A stretch of DNA of 64,000 nt from Axinella damicornis. Its lineage: Eukaryota > Porifera > Demospongiae > Axinellida > Axinellidae. The notes beneath the pieces are model-generated. The model worked only from the letters and a program-made list of their open reading frames with translations. It was not told the DNA's origin and made no database searches. Position numbers and translations under genes: made by a program. Below, piece after piece: positions 1 to 64,000 of the stretch (positions are counted from its first letter, which is position 1; each line of letters starts with the position of its first letter). The stretch spans positions 10,870,899 through 10,934,898 of the forward strand of contig OZ007517.1 of NCBI GenBank assembly GCA_963931865.1, written 5' to 3'.

Positions 1-307
1 CTCCCTTAGGGTTGTCACAGTAGGCACACTTGGACCACTCATTTGCTGGAGCGTAGCGAATTGGGATCAACCTTAGATTCCGGGTAGTCACTTCTGGATC
101 TTGGTGGGCAGGTTGGTACACGTCAGCAGGGCCAGCCACCTCATCTCCCCTCTTGGCAGCTGTCGCCAACTCTGCTGGCTCCAAGAGATCTGGGTGTGTG
201 GCCGGGATCCCATCGATTGTATCGTGCCCTCCCGAGTCACTCTTGCCATCCCCACGACCTGTTGATCTCCTGGACGTGGTCTTGGGTTTGCTACAGCAAG
301 TTCCCAT
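1..307 (-). CDS. N-terminal part of an N-acylated protein (5' end only, runs off window)
   Basis: An open frame of 102 codons reads leftward from the ATG at 307 to the window edge without a stop. The protein begins MGTCCSKPK. Gly2 followed by Cys4/Cys5 and basic residues is a textbook context for N-myristoylation plus palmitoylation, so membrane anchoring is inferred. The rest is polar and low in complexity until a Trp-Ser-Lys-Cys-x2-Cys stretch near residue 95, which could be half of a small zinc site. I do not recognise the family. Its start codon lies 109 bp from the CMPK start on the other strand, so the two probably share a promoter. The long clean frame and good start context support a real first exon. 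Confidence 0.6.
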   Translation of the reverse strand, partial: MGTCCSKPKTTSRRSTGRGDGKSDSGGHDTIDGIPATHPDLLEPAELATAAKRGDEVAGPADVYQPAHQDPEVTTRNLRLIPIRYAPANEWSKCAYCDNPKG

Positions 308-2774
<2,467 letters not shown>

Positions 2775-3026
2775 CACTCGTTTTCCAATTCTTCTAGCCG
2801 TTATTGCTAGCTATTTAATAATAAAAATTTATATTGAATGAATGGTGAACAGAAAACAATGGCATAAATTATTGGAGCAACATAAATTCATTGATAGAAG
2901 CTCATACAGACCTCAAGTGGGATACAAAATTCAATCAAAGTGTGTGATCAGCAGCTGGCCCATGCATCACGGGCTGAGAAACCTGTCCAGATGTGGTGGT
3001 GATCCCAATCGCACAAACATGTCATG

Positions 3027-5044
3027 TCACAACAGATCAATAGGCTCTAGGCCATCAATATACACATACGGCAGCACTATCACAGAAAGACCCTCACTGG
3101 GTAAGGGTTTGGTCCAATCGTACCAAAATCCATCATGCCCTAAACATCCATCCATCCCAGGGACCTGTCCCGTGGGCTTCAGATGAGGGGACGAAGAGTC
3201 CAGCTCTGGAGTGATGGGGGCCAAGCCGTTCAGTGCCTGAGTGCAGCCACGCTGAGTCAAATTCTTGCTTGACAGAGGAATGTGGGTGTGGCTTGGCAGA
3301 GGAAGATGGGTGTGGCTTGAGGCTTCTGATAACAGTGAAGTGTCTATACTGACTAGAAGACTGAGGGGGTGGGTGGGAGGACTCGGGAGACCATGAACGG
3401 CACTAGTAGTACACTTGGTCTCCAATGAGCTCATTCTAGTACCTGTCAAGCTACCATCTGTTCTGGATAGTCTGAGGTGCTGACGGGGGATTTTCACTAG
3501 CAAGGAGTTCACTTTCTTCCTGGCTACAACTGGTGCCCTCTGCCTTGGGACACACGAGTTCAGTGGGAAACTGAGAGTAAGAGTGGAGGAGTGACCTTCA
3601 CTTGAGGGGCCATTGGAGGGAGGGACGGGTGGGACGGGTGAGGGGGATTTTGATGCTTGGAGAGGAGAATTACTAACACTATTAGAGAGAGAGTCAAGAT
3701 CACTGGTTAGTGGCACTGGGGGAGGAGCTGCCGTCTGTGACGCTTGCTGGGGGCCTCTCTTTAACTTTGAGAGCATCTGTTGCACTTTGGTCCGATTCAC
3801 GGTTGGGTTGGGGCTCTGGGCTGTTCGCAGAGGTGAGAAATTGGAGGCAGTAGGTGTGGGGAGGGGTGCAGGTGTAGGGATGGATGCAGGTGCGGGGAGG
3901 GGTGCAGATGGGGAGATGGTACTGCCAGCAGTAGCCACACCGTTTGGGGTTCGGTTCTGCAACAGATGCTGCCACTGCTTCACAAGGTTCTTCATCCTCT
4001 TTGCCAGTTTTCGGTTGGTCCCAGCAAGCTTTCGCCGGACAGCATTAATATGCTTCCCTAACCTGGTTGCCTAGAACCAAAAGAAAATTCCATTATAGAA
4101 CGCAGCAACAGAAAGGGTATATAAAGTTCAATCTCCAAGGCTGATAGCAGAATGGTTTAACCCGGCTGGCTGTTAGCAGGTATTGTACCAGTCGTGCATT
4201 AACTTCTACTTCATCTGCACAGTGTTTAGGTCAGGGCCATATTGCTAGGCTATGACATACACAGCAAGAGAACTGGCAGCCCTTGTCTGCTGGTTGAATG
4301 GCGTAATAGCCAGTTGTGATTGGTCCCACCCAGTACATCCACCTCTTCCTACATACACTAACAGGCAATCAGCACTACTAACAGTTGGGTACCCGAGCAC
4401 TTATCGTAGAGAACATTAACCAGTACAGACGTGTGTGTGTGTTGGGGGGGGGGGGGGGTGAGCTTCAGGCCATAAAAACTTACGACGTGGATATTGGTCC
4501 AGCAGGAAGTACGTTCTTTAGGTATAGGTACTGGAAATGTGCGCGCATCTAGAACCGGCCCTGGCCCTAACATACCCTAACCCATTGCCCTACTTCCAAT
4601 ATCCACTACGAAAAACTTAATGATACGTCAGTTCGCATAACATTACCAACTCTGGGTGCAGTGCTTATGATGGGAGGAGGGTAGGCAAAGCCAGCAGGGA
4701 ATTGCTACATTATCAGTCCTACTGTACTTCCATACAAACACACTTGTAATATCATATCAACCCATGGAAACTACTGTTGAATTTCACACACCTTCAGGTC
4801 TTCAGCCGTGACATGAGAGCGCTCCAGACCTGATACCACTTCCTCTACAGCGCCCATGTCGTGTACCTTCAATGAGGAGAAAATAAAAATGGCGGCAGTA
4901 AGTGAGTAGCACTCGACGCCCCCTTCAAATCTTTCTTTTCCGAAGATAATTGTGACCCAAAGGTTACCCTGCGGGGCTTACATTTCCTTCTAAATCGATA
5001 GCCCGCAACAGTTCTTTCGTCAGGTCCTGAACGGTGCCGGGCAT
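3027..5044 (-). CDS. MED26: Mediator complex subunit 26
   Basis: MED26 is the Mediator subunit that recruits elongation factors to RNA polymerase II through its TFIIS N-terminal (LW) domain. Three exons join in frame: 5044-4982, 4866-4792, 4070-3027, giving 393 residues. Residues 1-85 form the LW domain, with LLRAIDLEGN, the acidic EEVVSGLE, then TRLGKHINAVRRK and KQWQHLL. The middle 200 residues are Pro/Ser/Thr-rich and disordered, as in the family. The last 45 residues (GCLGHDGFWYDWT and LPYVYIDG) match the conserved C-terminal Mediator-binding segment, which makes the call firm. The first two introns are short to medium, and intron 2 carries a 17-nt C run in the sense strand. A consensus CRE lies at 5171-5178, 127 bp above the ATG. 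Confidence 0.93.
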
Positions 5045-5170
5045 GGCATTTTTTCACTGCCACTTTCGTGTGGTGAACACCCGTTACGAAAGCACCTCGC
5101 CACATTCTGAGTCGCTGCAAAAAATGTGACGTTTGACTCGCGTTCAATAATATCGTCATGCCAATCGCTA

Positions 5171-5178
5171 TGACGTCA
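5171..5178. promoter_or_regulatory. CRE/ATF site upstream of MED26
   Basis: Exact palindrome TGACGTCA within ATGACGTCAT, 127 bp upstream of the MED26 start. Binding by CREB/ATF or Jun-type bZIP proteins is inferred from the motif only. Confidence 0.5.
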
Positions 5179-5557
5179 TCGTATGTCTGAACATGTGACT
5201 AGGGCTATTACCTGGTGCCTCTTCGTTGTTTGCGTCAAGCTAAAGGTGAATTGTGTAAATTGCTTCCAGGGCGAAAATCAATTGAGCTACTGTGTTATTG
5301 GGGGGTAAGCTGGTGCATATTGGGTGCCACTGCATCCTCAGGAGGTCACTCATCTAGTCCCAGACCTGCAATAGAAAGGTGGGTCTGGGAAACGGGGCTG
5401 TTAAACTTTGAAACATTCCAGCTCTACTAGTGATGTGGAGCCCATTCCGCAGACCCTCCTTCCACTCTAGTTGGAGGGTCTGGTGAAGAGAGACTGTCAC
5501 AATAACGATGTGTGGTCTCGTAATCCTTTAGCGTCATGTTACCGTGCTCTGCAATGA

Positions 5558-5667
5558 GTTGATTCTTGGACTTTGACGGTAGTTCGCAAAGAAGATCACA
5601 AGACGGTGATCGAAACGTTGCAAATTAAAATTTGTTTGCGAACTACCGTCAAAGTCCAAGAATCAAC
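5558..5667. repeat. 110-bp foldback with 33-bp inverted arms
   Basis: Arms at 5558-5590 and 5635-5667 are inverse complements. The loop contains a small hairpin (GATCAC/GTGATC) followed by GAAACGTTGC, a motif seen again at 20987 and 50701. No clear target duplication was found. The remaining 5045-5748 interval shows no coding potential. Confidence 0.8.
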
Positions 5668-5748
5668 TCTACAGAATGACGTGTGGTCTCCCTGCTCAGG
5701 TGAGACTGTTTCTGCTTTGTCCTTGGTGATCTACTGCATCCTTGGAAG

Positions 5749-6176
5749 ATGGATTGGGCCCTTCACCACGAGGAACGAGAGCTGCGACGAGAAGCCCACA
5801 GGGTAGGTGGTTTCGGTTGCTGAAGTTCTCTATATTCAGCAGTGTAACCTCTGCACTTAACCCTCTAAGGACCTTTCTATGTATCTACCTATCGTTCCAC
5901 ATGCAGGAGGCCCATCATGGCCACTTTGGAGCTGCAGCACATCTGGCACATGAAGCAAATGTTGTCCACCACGAACGGGAGCATCTTCTACCTGATCATC
6001 ATGGTCACCACGGTCACCACGGCCACCATTTCCCCCCTCCCCACCACGGCCACCATGATCACCACTTCCCTCCTCCCCACCATGATCACCACCACCACCA
6101 CCCTCCCCCTGTCCACCACCACCCCCATGACCATCACCACCACCACCACGAGGAGGGATGCTGTACCATCCTCTGA
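5749..6176 (+). CDS. Histidine-rich small protein with C-terminal CaaX box
   Basis: Two exons, 5749-5802 and 5907-6176, give 107 residues. The ATG lies just after a plausible acceptor, so a 5' noncoding exon may precede it. Residues 1-45 are charged (EERELRREAHREAHH). The remainder is runs of His with Gly and FPPPHH spacers; about 42 of 107 residues are His. The protein ends GCCTIL, and Cys-Thr-Ile-Leu fits a geranylgeranylation CaaX box with a neighbouring Cys for palmitoylation. Metal binding at a membrane surface is an inference. I do not recognise an orthologue. The splice keeps the His-rich frame through to a stop directly after the CaaX motif, which argues for a real gene over a CAC/CAT repeat artefact. 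Confidence 0.65.
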
Positions 6177-7567
6177 ACACAGCTGCTGCTGATTGGGGAA
6201 AAACTATACATGTGTGTCTTTGTAGGAACTGGACTTGTTACTAATAACTAAATTTTTTTTTGGTGTACGTCTATGATTTCGTTTGGTTTTAATGTGTAGT
6301 TTTGAGAACTAGTGGTTACAGTCCTCTTTTTTGCCCAAGTTTAAATTTTGAGGCTTCAGAATGAATGTTTCGTCATGTGATTCCACTACCTGCTTAGTCA
6401 AGAGTGCATAAGTAGGTCCAACCCCCCACAGTACTCGCGACCTACTTATGCGCTCTTGGCTTAGTGTACTGCCCCATGGTTGCTTGAATGTGCTCAGAGT
6501 TTGGTATTCCAGTACAGACCATGTGAAAACTTTCTCGGACAGATCATTGTCCCCATGAGGTGGCAGATCTCACGAAGACGTGACCACGTACAGTTCGATT
6601 AGCTAGCTCACGTGAGCACATGTAATTAAACTACGACTGCTCCTTCGTTTTTTTAAAACAAAAAAAAATCCAGGCCTGCTGGATCCAAAAATGAATTGGT
6701 GTGGCTTAAAATTTAATTAGTAACCCCCAATCTCAGCCCCCCCAATCAACAAACCAGTCACTCCATTGTGCCACTTTCATATGTGTCTTTGTGGTAGTCA
6801 TTATTTAACATATATTATACACCCTGCTCATATTCATATTCTTTTCATTTTATACTCACGGTGCACTACCACTTTTGTACATGTGCGATGGACCCCATGG
6901 GCTCAGCATTCTCATCATTAAATCATTAGAAACACACTTTTTGCCACAATGTACAGGCAACCTAGCCTCGTTCCCAGGCCCTGCCCAGCTTTTCGTCGCT
7001 ACAGGCAACCAACTAACTACACATGTACATAAATTAGTAGCCCTGCCCACTTTTTCATGCAGGTCATGAATTTAGCTACGCGGGGTCGCAGGTCATGAAT
7101 GCGGTTAGGTGTCTAGCAACGGCGCGATAACACGCGAAAGGTTGATTGGCCATTTCCTGCAAGTGCAGAGTACTTCCAGTGTTAGTTCCACTTCCTCTGC
7201 GTCGATCAACCAACAGACGCACTGGTTTTCAGTGTACAAAATATTTTATGATCTTTTCTCGTTTGACAATAGAGCTATAAAAATGATTTTCATATGGAAA
7301 AATTTGAAAAGAAACACATATCACAGATAAATGAACCGAGAATAAAAAATAGAAGACAGAAATACCTGTCCAGCAAGTGATTACACAGAGGAATAAATAA
7401 CCTACAGCACAGTGTTGGCATCTCTGATATCATGAGAGGGGAGAGTGGGCAATGGTAGTGAACAATGAGAAAGCAGGTTGAGAACCGTTCCTAGTGATTG
7501 GCACAATATGCTGTCTGCCTTCAGCGGTCACTGACCAGCAGTGAGTGACCTAGCAACAAACATACCG
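6177..7567. other. Gene-poor interval between the His-rich gene and Jun
   Basis: No convincing exon on either strand. It holds the 60-bp hairpin element at 6399-6458, a half copy of the TAGCCTCGTTCCCAGGC repeat near 6963, AT-rich stretches around 6650-6720 and 6790-6850, and presumably the 3' UTR of jun at its right end. Confidence 0.6.
6399..6458. mobile_element. 60-bp hairpin MITE with 7-bp target duplication
   Basis: Ends CAAGAGTGCATAAGTAGG and the inverse of CAAGAGCGCATAAGTAGG match the 66-bp element at 2572. GCTTAGT flanks both sides exactly (6392-6398, 6459-6465). The interior differs from the first copy, so only the terminal 20 or so bases are shared. Confidence 0.88.
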
Positions 7568-8596
7568 CTATTCTGATGATACAGAGTCTAGCGACTCTAA
7601 CCTAACCCCTTCCGGGATATTGACCTGGCAGCCCTTGTTCATGTGGTGGATGAGTGCCTTCTTGAGGTTGTAGATCTGCTCCCTCAGACCGTTGAGTTCA
7701 TTGTTCAGTTCCTGGTTGTGCTCCTTGAGCAGTCTCACCTTGCCCTGCAGGTCCGATTCCCTTTGCAGTCTGCGGATGCGGCACTTGGAGGCTGCAATGC
7801 GGTTACGTGCCTTCTTCCTTGCGACCTTCATCTCTTCCTGTGCTGGAATATTTGGGACAACTGCCTGCAGCTCTCTCAGCAGGTCTGGCTTGACTGGTGC
7901 CCCAGCAGCAGAGGCTGAGTGATTAACTGCTCCCATACTGAACCCACTGTAGGCATGATCTGTTGATCGGCTTGGAGTGTTGTAGCCGTTCATTATCGAG
8001 AACGAGTCGACGAAACCTCGGTTGTGATCGTGAGTGGAGGATGTCATGGGATACCGATACGTGGATGTCGATTCTGTCTGGGCGGGAATATTAGGAATGA
8101 AGTCTAAAGTCGCTGTTACGTATGTGGGGGCGGCTAGTGCGAGACTAGGATTAGCTCCTGTAGCGAGGTGGGATGTCTCGAGACCGCTCGGAGGATGAGT
8201 ATGGTGGTGGTGTATCACTGACTGCGGCATGTGGCCTACTGCCCTGGTAGTAACACCTTTGCCCTGGCCTGGAAGGTGGTGCAACTGATCTAGTGCGTCC
8301 AAAAACCCTTGCGCATACATTTCTTGTTCCTCTGTGACCGGTGTACAGGGGTTGAGGAATCGGGACGGCGAGGGTGTGTGAGTGGTCGTCGTCGATCCAG
8401 TGCTAGTCAACAGTGTAGCTACTTCTGGCGTGCTCAGGGGGAAGGTTCTCGTGTCGGGCGTACCGAGGAGATAAGTTGATGTTTCTCGCTTGACCGTGCG
8501 CTCCAGCTCCAGGTAGAGGCTTGCTGGAGGCTTCTGGAAGTCGCCAACGGCCTGATCGTCGTACAGACTCCTTTCCATTGAGATCATGTGGTACAC
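7568..8596 (-). CDS. jun: Transcription factor Jun (AP-1 subunit), intronless
   Basis: Jun-family bZIP activator, which binds TRE/CRE sites as a homodimer or with Fos/ATF partners. A single 342-codon frame. The N-terminus (MERSLYDDQA after six residues) resembles the Jun start, followed by an FLNPCTPVTEEQEMYAQGF segment equivalent to the conserved Jun VTEEQE...GF box. The basic region RNRIAASKCRIRR (near residue 265, including the redox-sensitive Cys) is followed by a zipper with heptad leucines and LREQIYNLKKA, then HHMNKGC as in vertebrate Jun. Human JUN is also intronless. The first ATG (8596) is used, but the Met six codons in aligns better with known Jun starts. A perfect CRE lies 167 bp upstream. 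Confidence 0.95.
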   Translation of the reverse strand: MYHMISMERSLYDDQAVGDFQKPPASLYLELERTVKRETSTYLLGTPDTRTFPLSTPEVATLLTSTGSTTTTHTPSPSRFLNPCTPVTEEQEMYAQGFLDALDQLHHLPGQGKGVTTRAVGHMPQSVIHHHHTHPPSGLETSHLATGANPSLALAAPTYVTATLDFIPNIPAQTESTSTYRYPMTSSTHDHNRGFVDSFSIMNGYNTPSRSTDHAYSGFSMGAVNHSASAAGAPVKPDLLRELQAVVPNIPAQEEMKVARKKARNRIAASKCRIRRLQRESDLQGKVRLLKEHNQELNNELNGLREQIYNLKKALIHHMNKGCQVNIPEGVRLESLDSVSSE

Positions 8597-8762
8597 AATA
8601 GGCTTGCGGTTAGGTTCAAAGCTAAATAAAGAACACCTACGGTGCTAGCTGACTTGGCTGACTACTGTTACTAGAGCTTCACTAGCTATTACCAGTTACA
8701 GATGTGCTCAATTGCAAGTCTGCAGTGGCGACAGCCTTTTGTAGTACTTGTCGGCTCACTTA

Positions 8763-8770
8763 TGACGTCA
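8763..8770. promoter_or_regulatory. CRE/Jun-type site in the jun promoter
   Basis: TGACGTCA lies 167 bp above the jun start. Vertebrate c-jun promoters carry TGACATCA-type sites bound by Jun/ATF2 for autoregulation, so the same logic is inferred here. A TATA-like AATATATT is nearby (about 8829-8836). The interval 8597-9039 is otherwise non-coding. Confidence 0.6.
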
Positions 8771-9039
8771 AGATCACATGAGGCTCCGGATCTAAATTTA
8801 CCTCAGAGGTTAGGAATGCAGCGGAGATAAATATATTCATAGCTTGCGGTTAGCCGGCACTTAATGCGGTCAGCTTATTACCATACAAGGTGAAAAGAAC
8901 ATTGTTCTAGTTCCAAATCTGTGTCATCATATACCTAAGCACATAGTTACTGGCTTCCTGGCAACCTGTGTAGTTAATGCACACTTAAACAAATTAGGCA
9001 CTCCACAATACTCAACATCCAGGGCAAGTGGATGTAGGG

Positions 9040-11069
9040 TCAGGACAAGAAAGTGTTCTGCTGCATGATCCGGCTGTATTTCCTCTGGTCTTCGTAGAGC
9101 TGCTGAAACACTTGGTATTTGCGGTTGTGGAACCTGAAAACAAAGCAGCAGCTATTCTCTGTAACATGCTCCCGTGCAACAGTTGATATGAGGCAACAGT
9201 GATAGACTACAATGTCACTAACTCTTTCACAGCTGCGTCAGGGCAGGGATGCACAGCACCTCCACTGGCCACTCGAGTCATCCTCAGCATGGCTTCACCA
9301 ATCTGAGCGTGGGCATAATTGTTGACTGGATCAATACACTGACAACAACACTACAGAGACCCCACACGTCATCAAGTACATTGCGACTATCCCACAGATA
9401 TGTACGACTACACGCAGGTATGTTAACCCCTGGCCCCTGGAACACACTGGCTGTGTACGACTACACGCAGGTATGTTAACCCCTGGAACACACACTGCGA
9501 TGGGAGTAGCTGTGGGAAGTGGAGAAGGGCATGTAGAAATTCTAGTACCTAAGTGCACATCCTGTACAGTGTGCAGTAAGGTTGCAATCAGGACAAGTAG
9601 AGGAACACTGATTGCGTTTACAGCGTGCACTGTGCAGAAAGGTTGCAATCAGGACAAGTAGAGGAACACTGATTGCGTTTACAGCGTGCACTGTGCAGTA
9701 AGGTTGGACAGCAGAGGAACACTGATTGCATTGGCCAGTGGAGCTTCTGTGTACATTGTGTGGAATGAGCACAACCACATGCTGGATTGAGTCTGTCAAT
9801 ATTGTTCTGCAGGAGTGAGGTACCAAGTGTTGGGTTATCTTCATGAAATTTTTCCAGAGGGACAGAATTGAGCAGAAAGCAGAATTCCTGTTCCTGGGAG
9901 GGACACAGCCGGTACCTGTCATCTCTCACACTAGTCTCGTGCCCAGACCCCTTCCCCTCAGAGGGTCTGGGAGCGAGACTGCTCTCAAACCAGAGTCTGC
10001 CTGTATTTTACTGTGGGATATATAGCAGAGCCCAGTGCAACGAGTATACAGTATGGTGGGATGGAACTCAGAGGGGGAGCTGCATTCCTGAGGCAGTCAT
10101 GGCATTCCTGAGGCGGTCAGGGCCTGATGTACCGAAGCGAGACATGCAGCAGTCCACACACACGGTCAGAGTGAGCACTCAAGATCCTGAGCGTTCAGTG
10201 GATCAAGTTCTGAAATTCCTTTCGTAGCCACAACTCAAGGGTGGCCCCTTCCTACAAGCACGGATGTTGGACAGTAATGTGTGGTGTGTGGGTGTTAACA
10301 ATTACATTGTCACCAGCAGCAGCAGCTGCCAGAATGGCACTGCCCATCAGCACCGCCTCCTTCTCCTCTGTCAGCAATACTGGCAGCCCTGGGGAGCGGG
10401 AGAGAGAAGACAAACTATGGCTTCAGGCTATAGCCTTTATTCTAGCCTCGTTCCCAGGCTAGAACGAGAGCCTGGGAACGAGGCTACCTTTATTCCCGGG
10501 CAAGAGAAAAAGGGCACTGGACTAGCCCTTGTTCCCAGAGCTCTATGCTCTATTTCCTTTTCTGTTGGCGGCCACAAATCTAGTGACAAGACTATTGCAG
10601 GAACATTCATTACCATATTTACACAATCTGTTGGTACGGTCAGGGCTGTGCACTGGACAAGCTCAGTAAGTGGTGTCAAGATGCAGCTTCTCACAGCAAA
10701 GCATGGGAGTGTTTGCCTTGCACAGAGCAAGAGGTGTCCTCCCCCTACCTCAAAGGATTGAAACCCCAGGCTGTGGTTTTTGAGCATATGCCCTTGTTAA
10801 GAATCCCTTCAGTGGACAATTAGCCAGTGTCAACATGTTGTCACAACCAGACTGCACTTCTAATGCCAAACTGGAAGATTAACACATAGCTACATTGTTA
10901 TGGGCATACCTGTGACGTCTGCATGCATCTGGACATACAGCTGGTTGTTCCTCAGCCCACCGCACATTAGGATGGCGTGTATCTGGTGGCCATTACCGGT
11001 CATGGTCGCTATGATGTGCCTAGTGCCATACTTTGTGAGTGTGTGTGTGTGCGCGCGTGTGTGCGCGTG

Positions 11070-11113
<44 letters not shown>

Positions 11114-14100
11114 TGTGTAAAGTTTCAGTTTAGTTGGGGGCTGCTGACTACAATTATAGTAATGTATGCGTGTGAGTGTATGCGTGTGAGTGTATGTGGT
11201 ATGTATATGATACTATGGACACACAACTCTTGACGTTTGTTTGCCGCAACTTAGGAACTTCCCGTCACCGAATGCAAGGAAGTTACATTAGGAGCAAAAC
11301 AAAGTAAAAACATTACTCAGCTTAAATGATACAAGAAAGTGTCTGCACGCATTAACAGCATTTGCTGTCACCGCCTTCCATAAGCTCAGACGTTTTCTGC
11401 CTCTCGCTTTAGCCCTAAAATGTTCAAATTCCCTTGGGTTTTCATGCTCCAAACGCTACACGTACAATAGCCTCTGCAGCCATCCAGTGCATATTTGTGA
11501 CTCTAACACACCTACTCATTATTGGGTTTCAATAGTCACGGCCAAAAACTCATTCACGGAAATGGAGGCCCTACAGGCAAGGAATGCTTTTATGCAAGGA
11601 GAGGAGGAACTGGCCTACCTAGTGTCGACCAAGCCCTTCCTAAAGCTCACCCAGAAAGAGCCATGCTGTCTCCTAAGGACATTGTTGGAGTCACAATCAC
11701 TTGCTGAACATTCATGACACATATAGAGTCAGCCCCACAGCCCCACCAGTGCTCGATCACAATGAGAGGCAGCCCCACAGGGAAGTGCAGCCCCACCAGT
11801 GCTCCGATCACAATGAGAGGCAGCCCCACAGTGCTCTGCACCCTGAGCAGTGCTTCCTCTGATGAGTGGGGGAGAGGAGACAGGATGGCCTAGTTTGGTC
11901 AAGCAAGGAGGACACCCTGAACCGGCTGGGAGCTAGCTCTTGTGGGAGTGAAGCCCCAACACAAGGATCACGCCTATTAGCGGAGTGTTTGTGACTCTAT
12001 GCTCCTGCTGCCAGAGAATAAGGCATACCTTTAGGTAGCCTCGTACCCAGGCCTGGCGGTCGGGCCTGGGTACGAGGCATACCTTTAGGCTAGTATTGAT
12101 TATTGCAAGTACAAAATTTAGCAGTTTGAAGGAACCTCAGATTCGGCGTTTACTATTTTACTGTCACAATAATGAGTTGCATCCGGGGTTGCAACGGCTT
12201 ACCAGGAGTGCGGTTGCCCCTCGAACAGAATCAGTTGCAACAATTTATTAAGAATTTTTTTGGCAATTCACAAGCGTTCCCACTAAAATCACTAAATTAG
12301 TACCCCAATATTGTATGAGGGCTTTAACCACCCTGTGGAAGCCTAGGAACACCAACGCTTCCGCTTTATTCATCATTGTCAACTATCAGTGCAGTACACA
12401 GAAGTTCTAATGTTAGCATGAGTTTAGTAGTATTAAAATTGGGTAATTATGTAGTAACAGTAGTTTGGACAACAGTGCCGTGGACAACAGTACCGTGAAC
12501 AACAGTACCGTGGACAACAGTACCGTAGCTATACACGACACTGCCTGCAGGTAAGCAGGCAATATTAAACAGGTGCTCACGGCTAGAGCCAGCACAGTCG
12601 CCAGATAGAGCCGCACCAAGTCCTCCACTGTGCTGCTGAGGGTGAGTCCACACACCTGCAGAAACACAAGCAACCATCACCACAGGACATTCCTGCACAC
12701 CTCTTCCAGAACCTGACTATTCCACCTCCACATTCCACTGAATGTGGAGGTATGGGAGAATTTATCATTTATCCTGTCTCTGCCGCAGGAATCCAATATA
12801 CCACCCCCAACATCTGGGTAAAGTAAGTTGGAGGAACTAGATGATGTCTGTTTCCTCAGCATTCAGGAATGGACAAGGTTGAGATGCTATCAGGGGGATT
12901 GAAACAATGTTGAGATGCTATCTCTGTTTGGGTGGGTGTGTGTTTGACCACTCTGCCATAATATTGACAGTGTACATGGTGTGATGATATTGACAGTGTA
13001 GATACAAGGTGCAATGATGGTCGTGGAAGTGACAACGTGGAAGTCCTCAGTTTCACCCTGAACTGACCTTCGAGCACACATCCAGTGGATAGCAGTATAA
13101 GGTTATGGTGTCGGAAGTGTCAGTTTCACTTGCGCAGGTGTACACATGCTGTATATGTTTCGTTGCTAAGTAACAGAGAGCTGCTGTGATCCCATGACCT
13201 GGGGGCCAACACCCACCCACTGCAACACACTATTCACTATACCTCCCATGGTCATGCTGTTATTCAACGCTAGTAGACAACACTCCAATTCACAATGAAT
13301 GTTGGCAATTACTAATATGGAACAAAGAGTAGTTAGTGTATGGAACTATGATTACTGCTGACTTACCATAAAAGGAAGGTACTAAATTTGATGCTGCTAA
13401 ACATAGATTTGCAGGAAGTAGCCACTGAATGATTTCTTTAGAGCACTTCCCAAACACTAACTTCCTGTGATTAGTTAACAAGTGCCCAAATACAGAATGC
13501 CAGCGTGTGTTTGAGAGGGTGGATGTGTGACAACGTGTGCACCAGCTGCCTTCTCATGTTGCCCTCTTGCTCATTAGCTAGCGGTGACTGGTACCTGCTA
13601 AGTAATATTTAGATACCACTTTGCAGTGCATTATGGATTTTAGTGCACGAGGGCAATCTAGTTAACGGTCGAGGGCGAGATAATGCACGAGCCGAAGGCG
13701 AGTGCATTATCCGCCCGAGACCGTTAACTAGATTGCCCGAGTGCACAAAGCCCGTAATGCACTGCAAACTGGTATCTAAACTACTTAGTGCAACTCACTG
13801 ACCCGAGACCTACACACAAAACCTTGGCAGCCATAAACGGTACAAAGTCAATGCAGTATTTTTTTTTACTTCCAAGCGCTTCAGCCAAAGCCTGATCTCC
13901 CAGGAGAAGGAGGAGTAAGGAGGGCACTTCGCCTGTGAGGCAATGGGTGGATTGGAACATGGTTAGCGTCACTCAGCTAGGCTACCTTTGCAATGTGCAT
14001 ATGCAATAGATCTGCAGTCTAGTACGCTACGTCGGGTCTTTGTGTCACCAAAGAGACACTCGGAACCTCCGTTTGTCTTTATCTTGATACTACTCCAAGT

Positions 14101-17100
14101 TGCACCTCATGGTGTCAGAAGTGCTGCTGGCAGCCTGCGGCTCACTCGGTCCCTATTAACTGACTAGGTGCCTTCACAGTCAGCATGGCTTCCAAATGAC
14201 CCACATCCCGATACACAACACATCATGCTCTGCTAACGTATGATACACCCACAGTGATTAGTATGTGGGATTCATGGGGTAGGAATTTTTCAGCAGCAAG
14301 CAATGCCAAGCATACCCAATTGTAAGTAAGAATATGGACCTGCAGAGGGTCACGTGCCATTCTACACTGACACACCGTCAGCTATGAATATGATTTGTTT
14401 AACTATTGGTGTGTTGTGTGTGCCTCGGACTTGCCATTCCTTGTATGCTGGGGTCTGCCAGAGGTGAGCGGTTGCCAAGGAAGTCGGGGAGCACATGGAG
14501 GTCTCGAGTCAGCAGGGCAATGTTAGACAGTGACTGCATACTGGCTAGCTCGTGTAGCATCTCTGGTATTGTAGCATACACTGAGGAATTGCTGTGTGCA
14601 TGTGTATGTGGGTGTGGGTGTGTGTGTGCTTGTCTTCAGCACGGATATTGACATCTCTAACTATGCAGCTCAATTTGCTCAGTGTAAGCGTCAAGGTTGG
14701 TAGTACTACTCTACAGTACCGTCACATCATACCTGGCAGCATGGAATGTCATTCATATCACTCTCTAGTGCAGGGTCCTCACACAGCCCAGGATACAGCT
14801 CTAAGCGAAACCTAAGAATCCCTCATAATCCTCCATTGCACAGTGTCATGAAAGTTTGCCCGTACTGAGCCCAATACTGCATTGAGGTCACACCCAGCTT
14901 GTCAACAACAACATCCCACAACTGCATTGCTCGTCTGCACCTGCCCTTAATAACCTGCATGCCATGCTGTGTAACTTCCTAGTGACCACACAGCACACAC
15001 ACAAACACACACATATATGGACATGCAGTCAGGAGCCTCTGGATATCCTGTTTTGAAGAGGATGCAATTTCTGGCTTCCATTGACTGCAGTCATAATTAT
15101 GGTTCATTTTACACCCAATTAATGGCACTTCTAAGTTGTGCTTGCTATATAGCACTTTGGAATGATACACTTCCACACATGGAGCAGGCACATGCCCATA
15201 TTAGGTCGTCCAAGGCAATGTGTGGGACGGAAGGAAGTGGCGGCTATAGACCTCACATCCACTGGTGGTCAATTAGCAGTGCAAATTAGCATAGCAAGGT
15301 TCCTTCCAGTGACTGTCTGGCTCAATTTCCACAAACATCACATTCAAGTAGGATTATTTCATGGTCAGAGTATAAACCACTTCCACTCAGGCTATAAAAA
15401 AATTATCATAATTGTGTCATGAGTCAAAGACCACAAACAGGACAGCATTGTAGGGTGGAGGTTGGAGGTTGGAGGTTGGAGGTGCCAGGTATCTTGCTTC
15501 TGGGAAGCCAAGCAGGAGGTTCACTACTGTGCAAGCGGTCTCACTATTATAGTGTGTTATGCTAGATGGAAACACACCCTTCATGCATCCGCTGCTGATG
15601 TGTCATCCTATTGCAGGAGGTGGAGAGATCTTCCCCATAGCTAGAACAGGCCTAAACATCTGGGGTGCCCCCACCCCAGATGCCCCCTACACAGTACTTC
15701 CCACAGCGCAGAAATTATATTTCAGCTGAAGCTATTGCAGAAGGTGGGGGACCTCAGCTGGCTGAGGGCTCTAGAGGTGCGCTATCTTATTGGTGCGGCA
15801 GCGAGTGAATGCACTTATTCCCAAAGTTCAAGACGTGAATATCCTCAGAGGATGAGCAGCCATGGCTGGGATTACGATAATGGATCGCAGTGTTGATGTA
15901 CCCAACAAACCGAGAAATAGTTATTCTAAGAATGATGCATTGTAGTACTTTATATGGGCATTTTGGATGCTGAAGATGGCCAGTTAACTGGTCAGGACAG
16001 TTTGTGTAGGAAGACGAACTCCCTTGACAATAGACATTAGCCTGAGCTACATGTAGCCTGACTGAGGGGGCATTGTCCGTAACCCCAGCTCATCCTCAAG
16101 CAACACCTGCTCAGCTATGCAGCAAATGCTATTCCAACGTTTCAGTGTAAGAATAAGTAGTTCAGAGATGGCTCAGTCCTCACAGGGCATGAATGCTAAG
16201 GCCATCAACCATGTTGCCATTGACAACATGTAGGGATACAACTTGAACTGTAATTAAGTGATTATTGTCTGCTAATTAAGTTTACAACAGCAAAGAATCC
16301 CACAGGATCCTGCACACACCAGGTCTTGGTTTCCATGGAGTAGTAGTTAGGATATCTGCTATGTACGCCAGGTCAATGTTCCAGGTAAGTGGTTCTCACA
16401 AGTGACTTGTGGCCAAGTTAGTTGCTTCACAGCTGAAGTGCTTGCTCCTCACCTAGCTAGATCAGCCACTGGCTTAAACTCAACAAACACCTTTACCTAC
16501 ATTACAGATCACAACAAACACCTTTACCTACATTACAGATCACAAACACCTTTACCTACATTACAGATCACAACATGAGCACTGACATCACTGACCGTTC
16601 CCTGGCCAACGTCTCCAGCTGCCCGTAGAGATCAGTGTCGCTGTGAAGCACATACTCCAACTGCAGGGAGGAGACACCAAGCAGGAATTCACCCTACACA
16701 GGTTCTAGCCTGAAGCCAACACGTGAGCTGGTCATGCCATTACAGCACCAGTTCAGTACTGGGGTATTCCACACACCCTCGTCTCCCGCCCCAACAGATG
16801 ACATCAGTTGCCGCACCCTCGTGTGGACAATACAGGCCAAAAATCCCTTTCTCTCTCCGCAAGTTATTGCTAGAGGGCAGTAATTAATTATGTGCTGTAT
16901 TAATGGGGAAACTGGCTTCGTTAGTTCTCAGAAAAACCACCATTTGTACTTTGACACCACCGAAAGACACCACCCCAGGAGTAATTACTAACTAAGGAAT
17001 TAAAGTTGAAAGGAGATAAAAGGAAATGCCATGATCACAACTGTGTTCAAAGTGAACTAGGATTTCCTGTAATTAGTTTCCATGTAGCGATGGCGGAGGT

Positions 17101-18002
17101 CATCCTCACAGTTGTAAGAAGTACTCCCTATGAGCAGTTCCATCCGCAAAACAATGATGCTTTGTTGACCATTAACACTGAACCCCACAGCTGAGATTGA
17201 CATGGCTGAGATTGGCACGGCTGAGAATGACACGGCAGAGGTTGACACGGCTGAGATTGACACAGCTGAGATTGACACGGCTGAGGTTGAGGATGAAGTG
17301 CATGCACACTCCTACGGTCTGCATGCTCTGGGAGGTCTCCATTCCTCCATAGTTTCAGTCGTCCGGTCTGCATGCTTGTCCTTTCCTGGTTCAAGAGGAA
17401 CTGAGAGAGCCGACTAGGTTGTCGCTCTGACAGGCAGTAGGATGTACTCTTTCATGAAGTCACATGGCTACATGGCTAGATGCTCTCCGGGACAGGAGAC
17501 CAGCTCTGTAAGTTACCCACATCCTGCACCCGCCGCAACACCCAGTGAAAGCACTGGAATCCCACTGGTTGCCTGGTTGCCAAAGGGATGGAATTAAGTG
17601 TTTTTTCATTCTCACATCCCATCAGCCCACTCAGCTGCACCATAATTGAATCCAGACATAACTATATGCTAATATACACTGACCACAAATAGTTTTAGAC
17701 TTGGAGGTGTTGCCTGGCAACATGATTAGCAGCTGTGCAGAAGCCTCATGCGTCTCATGCCAGCTCCGATATCAATGTCGCTCAGAGCAGGTGCTCACGG
17801 GGTTGTGTGTCCACACTCAACTGTGGCATGAGAGATCATGGTCTGCCAGATGTCACACAGGAAGGATTTTATCCTGAACAGTATCTGCAGATCTCTCTTC
17901 CCAGGAAAAGGCTTCTTAGTTGTTCCTACCAGTGCTGCCTGACTGGGTAATTGGCTCTTCCACAAGTGGCGTGTATGCTCTACACTCGAGTGTGAGACTG
18001 TT

Positions 18003-18039
<37 letters not shown>

Positions 18040-21000
18040 TACCAGGCTCTCTCCTCCCCATGGTTTTTGAGGAACGAGCCTGGGACCGAGGCTAGCCCCC
18101 ACCCTCCCACCTCCCTTACCAGTTGTCCTGTGGAGCTCTGTCCGCCTTCACTGAGATAGTGCCCGGGTAGCATGGCAGAGTAGTAGGGTCCCCACACACC
18201 AGGCACGAAGGTGGCCCGCCTTGAGCTCCAGGGAGAAGATGATTATTGTCAGCACATCACCTTTGCTTTGACTGTAGACTGCACTGTAGAGCTTCCTAAC
18301 ATAATTTTCCTGAGGAAGTTATTGAGGAAATATCTTGGCAAATATTGCAGCCTTTGAAGGTCATCTCCTTAATCGATGACCTAAACGAATCAGTTCCATC
18401 CGGTACAAACTTCATGGCAAGAGATACCTGATTACATTCCCTGCGTTTATTCACTTCATCGCGCACATTAGGCCACCATACCAAGTACTCCAGACTGTGG
18501 GTTTCCAGGTTACCATCAAATTGGCACATCCTGCCAGGTAGGATTTCGTGAAGACCAGCTGTTGTTTGAAAAAGTCTTCTGTTGGGGGATAAGATTACCA
18601 GTGCCTCACGTTCTTGACCTACCACCATCATCCTTGACCTACCACTTCCACCACGTGTAGCAGGTCACCATCATCCTTGACCTACCACCGGCACCATCAT
18701 CCTTGACCTACCACTATCATCCTTCCACCACGTGTAGCAGGTCACCATCATCCTTGACCTACCACCATCATCCTTCCACCACCATCATCCTTGACCTACC
18801 ACCGGCACCATCATCCTTGACCTACCACTATCATCCTTCCACCACCATCATCCTTGACCTACCACCGGCACCATCATCCTTGACCTACCACTATCATCCT
18901 TCCACCACGTGTAGCAGGTCACCATCATCCTTGACCTACCACCATCATCCTTCCACCACCATCATCCTTCCACCACATGTGGCAGGTATGTTCACATGCC
19001 AAAACTGGAAACTATTTTGTAGGGCCAGGGAACGAGGCTAGGCAGCTACGGTATAACACAATTATAATTATGCTAGGTATCTTGGGCTAGGAATGAGATA
19101 AAAGGCTGGGATTTGCACCATTGTGATCAGCACGAATGGGGCTTTCAAATGATGTCCATTTTGCTGTAGGTTGAATTTTGACCATTACAGCTTACTGGTA
19201 TATAATAGCGTTTGGTCGAGTGCGAGTTTTGGCAAAAATATGACCAATATAAAAGCCATTTTTAGGACGTCAGTTGAAGGTTCCTTTTATGCTAATGGCA
19301 CAATACCAAGCTTCGATCATATCTCATTTGGATACAACATGCCTTTCTTAGCCAGCTAAGTACCATGCTTGGGCTAGGAATAAGATACGAAACTGGGATT
19401 TGCACCACACAGCTCTCAACCAGACTGTACCGCACACTTGTGGGACAATGCACATGACTTCCCTGAAGGAAACACAAATTAAGACAACCACAAGAAGGAT
19501 AAGGCGAGAGAGAATTCCCCTCTCCGTCCGCTCTCCCCTTCCTCCCCATTCCAGCCAGCATTCAAAAATGAATATATTTACCAACCAACATTCTCCCAGT
19601 GAACTGGATGCTCTTGGATAAACTGCGGTTTGCTATTCTGGCAAGAGCCCCAACCTGCACACCACATTGCCCACTAACTACTCCACTAATGGAAGCCAGG
19701 TGCAGCTAATGCACTTGCATGACGTCAGAACCAAAGGAAAGTGCCTTCAGTGGAACCGCCCAGCACATTCCTGAAACAAGGTCTACTACCAAATGTGCAT
19801 AATTATGTGGTCAGGTATGTATGTATGTATGTACATGTGTGTATAATGTTGATTCGTAAGTGTCTGTTTTGGACGTACGCCAACCCGCATTGTTTGGTTC
19901 GGTAAACAACAGACATCCATTGTACTCACGTCACAAAAGGACACGCTGCATAATGTTGTGACATTGGATAATATGTTGTTTACTGACAAACCTATTATTT
20001 GCAGGTACTAATTTTAGCAATCTGGGCATGTAGCAGACTTGGTGGGTATTGATTTCAGTGTTACTGATCCTCTCAAGCGGCAACCCCACTGCTGGTGGGC
20101 TAGTAGGTAGGGTACTAATTTAGCAAATTGGAATCAGCTTACGGCTCGCCCCAAGGTAGGGCAAACTCTTTTCAAAGTGACCGCTCAGGTCCTACTCTCA
20201 GCTTGCGGATATGCATCCTCCAGCTCAGTCCACACAGCTAGCGTCATTCCCAGGCTGCTTCGTACCCGGCTAGCTTACGGCTCACCCCAACAACTGCACA
20301 CACGATGTATTTTTCTTCAAACATTAGTGACGCTAAAATTAGTACCCGCAAGTAGTGTTGACCAGAAGGTATACTGCACACTGCACAGGAACAGCCGGCA
20401 ACAACAGTGCACGACTGTTTGTGGTACTGTGTTCATCTCTGCATGTCCTGGAATGTCACTTACTGCCATGTGGCATGAGGACGTCCCTCCTATTAGTGCC
20501 AAACGAGCAGTGAGGGGGACATCACCGACCGCACTCAGGTCTGCCCCGACCATGCCTGGAGACAGCAGGGACACGGAGCAGGTGACACCGCAACGCAATC
20601 CTCATAGCCGTGTGCGGCTGACCTAAGCCTCCAGCATGAGCATCGATGATGGCAGTGGCTACCGGGGTTCCAGTGGGCAGGCCCAGCTCTCTCCCCACCT
20701 CCTTCGTCAGCCCCGCCCCCACTGCCTCCCCAGGAGAGAGCACTGTGGTACCAATACGAGCGAACCCCTCGTCAGCAAGATCTCCGAGGCCAATCCGTCT
20801 CCAGAAGGAGGGGTTCCAGCCGTGGACAACATCACTCCCTGTATGCATGCATACACACGGCTTCAAATTGGAAATGCTGCTCAATTGAGCTACGTATGTT
20901 CATGCGCCAAAATTAGCAAATATTGGAAACCAATTTGGCAAATTTCTAAAACAGCACTCCGTTCTACAGCACTTTCGACCCAGTAGGGTCGAAACGTTGC

Positions 21001-23295
21001 ATTGAAATGATGAACTGTTAACACCTGGCTCATCGCGGACCACTCCACATTAACTCATGTACCAGTTTTCAACACTAGTGGACCCGAATTGAGAGTACGT
21101 CGTTGTAGCAGGCACTTGACTCTTACCACAACTCTGTTCTATACAGTGACTGGTGTGATGAGCCCTTTTTGCCAAAAATGGACCAAAGGTATTGGAATTG
21201 ACTTAAGAGAATGTTGCACTAGGTACGGGTATGTGAATGAGATATGAAGTTGAGGATTGTGCCATTTTGGTCAGCATGAGAGCTTTCAAATAATGGTTTT
21301 TGATTATGGCAAAAAGTCGCACTCGACCAAAGGCTCCATGATTTTGGGACAAAATTCAACCTATAGCAAAATGGACATGACGCAGGCTTCAGAATGGCAA
21401 TGGCAGGCTTCAGGTGATTGCATTCTCCAATAATAGAATTCACAGCATTCTTCACAGTGGAATGGGCTGTGATGGTTGGTTCAGAATGTCAGCTATTGTA
21501 ACAAGCTTCGTTTTAACTGCTGAATTCTTGGAGGTCACTATAAAGCTTACGGCTTCCTAAAATGCCTAATTCCCTTGAGTTTTGAAGCTCTAACTTCATA
21601 GACGTGTGCATTGCAGCCATCCTGTGCAGATTCGTGACTCTAATCACACCCACTTGTTAACAAGTCACTGTTCTCATCGAATGACTACGCATACACACTG
21701 AGAAACAAGGTGCCACCGGAATGGAGGCCCTAGGATGTCTGCTTTCTAAGCCCATCCCGGTAAAGGAGGAGAGAAATGTGCTTTCTAGAACGTATCTCCC
21801 AAGGCCATTTCCAGAAGTGACATTATGAAGCTGAAAAGTGTAGAATTGCCAAACGAAACATGGGTATTTAAAACATGACTACATGGTCATCAGAAGAGAT
21901 GTTACCATAGCAACAGAGGGAGAAGGTTAACCACTGGAAGGCAAAGGTTCCAGAGCTGGTAGTGTTGGTATGGGTACACACTCACCCACCGGGGGTCGGA
22001 TGGTCTCCAATGTACGTCCACTTGCATACCACACAACACAGAGACCTGCAGAGAGAGCGTGCAGTTGGACTAACCTCGTTACCATGCTCTCACTGCAGCC
22101 TGGGATGGGCTAGAGAGGCTACAGTTGGACGAGCCTCGTTCCCATGCTCTCACTACAGCCTGGGATGAACATGTGGAGTGGCTACAGTGGTGTCCAATTA
22201 GCACATAGCTAAGCTAGCATCTGTACCCAGGTGGCCAGGACTGGTAGAGGCTGTCAATTAGCATGCTACTAGGAGAATGGCCACAGGAATGCTGCAGGCA
22301 CTGCAGTGCTTCACTGGTTAGTGACGTGAACATCCAGCACTTCATGGGCTCAATTAGGTTCAAGTTCCCCATCCTACCACTGCTAAGGCTGTCAATTTCC
22401 TCTTCCTCTATTTACAGTACCATCCTGTGGAGCAGTGGTAGGGAGGGCTATCATGTTACCAACACGTCAATAGCCAGTAGAAGGCTGCTGCTTTAGTTCT
22501 TAGTGCTAAGGTCAATAGTTTGGTCAGGTCATGTGAGGGACAAATAAACAATAACTATGTACACAGGGAAATCAGAGTACACGCACCTGGAGGTGGACCC
22601 AGTGGCTCTGAAGGTCAGGTAGTCAGCCAGGTCAAAGAAGTGGGCGGCTTTTCTCCAGCATTCCTTGTGGAGGTGTCTCTTAAGCCACAGCAGTTTAGGA
22701 GGTTCCATTTCTGGGGATATCTTTCCCCCGACATACCTCAACACGGGATGGGCAGGGAGGTGGGAATTGATCTCACTGGCCTCCTCCGTGGCTCGGTGGT
22801 CTTGCCACAGGATGACATTTCTGTTGGGGTCTCGACTCATACTGACCGTCACAGGGTGGCCAGATGCGTCCACCACGGCCAGCGAGCATGTGGCATCGAA
22901 GCCAATCCCACGTACCGAGGAGGGGTCAATGAGGGAGCGGGAGATGACCTCCTAGGACGGGCCGGAAGCACTCTGATCAACTTATGGTCACAGCATAACA
23001 GTACAAGTCTCGCAGCAAGGTTTGTGCATATGGCCGGTGGAATACGGAAGATTATTACGCTAAATAATAATGCCCCCAACCACGTGCCCCCAACTATACC
23101 AACCTGAACAGTGTAGCAGACAGCGTGCCAAATATCTGATGTTGACTGCTCAGAAAACCCCGGGTCCCTCCACGTTTCCACTCCCTTCTCGCAGTGCTCT
23201 ACCAACTTCCCTCTCTCAGTGAAGAGACCCGCTCTAGCACTTCCAGTGCCCACATCCACACCGATCAAATAACCGCCTCTACTTTCACCCGCCAT
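9040..23295 (-). CDS. FGGY: FGGY carbohydrate kinase domain-containing protein
   Basis: ATP-dependent sugar (ribulose-type) kinase of the actin-like fold. Exons recognised: 23295-23104, 22951-22587, 22045-21990, 20838-20623, 20555-20464, about 18219-18120, 16660-16596, 14580-14435, 12655-12581, 11030-10910, 10388-10306, 9302-9223, 9133-9040. The sum is about 560 residues (human 551). Motifs: [12 protein letters not shown] (phosphate 1), [36 protein letters not shown] and MCGGLRNN. Most exon phases agree, but the 20464/18219 and 16596/14580 joins are each out of frame as drawn, so a microexon, unusual splice or sequence error is needed there. Exon 14580-14435 ends at a GC donor (ATG|GCAAGT). 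An in-frame upstream Met at 23343 is possible. Introns are filled with foldbacks and tandem repeats. Head-to-head with AVL9. Confidence 0.88.
9383..9735. repeat. Short direct duplications in FGGY intron
   Basis: Two kinds. A roughly 60-bp segment containing GTACGACTACACGCAGG occurs twice (9400-9480). A roughly 69-bp unit containing GGTTGCAATCAGGACAAG occurs two and a half times (9569-9735). No coding signal. Confidence 0.75.
10443..10486. mobile_element. 44-bp foldback element with 9-bp target duplication
   Basis: Ends TAGCCTCGTTCCCAGGC and its exact inverse complement. CCTTTATTC flanks both sides exactly (10434-10442, 10487-10495). This is the cleanest member of the family. Confidence 0.85.
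11038..11113. repeat. GT/AC microsatellite
   Basis: TG dinucleotide run with a few C interruptions, next to the acceptor of an FGGY exon (antisense reading is AC). Confidence 0.9.
12036..12080. mobile_element. 45-bp foldback element with 9-bp or longer target duplication
   Basis: TAGCCTCGTACCCAGGCC pairs with GGCCTGGGTACGAGGC. ACCTTTAGG (extendable to CATACCTTTAGG) repeats on both sides. A compensatory base (GTACCC/GGGTAC) keeps the arms paired relative to the copy at 10443. Confidence 0.78.
13598..13788. repeat. 191-bp imperfect inverted repeat (MITE-like)
   Basis: Outer arms CTAAGTA...TTTAGATACCA and inner arms with CAATCTAGTTAACGGTC pair across nearly the whole element. No certain target duplication. 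Sits in an FGGY intron. Confidence 0.75.
16484..16575. repeat. Three tandem copies of a ~31-bp unit
   Basis: CAAACACCTTTACCTACAT with trailing ACAGATCACAA recurs three times in an FGGY intron, just downstream (antisense) of the 16660-16596 exon. Confidence 0.8.
17190..17285. repeat. 16-bp minisatellite
   Basis: About six copies of GCTGAGATTGACACGG with small changes, in an FGGY intron. Confidence 0.8.
18003..18038. repeat. C homopolymer
   Basis: About 36 consecutive C, 82 bp downstream of the exon ending at 18120 on the minus strand. In the gene's sense strand it reads as G. Confidence 0.9.
18598..18985. repeat. Composite minisatellite (ATCCTTGACCTACCACC-based)
   Basis: Units of about 24-60 bp built from CATCATCCTTGACCTACC and CTTCCACCACGTGTAGCAGG recur in higher-order arrangement. 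Located in an FGGY intron; open frames through it are artefacts. Confidence 0.8.
19075..19405. repeat. Copy of a dispersed palindromic repeat family (A)
   Basis: Contains GCTGGGATTTGCACCATTG, TTTCAAATGATGTCC and a TGACC...TCGAGTGCG core, all shared with 21110-21420 and 44840-45500. The ends are inverted relative to each other. Confidence 0.65.
21110..21420. repeat. Copy of a dispersed palindromic repeat family (B)
   Basis: Shares AATGAGATATGAAG, GGTCAGCATGAGAGCTTTC and CATGATTTTGGGACAAAATTC with the copy at 44840-45500 in the same order. Confidence 0.7.
21530..21740. repeat. Old dispersed repeat, second copy at about 11390-11610
   Basis: Both segments contain, in order, CCTAAAATG, AATTCCCTTG, GCAGCCATCC, GTGACTCTAA and GGAATGGAGGCCCTA-like strings. 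Divergence suggests an old element; type not recognised. Confidence 0.5.
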
Positions 23296-23398
23296 CTTTA
23301 ACAATTTAGCGCGCGCCGCCAACTTCGGTGCGGCTCCACCCATTTTGGAACCGGAACGTGAACGTGCGTGATTGGTCTGGTTCCGAGACTAAAACGTG
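23296..23398. promoter_or_regulatory. Bidirectional promoter between FGGY and AVL9
   Basis: 103 bp between divergent start codons, GC-rich with an inverted CCAAT box (ATTGG) near 23370. Shared use is inferred from spacing. Confidence 0.55.
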
Positions 23399-24886
23399 AT
23401 GGCTGAGAGTGAATCAGAAAATGCCGAGCCTCCTCCGATCGATCCTGTGCTTCACATATTCGTGGTAGGGTTCCACCACCAGAAGGGTGCGACAGTGGAG
23501 TTCGTCTGGCCTCCCCTTGCGTCCAGTGACGGGGACAACCCGGACACACAGAGTTACACACGTTTGTTACCCACAGAATGGAAGCACCTCCCCTATATGG
23601 CCTTGCCGGATGGCTGCCACAATTATGAAGAGGACTCCGTGTTCTTCACCTTACCATCACTCTCTGATCCTGTGTCTCAGTCAGTGTATGGGGTCGCTTG
23701 CTGCAGACAAATTGATTCCAGAGACCTGCCACGGGCTGGCAAGGATGTCACTCGATCCACAGTTCAAAAGAGCGTATGTGTGTTGTCCCGGTTCCCCATT
23801 TTTGGTTTTATTGAAGCGAAACTGAAGCTTGTTACTCATGCTTACTTCAATGCAAAAGACTTTTCAGACATCCAAGTTATTCAGCAGGCGTATGAACAGT
23901 TAAGCATGTCAATCGACCTCAGATCTGCTCGGAAGGTTGTAGACGTTGGATTGTCGCAAAGAGAGCAGGTGTTTAGATACCAGCACAGGCTTCTTCAGGT
24001 GTTCAAATCTGTGCTTCTCCAGAAGAGAGTCGTTGTATTTGGAGCACCAGTGAAACAGCTGTGTAGCTCTGTTCTTGCAATGGCGTCTCTTTTCCCATTG
24101 TCACTGGAGTCTCTGGTTGATCCCGAATGTGGCAGTGGAAGTGAATATGGATTTCCCCTAAGCGTCTTCACTCAGTTGTCCCTACAACCTTACTTATCTT
24201 TACAGCAGATGGGAGCACTGACAAACAGAGACTCAGCTGCTGGTGGAGTACTAGCTGGTGTTGTTAATCCACTCTTCGAGAAACAGCAACACGACCTGTG
24301 TGATGCTTTTGTGAACATGGAAGGAGGACTGATAAGTATTCAAGACCCAGAACTGAAAACCATTCTTCATCTTACGATTGCTGACCTGCGATTCTGTAGC
24401 TTGTTAACTGACACTGTCCACCCACAGGATGATGCAGTGCAGCACTCTGACTGGCAAGGCAGCGATGGCTGGGTGCAGTCCCAGTTCAGCCTGTACCTCC
24501 TTTCCCTCCTGGCAACCAGCTGTAGCGGGGACACTCTTGCCATGGACGATTTTAACCCTGCGTTTATGGTGGCCTGGCTGGCGAGCCCAGTCTACAGGGC
24601 ATGGCTTGAGACCAAGCACGAAGGCATTTCTAAGATCGAACCGCGACACATCTGTGCAGGGGAACTCTCTGTAGGAGATCTCAAGAGAAAGCTGTTGGCC
24701 CAGGTTAGTGACTACGGTCTGAGTATGCAGTCTCGCGAACAGGTGGCTCACGTCATGCAAGAGACCCAGAAAGTGATTTCTCAGACTGCAGGGCAGATGT
24801 CAAGCGCTGTGGGTGGCATGTGGAGTGCGGCCTCCTCTGCAGTGCACTCCTGGTGGTCCAGCGACACAGAACCAAGCTCACAATAA
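23399..24886 (+). CDS. AVL9: Late secretory pathway protein AVL9 homologue, intronless
   Basis: DENN-related protein needed for late secretory transport and, in vertebrates, cell polarity and migration. One uninterrupted 496-codon frame. The N-terminal domain has the AVL9 signature VGFHHQKG...VEF..PPL, then EWKHLPYMALPDG, NYEEDSVFF and RQI. Next come VQKSVCVLS, AKLKLVTHAYF, and a C-terminal half with IQDPELK, LTIADLRF and AWLASPVYRAW. Human AVL9 is about 650 residues; the difference is the missing low-complexity middle insert. The single exon contrasts with intron-rich neighbours and may reflect retro-replacement of an ancestral split gene. It ends 215 bp before the next gene on the same strand. 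Confidence 0.92.
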   Translation: MAESESENAEPPPIDPVLHIFVVGFHHQKGATVEFVWPPLASSDGDNPDTQSYTRLLPTEWKHLPYMALPDGCHNYEEDSVFFTLPSLSDPVSQSVYGVACCRQIDSRDLPRAGKDVTRSTVQKSVCVLSRFPIFGFIEAKLKLVTHAYFNAKDFSDIQVIQQAYEQLSMSIDLRSARKVVDVGLSQREQVFRYQHRLLQVFKSVLLQKRVVVFGAPVKQLCSSVLAMASLFPLSLESLVDPECGSGSEYGFPLSVFTQLSLQPYLSLQQMGALTNRDSAAGGVLAGVVNPLFEKQQHDLCDAFVNMEGGLISIQDPELKTILHLTIADLRFCSLLTDTVHPQDDAVQHSDWQGSDGWVQSQFSLYLLSLLATSCSGDTLAMDDFNPAFMVAWLASPVYRAWLETKHEGISKIEPRHICAGELSVGDLKRKLLAQVSDYGLSMQSREQVAHVMQETQKVISQTAGQMSSAVGGMWSAASSAVHSWWSSDTEPSSQ

Positions 24887-25101
24887 CTCATGGTGAAAAA
24901 TTGACGGGTGAAACGCTGTGTGTTTGTGGTTAACAGAAGTTCATGTTACAATAGCGGACTGATTGATCCTACAATCAGTATGACCACGCATCACATACAG
25001 ACGTGTTGTCTAATTACTCGTGTCTGTAATTTTTAACCAGTGTCGCTCTAGCTCTGCGCGCGCTGCATGCATGATCGAGCTAAAAACTTCAGTCGACGAA
25101 A

Positions 25102-28100
25102 ATGGAGAAAGTAGAGGTAACGGAGGCAGTGAGTACGTCAGGAGTCCAAACTTCTCACAAACTAAGCGTGGCCGATACCCTTGTGCAGGCCACGAGGGCG
25201 TTGCGCAAGCACCGCGAGTGGATGAAGAGACGCATATCCAGTATCTCGCCAGAAGACAGCGAAACTAATACCGGTAGGGAAAAGACCTCGGAGTGGGCAG
25301 TTTCAAACCCCATCCTTGAGGTTACCGTCTCTGAGGAGGAAAGCTCGGCTTCTGGTCCAGGGCACTTCTCAGCCCCGCCCCCTTTTCAAGCAAGAGGCGT
25401 ATCTGCGCCCCAGTGGTGGGACTTGATTCAGCACAAAGGGAACCTCACTAAGGTGGTTCCTCTCCCAACCCTCGCGGAGGAGGGCCTGGGATCTCGCCTG
25501 AGCGGGGCTCAAGAGGTCTTTCCTCGGAAAACACTGCCACCCCAGGCTTGGGGTAGCAACGACAATGTGAGCCAGCGAGCGGAGCAGGGAGGGAACCACA
25601 CTGTTTCAAATGATGTAGGCAGGTTCACTCACAAGGAGTCCCACACCGGTAGTGCCCCTGCAGACAGAAAGCACACAAAGAGACGCTTATCAAAATCCAG
25701 AGTTGCTCCAGCGGATGTATCTGGAAACACAGGCAAGACTGACGGGACACATCGAGTGAACAGTGCACACCCCTCTCTGACCCCCTCAGCCCCTCCTGCT
25801 GTTAATACCAACGCTTGGGGGAGTCCTACCACTCTTGATGCCTCTCTGGATGGACCAGCCATGAATCCTGCCTCACAGCCCAACTTGTCTGATGAGATCA
25901 CCATTGTGGAGTGGGAAGATCATACAGAGAGTACAACTGAACCAAGAGCAAATGAGTGTCAAGCAACTCTTCCGGAGCAATCTGGCACACTTGCTGTAGA
26001 GGGGGATCACCACACATCAGACGTGGAGCCAGAGAGTGCACGCCATGCACCTGGCATGGAGCATGTTGAGGGCCTGCAGTCTGCAGGTAGTGTCAAGGTG
26101 GTCTCCGTGAGCCCTGCACCAAAGGCACAGAGAGTTGCCTTTGCTGCACACACCAGACCTAAAGTGGGCTCAGCTGAGGTGGTGCTGGAGGGACGGAGGA
26201 CGGCAGCTGTGTCTGAAGTAGGAACTCCAACCTTAGTGTTGGATGTGAGCACACCTTCACGTCTGAGTGGGGGTAGATATCATGGTACATCTCGCGATGT
26301 GCCGCAGGCCATCTTGCAGCCAGTACTTCCCTTCACCAGAAACCGGAAGGCTGGTGTGAGTGGTATGATTGTGACCAGCTCACAGGGAAGGCCTGGTGTC
26401 CAAGGAAGAGCAAAACAATCCAGCTCTCCCACTGCGCATATGAATACGTCGGAAGAGGATGTAGCCTGCCTGGGAGGTGATGGTCGGCCCAGACCAGCCG
26501 TGGCAAGTGTAGGTGATCCTCAAGATGAGAATGGAAGAACTACAAACCACGCTGTACTTACACAAACACAGGAATGGACTCTAGAATCACAACATGCTTC
26601 ATCCTCCCTGGCTGAGACTACACTTCCCATGGGGTCACAACACACCTCCACACTCCCCACAGGGTCACAGCACACCTCCACACTCCCCACAGGGTCACAA
26701 CACACCTCCACACTCCCCACAGGGTCACAGCACACCTCCACACTCCCCACAGGGTCACAGCACACCTCCACACTCTCCACGGGGTCACAGGACACCTCCA
26801 CACTCCCCACAGGGTCACAGGACACCTCCACACTCCCCACAGGGTCACAGCACACCTCCTCCCCCCTGGCAATGAGGGCTACGGTGGGGGAAGCTACCTC
26901 TGAGTCAAGAGAGGAAGCGCTGAGGGAACTGAACCTACCTCCTCTCAGGGAGTGGCAGGAGCTATACATAGGTCAGTGTAGGCCTTGCAGTGGGGGCGCA
27001 AGGTGTTATTGTTGCCCAATGTGACCAGTACATGTACAATGGAGAATGGACCTCCTGCATTAGATGGTGGTGAAATGGTTAAGCAGCTGCCACCATTGAG
27101 GCTGCAGAGTCCCCTGTCCCCCTCCCTCACAGGCGAGCCGAACTAGCTCCTGAATGTTTGTGGTTATTGTTGACATGCTTTCTGATGGTTGTATGTGCAG
27201 ACATGGTTCTGTCCCAGAAGAGGGAGCGTGCTCCTCCGACCTACTCCATCCACCGCCGCCCAGGGGGACTTGCTCTGGCCCCTGCCTGCCCAGAGTATGG
27301 AGTGGAACAACCTTCAGAGAGGGACGGTGAGCACCTCTCACTAAAGAGATGGTACTAAAGTTGCATCAGTATGCAAGCTGCAGATCGGAGAGTAGCTTTA
27401 CTCTTCACATCCCGTGTCTTTACTCCTGCAGTGCTGAACGCCCTTTCAAGGAGTGCCAGTCTTCCCCCGGAGACTACTGACTATGACACACCCACCAAGG
27501 CAAGGCATGTCAGTGAGCCCATTTCCCAGCACAGCCCAGTCATTGTGGATCAGAGCTTCACGGACAGTCAATCAAGCCTACTGGACAGGCCGATCAGCCC
27601 ATCCAGTGGGCAGCAGGCGGGCAGCACCTTCAGACATCGCAACTCCCTCCCAATCTCAGAAATGCCTCCTGGTCCAGGACCCCTCCACCTTGCTGCTAAG
27701 TGAGTACCTGTAGCTCCTTCCTGAGCATGATGGTAACCTCTCTCTAAGGCCATTAGCACTTCCATCTCTCGGAAGCTGGACCAAGTTAACGCAGTGAATG
27801 AATGAGACTGTGAGAGGCTGTGTGTGTGGTATTCATGCAGTGTATAGGAGGGTTTGCTTTTCTGAGGGACTCACACTATTGCTGGTACACAGCAGAACCA
27901 CTGATCACCTCTGTTCTTCTCCTGGTCAGGTGTGGCAATCTGCGTCGGCTGCAAGCGCTCATCTCCCAGGGCCACAACGTGGACATGCCAGATCATGAGG
28001 GAAGAACTCCTCTCATGTACTGGTGAGGGCCCTCGGGATGGGCAGTGAAAGCATGTTGAATTAATGACCTGGGCTGTTTCCCTGTGGTATGGTCAAACGT

Positions 28101-30841
28101 GGAGACAGGAATGAGCTGGTTGGGCTAGGAATGGACTGGGAATGGTGTAATTAGTACTATGAGCCGATGTTTCACTTATTTGTTGTACATTTCCACTAGC
28201 ATCCATTCACAGGGTGTGCACCTGTCCTGTGCTGATGCTCTGATCAGAGAGGGAGCAAACCTCAACAAACTGGTGCGTGTGTCTCTCATATCCTGTGTGG
28301 GTGCATGTGAGGGCCTCCCCCTCCCCCTCTCCAGTCCTCGGACGGCTCCTCTGCGATGCATCTGGCGGCTTCAGTAGGAGCCGTGTCCCTTCTGGAACTG
28401 ATGTTGCTAAACGGTGCTGCTGCTGACCTTCATGACTTTGAGGGCCGCCTCCCTCTCCACTGGGCCTCCGCGCCACGCAGCCCTAAAGGCATTGACCTCA
28501 TCATCAAGGTCCGGCCATACCTTGTGCATGCACTCAGTATATTCCTGTATATTCATGTAGAGCAGTCAGCGTACACATGGAAGCTGCTGTTCCTATCAGT
28601 CGCTACATTAGTATTTCAGAATGCTGTAAAGTGAATTTCCCCCCCCCCCCCCCCCCCCCCCCCCTGCAGTACTCCAGCCTCGATCTGAACACCCCGGACG
28701 ATGCTGGCATGACACCCCTCATGTGGGCTGCTTACAACAACAACCCGACCGTGATCAGCTACCTCCTGGATCAGGGGGCTGACTGTGAGGAGAAGGACTC
28801 TGATGGGTACACTGCCATGCACTGGTGAGGGGCGGGGGTGTGTGTGAGGGACGGGGGTGTGTGTGAGGGGCGGGGGTGTGTGTGAGGGACGGAGGTGTGT
28901 GTGAGGGGTAGGGGGGGTGTGTGAGGGGCGGGGGTGTGTGGGATGTGTGTGAAGGGTAAGGGGGTGGGAGTGTGTGATGGGCGGGAGTGTGTGTGAGGGG
29001 TGGGTGTGTGTGATGGGCGGGTGTGTGTGAGGGGTGGGCGTGTGTGTGATGGGTGGGAGTGTGTTACTGTGAGGGGTGGGTGTGTGATGGGCAGCAGTGT
29101 GCATGTGGGTTGGTGGGTGTGTGTGTGTGATGAGTGGGTGTGATTGTGAGTGCCTTGTGATGATGGGTGTGAGTGGGTGTGTGGAGTGCAGGTGAGAAAG
29201 CCTGCTGCTCTGCTCTGCAGGGCGGTGCACATGGAGGGCACACAGAGCCTGCAGCTGCTGCTAAAACCAGACATGACATACTTCAAGGACCACCGGGGTC
29301 GCACCGTGCTGCAGCATGCCGCAGAGAAGGGGTCAATGGCTGCCTGTGAGCTCATCCTCCGGATGAGGGCTGACGCTGTCTATGATACGGACAAAATGGT
29401 TGGTCAATGGGACTTGGAATGGCTTCGTGGTACTCTAGAGCAACTACTCAACAATTAAGCCTTACACACACACACATTCACACACCCCCCACACGCACAC
29501 AGGGTCGCACTCCGCTGCACTATGCTGCAGCATGCAGCCGTGTGGATGTCTGTGCTCTGCTGCTGGACAGGGGAGGGGACGCCTCTCAGAGGGATGTGCC
29601 CGGGAAGACCCCTCTTGACTACGCCAGGGAGAAGAAAATGGACTATGTAGTGGCTCTCTTAACCTGTCACGGGACCGCAGTCGCTGACTTCACCAGGGCG
29701 TCCAGGTAGGCTTCACAGGAATAGTAGTCATAGCAACAGAGTTGAGACTCAGATGAAGGCTGCATTACGCAGGAAGTGCAAGCGTTATCACACATAAACC
29801 TGATCAAACCATGAGTGTCAGCTGAGCAGTGTCTCTCCCCCGCAGGTCAACCAGCGTGTCCTCCTTCCTCGGCCACGCGGTGAGCTTCAGTCTGCTGCCT
29901 CTACACACTGACACTGACGCCATCTCGGAGACCCTGGGAGTATCAGCTGACAGTGGGGGTGGGGGCCATGGTGATCGTTGTGAGGGTGTGGGAGGAGAGG
30001 TGGACGTGGTGAAGGGGGGCTACCTCGGGAGGTTCACCACCGACAAAAATGGTTCGGCTATACCAGATATCTGTGTGATGCACCCACATCTCTTGAGTGT
30101 TGTGATCACTGCATGTTCAATCAGCTATAGCTGCAGTCGTGTTGTTAGTTGGGATTCAGCAGAAAGACACTAGAACCGTCGTAAGGTGTACGTGTAATAG
30201 CATTGAGATGATGGCACTGCTCTCCACCAGACCCTGTACAACACTTCTATTTCTGGCTGTGTCCTGAAATGGGGACCCTGTCCTGGTCGAGAGAGACGAC
30301 ACAGGGAGGAGCAAAGTACGGGAGGGTGCTGGAGGTCCACAAGGGTCCCAGCCCAACAGTACAACACTCTGCCATGTATTCCCCAGCGGACCTGCACAAG
30401 TATGTCTTCTGGGTCATGACAGACAGGGGCGTTCTTGACCTGTTTGCATACAATGAGGATGCATATATCACATGGGTGGAAGAGATGGACAAGGTAGCTG
30501 GGAGCTGCCCAATGGCTGTGAAGGAGAAGTTGCGTCGTAGTCGTCCCACTTCTGCGTACAGTGAAATCTCCTCTGTGCCATGTCATGAGATGACAAGCGA
30601 GAATGTAAGACCAGAGGGAGCAAGAGGTTGGATGGAGTCCCTTCAGAATGACAGTGTTGCCGGTCACCATGGAGAGGGAGAGGTGTCTTTCCACAGAGCT
30701 TTAAGAGACCCTAAGACATCCACCCCAGTTCACAGTGGCAACGCACTGCCACAGATGGTGGCTGGCAGTGTAGAGAGCCCAGCGAACTTTGAACCCCACA
30801 CCACACCCACCTCACTTCCTTTCCTGGATGACCTAATATAG
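25102..30841 (+). CDS. Ankyrin-repeat and PH-domain protein
   Basis: Eleven exons join in frame: 25102-26971, 27201-27326, 27432-27699, 27930-28022, 28200-28272, 28335-28508, 28670-28824, 29221-29398, 29503-29705, 29846-30051, 30231-30841 (1318 residues). Residues 1-750 are polar and probably disordered, with a decapeptide repeat (GSQHTSTLPT) at about 512-586. Residues 755-1040 form roughly eight ankyrin repeats (EGRTPLM, DDAGMTPLMWAAY, DGYTAMHWAVHMEG, RTPLHYAAA), closest in flavour to ANKRD55/inversin. Residues 1095-1195 look like a PH domain (KGGYLGRF ... FYFWLCPEMGTLSW ... ITWVEEM). A role as a membrane-linked scaffold is inferred. I do not know an orthologue with this exact order. Exon 7 follows a poly-C tract abutting its acceptor. 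Confidence 0.85.
26637..26860 (+). repeat. Coding 30-bp minisatellite (decapeptide repeat)
   Basis: About seven to eight copies of a 30-bp unit keep frame and encode T-G-S-Q-H/D-T-S-T-L-P. Nearly identical copies point to recent expansion inside the ANK-PH gene. Confidence 0.9.
28826..29135. repeat. GT-rich minisatellite in intron
   Basis: Loose repeats of GTGTGTGAGGGGCGGGGGT fill the ANK-PH intron between 28824 and 29221. The preceding intron has a C run of about 26 (28639-28664). Confidence 0.85.
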
Positions 30842-31025
30842 ACGGCATGCAGTTCACTGGCTTATGATGTGCACATGTATTTTGGATTGACAGAAAATGA
30901 AACACTGAGAGTGAGAGAATGGGGAGAAGTAGCCTGGGTACGAGGCTAGGGGAGAAGCTGCATGCATGTTACACAGCTCTGGAAGAATAATTCACAAGTT
31001 TAAAAATAATTGACAGTAAAAACAT

Positions 31026-34000
31026 TCATACAGTCTGTTCTGCTGGTGGGTTGTCAATTCCATTGGTGTGGGTCTGACCATCCTCATACGTCGGCCGTCT
31101 GGGCGGCTCCACTGATCCAGTCTGGTACATCTGCTGTCTGGGCGGCTCCACTGATCCAGTCTGGTACATCTGCTGTCTGGGCGGCTCCACTGATCCAGTC
31201 TGGTACATCTGCTGTCTGGGCGGCTCCACTGATCCAGTCTGGTACATCTGCTGTCTGGGCGGCTCCACTGATCCAGTCAGGTACATCTGCTGTCTGGGCG
31301 GCTCCACTGATCCAGTCTGGTACATCTGCTGTCTGGGCGGCTCCACTGATCCAGTCTGGTACATCTGCTGTCTGGGCGGCTCCACTGATCCAGTCAGGTA
31401 CATCTGCTGTCTGGGCGGCTCCACTGATCCAGTCAGGTACATCTGCTGTCTGGGCGGCTCCACTGATCCAGTCAGGTACATCTGCTGTCTGGGCGGCTCC
31501 ACTGATCCAGTCTGGTACATCTGCTGTCTGGGCGGCTCCACTGATCCAGTCTGGTACATCTGCTGTCTGGGCGGCTCCACTGATCCAGTCTGGTACATCT
31601 GCTGTCTGGGTGGCTCTGGTTGTCCGTGCTCGTACACATTAGGCATTGCTTCGTGCTGTGTTGATGGCTCCAGTGTCTGTCCACTGCTAATGCTGCAAGG
31701 CAGGTGACAGAGAAGCCAATTCAAGCTGATACGATTAAACTACACTTGGAGTCTGTGCATGCTAGCAGCAGGTGGCATGCTAGCAGGTGGTGTGCTAGCA
31801 GCAGATGGCATGCTAGCAGGTGTTAAGTACAAAATAGGAAGCCGTGCAGAGCAACTAACATAATACACTCACATTAGTAGACATTCCTCTGGGTTAAGTA
31901 CAAGGGCTTCTCACAGCACAGTGCAATTCAGTTTTTCATTTTAGTAATTCCTCAGTTAACAATCAACTAATTATTACTTAAGCTCTCAATGCCCATTTCA
32001 CAGGAAGTAGTTGGCAACCACTCACCTTCTCTTCCCTTTATTCGAGATGACGAGCAGGGCCGCCAAGGTCACCACCATCACGACGGCGGCAATGAACAGC
32101 AGCTCTGCCACCAGGGTTGCAGCAAGGATGGGAATGCTGACACACGTCTCTGTTCTGGGTGCGCTTGTGTTGGACGGTCCAGGCTGTCTACACAAGGGGG
32201 CACTCCTTAGCCGTATGCTAACTGGACAGTTGTTGTTGAGGGTGATCAAACTGCCACTGGGTCCCTGAGCAGCTGCCCCCTGAGCGACCCAGTCCTCAAC
32301 ACAGCGCAGCAGTGTACCTGCAGTGCAGTTCTCAGTGCTTGTGAGGTTTGCCCTGTACGTGGCGTAGACCGGCGTGCCAGCTTCACACAGAAGAGAGCCT
32401 CCAGTGATGAGGGAGTTCTGATACACACAGCCACATCGACTGCTGATGGCTCTAGCGGTCACAAACTGAAAGAACGTTGACAATCCTCTCTCCCTCTCAG
32501 CCTGTGTGATGTGTGGGACACAAAGCCACTAGTCATAACACTTCAAACAAGAATGCAAAGCACTAAGCAAAGGCCATCGGCAGTGATAATGATGTGCCTC
32601 TATCTACTTAGCCACACTCCATATCTACTTAGCTATACTGTCCATATTCACTTAGCTACAGTCTTAGCCACATGGCCACACATACATTCCAGTCATCACA
32701 AGCTGCCAGCGGGCCTCCCCTCAGCTGGAACAGAGCTGTATCTGAGCAGCCAGATAAAACACATCTATCACTAAACGAATTACTCAATGATAATCGAGAC
32801 GTATATTAAACTATAATTATGTTACACAGTCATGCATGGGGTTATATACAGCCTTGTTCCTACCATCCAGTTTAGAGCTTAGTTTATACCTGGCACAAAG
32901 ATGATACTGCCATTGTCTGGAGAGCTTTCCTGGGACACACTCCCATCAATGTCCATGATCGTCCCGACAACGTGGAACAGGTATGTCGTATGCGGGATGA
33001 GTCCACCTACCTCCCCACAGGTGACACCGGCCGGGAACAGCTGCATTACCTCTTGAGGAGGGACGGTACTGCCACTGTAGTGTACACAGTAGTGGGTCAC
33101 ACGTACCCCACTGGGCAGGTCGAGGGCACTCCATGTTACTCTCACAGAGGTGGTACTCAACACCTCTGTACTGACGTGCCTCACCACGGCTAGGTGTGGG
33201 TGTGTGTGCAAGGATGAATTCTGCACTACTTACTAGTAAACGTTACATGGAAAACCAGCTGCAGCTAGCCAGAAACCGCCATTATAGTGGATATAACAAG
33301 GTAACCGGAAAGCTAATACGCTTTCCCTGCAGGACACACCTACTCATTTTATAGGGTGGAGCTGAGTCGACTCGAGGAAAAAAAGTTCCTATGGCAATGA
33401 TGAACTCGAACCGGCAACCTTTTGACTATAGCAGTTGATGCCACTTGCATGGCCACGCTTATTGCAGCCATTAAAGAGAAACGTGCGACCTCAAATCATT
33501 TGCAAGCTTTGGAGAGAGAGAATAATCCACAGAAAAAATTCTGGGACCAGCTGGGATTCGAACCCAAGACCTTCTGAGTACTAGTCAGACGCTCTTACCG
33601 CTAAGCCACTGGGCCCACGGCAGAGGAGCGGAAGCAAGGCTGTATATAACAGCGCAGGCTAGAGGACTTAGCCGATTCCAGCTGTCTTTCTCTCTCTCAC
33701 GGTTGTTCAAATCATTTGTTTATTTACACCGTAGCTATGGACAATTCACAGGTGATATGTGATGGCTACTTGTACCAGCTCACGGTGTTCGAAGGTAGTA
33801 AAAACAGCTTCCTCCGACCTAGCGGATCTGCGAGGAGTGTTCACAGCAATGACAGAGTAGGTGTACGTAGTCCCTGGAACCAGCCCACCCAGCAGAGAGG
33901 AGTACACCTGGCCACTTTCTAGATGCTCCGTAACGTTCACTGCTGTGGTGTTGGTTTCACTGTCACCTGTGTGGTAGTTCACCAGGTACGCGTATGACCT

Positions 34001-34616
34001 GTCAGTGGAGGAGTTAGTGCTGATCCACTGTACGGTGGCGGAGTGGAAGGTGATGCGAGTTGGGGGGAGGAGGAGGGGCTTTGGCGGTGGTGGGAGGGCT
34101 GGAAGGAGAACACATACGTGATTAGTGTGAGGAGCTCCACCCACACACACATGCCCACCCATCCACCATCACACACACCAGGGCATAGCTGGTCGATGTC
34201 CTGACAGCAGTCGCTGAACTCATGGCAGGACGAATCACAGAAGCAGGACGGGGGCTGCCCAGGACAGTTGGATGGAGACCCTTCACAGCAGGTGGTATAG
34301 CCAGCGTCGATGCACGAGCCAGGGAGGGTCTGTGCTGCGGTAGCTGCGAACGTAATATGACCGAACTTTAAAATAGTGTCGACAGTCCATGCATGCCAGA
34401 GCTGAATGCAGCTAGCAGCACCAGAGCACTGCATGAACGTATGAATATGATCTACTCCTACCGCAGTTGTGGGCTTGTAGTAGAACTAATAGTTGTCCTC
34501 ACCGATATCCACTTGCGTATATAATAATTCTAAAAAATTTCTAGCTATTGCCATTAGCACTCACACTGCAGCCGCAGAAAGCACCCGAGACAGAGTGCGA
34601 GGGCAAGCACTTCCAT
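31026..34616 (-). CDS. Single-pass receptor: SMB, two FN3 domains, TM, tandem-repeat cytoplasmic tail
   Basis: Seven exons join in phase: 34616-34565, 34343-34179, 34098-33784, 33189-32890, 32741-32686, 32465-32026, 31692-31026 (664 residues). Residues 1-17 are a signal peptide (MEVLALALCLGCFL). Exon 2 is a Cys-rich somatomedin-B-like module (PSCFCDSSCHEFSDCC). Exons 3 and 4 are each one fibronectin type III domain with N-glycosylation sequons. All of these boundaries are phase 1, typical of shuffled extracellular modules. Exon 6 has a Cys-containing juxtamembrane region and a TM helix (near 410-436) stopped by NKGKRR. The tail carries 13 copies of PPRQQMY(Q/L)TGSVE. The small exon at 32741-32686 is the weakest call. 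Adhesion or signalling is inferred from architecture; no orthologue recognised. Convergent with the ANK-PH gene (184 bp apart). Confidence 0.78.
31098..31610 (-). repeat. Coding 39-bp minisatellite in receptor tail
   Basis: Thirteen near-identical 39-bp units encode a 13-residue repeat with one Tyr each; the only recurrent change is Gln to Leu after the Tyr (MYQTG/MYLTG). A long plus-strand frame across it is an antisense shadow. Confidence 0.92.
33370..33465 (-). repeat. Second tRNA-like segment with T-run terminator
   Basis: Minus strand has GTGGCATCAAC (A-box-like), GGTTCGAGTTC (B box) and TTTTTTT. The cloverleaf is poor. Together with the element at 33543 it looks like a composite SINE. 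Confidence 0.4.
33543..33615 (-). tRNA. tRNA-Thr(AGT)-like gene or SINE head
   Basis: A 73-nt cloverleaf can be drawn: acceptor with one mismatch (position 3-70), D stem GCTT/GAGC, anticodon stem TCTGA/TCAGA around loop CTAGTAC (anticodon AGT), T arm with GTTCGAATC. A TTTTTT terminator follows a few bases downstream. The internal A and B boxes are good. It lies in an intron of the receptor gene, and a second B-box/T-run segment follows, so a tRNA-derived SINE is equally possible. Confidence 0.45.
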
Positions 34617-35000
34617 GCTGGCCGGGCCGGGAGGTACGCGCGAATTGCAATAATAATTGGTGTAAGATCGAGACCCATTCGTTCTGTAATTAAGTTTGCA
34701 TTCAATTTTGGGAAAATAATGGTCGCTCACAGTAAAGCAACCGTTACCCTAACTCTACTATCTATGAGTAAGGCAAATCACGTCCGGTTATAAAGTCCCT
34801 TGCCGTCATGCATGCACGTTTTGAGAGTAAACTGTTACACTCTGCTGTTACATGGTATCGGTATCGGGGGACCTTCAGTTCTCTCTGTAGACCCACCGAT
34901 GGACAATGTTCTGAGAACACCCTCACACTAAGAACTATCAAGGATTGTTGCAACATCGTTTATTGCAAAACTCATAATTTGAATACAAACAAAAATTGTC

Positions 35001-37609
35001 TCAGAATACCCAGGAGTTGTATGTGGAGGTCCAGGCAACGGTGGTCACCCACGATGGAAGATCATCTATCAGGTCACTGAGAAACTCTGTTTTTGACTGG
35101 GGTGGGTCAAGGTAGTGCGTTGCTATGGCAATATCCAGCCACTCCTTGGCATCTGGGTCACCCTGAACACAAGAGTTGTCATAATTATTCTCCGTAACAT
35201 ACGTAAATGTGCAATTAAGAGCCAACTGTGAGTCCATGGCTACATAATTATTAGGCAAGGCATTGTTTTCATAGCCTCGTTCCCAGGCCTTTTCACCCCA
35301 AGCTTGCAATACCAACTAGGCTCTGGGAACGAGGCCAGGAACAATAGCCCCATCCCCAGGCCTTCTCACCCCAGCGCTTGTCGCTTGCAGTACTACACTG
35401 AGGCCCATGGATCTTCTTCCAATAAACTGAAATGTACATGCATATGATGAGCAGTGCATATGATGAGCTAATCATAGCTGCCAACTGCCATGGCTCCTCC
35501 TCGCATCCTCCCTACTCACACATACCCTCCTACCCTGCAGCAATACACGTGTCAGTACAACTGCAGGCATTGTAATGCCACGTTGTCTGCCAGCAGTGGG
35601 AGCCTCTCAACTGCAGTCAGTTTGACGGTGGGCAGTGAGTTGACTGCCAGCCACCGGGAGTTGGTCTGGGATGGCTAAGTTATACTACTGAGTTAAATCC
35701 GCAGTCTACAGTCTGCAGTAGTGAGAGTACACTTGCCTTGATCTCCACCCAGAACGAGACCCCTTCCCCGCCCCCTGACCCCCGGGCATAGAACACAAAG
35801 TAGCACTCATCCCGGGGAGCTCCTGGGCAGGATGAGGAAGGAGGAACAAACTGCTCCAGAGACCAGGCTTCCATGGAGTGGCTCGCCCGGGGAGAGATGG
35901 TTGCCGTGGCCCTGTGTGGAACTACAGAGGGGGAGGGGGGGGGGGGGGGGGGGGGGGGGGGTAGCAGAGGGGATGCAGAGGATGTTCTTTCGTAGATCAA
36001 TGTGCAGAATGGTACTCCATATAAGGCTTGGTAAGCGACAGTGTGCTCTAACTGCACATACGTTTTGCCTGGAAAGTGAAGTTCCTGGAGTCAGCTGCGG
36101 TCCACTTGACAGACAGCAGCTCCAGGGAGGCTGGTTCAACTCCCCGGAGTTTTGGAGCCGGCAGATACCAGTTGTTCCTGTGATAAGGTAGCACTAAAAT
36201 GAATGGATATTTAGATTCCATACCCTACACCTTACAACAACTGCAGTCTGCAGTCTGTGCTAAGACCGACTATGCTACTAAGCTGAACACCGATGGTCTG
36301 CCAGGAGTTACCCGCTGAGGTGCCGGACTGGAATGTAGTAGGGTTGGTGGCAGTAAACCCCCTCACAGGTGCAGTCCAGGGCCTCCTTGAACTTCGGAGC
36401 AGCATCAGCTATTGGCTTCAGTCCCAAGAAGTCAAACGTGTTGATGAGCACAAAAGAGTCTGTCTGCCTCACTGTGCCGTCCATGTTGTGCAGGGTCCTG
36501 TCAGTGTGCTGTGCAGTGGAAGTACAACAACCCCAAGTGAGGGTTGCGGAACGCAATCATACACGTAAAACTGCCTTGTGTACACCTTATTCTATGGCTG
36601 CTATAGTGTCTGACAGACACATACGTACATTGTATCACATGAAAAAGACATCACTACACATATTTGGCCCACATTACTTAACCCATTGCACCCCGTAGCA
36701 GCCAAATGAGCCCGGAGGATACCCATAAGCCCATAAGATTTTATATAGGGGGGTTAATATTAGGCGTTAATACTTTGTACATGTTCTTCTGCTTCTTTGA
36801 GCTGTTTGCAGTAGTAGGTAATGAGTTAAATCTGATGAATATGAAATGGAGGTTGATTGAAAATACTAGTACAGTACTAGAAGGGTGAGAGTTGGAAGGA
36901 CTGTGTGTGTGCCTCTCTGAAGAATTATTACAAGCAGCTTCGCTCACTTCAGCTGCTGGTTCTGCTTAGGGTGTGCCTCTAGCACTGGACAGCTCACAGT
37001 TTGTGCAATGGTCGTGTGAGTATACACTTGTCACTACATTACACATACACACATGCAGAAAAGCTAGTTTAAAATGTGTAATGATTGGCTTTACAGTTGG
37101 TAGGAACAGGTTGCATTGATGTGAGGAGGGAGGTCAGGGTCCGCCAGAACAGACTAACACAGCTGTGCAAACGTTGAATTAATGAGTGGCTTTCCTCATG
37201 TCTACCTGCATAAAGAGCCTCTTTGGTCTTGGCTGGCCAGTCATGGAGTAGGCAGACATGTTTCCAGAGGCAGCTAGGAGCAGAGACATGGCATAGATTG
37301 TCAGCATGACGATGGCCGACCAGCACTTCAGCCTCTTGCTTGATGAGTAGACCACAATGGACATCTGTATTGTGTTGGGTGAGAGAATATGCGTATGTGT
37401 GGGGTGTGTGTGTTGGGAGAGGGGGGGGGGGGGGGGGGGGTGTGTGTTGGGAGAGGGGGGGGGGGGGGGGGGGGTGTGTTGGGAGAGGGGGGAGGGGGGT
37501 GTGTGTGTTGGGAGAGGGGGGAGGGTGTGTGTGTGTTGGGAGAGGGGGGAGGGGGGGGGTGTGTTGGGAGAGGGGGTGTGTGTTGGGAGAGGGGGAGGGG
37601 TGTGTTGGG

Positions 37610-37649
<40 letters not shown>

Positions 37650-40320
37650 ATAACAACCGTGCATTGTCACTATTATGTCTCCACTTACCATATAAGGACA
37701 AATGAGACAGATGAGTGTTGCTGCTATCCCGCCAATGGCCAGGTCAGGGGGAAGCAGGGAACCAGAGCGACCAGTCAGGGGAACAAACATGGTGAAGACT
37801 CCCTCAACCAGCTGCGCACTCAGCATGACGGGCAGACTCGCCCCAAGTGCTGACAGCACAGTGAACGTGAGACTCCACAGCACCCGCTGGTGTGTCCTGT
37901 GAATGGCCTTCTGCAGGAGGAGGTCCCAGAGGACCCCCTGGAAGGCCAGTGGGAAGGCAATCCACACAAGAAAGATGAAGGCTGAGCAGATTCTGAGGTA
38001 CGTCAGGATGAGCAGACATGCTGTCCAGACCAGCTGGGTGGCTAGGAAGCATCCTCGACCTTGAGCTTCCTGGGAGGTGTGGGGGTTCTGCGTGCGTATG
38101 GGGGGGGGGGGGGGGGGGGGGGGGGGTAGCATTAGCGTGCACTATACTGAGTCACAGGCTCACCCACCAGTCTCGATGGCAGGGGACAGTTGCATGTTGA
38201 CGTACCATGAAGATCCAGTGTACAGCAGCCATGGCCGTGAAGGCAGGAGTGGCATAGAGAGGGATGATGAAGAGAGGGTGGGCGAACCACGAGAGGGAGT
38301 GCCCCAGGAGCTGCAGGAGAATGGCCGTGAGGGAGGCGGAGAGGAGGGCAGCAGCCCAAGAGAGAAGGAGGACGGCAATGGCTGTGAGCACAGCATGAAT
38401 TGTGGGTTTGTCTGTGAGGAGGGAGAGAGGGGTAGAGGAACGAGTGACGAGGTGGGGGTGAGGGTGTGCAAGGGTGTGAGGGTGTGTAAGGGGTGTGAGG
38501 GGGTGAATTCCTGAATGGCATGTACAGAGAACTACCTTGATTGGTTCTTCTGGTGTGGCCCCTCGATGTTCCAAAGTACACGCTAACTAGTGCTGCAATA
38601 CCAACCAGGGTATTCAGGATTGCCGCCACCCTCTCCGGATATATGATCACCGTCTTCCCAAACAGGTCAAAGAACACTAATTTTCCATGCCTGTCCTCCC
38701 CGGGGTCCTCCAGCAGGGGCGAGGTCGACACCTCACGTACGATCGCCAGGACATTCTCCCCTGCCCTCTGTATGGATGCATCAGGAATGGCTGAAGGGAC
38801 ATCGTACCTGAAGGGTAGACCAACAAACATGGACGTGCTGGCTAGTAGTCTGCAGTGCCAGCAGCAAGGAGGGGAGTCTCAGTCCCAGGGGAGGTCTGGG
38901 ACTGAGACTATACGGAGACAACGGTATTCCATTTAGGTTTCCATTCCAATCTTTGATGTTTTCAAAACCCCATACTAAAACGGTATTTACTTGAAATAGC
39001 ACTATAGAACTTCGTTGGGTGCACTGACCTCATCTGACACGTGCAGCCAGCACCTTCCGTTCTGTCCAAGTGCTGTATTGCCATGTATACTAATGCCCAC
39101 CATAAATGCTACATCACTCAAACTACTTTGAAATGGGCTATTTGTAGTCAGATAACTACTATAGCCGTTTCTAGCTAAGCGTGTTTAACTGGTATTCTTG
39201 CTTACTGTAACTCGATCTAGCTTTTAGAGAAGTGTTAGCCTTACTAAACAGTGCAGAGCTCATGTTTGAATACCAGCAGTATCTGGTAGCATATAGTACT
39301 CCTGTACTGCTCAGCAGCACTCACTCACTCTGTATGGTACACGTATCCATTCACAAAGTAGGCGGTGTCAATCCCGGGGATGTGTCCGTGGTCCCGAAAC
39401 ACTCTGAAGTCGGTGTCCGAGGGGATGATGCCAGATTGGAACACCTCCTGGGCTATCACAGAGGCATGTGGGTGGGGCGCTGACTTGGCATACAGCCTTG
39501 CCAGCCACGGGTTATCAGGGCCAGTCTGGAAGACTATCTCCCTCCCACCAGCTCCACACGCTTCCAGGTTTAGAAATGCCTTGACCTGCCTTGCCCACGG
39601 GTGCTGCGTGATGAACCCATGTGAGGCCTGCAGAAAGGTCTCCTCCGCTCCATTGAAGAGGAAGATCACTGCGTGATCAGGAAGCAGTGGGGAGGGGTTG
39701 GCAGAGATGCTTCGCAGGACCTCCAGCATTGTAGCACAGCTCAGTGCATCATCGCTGGCAGCCACGGTTCCAATAGCAGAGTCAAAGTGGGCGTTCAGCA
39801 GAAACGCATGTTTTGGGGAAGTTCCTTTTCTGCTAAATCGAACCACAACGTTTGTGAGGTTGTGGTAGAAATGGGTCATCTTACCGAGGAAGTCGAGGAA
39901 GAAGTGTCCCGAGGGCTGTTGTACATCGATCTCCATCACCACCTGTTCGCTTGCTAGGGAGCGAATGGCCTCGACCTGGCTGACAATCAGGTCCCTGGCA
40001 TGCACCTCATTGGCAGTGCTCCCAACATGCCGGGTACCCAGATCAGTGAGTGCCAAGAGATGTCTCCTCGCGTTGGCCACATGGAACTGGTTGGGGCTGG
40101 TAGGAACAGCTGGCTCGGGTAGCTTGCGGTAGTAGTGGAGAGACAGGGCAGCCATCCCAGCCAGCAGCAGCAGGTAGAGGAGGATACAGCCACCAGGGAG
40201 GATTGGCCCGCCATGAGATGTTGATTTGTCCTTACCACGTCTGTCTTGCGTCTCCCTCCGCTCCCACGTATGCTGAACTGCAGCTCCTCGCTGCCTCACC
40301 CCAGACTGCATGTCGCACAC
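35001..40320 (-). CDS. ERMP1: Endoplasmic reticulum metallopeptidase 1
   Basis: Multi-pass ER membrane aminopeptidase of family M28. Nine exons join in frame: 40320-39329, 38807-38536, 38411-38206, 38069-37689, 37364-37206, 36508-36312, 36177-36062, 35921-35737, 35162-35001 (889 residues; human 904). After one N-terminal TM helix, the peptidase domain shows NAHFDS, SDDALSC, NGAEET, NLEACGAGG and YHTEYD, the zinc and catalytic residues of M28. Exons 2-5 encode several hydrophobic helices. The lumenal C-terminal domain ends with FWVEIK, ATHYL and AWTSTYNSWVF, matching the ERMP1 C-terminus. Exon 8 uses a GC donor (AAG|GCAAGT). Long C runs (sense strand) precede the acceptors of exons 4 and 8. 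The start lies 135 bp from the PUF60 stop. Confidence 0.92.
35272..35336. repeat. Foldback repeat, TAGCCTCGTTCCCAGGC family
   Basis: Left end TAGCCTCGTTCCCAGGCC and right end CTGGGAACGAGGCC enclose a short spacer. No clear target duplication. In the last ERMP1 intron. Confidence 0.7.
37410..37648. repeat. G-rich minisatellite and G homopolymers
   Basis: Units of GTGTGTTGGGAGAGGGG alternate with runs of up to about 30 G. In ERMP1 intron 4, sense strand C-rich. Several spurious open frames arise here. Confidence 0.9.
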
Positions 40321-40454
40321 CTACCTACCCGGAGGCTACCGTACCACGGCTACCTGGAAGAGGCGTGGCTGAACGCTAACCTGGAAGAGGCGTGGCTGAA
40401 CGTAATTGATATGTACACAGAAAACAAAATCAAGGACGTGTTGCAGCATGGTGA

Positions 40455-41355
40455 CTAGTGAGAAAGGTCATTAGTTTCAAATTTTTCCTGGTCATAAACT
40501 TCAGCTGTTATCATTCTCCCACCAAACCACCTGCCATTGAGTGCCTTGATAGCATTCTCCGCCTCTGTGTGTGTGTGTGCGTGTGTTGTGTGTGTGCGTG
40601 TGTTGTGTGTGTGTGTGTGTGTGTGTGATTGGGAGAGGGAGGCAACAGTGATACTGACATCCGTACATAGACAGATAATCCTACTCACCATTTGGTGCAG
40701 AGAAGCTGACAAATATCTTGATGATGACCTCCGCATCATCTTCAACCCCCTGCCTCTCCTGGTAGATGATGACCCGCTCCACGGCACCATACCTGCTGCA
40801 CTCCGAGGTGACCTCATCCTCCAGTTCCTCGTCCAGGTCCTCAGCAGACACCATGTTGCGTAACACAACCACGCTCGACTGGGAAGAGGAATGAAGACAG
40901 CTCTGTTACTCTGAGCAGAGAACCATAGTTAGCCTCGTTCCCACGCAGCCTGGGAACGAGGCTAAACCTGACAGTCAATACGTATGATGGTAGCATGCCC
41001 AGTCCACACACCTCCGACTTCCGTGAGAGTTTCTTCATGACCATGAGTCGTGCATTGCTGCCCGAGATGGAGACGTTCTCCTCCTGCTGTAGGGTGGCCA
41101 TATCCTGCTGAGTCCCTCGCTCCTCGTTCACCGCCTGAAGCTTTTCCTGAATCTTCGTTATCACTCCAGCGCTCACCCCCTCTCCTGTGGCCAGCCCGGT
41201 GCCTCCCTCCATCCCGGACCCTCCGATGTTCAGAGAGAGGTTTGGGTTGCCCGTGCTCATGCTCAGTTCTATTGCAGCTGCTGCCTGGTCAAGCTGCTGC
41301 TGTTGCAGAGCGCTGAGGGCAGTGGGGGCTGTGTGCGTGTGGGTGTGTGGGGGGG

Positions 41356-41386
<31 letters not shown>

Positions 41387-44300
41387 GGGGGTGTGGGGGG
41401 GGGGGGGGGTGAGGAAGCGGAGGAAGGAAGAGGTACACCATGAAATCGCTACCAACTATTTGTGAGATCTTTAGATTAGAACTGTGCACCAAAGATACTA
41501 CTCCTATACACGTACACCATTTAATACACAGGCTATATGCAAACGTAATGTGCATACACTACACACAAGATACACTATAACATACACTATACACAGCGTA
41601 AACAAGTTCTATACACAGGCTATACGTAGTAGGCCATGCTTAGCACAATACACTCGCTCTCTCTAACATACATGTTGTACATGTACATTCACGAACTCAA
41701 CCTAGCACAGCCAACGTCACTCACTGGATGCTTGTACTGCAGCTGCACTGGCTGCAGCAGCGACAGCTGCAATATTTGTGGAGGCCCCCAGTGCAGCCGA
41801 GTTCAGCAGCCCTGGCAGGACTGGACCAGCGTTGGGTGGGTAGAGGGGGATGGGAGGGGTCAGCGCCTGTAGGGGAGGGGCGGTACGGTGAATATTGCCA
41901 ATTAGTTATCATCATTGCAGGAACATATTCTTTCCAACTGAAAGCATGTGAAACCGTCTACTCTCATACAGAGGTCAGGTCAGAGTGCTCACCCTCCCCA
42001 CTCGGAGGAACTGTCCGCCGAGGTCGAACAGGTTCATGGATGCAATAGCGTCAGCGGAACTCTTGTGATTGTCGTATTCGATGTAGCCCCAACCACGGTG
42101 CTTGCCAGGCGTATTGTCTGGGGCCAGCTCCACCTTCTTAATTTTACCAAATGCCTCAAACACACTGCAGCAGGGAGAAATATGGGACACCACCATTTCA
42201 TTGACTACAGTGTGACCCAGGGAGGCACAACCCAAGGGACACCAACCAACTACTGCACGCTGCTGGAGCAGAGCGCTCGGACTGCACCACTGCTCTCTCC
42301 GGCTCACCTCTTCATGTCATCCTGGCTGAGGTCAGGGTGGATGGATGCAACGTAGATGCGAGGGTACTTAGCCGCCTCCTCCTGGATATGGGCAATGATA
42401 GGGGCAGCCTGGGGAACATTGTTAGGCCTGCCGACCTGCACCAGCAAGAAGAGTGAGCTGAACACGTAAACAACCGCACAGCAGTCCCTCGTGGACACCA
42501 CACACACTACCTTAATGTTCCTGCCGCCAATGACAACGCCGTTCATCTGCTCCAGAGCCAGCTGGGCCGCCTCCGCCGTCTCAAACTCGACAAATGCATA
42601 CCCCTTGTGCTTCATGGTGGCACTGTCCCAGGACATATTCACCGCCTTGATGGTCCCAAACGGTGAGAAGGCCTGTCGCACAGATTCCTCTCCCAGCTCA
42701 AAGTTGATACTGCCAACATAGATCCTGAGAGATAGCACAGCAGCTGAGAATGTATACCCTCCCCGCACCACACACTAGGCAACTTGTGTTTACGGCTGAA
42801 TCTAGCAAACTGTAGCACCCAAGAAAAGGTCACACCACTAGCTTGTAGGGGAGACCAGTTGGACAATAGTATAGCACCTCTCACCTGCTCATTAGCAGCA
42901 GGGCTCTCTGCTTGTTGGCCGCCTCTTGTAGAGCATGCATCTGAACCACCTGCTGCTCTGTCTGCTTGTGATGGTGCTGGTAGAAGGTGGGAGGGAGGGA
43001 GGAGGGATGGAGAGAGAGGGGAGGAGGGAGGGAGGGAGGGGGGGGGGGAGGGAGGGAGGGAGAGAGGGAGGGAGGGAGAAGGGAGGGAGAAGGGAGGGGG
43101 GAGGGAAGGAGGGAGTGGGGAGGGAGGGACAGAGAGAGGAAGGGAGGGAGGGGGAGGGAGGAATGGAGAGAGGGAGGGCGGGAGAGAGGGAGGAGCTCAG
43201 CAACCCTGTGCATTCAGAGTCTCTGGTAGTCTGCTTGGGTGTACAGGTAGCATACACTCACGGGTCACTCACATGCTTGGCGGAGACGGACTGGCAGTAC
43301 TTCTTTGCCATCTGCAGGGCTGCCAGCTGAGTAGAGTCCAGCTTGGGCAGGACTGCCGGGGTGACCAAAGGGCCAGTCTGCTCTGGGTCCTTCTCTGTGT
43401 GGGGAAGAGAACCCTGATCAGGCCCCCAGTCCAAACTCTGACTTCTGCCTTGTCAGTCCACCACACAACATGCAGAGACCAGTGTCCTGCCTGTATTTCC
43501 CCCTCTGCACCACACATTGGTACTCGTTCACCAATCCCTCGTTCCCAGGCCGCAGGAGAAACCGTCTGGCAACTTACGCAAGTTCAAACTGTTACTTCCG
43601 CTGGCAGTGTTCACATGACAATAGTACACCCAATTGCGTCATGCGTTGAGACGTCACAGTCATGCTCATTCATGTTCGAGTTCTGCTTGCCTTCAGTAGC
43701 AGAACCTCCAGCAAACAGTTGCTTCCATGAGCAGGAAAGGACCGTTCTCAGCGCTTGTCAGACGTCAGCAGATGGAGCTATCATGTGCACTTCACTGCTT
43801 GAGTCAGGTACACAACTGCTGTGACATTACATCCGTATACAGAAGTTACCAGGCCTCCCCCCCCCCCACCTGAAACAGTTCACACCGCACTTTTGGAGGA
43901 GATGTAAAGCCGTCGGTCCCGGGGGACTTAACTTAAGTCAATAGACTCTGTCTTCTCCGGGCCCCTCGCAGGGCCAGACCCACATGTGGGTCTGGCCCCT
44001 TGTGACTAGCCCTCGTTAGCTGCCATCACGGTAAATCAGTCAAGGGTAGTTCAAATTAAGAAAATAAATTTGAACATTGAAGGACCAAAAATGCAGTCGC
44101 AACATTATATCACAGTAGCGCAAAAATTCTTAAGCGCTTCTTCATAACTTAAATTCATCCTCACCATTTGGTGTCTCCTGATCCCAACCTTTCCTCCTCT
44201 TCTTCGACTGCTCCTGGGAAGTGCCAGGGATGCGTGGGGAAGAGGGTGCTCTAATTAATACCCACCAACAATGTTCTATTGCGGCGGAATACAATCTCTG

Positions 44301-44390
44301 CAGCCCAGATAATCATGGCTGACACTAATATTGAACGGCCCCAGATGACCAGTACTTCACAAAGCATACATCTCTCCTCACCTCTGCCAT
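40455..44390 (-). CDS. PUF60: Poly(U)-binding splicing factor PUF60
   Basis: U2-snRNP-associated factor that binds poly-pyrimidine tracts, helps 3' splice-site recognition and represses FBP-driven transcription; nuclear. Exons: 44250-44165, 43394-43273, 42976-42885, 42724-42511, 42435-42308, 42164-41993, 41866-41725, 41328-41012, 40878-40689, 40564-40455, about 524 residues. RRM1 contains [12 protein letters not shown] and [12 protein letters not shown]2 contains [12 protein letters not shown] and GWGYIEYD. An Ala-rich linker and a C-terminal UHM (VVLRNMV ... IIYQERQG ... [10 protein letters not shown]) follow. The N-terminal exon is unsettled: ATG at 44390 (MAE, donor GTGAGG) is plausible but its phase does not match exon 44250. 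Introns hold a GGGA-rich tract and a foldback. Head-to-head with AGBL4. Confidence 0.93.
40930..40964. repeat. 35-bp foldback, TAGCCTCGTTCCCA family
   Basis: TAGCCTCGTTCCCACGC against GCCTGGGAACGAGGCTA. Flanks are only partly alike, so the insertion duplication is not clear. In a PUF60 intron. Confidence 0.75.
42985..43198. repeat. GGGA/GGAG purine tract
   Basis: Over 200 bp of almost pure purine on the plus strand, i.e. a pyrimidine tract on the PUF60 sense strand just upstream of the acceptor for exon 42976. Confidence 0.9.
43971..43998. repeat. 28-bp perfect palindrome
   Basis: GGGCCAGACCCACA followed at once by its inverse complement. In a PUF60 intron. May be the end of a decayed foldback element. 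Confidence 0.75.
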
Positions 44391-44489
44391 TCGCGCGGTG
44401 TTGCTGATCAAGATTACTACGCATGCGTGGTGATTTGAACTTTGAACCTTAAGATTTGGCGGAATTATTGAACTTGAACTTGAGATTCA
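44391..44489. promoter_or_regulatory. Bidirectional promoter between PUF60 and AGBL4
   Basis: 99 bp between divergent ATGs. Contains the palindrome ACGCATGCGT (44419-44428), reminiscent of an NRF-1-type site. Function inferred. Confidence 0.5.
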
Positions 44490-47400
44490 ATGGCTGCTGA
44501 CGGGGAGGAGCTGTGTAGGTCAGAGGTTGAGCAGCCGCCATCCAAAGAACCCTTCGTAGGGAACCTCTCCAAGTGCATTCCCTTGCCACCTGACCGTCTT
44601 GGTGATGTGAGGCGTGGGGACCTGCAATTTGATTCATGCTTTGAGGGAGGTAGGTAATTTGTCACAGGATAGCTGTATCTACACAGGGTGTAGGTTTACG
44701 TACAAGTCCTGAATACATGCAAAGACAAACAATGGGAAAAGTACTTGGCATGGCAAAGGAGAAACAATAAATTCAAGCATAGATAATCTCTATTATCTAT
44801 GATTCAAGCTGGCATGCAAACTTAGCTACAAATTGAGGTACGTATGTTTTTGCGCCAAAATTGGCACATTTTGGAAGTTATTCTACCAACAATTTGACAT
44901 GCCAATTTTGGAATTAAACCTAAATTGGCAGGAACAGCACTCCTGTTCTAATTCTATAGGGTGACTGATGTGCCATTTCTGCCAAAAACCAATGAACCAA
45001 AATTAGCATTGGGATAGACTTGGAAGAGAATGTTGCCCTAGGTATGGGTATGCGAATGAGATATGAAGCTGGGAATTGTGCCATTGTGGTCAGCATAAAA
45101 AGAGCTTTCAAATAATGTCCTTAAAATGATTTTATAAGCTCAGTCACATTTTTGCCAAAAATCGCACTTGACCATGGTTTTTCATGATTTTGGGTCAAAA
45201 TTCAACCAATTGCAAAATTGGCATCATTGGAATGCTCCATTCATGCTGATCACAATGGTGCAAATCCCAGCTTCATATCTCCTTCCTACCCCAAGATATA
45301 TTAGCCTCGTTCCCAGGCCATAGCAAACTTGCCTGTCACTCACCAGGAGTGCTTTTCTGCCAATTTCAGTTTTGTTGTTCCATTTTCGGTAGAAATGGCA
45401 CATCAGTCACCCTACAGAACAGGAATGCTGTTTTCTGCACAGTCAAGTCAAAATGTGTCATAATTGGTAGAACCAAATTGTGCCAGTTTTGGCATGTGCA
45501 CATACAGTGTACCTGCACTGCCATACAGTGTACCTGCACTGCCGTACAGTGTACCTGCACTGCCGTACAGTGTACCTGCACTGCCGTACAGTGTACCTGC
45601 ACTGCCATACAGTGTACCTGCACTGCCGTACAGTGTACCTGCACTGCCGTACAGTGTACCTGCACTGCCATACAGTGTACCTGCACTGCCGTACAGTGTA
45701 CCTGCACTGCCATACAGTGTACCTGCACTGCCATACAGTGTACCTGCACTGCCATACAGTGTACCTGCACTGCCGTACAGTGTACCTGCACTGCCGTACA
45801 GTGTACCTGCACTGCCATACAGTGTACCTGCACTGCCATACAGTGTACCTGCACTGCCATACAGTGTACCTGCACTGCCGTACAGTGTACCTGCACTGCC
45901 GTACAGTGTACCTGCACTGCCATACAGTGTACCTGCACTGCCATACAGTGTACCTGCACTGCCATACAGTGTACCTGCACTGCCGTACAGTGTACCTGCA
46001 CTGCCATACAGTGTACCTGCACTGCCGTACAGTGTACCTGCACTGCCATACAGTGTACCTGCACTGCCGTACAGTGTACCTGCACTGCCATACAGTGTAC
46101 CTGCACTGCCGTACAGTGTACCTGCACTGCCGTACAGTGTACCTGCACTGCCATACAGTGTACCTGCACTGCCGTACAGTGTACCTGCACTGCCATACAG
46201 TGTACCTGCACTGCCGTACAGTGTACCTGCACTGCCGTACAGTGTACCTGCACTGCCGTACAGTGTACCTGCACTGCCATACAGTGTACCTGCACTGCTG
46301 TACAGTGTACCTGCACTGCCATACAGTGTACCTGCACTGCCATACAGTGTACCTGCACTGCCATACAGTGTACCTGCACTGCCGTACAGTGTACCTGCAC
46401 TGCCGTACAGTGTACCTGCACTGCCGTACAGTGTACCTGCACTGCCATACAGTGTACCTGCACTGCCATACAGTGTACCTGCACTAACCTACAAAATGTG
46501 TAACAGACAGTACCAAACAACTGGTACAGACTGTGGTGCACTCAGCTCGGAGGGCAGATTTGAAGGTAGCATACTTTGCGCCTTGTCTAATAGAGGGAAG
46601 GCTGTTGGAGCCTTGAGCTCCTTGAAACTCGGAAGTGCTTCTGTATGAGTTCGTGTTTTGGCGGTGTGGATGGAGTTTGTTTTCACCCCTAAACTGTGGT
46701 GAACCTGGCAGAGCACAGCGATCTCACTCCTTCTGTGTATGGTTGTCCAACCCAAAGATATTTGACCCTTGGTCACAAGCAGAGATATTGGCATATACAC
46801 TTGCCTCCACCATACAAACCTTTCCCCACACATGCACACTCTTATTGCAGGAAACTTGGGTCGTGTTGACTACATTAGTGACTATGAATATGATCTGTTC
46901 ATCAGGCCAGACACTTGCAATCCACGGTACTTACCTTCGTGCTCGTTAGCCTCTGCTCCCAGGCCTCATGGGAGGAGAGAAAGTGCTGTCGTTATTCTCA
47001 CGCAGCCTGGGGACGAGGCTATGTGCTGTGCTCCCAAGGTAGCTGGCTCGCTTAACTTTCACGCAGGTACCGTGTCTGGTTCAATTTCACAGTGCAGAAT
47101 GTCTGTTCAGACCAGGTGAGTGTAGTCATCTGAGCTCTGGTGTCCGTGTAGCTACGGTAGTGTAGTGAGTGTCTCTTTCTCTCTGCAGAGGGTGATCTTC
47201 AATATCGTAAACTTCAGTAAGACCAAGAGCTTGTACAGAGATGGGATGAGCCCGCTAGTGAAGTCAACGTCTAGGCCTAACTGGTTAGCCCGTAGAGCTA
47301 TAGCTCAGAGTAGTGGCTGAAAGCCATGGGTGCTATGGTTATATGGTGTCAGTTCAATAGTCCTGTTCTGTTCACTAGGGAGCGTATCCCCCACAAGAAT

Positions 47401-50197
47401 GTCTTCTACTACCGGTGTCCAGACCACCAGAAGAACTATGTCCTCTCGTTTGCCTTCGCCTTTGACAGAGAGGACGATGTCTACCAGGTGAGTCGGCTTC
47501 ACTGGGGAAACCGGCTTGCTAATTCACACTCTCCTTCCATCTCTTTCTCAGTTTGCCTACTGCTATCCATACACGTACACACGACTACAGCTCTACCTGG
47601 AGGGGCTAGACAAACGGAATCTGGACTACTACAAGAGGGAATTGCTGTGCCACAGCGTGGTACGATCTGAATCCCAGCTCCTTGCTCTTAGATTGAGTAA
47701 TTATGCTCACCTTACCTTCCTCCAGCAACAGAGGAGTCTGGACCTCCTCACTATCTCCTCCCCTTGCCCCTCATCCTCCTCCCCTCGCAAGATGGTATTC
47801 ATCACAGGCAGAGTTCATCCTGGAGAAACCCCTTCCTCCTTCGTATGCCAGGGTAACCAGCCTCTCCCTGTCCCTTTATCTTCCCCTTTCCTTGAGCACT
47901 GGAAAGTCACAGCAATGGATTCTTGTATTTCTGCAGGACTGATAGAGTACCTTCTGAGTGATGACCCTGGAGCAAAGGTGTTGAGGAAGCACATCGTGTT
48001 CAAGATAGGTGTGAAGAAACAGCACCGTGTTTAGGTACCATCTTATAGGTGTACCTCTCCCCCCTCAGTTCCAATGCTTAACCCGGATGGTGTCTACCTA
48101 GGCAATTACAGGTACGGTCAGGTTGATTTAATTGGGAGATTGGTAGCTCTGAGATCTCCCTCCCTCACTCCCTCTCCAGGTGTTCTCTGATGGGATTTGA
48201 TCTAAATCGGCACTGGCACGCCCCCTCCCCCTGGGCCCACCCCACCCTCCATGCCACTAAGCAGCTTGTCATGCAGTATGACCAGGACTGGGTGAGCCCC
48301 TGCACACCCATACAAAGATCATATAGTGTTCATTTCACTTACCTACTTGTAATTGGATGCTGTGACTTGCAATATTTTCTCTAGACCACAGACTTGGACT
48401 TCTACATTGACATCCACGCTCACTCCACCCTCACAAATGGTACACTCCCTTGCTAAGCCCACGATGACCCAGTAGTGAGTGATGTTATGCTGTTCACAGG
48501 GTTCATGTATGGGAACATGTATGAGGATGAGGAACGCTTTGAGAGGCAGGCTGTGTTCCCAAAGCTGCTGGCCAGATATGCAGAAGACTTCTCATGGGTG
48601 AGTGGCACCATAACGTTATCATAGTCACCACCCTCTCTCCTCACCAATGTCCCATCCTCTCTGCTCACTATCGTCCACCCTCTTCCCTAACTAATGTCCC
48701 ACCCAGAGGTCGAAATAAGGATTACATGTTGAGCGGTCAAATGTCCTAGCACTTTAGATTTTGATTGGACATTTACTAAATATGTTAGGTCATGCCCGCG
48801 CCCGTCACCAAAAATAAATCACAAGAGCATGAATGTGTGTTCTCCAAGCTAGATTCAAATCCACATTGGTTGTGTGTATATGTGTATTGGGAAAAAAAAA
48901 GAATTTGGTTGACAAGAACTCATGCATAAAGAAAGAGAGAAAAAGAAATTGGCTGATTCGAACCAGGTACAGTGATTATGGGTCATGCACTTAGGTGATT
49001 GTATTCATGCATGTTGATCGGTCACGCCTACCGAACAAGTGCATTAGTGTGCGGTCATTTTAGCTAAATGCACGGAAATTGACCGATGACCGCATGTTAT
49101 TTCGACCTCTGCCACCTTCTCCGCTGACTGTCCCGTCTTCTTCACAGAGCAAAACCTCCTTCAACAAGGATGCTGTCAAGGCAGGCACTGGAAGGAGGTA
49201 GGGCAGAACCAGAATCGATATGCATGATTGAAGATACATCTATCATAATAATCCATCTACAGTGATTTAGGTACGGGAGGCAACTACTCGTGTGATGTAC
49301 ATGTTGTGTTTGTATGTAGTTATGTCCATCACACTTTGGGTAGGTGGCCACGTGCAGTATAGGCACTACAACGTGCTTGGTAAGAACTGCTCTTCCGGTA
49401 TCTGACTGCTCGACTGGTGCTGGATTCTTTTGCCAGTGTTCTGCTTGAAGGTCTGTGTGAGCTTCGGTTGTCGCTCCGTGTGTATGGTCATCGGTTAATC
49501 GTGAAAACCACACTACTGGTAGCTGGTACAACTCAACTGTAGCCCAAGCTCACGCATACTCCAGCTCGCACCCGTAGCCTCGTTCAAAGGCCGTATATAG
49601 GGCCGAAAATATTACAGTGCTCACAACTTTACCACCAGGTGAATTTTAGTACATAAGCATCCATGCACGACAGCGACCACAGTGGTCAGAATCTGCATGG
49701 GTCTTTCCTGAGAGTTGTGTTGCCAAGGACAGTCGAAGAGGGTGCTCGAGCAGTGGCAGCTGACAAGAAGACAAAAGCACTTATAACTCCACCACCAAGG
49801 TGATTTTCAGTACCAAAATCCTGTTTGGATTAGTGAGCAAGAGCGATCATGAGGGTGTTGTCAGAATCTTTGTAGGCTGTTCGTATTTGTCAATCATTAT
49901 TTCATTACATCACTTGGCGCAATTTTTTCCCTGCCAGTAGTATAATGTTATCATTGTTATCATGGCCACTGTCGATCATGATGTGATATACTCAGCCCTA
50001 GAAGCTGGAGAAGAGGAACGTGCCCATGATTGTCACAGCTGTAGCTGGTGCCGTTGCATATTCAGTTGTGTGCTGGTGGTCTCTCCTCAGGTTCCTTGGT
50101 GGCTGTCTGACCTCCCAGACACAGTGCTACACACTGGAGGTATCCTTCTTCAGCTATACCACTTCCCAGACACACGCTCCATACACTGAGGAGGCCT
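44490..50197 (+). CDS. AGBL4: Cytosolic carboxypeptidase 6-like tubulin deglutamylase (3' end unresolved)
   Basis: M14-family deglutamylase that trims glutamates from tubulin side chains. Exons: 44490-44649, 46851-46926, 47067-47115, 47189-47283, 47379-47487, 47552-47659, 47726-47852, 47937-48008, 48069-48111, 48180-48291, 48385-48439, 48500-48597, 49148-49197, 50091-50197. Signatures: NLGRVDYISDYEYDLFIRPD, KTKSLYRDGMSP, FAYCYPYTYTR, the zinc motif RVHPGETPSS, MLNPDGVYLGNYR, GFDLNRHW, the zinc His in DIHAHST, and the catalytic Glu region CYTLEVSFFSY. The exon at 50091 ends EEA, where family members continue with a short C-terminal tail. Either the frame runs on to a stop at 50412 or an exon at 50611-50651 adds a short tail. 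Intron 1 carries a MITE and a 1-kb minisatellite; intron 12 carries another MITE. Confidence 0.92.
44840..45500. mobile_element. ~650-bp palindromic MITE (copy C of the dispersed family)
   Basis: Left half has AGCACTCCTGTTCT, GGGTGACTGATGTGCCATTT and GAGATATGAAGCTGGGA. The right half has the inverse complements in mirror order, ending near 45440-45500. Related to 19075-19405 and 21110-21420. Confidence 0.7.
45501..46487. repeat. 21-bp minisatellite, about 47 copies
   Basis: Unit CAGTGTACCTGCACTGCCRTA, R being A or G (one copy T). Because 21 is a multiple of 3 and no unit contains a stop in several frames, long false open frames appear on both strands. In AGBL4 intron 1, directly beside the palindromic MITE. 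Confidence 0.97.
48704..49111. mobile_element. 408-bp MITE with CAGAGGTCGAAATAA ends
   Basis: Ends CAGAGGTCGAAATAA and exact inverse; internal CATG...GGTCA blocks are also inverted. CCACC flanks both sides. CAGAGG starts resemble hAT ends but the duplication is only 5 bp. The interior contains a B-box-like GGTTCGAATC (minus strand). In AGBL4 intron 12. Confidence 0.75.
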
Positions 50198-51145
50198 GTA
50201 TCCTGCAGTCCAGCATGATAGTGGGATTTATCACTATGCAGTGTGATAACTGGTCTATAGCCTCATTCGCAGGGTCTACAGAGCAATCTCCTCTACTACA
50301 CGTCCTTGGGCCCCTAAAATGCACCCTGATTACAGATCGAGGTGTCGGGAGAATCTATTCATATGGAGTTGGTACAGCTGTACTTGATCTGATATATATA
50401 GGAGGGTCCTAAGAAAGTGTGGTGTCCTTTGAGAGGTTCCGATGAGTGTATACCCAAGAGTGGCGAGGGAACCCATGACTGTGAGGTTTTTTTTTAATAG
50501 CGTGTGCATATTCCACAAGTGGTCTGCCCACATTTTTACACCCACCAATTAAACCAACGCAACATCTTGCGCAACATCTTGCTGCATAATAATTACCACT
50601 TTGACTGTAGATGATAGTAACCTGCTTCAGGTTCACTCACTGGCCGGGTAGCCTAGAATGCAGTATGTTAAACCTTGATGAATCCCCAGACCTGAGTCTC
50701 GGTCGAAACGTTGCTCGAACATTCCTACACTACTACAACCTGGACAATCTGCAGTTCCCACCACCCTCCACCAATTCATGAAACTCGTGCAATCAGACAG
50801 TCGTATGGATTTATGTTAGCCTCTGTTCCTGGTACAATGTAAGCATGTCTCTGCATTACCATATCAACAGAAATGGTGTGTGTGTGAGCTCGTCTCGGCT
50901 CCTTGTCCAGGCCTGTTAACGTTGTTTGAACAAGCAAACTGGGCCGCAGCCATGACCCCATGTACTGTACATGCACAGCCATTGAAATCAGCAATAGACC
51001 AGTACATTATAACTACGCAACATTATTACTAATAGCCCTGTCATTCTCTTCTGATACTACTACAATGCTAAGTGGTAGTGAAACAGAATGCTCACATGTA
51101 CAGATGAAAAATAGGGCAAGCCAACATACTCTCATGTGCACATCA
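50198..51145. other. Interval between AGBL4 and SGSH
   Basis: May include the final AGBL4 exon (50611-50651 joins in phase, giving Tyr next) and the 3' UTRs of both convergent genes. A repeat tail with hairpin GACC/GGTC plus GAAACGTTGC lies at 50689-50714. No other gene seen. Confidence 0.5.
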
Positions 51146-52726
51146 TCATAGTCCATTATGCAGTGGGAGACATACGCCACTCTTTGGAAACATGCCTTGG
51201 TTCTCAAGCACACTGCTTGGGGCACACAGCCATGGATCATTGGTGGCTGCCTGCCAGTTAGTCAATTGCTTCTGCAGGTCAGCCAAGATGTCTTGGTAAG
51301 AGGGAACATCCACAAGGTTGTCTGTTTCCTCGGGGTCATGAGAGAGGTCATACAGCTCCCACTGACTGCGGTAGTAGTATTGCTGGAGTGTTTTGAACCA
51401 ATTTGTTGACTTTCCCTCCACTGTGCGATTCAGCAGGTCCTGGAATGACGGAGAGATGTAGAAGTCCTGGTCTATCATGAATGGCATCTTATAGTTCATG
51501 TTGTGTATTAGTTTGAATCTTTGGTTCCGAAGTGCCCGCATTGGGTAGTACATGGTAACCTCGTGGAGGCTGTGGCTGGCAAAGACAGTGTCCCATCCTT
51601 CTGCAGGCTCCTTCTCCAGAATGGGCAGGATGGAGTGACCGAGAGGCTTGACAGGATTGGGGCCAAAGAGAGTGTAGATTGGAGCAGGTAACCCAAACCA
51701 GTCCAGAATGGTGGGCATGAGGTCTGTGTGGCTGACCATTGCCGTGCTCTCCTGGCCCCACCTCTCTGGAGCAAGGGGAGTTGACACTATCAGAGGCTCG
51801 GCAATCCCAGGATCATAGAGATTAGTGCGTCCATATGGAAAGGGGATTCCATTATCAGAAGTGTAGACAACCAATGTGTTCTGTTCAAAGCCAAAGTCTC
51901 TTATTGCCTGCAGCAGCAGACCAACACCTTGGTCCAGCCTGCTGATGGTTTTGTACTGTGCAGCAAGGTCCAAGCGAGCTGCAGGAGTGTCCTGGATGAA
52001 GTAGGGTACATGGACATCGTCAGAGTCATAATTGATTGGGTGCCAGTCTGGGATCAGCCCCATCCCGGGACTGCCGTCCCCTAGCTTCTCACAGAACACT
52101 CCATATTTGGGATCATCATGGCCGCACCTGTGAGGGTCATGGAAACCAATGTAAAGGAAGAACGGCCTGTCCCCAGCCTGACTGAGGAACTGCCGAGCTA
52201 GCTCCTTGATCAAGGTAATGTTGCGTCCAATGATGTTAATGGGGTAGTTCTCCTCTGTGTAGGAGAACTGAAAGGGGTAGATGTAGTCTGGGCCGACATG
52301 CTTCTTTCCAATGATGCCTGTCCAGTACTGGCCGGTCTGGTTGAGGAGCAAGGGAAGACTCTGCACAGCATCGAAGGAATGGAAGTGGTGGTAGCTATGG
52401 TACAATCCATACATCCCATTCTCGTGCTGAGGGAGCCCGGTCAGGATTGCGGATCGACTGGGCGAGCAACTGCTCACCGAAGTGAATGCGTTCTTGAAGA
52501 CAACACTTCTCTTTGCAAACTCGTTTAGATACGGCGTCTTACACATGTCGTTGCCGTAGACGGCGGTCTCAAACCCCGCGTCATCTGCAACAATCATGAG
52601 CACGTTTCTCTTCCCCCCTGGCGCTGGAGGTGCACTTATTCTTATACCGCTAGCTTGTCCAACGGGGAGAAGAGCTATCACCATGCAGGCAGTTAACCGC
52701 AACAGACCTTGATGTAGTACGCACAT
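51146..52726 (-). CDS. SGSH: N-sulphoglucosamine sulphohydrolase (heparan N-sulfatase), intronless
   Basis: Lysosomal sulfatase that removes N-linked sulfate from glucosamine in heparan sulfate; defective in human Sanfilippo A disease. A single 526-codon frame. Residues 1-27 are a signal peptide. Metal ligands ADDAG follow at 47-51, and the formylglycine motif Cys87-Ser-Pro-Ser-Arg sits inside [33 protein letters not shown] and [16 protein letters not shown] supply the remaining active-site residues. The C-terminal subdomain ([35 protein letters not shown]) and the ending LPLHNGL align with human SGSH (502 residues) along the whole length. Human SGSH has several introns, here none. A hAT-like element sits 40 bp upstream of the ATG. 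Confidence 0.96.
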
Positions 52727-52766
52727 GGCCGTTGCTCTCCGCTAGTATATAATCTATGCCGCTGAG

Positions 52767-53194
52767 TAGGGACAGGCCCATTATTCTATAAAAAGTCCCT
52801 ATTATTCTATTCCTTAATTCCCCCGTTTTTATCCTATTATTCCTGAATTTCCCCCTATTATTCCCACAAATATTCTACTTCAATTAACAGAATTTTACAA
52901 ACATTTCCGTTTTTGGGCTAAGTTTGACAAACTCGGATGACTTTCAGACTCTCCACTCACTCCAGTTAGATCACTCATCCCACAGGTCTCGCCACTAGAC
53001 TCTGGCTAAGGCTCAGTGATACTAGTACTACCTCAGGCTGCCATTTTAGTACTGATGATCATGCGCACGCGGTTAATGACATGCGCAATGACATCATTGC
53101 AATGCAATTCGTGCCTATTATTCTCGCATTATTCCCATTCCAAAATTTCCCCTATTATTCCAAAAGAAATTCCCGCATAATGGGCCTGTCCCTA
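52767..53194. mobile_element. 428-bp hAT-like non-autonomous element with exact 8-bp target duplication
   Basis: Terminal inverted repeats TAGGGACAGGCCCATTAT. CCGCTGAG is exactly duplicated at 52759-52766 and 53195-53202; 8 bp is the hAT size. AT-rich interior with many CCTATTATTCC strings and no transposase. It occupies the SGSH 5' flank. The rest of 52727-53502 shows no gene. Confidence 0.88.
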
Positions 53195-53502
53195 CCGCTG
53201 AGCGCTCGAGCGTTGGTACCTATTATGGGGACCACGCCCATTCGCTCAACAACCCCCTTCGGGCTGGGAGTCTGGTTCCGAGACTACCGGTACGTACTAG
53301 ACTTGACAGGACTTCCGGTACTCTCAGAAGGTCATAATGAGTACGTCCCAACCCTAAACTTTTATCATTCATTTCATCACATTTACATTGTGATGAATTT
53401 TAATGACTTGTAGAGGCCCAAGGTGGCCCATCAGTCAGTAGCTACATATATATATAGAAAATGACAGACAAGTATAAGGACTAAGTGACAAAAATGAAGG
53501 AT

Positions 53503-54390
53503 TTATATGCCGGTAAAACACATTCTGCACGAAAAGCATTCTGATATAAACCAAGCTAGCTTCCTAATAATGTTGGTGTTGGTGGTGGTGAACATAAATA
53601 ACATCTTCTCTTGTTCTGATAATTCTAGAAAAGCAGGGTTGTCTTTTGAAGCAGCTTTGTACAAAATATCTCTGTAGCCCTGTGTGATTCTGCAGCCTGT
53701 TATAAAATGTTTCTCGTCGTCCACTATTCCACTGTTACAGTATAGACATATTCGTTGCTCTGCTGGAATTTGAGGTCTTTTATATCTCCCAGTTTCTATC
53801 CTTAGGTTGTGGCAGCTCACTCTCAGTCTACACATAGCAATTCGATGTCTTCTATTTGTCACCACAGACAAGTAATCCTCCCATCCAAATTTGAATTTGA
53901 AAGTTCGATAGGTGCGCAGCTTGTTTCCCCCAACTGTCCTTTCATCATTCCAAAGATCGGCATACCATTTACACACAAATGTATCTTCCATTTTCTTTTG
54001 GATAAGGTGCAGAGAGCTCCCTATGTCCACAACCCCATAGGTCTGTAGCAGACGCCGTACACCACTGGCCCAGGATGTTTGCAATTGCTTGGATGCTGTT
54101 AGGGCTTCCTTTACCAAGCTAGGCACTTCTCCATGCAATCTATTCCAGAACTTCATGACACGATACTGTGTTCTAATCCAGAGTGGGAGTCGTCCAGTCT
54201 CTCCATACACTGCATTGTTTGTTGCCGTGAAAGGCAGCCCCAGCATTTTCTTACAATATTTGAGCACTGTCCTTTCCATTATAAGGAATTCTCTCAGACC
54301 CCAGATTTCACTTCCATATTCCAATACCGGTTTACATTGGTTTTGTAAAACGCTTATATTTTTATTACACTTTTGGGGATTTAAAAAAAA
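53503..54390 (-). mobile_element. 5'-truncated non-LTR retrotransposon (C-terminal part of RT ORF)
   Basis: An open frame of about 295 codons with the features of LINE ORF2 C-termini: PVLEYGSEIWG, a GRLPLWIR segment, RLRVSCHNLRIETGRY, and a terminal zinc knuckle ICLYCNSGIVDDEKHFITGC. The reverse transcriptase core is absent, so the copy is 5'-truncated, as is usual for LINEs. The reading frame is intact to its own stop, implying a young insertion. The frame extends into a foldback repeat at the 5' side, which is not part of the element. Confidence 0.85.
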
Positions 54391-54410
54391 AAGTGCTTCT
54401 GGTACTGCCC

Positions 54411-54440
54411 TAGTCTGGTTCCCAGATGGGAACCAGACTA
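54411..54440. mobile_element. 30-bp foldback with exact 9-bp target duplication
   Basis: TAGTCTGGTTCCCA and its inverse with a 2-nt centre. GTACTGCCC on both sides (54402-54410, 54441-54449). Ends differ from the TAGCCTCGTTCCCA copies at two positions on each arm, changed in step. The flanking 54450-54801 holds two more half copies and no gene. Confidence 0.85.
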
Positions 54441-54801
54441 GTACTGCCCAGGCCCACATGCACGCTGAACGTGGCCTGGGAACGAGGCTAACAGAAAATG
54501 GGGATCCCCTTTTCAGGGGATATTTCAGCAGCTAACCTGTCTTGTCCCAGACCAGTTCTCTCATGGGGAGGATTGAATGGCTGGGACAAGACTAGCAGCT
54601 AGAGGTACCCATGGCACCATCATCCTTGACTAGCTCATTCATAATTGACCCCTCCCATTTAGTACTGGTTCAGGAGACAGAATAGTTGAGTGAGATGCAG
54701 AATCGGACAACAGAATGCTTCTAGTGGTATATAGATTGCGTTGATGTTTGAGACGTCACTTGAAAGAAATACTTGAATGTAAAGATGAACACAGCTACCG
54801 C

Positions 54802-57800
54802 TCATTGGCTGCTGCCCTGTCTCTCCCTTCTTGAGAACATGGACTGCAGTGCTCTCTCCCTCAGCTTCAGCTCGAGTGCCTTGCCCACATCAACAACTCC
54901 CCCCACCTCCTGGTGTTCCTGCACGGACAGCTCCATCTTCGTACTAGCATTAAGATTAACACCCTCATCTTTGAGATGCCTCTCCACTGGCACTTGGGTC
55001 TTTCTCCTTAACTCTGATTCCAGAGCCCGTTTCCTCAACTCCATCTCCAGTAGACGTGCTGCCTCAGGCACGTCCACGGCGTAGCCACCACCCCAGTACT
55101 CCACAGCAGCAGGATCACTGTCTGAGATCTTTCCACTCAAATCCTGAGCTTCCAGTTCATCACCTGAGTCCCTAGCAACACTCTTTACTTTCTCATTTGC
55201 CACATCCATCTGGTCAGCTGGGAGCCCACACGAATGCACAGTCAGGGAGGCCATTGCGTTAGCTGTCCCCCGTGTGGAGGTGTCCTTACTCTCCCCATCT
55301 TCATCCCCACTCACATCACTCACACGTATCACAAACTCCTTCACCTCTTCATCTGTCAACGACACCTCCCCAGGAGAGCTGGAGCTCTCAGTGATGTGCT
55401 CTAATCTCCGCTGCTCCTTTCTCTCCTGAGTGCAAGTAGATCCAGGGTTGGTTTGTGATGGTACTTCATCCCCTAGTGCATCCATGAATGCTGTATTGAC
55501 ACCCACATCCCAGTCAGAAACTGCAAGCTGAATGGTCCGCCTCAATTCACCTGCATCCATGTTCTTGAGCTGCTCATAACATAGACGTTTAACCTGCTTC
55601 ATCTTCAGACCCTGTGCATGCATAGTACATCAATGTCACATTGGGATATCACATAGGCAATGTATTACTGCAACACACAAACCCTGTTCCCCAGACACTA
55701 GCCTCATTCCCAGACCCCAGACACTAGCCTCATTCCCAGACTTACACTGGACAGGCCTCGCCCCGGAGGTTCTAGTACTCATCGTGTGTGTCTGTCTGTC
55801 TGTCTGTTACCGTTCTAGCGGGCGCTGCGTGTACTTCACGAGCGAGACCAAGGTATCAAAAACAAAGCGCTTGACGTAAGGAACAAAATTAACATAGCAA
55901 TTTGGATAAAAATGTTTAGTTCGAGAGTTATGACAATTTTTAGCTCACCGCGAAAACTTTACTTGGTGCTTGTGCCACAAAATCGACATCAGCGGGTCAC
56001 TAGCGCTGTTACTAGACTACTGGTACGTGAAGCGTGGCGTCTAGCGACACCAACGCTACAATACAAGCGGCACAAAGTGACAAACTGATGAGCGGACTAT
56101 AGTCTGGTTCCCGATACCAGACCCCGAACGCGCACCGGATGACACGTGATACTTGCACGTGCAGCGTGCAGTGCAGTATGCGCAACAAAGACGGATCCGG
56201 ATCAGAGACCACTTGTGAACGAACCTACCTACCTATCTCATTGGCTAATAGATCGAGCACCATGAACTTCTGCCTCCTCGGTGGCGACAACAAAGACGGA
56301 GACAGCTCGTGGGTCTACCGCCATGGCCGGTGACGTACCTGCTAGACTGCTTCAGCTAATGCTAACCTGACTCACAGTTGCTGTGATGTGCACGAGTGTA
56401 TGTTTAGTGTCATAATTTCCGTGCAGTCTGATGACCGTCATGTGAATGCAACTGCTCCATGCATGTCCTGCACCTGCACTTCGCTCAGGCTCGCCCTCCA
56501 ATGTCGTGCATTCCGCTAGTAGATCTTATTGGTACGCTTCGCTACATGAGGGCGAGGTTTGCACTTTAGTGCTTTTTCATTTTCAAGGCAATGCAAACCA
56601 CATTTAGTACGTTTGGTGTTGTGGCTTCAAATATGTTGAACTTTGTTCATTGGCACTTGGCTTCTAATTTCGGCACCTATGCGTCTGCTACACGAAGATC
56701 ACAGCAACCACCTCCTTGGGAACTGGGTCATCCAACGCAGCATAGGTTGTTCTTCAACTCTCAAGTTTTGATCGCGGGCAGACCGACCTGAAAAACGTCA
56801 TTTATGGATGTTCAATACACGGAGAACTCGCGTGATCGTGCTAAACTACTTATGAACTGTCTCGGTTTAGGGTGGTTAACTCAACATACTTTCAGTTTGA
56901 ATCAAGCACGGTTTGGTCGAAGACCGATAATCAATGGTGTCCGACAATCGGTTGCTTACTCTAGATAAGCGTTTAACAATATAGCACATACAAATCCTGG
57001 GAACAACACTAGCACACTGCATAGCGTTCAAAATAAAAATTCAGATTTAGAGGGCCAAAGAGAAACTTTGATTGGCACTCAGTCGTAGTTTGAATTTGGG
57101 TGGCCATCACAGGAAATTGAATGGAAAATGGCCCAATGGTCAGTGAACTCTGCGGCATGTACGAATCCTGGGACAACACCAGCAACACTCCACAAACATG
57201 ACATGCAGTCTGTAGACAAACCTTGAGGATGTCTGGCAACATCCCTTTGACGTCACTTGGTGAAAGAATGGTGAAGATCTGGTCCAGAAGTTGAACCCTG
57301 TCCTCCATATAGTGGACCAAGCTCTTTGGAACGTGAATTGTCCCTGACGACACCAACCTAGCAAGCTCAGAGACACTTCTCACCCGAAGTGATTCTCTCC
57401 TTCCTTCTCCTCTGGAGTGCCTGCAGGGAGGAAACAGGTTTCTGTACTCATGGTGGAGTGGCCCTGCCCGCAACGTGTCTGAACCTTGTGATCTACTAGT
57501 GGGTACCAGGGGCGGCGGCACAAGGGGGGCATCGCCCCCCCTAACTCCTAGCAGCTAGCTACTATTAAACAACCAATGGCTGCCCTATACTTAGTACTAG
57601 GCTGACTCAGCTAACCTTGTGTACGTACGATGTACGCGAATCGAGTTGCTGATCTGGCGCAAGTCCAGCTACTGACGTAGCCAGCGGCTGGCTAGCTAAA
57701 ACCGAACGGCTTGGGAACGAGACCGCAATCTAGTATACCCGTGCACGTACGTATTACGTTTGCGAGCGAAATTTGAGCAAGAAAGAAGCACATGGCGGCC

Positions 57801-58401
57801 CCGGGACCTGCAATCCTCGTACATCTGGAACTTGCAGTGCAAAAGCACGAAGGTGCCACGAGAGCCCATCCTGATAGCTGAAAAATGAAGGCGAAATTTT
57901 TTTTCCACACTTCGCACGGACTGATCGACGCTACGCACCTCTATGCACAGCCTCCGGCAGTGTGTAATATATCTTGCCCCCCCAATTGTAAATACGTGCC
58001 GCCGCCCCTGGGTACTGACCCTGTGACTTGGGGAAAGCAACAATTTTGGGTACTGTATGGTGCAGTAGAGGTCTGGGAACCAGGCTCTCACAGCAGAGGA
58101 CTGACCTGGTCTCATGGGCCAGACATTCGTGGGGGGGGGGGGGGGGGGAGAGAACTTTTCCGTGGCATGGAGTTTAAAAACATGGGAAAATTTCACAAGG
58201 AACGCAACCATAACATTATTTACCATTTAGCTTGTTGATGAAAGTGTGTTACTGCAAAACGTTTGGTGCGCTCCTAATAGAACAAAGGTTTAGCTACCTT
58301 CTGGAAGGCTGCGGTCCACTGGACTCCTTCTTCCTCTTACTGCGCGCGTCCATCGGCTCTCTGGAAGACCTCTTCCGCAGCGGACTGGCCGCACTTGCCA
58401 T
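54802..58401 (-). CDS. CAAP1: Caspase activity and apoptosis inhibitor 1 homologue
   Basis: CAAP1 is a poorly understood nuclear protein that restrains caspase-10/mitochondrial apoptosis in human cells. Three exons join in frame: 58401-58298, 57495-57222, 55611-54802 (395 residues; human 361). The N-terminus is basic (LRKRSSREP, SKRKKE). The conserved core spans exons 2 and 3: YMEDRVQLLDQIFTIL, MLPDILKG, LKMKQVKRLCYEQL. The C-terminal half is acidic and disordered, with two copies of a short helix (LEMELRKRALESEL and LELKLRERALQSM) that corresponds to the single LELEMRARAIKALM helix of vertebrates. Duplication of that helix is notable. The 1.6-kb intron 2 (55612-57221) contains no recognisable gene. 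Confidence 0.85.
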
Positions 58402-59790
58402 GCTCGTATATACCGGTACTTGTGGCTGGATATCGTTCCTAGTCCGGGTTTGAGTCTGGGATCCAGACTAGTCTGGGAACCAGACCTGTGTGCAGAAGAA
58501 CTGCTAGTGAACTGCTTCGTCAATCGGAGCGATCGCGGCTGCTTTTCTGATATCGCGATGAAGCCGAAAGACATCATTGGTACGCTGTGGACGACATCCA
58601 TTCTCTGCGTCCTGTGGTGAGGGCAACTACCTACGCACAGCATGAGTTCTGCATGCTTGAGATGCTGTATACATGTAGGCACGTAGCTAGGGCAAATTAT
58701 GTACGACCCCTGTAATAAAATCTGCAAAGAACCTCGAGATGTGCCGCAATTTCTCCCTAGCAGACCATCGTGGTTCCCGTTTTGATTAAATAAATATCCT
58801 AGCAAAATGGCAGCAGTGTGGCTACAGAGCACTTGTTTCAAAGTGTTTAATCCTCTTATAGCTAGATACTGCTGGAGAGGGGATTGGTAGAAATACTCAG
58901 CACATCAATGCACTCTGCTGAATGACCGTGGGTATATACAGAGTGTTCAACTTGAATGTCAGGTGATCTGCGATGTGGCGTACTTTTTGCTTTGTGAGTT
59001 TAGGTTAATCTTCTGTTTCACGGACCCAGTAGGGCTATTTCCATAATTAGACTTACTTAATTACGTGGACGGGCAGTGTTCACATGATTATGGGCTGCAC
59101 CATAACCCTGAAACGTAAACACATGGCAAAAATCTGGCAGTTGTGAAACAGACTGTTGTTCCTCGAAGTGTGACTGCGAAATCAACTGCTGAATTACTGA
59201 TGTTGGTAGCTAATCCATTGCGGGTCAGGTTGGGTTTTGTTATTACACTGGCTTGTTTGGGTCACTGCAGCTTCTGCTCCGTTGGTTGCACAGATGTTTC
59301 TGTTGAGTGTACACAGCTGCAGTAGTACACAGCTGCAGTAGTAAATCACTCAAGCAAGCGTACCTCAAACCACACATCCCACACATCCCTACGGCAGTAC
59401 TTCAATATTTGCAATGTAGTAGAGCTCAGACCTTATGCTTGATTGGGTGCACGCAAGTGCTGCTCACGGTTAAATGGATAGTAAGCACTGCAGAGGCGGC
59501 AGAAGGTATGCCACAGTGCCACTGCTTTCTGGTTTCCGTGTCATCCATGACCGTCTAGGTGAGTTGGCTGAACAGGTTTATTAGATAAACTCCTTCTGGG
59601 CAAACAAATTTGCCTAAATAAGATCTACTTTTCACTTAACTAGGTAAGCGCAATGAGTCCAGGTACTGTAGATGGCTAGCAATGGAAATTTCGCCAGTGG
59701 CAGTGAAAACGGACTGTTAGTTTGCATTAAAGTGGACTTGAAAGCATATTACACTGTGATAAGCTCATGATGGTAGCCATTAGCTAACTG

Positions 59791-59824
<34 letters not shown>

Positions 59825-60385
59825 AGGCCCCCTTCATCTTCATCTACATTGAGGGGCCAAATGCCCCACCTGCCCCCCCTGCTCCACCGCCCCTGCACTG
59901 CATACAGTCTGCCTATCAAGTTGGAGTTCCGAGCCTGAAGTATATGCAAGAGAGATCCCACATAGAATTTCTGATGGTCACTGATAAGAGACAATACACC
60001 AGATACAGATGAGTGATGGCTAGCTAATGACCTGGGCTCTTCTTCTCACTCCTCCACTCACTCCTCTGTGTGAGTTAGCTGATAAGGTCACTACTGTGAT
60101 GATTGGTGCAGCTGCTGAAGGTGGAAGGTCAATATGTAGAGGGTAAAACACTATAGTGACTTGCACACCACACTGGTTGTTTCAAGTACATGCACAGATG
60201 TTGTACAGCAGCCCATGATCATGGTGCCTGTGTGGAGTGTGTCTGTCTGTGCGTGATGGAAGTGGGATATTCGTGGGGCAGTGACACGCGACCTTTGTAC
60301 TTCATTTTACACACCTCGAACACTACTGCGAAGAATGGTTGAGAACATTGGGCCTGGGCTTGCGCTGGAATCCAGCTGGGGCTAC

Positions 60386-60650
60386 AAGCGGATGCATGCA
60401 ATCGGGGAGCAGCAGTCAAAGCGGATGCAATCGGGGAGCAGCAGTTGGAGTGGATGCAATCGGGGAGCAGCAGTTGGAGCGGACACAATCGGGGAGCAGC
60501 AGCCGAAGCGGACGCAATCGGGGAGCAGTTGAAGTGGACGCAATTGAGAGCAGCAGCTGATGCAGACGCAAGCAGCGAGCAGCAGCTGAAGCGGACACAA
60601 TCGTGGAGCTGCAGTTGAAGCGGACACGTACAATCGGGGAGCAGCAGCTC
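60386..60650. repeat. ~30-bp minisatellite
   Basis: About eight copies of a unit containing CAATCGGGGAGCAGCAG with drift between units. Confidence 0.88.
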
Positions 60651-61140
60651 TGCACAGAGAGCTGTCCGGCACCAGAAGTGCTACATAAGTATATGAAAGT
60701 TGAAAACAAGCATGGTGAGGTTGGCGCCAATTAATAACTGGAGTTGCAAGGTGGCTATGTATTTCTAGGAACGCTCTTAACACCGACTGATCATGATACA
60801 CACACTGGAAGAGATGGATCATATCAAGACAATAGGTGGAATACTGGTGTGGGTATGGCTTGACTGGCAGGGTGGAGAATGACTGTGGCTAGACTGGGAC
60901 AAGCAATGGGACTCAAACACAACATGCTAGCATCACATGCTGCCATCAAGGGCATGGAAATTTCCATGACAACCAGTTGTAGCTAGTGACCTTGCAGATG
61001 TTCCAAGATTATGGGTGATATGATCTGGGCCAGTTGCCTGAAGGTTGTCTTATGATTACCATAACTAACCTCGATTCATAACCACTGTCTCCAGCGTGTC
61101 TGCAACCACTCTGTGGTTAGTTGGCTTAAGAACCTTGGAG

Positions 61141-61372
61141 TGTACGCTTGCACGCACGTGCTTGCACCAGTAGCATTAGGGAGTGTATGCTTGCACCAGT
61201 AGCATTAGGGAGTGTATGCTTGCACGCACGTGCTTGCACCAGTAGCATTAGGGAGTGTATGCTTGCACCAGTAGCATTAGGGAGTGTATGCTTGCACCAG
61301 TAGCATTAGGGAGTGTATGCTTGCACCAGTAGCATTAGGGAGTGTATGCTTGCACCAGTAGCAATAGAGAGT
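61141..61372. repeat. 29-bp minisatellite
   Basis: About seven copies of TGCTTGCACCAGTAGCATTA plus GGGAGTGTA, some with an inserted CACGCACGTGCTTG. Confidence 0.9.
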
Positions 61373-61402
61373 GCCACAAAATCAGCTCTTTGAAGTGCAT
61401 TT

Positions 61403-61453
61403 TGTCTTGCACCTTCAGATTAACTAGTGTTGTTAATCTGAAGGTTCAAGACA
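61403..61453. repeat. Long hairpin upstream of the VioB-like exon
   Basis: TGTCTTGCACCTTCAGATTA and its near inverse separated by a 7-nt loop; arms of about 22 bp with one mismatch. Confidence 0.7.
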
Positions 61454-61573
61454 GCCATGAGGCGTGTGGTTACCACACACCACCTTGTAGACTTCCTCTT
61501 GCCCTCAGTAAGGTCTCTGTTGTATAAGATGACTTCCTCTCCCCTCCCTCCTCCCCTCTCCCTCTCCCTCTAG

Positions 61574-64000
61574 CCTCCACCCTTCTCATGCTTCATACCT
61601 GGACTACCCCCGCATCAACTTTGCTGGTCAGTTCCGTGCTGACACCAACACTCGCAACAACATCCCATGCAACTATGATATGAATCGCCCTCTGGACACC
61701 GATCTCAATGCTGACTGGGGCTTCAATGGCACTAATGAGTTCTCCTTCTTTGATGTCAAGGTGACATCGGTTGTCGACTCATCTGGGGAGAATTCCATGA
61801 ACGATCCTGTCATTGGTCAAAGCATTGTTGATAACCTTAAGCGACCGTTCTCTAAGCTGGTGGACCTTGATGTTGACTGCCAGGACAAGTCAACAATTTA
61901 CGGCATGAAATTTGGCGTGAGCTGGGGAGAGGATGAAAATGGTGCTGAAAACGTTGCCTTTTATGGAGACTGGACCCGGGCAGTCATTGCACAGGACATG
62001 TGGTACAGGCTTAAATGCTATGACAATGAGAACTTTGGCCCTGAACTCCACCAGGACAGCTTTCCGTTTGGCTCCCAAGGTACTACCTTTCTCACTGATA
62101 TAGAGTGGGGGGACGTGGGTGACTCACAGGTGCTGCAGGAATTAAAGGCTGCTTTAGTGATTCGGGGTTCCCATACCATGTCAGTTCGTATCACCCTGTT
62201 CTACTACACACGTAACTATCCCCCATATGTGGCTTTGAATGCAACACTTGGATACGTTGTTGGAACCATTGGTTTGAGCCAGCCCGATGACACCCTAAAC
62301 TTTGGTGGCCAGCGCTTGCTCTCAACAACAGCCAACAATCCTCTTGATCTGACCTTCACCCCAGAAGACCTCTGCTACGACCAGGAGGTTGCAGGCTATA
62401 ATCCGTGGCTGTCAAAGGCACCGTTTGAAGTGGATGAGTCCCGCCTTGAAGTAGCCGTGGACCTCAGTAATGCCCTTCCATCAAATTTGTACAACACCCT
62501 TCGTGATATCGGGATGCTGCAGCTTGGAATACTTCAGACACCCAACTCTGAATCGTGTGTTTACCTTTTGGGTAGTGATGGAATTCCATACCTGTCGGAC
62601 GGGTGGCTGAGAAATACAGGAGGGATCTATGTCTACCAGCTTGATGAGCAACAGGCAGGCATGCTGGCTGACTCTGTGCTGGTGGTGGTCCAGGTGGTTT
62701 CAGGCAGTGGAGGCATGCCGATCTGCGGTGAGCTGCCATCAGTTCAGGGAGCACACACAGTCCAGATCTTACTTCAGGAAAATCCATATTTTGTGCGCCC
62801 GTGGAACTATTATGTTGACCGGCTGGAATACCAGGGTATTTCATCACAGACACTGTATGTGACGTATTTTGGGAATCCTGCTCCTGGCACATCTGTAACA
62901 GTGTACCAGACAAATCCTGATGTACTTCCCGATGCTGCTGTTACTCCTGACGTATCCACAAAGGAAACCGACTTGGAGGGAAAAGTAACCTTTACATTTA
63001 CTGTAAACGCTGAGATTCCATTTCCTCGCCAGTACGCTGACGAGCAGTGCTCGGAACCTACCACACTCACCCTCCCCATCGATGGCCAGGTCTACCGATT
63101 CCAGTACTGTGTGGGGGGTGATGCCTGCTCTCCTGCGACAGACATCTCTGAAATCACCTTCCTTGCCTTCTCAACTGTTACCTACACTTTGCCTCCCTAC
63201 TGGGACCCCGATGTCCAGCCAATATTGGCACAGTATGCACACCTCAACAACATTATGAAGACCATTCTGGACCTTGGTGATTACTGGGATGTCACACGCC
63301 CCTCTAATATCCACCTCCTTGAACTCTCCATGTCTGTTGACTTTGAGAGCCCTGCATACATGCCCACCACAAGAGACCTCTCACCAACAAAACAGCAAAT
63401 GATTCTGCAGTGGTTGCAAGCTCCAATGTACTCCAGTGACTCACCATATCCATCGCAGAATCCCTCAGCACGGATTGGAACACACCCGGCCATTGCCCAA
63501 GCACGGAGCTCTTATACCTCTTACTGTTCTCCTCCACGCTGCACAGCAACATCCATCTCATTTCGAGCTAATCCAAAGGACACTGATACCTACTTCGAGG
63601 ATATTTTGGATAGAAATAACGAGTCACTTGCTATGCTAAAGAGGCGTGTGAAACCAGTTCGACCTTTGTTTGGCTATGGCATTGACCGGACAGTCGTATC
63701 TAAATTTGGACAGCAAGGCTCTTGTACACTTGACGACCTGAAGCAGCAGCTGCAGCTAGCTATTGAGCTGGAGTTCTATACCATCCCCCTCTACCTAACA
63801 TCACTCTACTCCATTGTGGACGGGTGCAACCAGGAAGGGTACTCACTCATTGCTACTGTTGTGAAGCAAGAGATGCAGCACATGACGCAGGCAGCAAACA
63901 TCCTCATTGCTGTTGGGGGAAGTCCCCTCATTGACAGTCCCGATATTGCTCCAAAGTACCCTGCCGTTGGTCTTCCAGGTGGAGTGCTGCCATCTCTGAG
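61574..64000 (+). CDS. VioB-like protein with iminophenyl-pyruvate dimer synthase ferritin-like domain (partial, runs off window)
   Basis: An open frame of at least 808 codons starts at an acceptor (CCCTCTAG|C) and is still open at the window end; the 5' exon was not found. The first residues LHPSHASYLDYPRINFAGQF and the Asn-rich stretch after them match the N-terminal segment of the VioB family. Bacterial VioB converts indole-3-pyruvate imine dimers in violacein synthesis. From about residue 715 a ferritin-like four-helix domain begins (LKQQLQLAIELEFYTIPLYL ... VVKQEMQHMTQAANIL ... GGSPLI), keeping the Glu and His residues expected for metal binding, then YPAVGLPGGVLPSL. Function in an animal is unknown. 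Codon use and GC look like the neighbours. Confidence 0.75.

Follow-up and report, generated by a model that had tools for sequence, protein, structure and literature searches.

Miniature palindromic foldback elements with 9-bp target duplications form a very large, probably trans-mobilised family in the sponge Axinella damicornis

The 64,000-nucleotide stretch of Axinella damicornis DNA analysed here (contig OZ007517.1; hereafter the window) contains foldback elements whose ends read TAGYCTCGTTCCCAGRC and whose insertion yields a 9-bp target duplication. These elements probably represent non-autonomous DNA transposons of the MITE/foldback type, a very numerous family of miniature palindromes mobilised in trans, with lineages founded as palindromes and the smallest forms produced by shrinkage. 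The kind itself is known, and the family is notable for its size, number, and palindromic design.

Thirty-two arm matches with at most three mismatches were found in the window, as compared with 1.5 expected, and the individual copies are listed in Table 1. The sequence-only reading had described three copies with 9-bp repeats, starting at 10443, 12036, and 54411, and all three repeats are perfect at those places. By eye, the terminus of the copy at 12036 is GGCAT instead of GGCTA, and ACCTTTAGG can be read as part of a 14-bp flanking repeat, GGCATACCTTTAGG. The seven further copies named in that reading are all real arms or foldbacks, but a duplication is recognisable in one alone (9932–9981, 8/9), with the flanks of the other six agreeing at 1–5 of nine positions at the element ends; those of the element at 46947 match at 7/9 once both are shifted by 3.

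Table 1. Family members and their target duplications in the window
Feature	Position	Strand	Basis
44-bp foldback, arms TAGCCTCGTTCCCAGGC and complement, 10-nt centre	10443..10486		sequence reading
9-bp target duplication CCTTTATTC of 44-bp foldback	10434..10442 (left), 10487..10495 (right)		perfect match
45-bp foldback with two GTACCC-type arms, ending GGCAT on the right	12036..12080		sequence reading
9-bp target duplication ACCTTTAGG of 45-bp foldback	12027..12035 (left), 12081..12089 (right)		perfect match
30-bp foldback TAGTCTGGTTCCCA-GA-TGGGAACCAGACTA	54411..54440		sequence reading
9-bp target duplication GTACTGCCC of 30-bp foldback	54402..54410 (left), 54441..54449 (right)		perfect match
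Lone right arm adjoining 30-bp copy	54474..54490	-	arm match
19-bp single-arm element TAGCCTGGGTACGAGGCTA, absent from the sequence-only reading	30930..30948		perfect duplication
9-bp target duplication GGGGAGAAG of 19-bp element	30921..30929 (left), 30949..30957 (right)		perfect match
50-bp foldback, TAGTCTCGTGCCCAGACC type, flanks CTCTCACAC / CTCTCAAAC matching 8/9	9932..9981		arms and flanks
76-bp foldback, longer stem, without recognisable duplication	2041..2116		arms and flanks
66-bp foldback, without recognisable duplication	35272..35337		arms and flanks
37-bp foldback, AGTCTCAGTCCCAG arms, duplication unrecognisable (5/9)	38874..38910		arms and flanks
35-bp foldback, duplication unrecognisable (5/9)	40930..40964		arms and flanks
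75-bp element, both family ends, duplication unrecognisable (5/9 at ends)	46947..47021		arm matches and flanks
Degraded copy, overlapping GTCTGGNTCCCAGAC arms	58454..58487		arm matches

In 264 kb of sequence the arms occur 134 times, as compared with 2 for a reversed control, and exact 17-mers of the arm number 21,007 genome-wide, with 0 for the control. The genome-wide hairpin search that had been proposed returned 3,222 places for a strict 34–59 bp foldback pattern and 150 for a 28–33 bp pattern, with controls of 0 in both cases, and extrapolation from 30 foldbacks of 19–200 bp in 200 kb gives roughly 34,000 per genome. The family thus consists of many short non-coding units, as expected of MITE/foldback elements.

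Two random points of the window lying 19–119 bp apart have a 9/9 match probability of 0.0012. Among candidate arm pairs less than 400 bp apart in the 264 kb, 16 of 134 match at 9/9, compared with about 0.06 expected from cross-pairings, an excess of 9-bp flanking repeats over chance such as the sequence-only reading had asked for. Flush flank matches below 150 bp in the same sequence have a length of 9 in 14 cases and of 4 in one, with none at 5–8 or 10–12, and the inverted-repeat ends are accordingly accompanied by a duplication of fixed length. Fifty-eight short elements were fetched (array-edge loci L085 and L086 left out, L065 and L066 both counted despite identical flanks), of which 19 match at 9/9 and 12 further at 8/9, a level reached in 3 of 3,306 mismatched pairings; the 28–33 bp class alone gives 7/20 and 6/20, respectively. 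The target is preferentially G first and C last, in 42 of 74 positions of 37 duplications (p = 7e-9), a list that omits one 9/9 case (L013) and in which two duplications belong to the related TAGTCTCG family. An element with TAGTCTCG ends and its own 9-bp duplication was also observed, by eye, nested within a member that has a 9-bp duplication. An apparent single 4.4-kb autonomous element at L009 4336–8706 was rejected; it is a short foldback broken up by a second element, which carries a duplication of its own.

Together with the thousands of dispersed copies, the duplications, target preference, and nested insertion strongly support the mobile origin proposed earlier. The latter three also make it very improbable that the motif is a host element (a structural RNA or a site bound by a protein) that duplication or selection multiplied without any transposon, even though this would suit the sheer copy number, and a Mutator end motif is reported to lie at chromatin loop anchors in placozoans (PMC12221973).

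Elements of 52–57 bp have common centres at separate sites, each with its own duplication. Related centres form 21 pairs among 37 centres, as compared with 0.03 in shuffles, in a comparison that includes stem letters adjoining the arms, such that longer arms instead of the centre may account for part of the similarity, chiefly in the CACACC group. In addition, a 39-bp core with GTACCC arms is found at 10 places on 7 contigs, with flanks read at one of the 10 copies (L083). Because centres are shared at separately duplicated sites and this core recurs at 10 places, mobilisation probably acted on units of about 55 bp, and it is strongly suggested that elements of about 52–57 bp were themselves transposition units. 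Outside this range, one pair of related centres was found at 44 bp and one at 46–47 bp; a shared interior at independent sites, as seen in MITE/foldback families, is thus present at 52–57 bp and weak at 44–47 bp, and is present also for a 107-bp unit (40 scored of 842 candidates). Mobility was rejected for the array-type 49-bp unit, whose exact 29-bp core is confined to one tandem array (14 of 14), from which it follows that copy number can rise without transposition.

The recurrence of related centres at separately duplicated places counts against an appreciable, if lesser, possibility, namely that all forms below about 60 bp are scars, either excision footprints or longer foldbacks of the family that lost their interior in situ, that were never mobile as such and retained the duplication. 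In one variant, about 17 nt per end plus filler would remain after a staggered cut within the ends; the P element makes such a cut, with a stagger of 17 nt, P-type transposases are abundant in the genome (67 matches), and many short copies do comprise 16–17 nt from each end plus a little filler. The duplications cannot tell scars from movers, and the 19-bp form is the expected remnant of an AGGC–AGGC deletion. However, beyond the recurring centres at 52–57 bp (and the single pairs at 44 and 46–47 bp), the 28–33 bp copies carry no sign of greater age, with an intact CpG in 65 of 92 arms versus 58 of 88 and duplications of at least 8/9 in 13 of 20 copies versus 18 of 38 (p = 0.27). GTACCC in both arms is moreover enriched at 28–33 bp, in 9 of 46 listed elements versus about 8% of the 3,222, an estimate from a partial listing (p = 0.01). 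A P-type cut also fits poorly with the duplication length, which is 8 bp for the P element and 7–8 bp for the P superfamily as compared with 9 bp here.

Under the preferred reading of a trans-mobilised family, the 28–33 bp and 19-bp single-arm forms, both of which also carry duplications, are most likely shrinkage end points within the family population, and may be products of internal deletion or excision. The 19-bp form would fit a deletion between two AGGC repeats supplied by the arm's own dyad, TAGYCT...AGRCTA. Such single arms occur at 810 genome places (reversed control, 10), which by rough reasoning is not above the number of arms followed by TA by chance, and an excess was rejected. 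Among 19 examined, 2 match at 9/9 and 3 at 8/9, and three of these five have one common flank, carried within another repeat. It is rather doubtful that the 28–33 bp palindromes transposed as such. A functional substrate would then consist of two 14–16 bp ends joined nearly without a spacer, which might act as a single symmetric site bound by a dimer of the transposase or pass through a hairpin intermediate.

The two arms had been described as varying always in step, and this holds for the family-defining positions (4, 10, and 16) alone, where it is usual and not invariable. Letters common to both arms number 15 at position 4 (3.3 expected under independence) and 18 at position 10 (2.8 expected) among 90 listed elements, and 12 at position 16 (3.7 expected) among 44. 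GTACCC is present in both arms of 35 of the 45 non-array elements bearing it among the first 100 listed, and two 55-bp elements differ solely at position 10, in both arms. The CpG at positions 7–8, in contrast, changes independently, with both arms altered in 1 case at position 7 (0.8 expected) and 3 at position 8 (3.2 expected) among the 90 elements; 43 changes affect one arm and 4 are shared, one of the 4 being a GG variant rather than decay. Consequently, resident arms are not continuously corrected, and no sign of arm correction after insertion was found at the CpG. The suggestion that the hairpin is selected, or that one arm is copied from the other, therefore has support for the founding of each lineage alone and is disfavoured for resident copies. 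Maintenance of resident hairpins by selection or ongoing arm-to-arm correction is thus improbable, for all that positions 4, 10, and 16 are mostly shared and template switching is reported to make and mend hairpin stems (PMC8794818); in a 94–107 bp relative, likewise, the two ends are unequal, and both copies sampled retain that same pair. We infer instead a palindromic origin for each lineage: the arms would agree because the founder arose by inverted copying of a single end, for instance through a template switch during replication, and spread afterwards.

A transposase with a 9-bp target stagger would act in trans on the family, with a Mutator-like enzyme as the first guess, the 9-bp duplication being that of Mutator (MULE) elements. 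No transposase source with family ends was found in the sampled sequence. There are 51 Mutator-like transposase matches in the genome, and none of 20 places inspected has family arms on both sides within 1.5 kb each side, a span that farther ends would escape; one subfamily has different inverted repeats, starting CACTTTG, and within that span the 20 sampled loci were set aside as candidate sources. None of the P-type matches lies within the five coordinate-paired elements, which belong to the related TAGTCTCGC family. The inverted ends of the TAGTCTCG family span about 90 bp, and the family contains a helicase-like fragment. A protein search with the 116-aa open reading frame of L047 gave 11 unnamed relatives, none with a domain given.

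Thousands of hairpin relics, many resembling two transposon ends back to back, bear on the minimum size of a mobile element, since the length floor of cut-and-paste transposition is set by joining two ends on stiff DNA. The reported in vivo minimum for bacterial transposons is 64–70 bp and the shortest inferred loop in Paramecium about 45 bp (PMC3464196). Thousands of natural 19–60 bp elements, many with duplications intact, make the question testable, and because the CpG of each arm is an internal clock, the family is also a large dataset on palindrome birth and decay.

The 15-mer GCCTGGGAACGAGGC occurs in no paper of the open-licence literature searched, and nothing closer than Tm1, Mutator MITEs, IESs, Galileo, and multi-TIR MULEs emerged there on elements of sponges, 9-bp elements, minimal MITE size, footprints of excision, or TIR-only transposons. 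Galileo/P-superfamily foldbacks make a 7-bp duplication, whereas that of the Axinella family is 9 bp. They resemble it in their foldback ends (PMC3573991), and P-type transposases are abundant in the Axinella genome. Paramecium IESs are partly TE-derived, have a size cut-off of 26 bp, and become shorter through deletion, some being solo ends for which direct-repeat recombination was proposed (PMC3464196); the Axinella elements are likewise tiny and probably shortened in part by deletion, with some single-arm forms. IESs differ in being TA-bounded and developmentally excised, with a periodicity of about 10 bp, whereas the Axinella family has variable 9-bp targets and no helical size periodicity in 44 lengths. 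Mutator-superfamily MITEs and pack-type elements share the 9-bp duplication and a mostly non-autonomous nature, and the TAGTCTCG family has its helicase-like fragment; in rice their ends start GAG (PMC4423477), whereas Axinella ends start TAG and no Mutator-like transposase is linked in the sampled loci. Tm1, a Mutator/Foldback family of root-knot nematodes (PMC3169594), shares the foldback design, duplications of 9 bp in most copies (8–10 bp in 45 of 53 Tm1 copies), and MITE-like forms beside larger members. Tm1 has a transposase-coding member, whereas none was found for the Axinella family in the sampled sequence, and no target preference is reported for Tm1 to set against the G first and C last seen here. 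The Tm1 ends are composite, containing tandem repeats, with asymmetric outermost motifs, whereas the Axinella family has conserved ends of about 17 bp.

The window corresponds to G000:C13:10870899-10934898 of a 226.5-Mb assembly in 120 contigs, and reading frames for a Jun-type bZIP, Avl9, an M28 peptidase and a sulfatase identify it as eukaryotic. The foldback arm GCCTCGTTCCCAGGC has 32 matches in the window (≤3 mismatches) versus 1.5 expected, and 134 arms (≤2 mismatches) were found in a 264-kb sample, composed of the window and 20 loci of 10 kb from arbitrary places, as compared with two for the reversed motif. Genome-wide, the exact 17-mer has 10,089 + 10,918 occurrences and its control none. 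Thirty foldbacks of 19–200 bp were found in 200 kb outside the window, 12 of them ≤59 bp, which extrapolates to ∼34,000 per genome. Strict patterns of 34–59 and 28–33 bp returned 3,222 and 150 genome places, respectively, with zero for both controls; among 50 listed places of the shorter class the commonest length is 32 bp, a form comprised of two 16-bp arms without a spacer.

The tiny foldbacks are real and mobile in origin. The three copies named in the sequence-only reading matched their description when re-read. Flanks identical at 9/9 positions were observed for 16 of 134 candidate arm pairs under 400 bp (arms with ≤4 mismatches) in the 264-kb sample, where ∼0.06 would be expected, and of the flush matches in pairs under 150 bp, 14 had a length of 9 bp and a single one measured 4 bp, while lengths of 5–8 and 10–12 bp did not occur. 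Nine of the 29 foldbacks with readable flanks in the 200 kb were 9/9 and five 8/9. Fifty-eight short elements were fetched by place: 20 of 29–33 bp, 18 of 38–57 bp (mostly with recurrent centres) and 20 of 37–58 bp. Of these, 7, 8 and 4, respectively, were 9/9 and 6, 3 and 3 were 8/9, with 8/9 reached in 3 of 3,306 control cross-pairings of flanks. Two loci are flush over 10 bp (L064 and L081) and one over 6 bp (L048). In the rest of the fetched set no clear duplication is seen, as would be expected of old insertions or broken elements. Across 37 duplications, G is favoured at the first base and C at the ninth, these letters filling 42 of the 74 positions (p = 7e-9), and by raw counts the middle seems to lean towards Y-W-R.

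The agreement between arms had been ascribed to selection on the hairpin or to one arm being copied from the other. Arms were compared in 90 elements from the listed 34–59 bp (44) and 28–33 bp (46) places, a set from contigs C1–C4 rather than a genome-wide sample, with arrays and duplicates counted once. Minority letters recur in the two arms together in 15 of 90 elements at position 4 (3.3 expected; six one-arm changes), in 18 of 90 at position 10 (2.8 expected; 11 one-arm) and in 12 of 44 at position 16 (3.7 expected; five one-arm). The first CpG letter shows a single two-arm change, a GG variant (0.8 expected), and 16 one-arm changes, and the second shows three (3.2 expected) and 27. Among the first 100 matches listed, GTACCC is present in both arms of 35 of the 45 non-array elements having it in either. 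Pairing also runs past the conserved 17 bp into sequences differing by element, with position 19 paired in 28 of 35 against 12.4 expected, an excess that related elements inflate. The shared letters at positions 4, 10 and 16, the independent CpG changes and the pairing beyond 17 bp indicate that the two arms start out matched and later decay each on its own, and this account replaces selection on the hairpin. A non-palindromic 94–107 bp relative (40 nearly full-length copies scored, of 842 candidates) has an identical pair of unequal ends in both copies read. We infer that each lineage was founded by a palindrome-making event, for example a template switch, a process that PMC8794818 reports to generate perfect stems.

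Elements of 52–57 bp probably move as such. Among 37 centres of ≥10 nt, 21 related pairs were found versus 0.03 in shuffles, although the compared centres take in stem letters beside the arms and relatedness in the CACACC group may partly reflect longer arms. Members of related-centre groups carry duplications that differ from one another. A 39-bp core with GTACCC arms occurs at 10 places on seven contigs and its GTTCCC counterpart at one; one copy of each was read, with duplications TTGCAATAA and CTTCAGCCC, respectively. The case for movement at 44–47 bp is weaker, with two related centre pairs, and at 28–33 bp the centres are too short to distinguish descent from repeated origin. The exact 29-bp core of the array-type 49-bp unit is found only inside one tandem array, whose 58-bp period is the 49-bp hairpin plus the 9-bp duplication, so that inserted element and target duplication expanded together; this array counts against spread by transposition alone.

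Each arm contains a dyad, TAGYCT...AGRC, and positions 4 and 16 agree within the arm (C-G 58, T-A 23, other 7; 88 arms). A deletion from the left arm's inner AGGC to the right arm's outer AGGC would yield exactly the 19-bp form. Of 19 further 19-mers checked, two were 9/9 and three 8/9, three of these five having one flank in common.

Features of the window, the fetched loci (L) and the genome (G000)
Feature	Position	Details
Foldback copy	window 10443-10486	
Foldback copy	window 12036-12080	
Foldback copy	window 54411-54440	
19-bp single arm	window 30930-30948	perfect duplication on flanks
Tandem array	L127, G000:C2:5362831-5363009	31-bp unit: 19-bp single arm + 12 bp
Tandem array	G000:C1:1337821-1339087	22 units x 58 bp; ends read in L085, L086
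Related TAGTCTCGCAAGCCAGCC-ended element	L009 4423-8676	9-bp duplication AAGCTGGGC, by eye
Related TAGTCTCGCAAGCCAGCC-ended element	L047 63-5315	9-bp duplication ATTCAGTTC, by eye
Second tiny foldback family, CAAGAGYGCATAAGTAG ends	window 2572-2637	66 bp; 7-bp flanking repeat GTGGAGA
Second tiny foldback family, CAAGAGYGCATAAGTAG ends	window 6399-6458	60 bp; 7-bp flanking repeat GCTTAGT
Tandem repeat	window 45501-46485	21-bp unit x 47, 97% matching; several frames open, both strands
Tandem repeat	window 31097-31616	39-bp unit x 13, 98% matching; GTCTGG words like arm pieces
318-aa reading frame	window 53503-54459, minus	no Pfam match

No transposase was tied to the family ends; the genome has 51 Mutator-like and 67 P-like matches. 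Within ±1.5 kb of 20 Mutator-like loci, a span that more distant ends would escape, family arms were seen at three and never on both sides of the gene. One Mutator-like subfamily has inverted repeats beginning CACTTTG. A related family with TAGTCTCGCAAGCCAGCC ends, inverted over about 90 bp, has 9-bp duplications and reaches 4–5 kb; its searched reading frames contained no recognised transposase, and the L047 element carries a DEAD-helicase-like fragment (PF00270, E 1.6e-4, below cut-off) and a 116-aa frame with 11 unnamed relatives. As a first guess, the superfamily is Mutator-like.

By eye, the 318-aa frame looks like a retroelement C terminus; at the frame's upstream end sits the 30-bp foldback. 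The 66-bp member of the second family is a perfect palindrome, and therefore miniature palindromes here exceed one family. The foldback family itself is of an ordinary kind (MITE/foldback), extreme in size and number.
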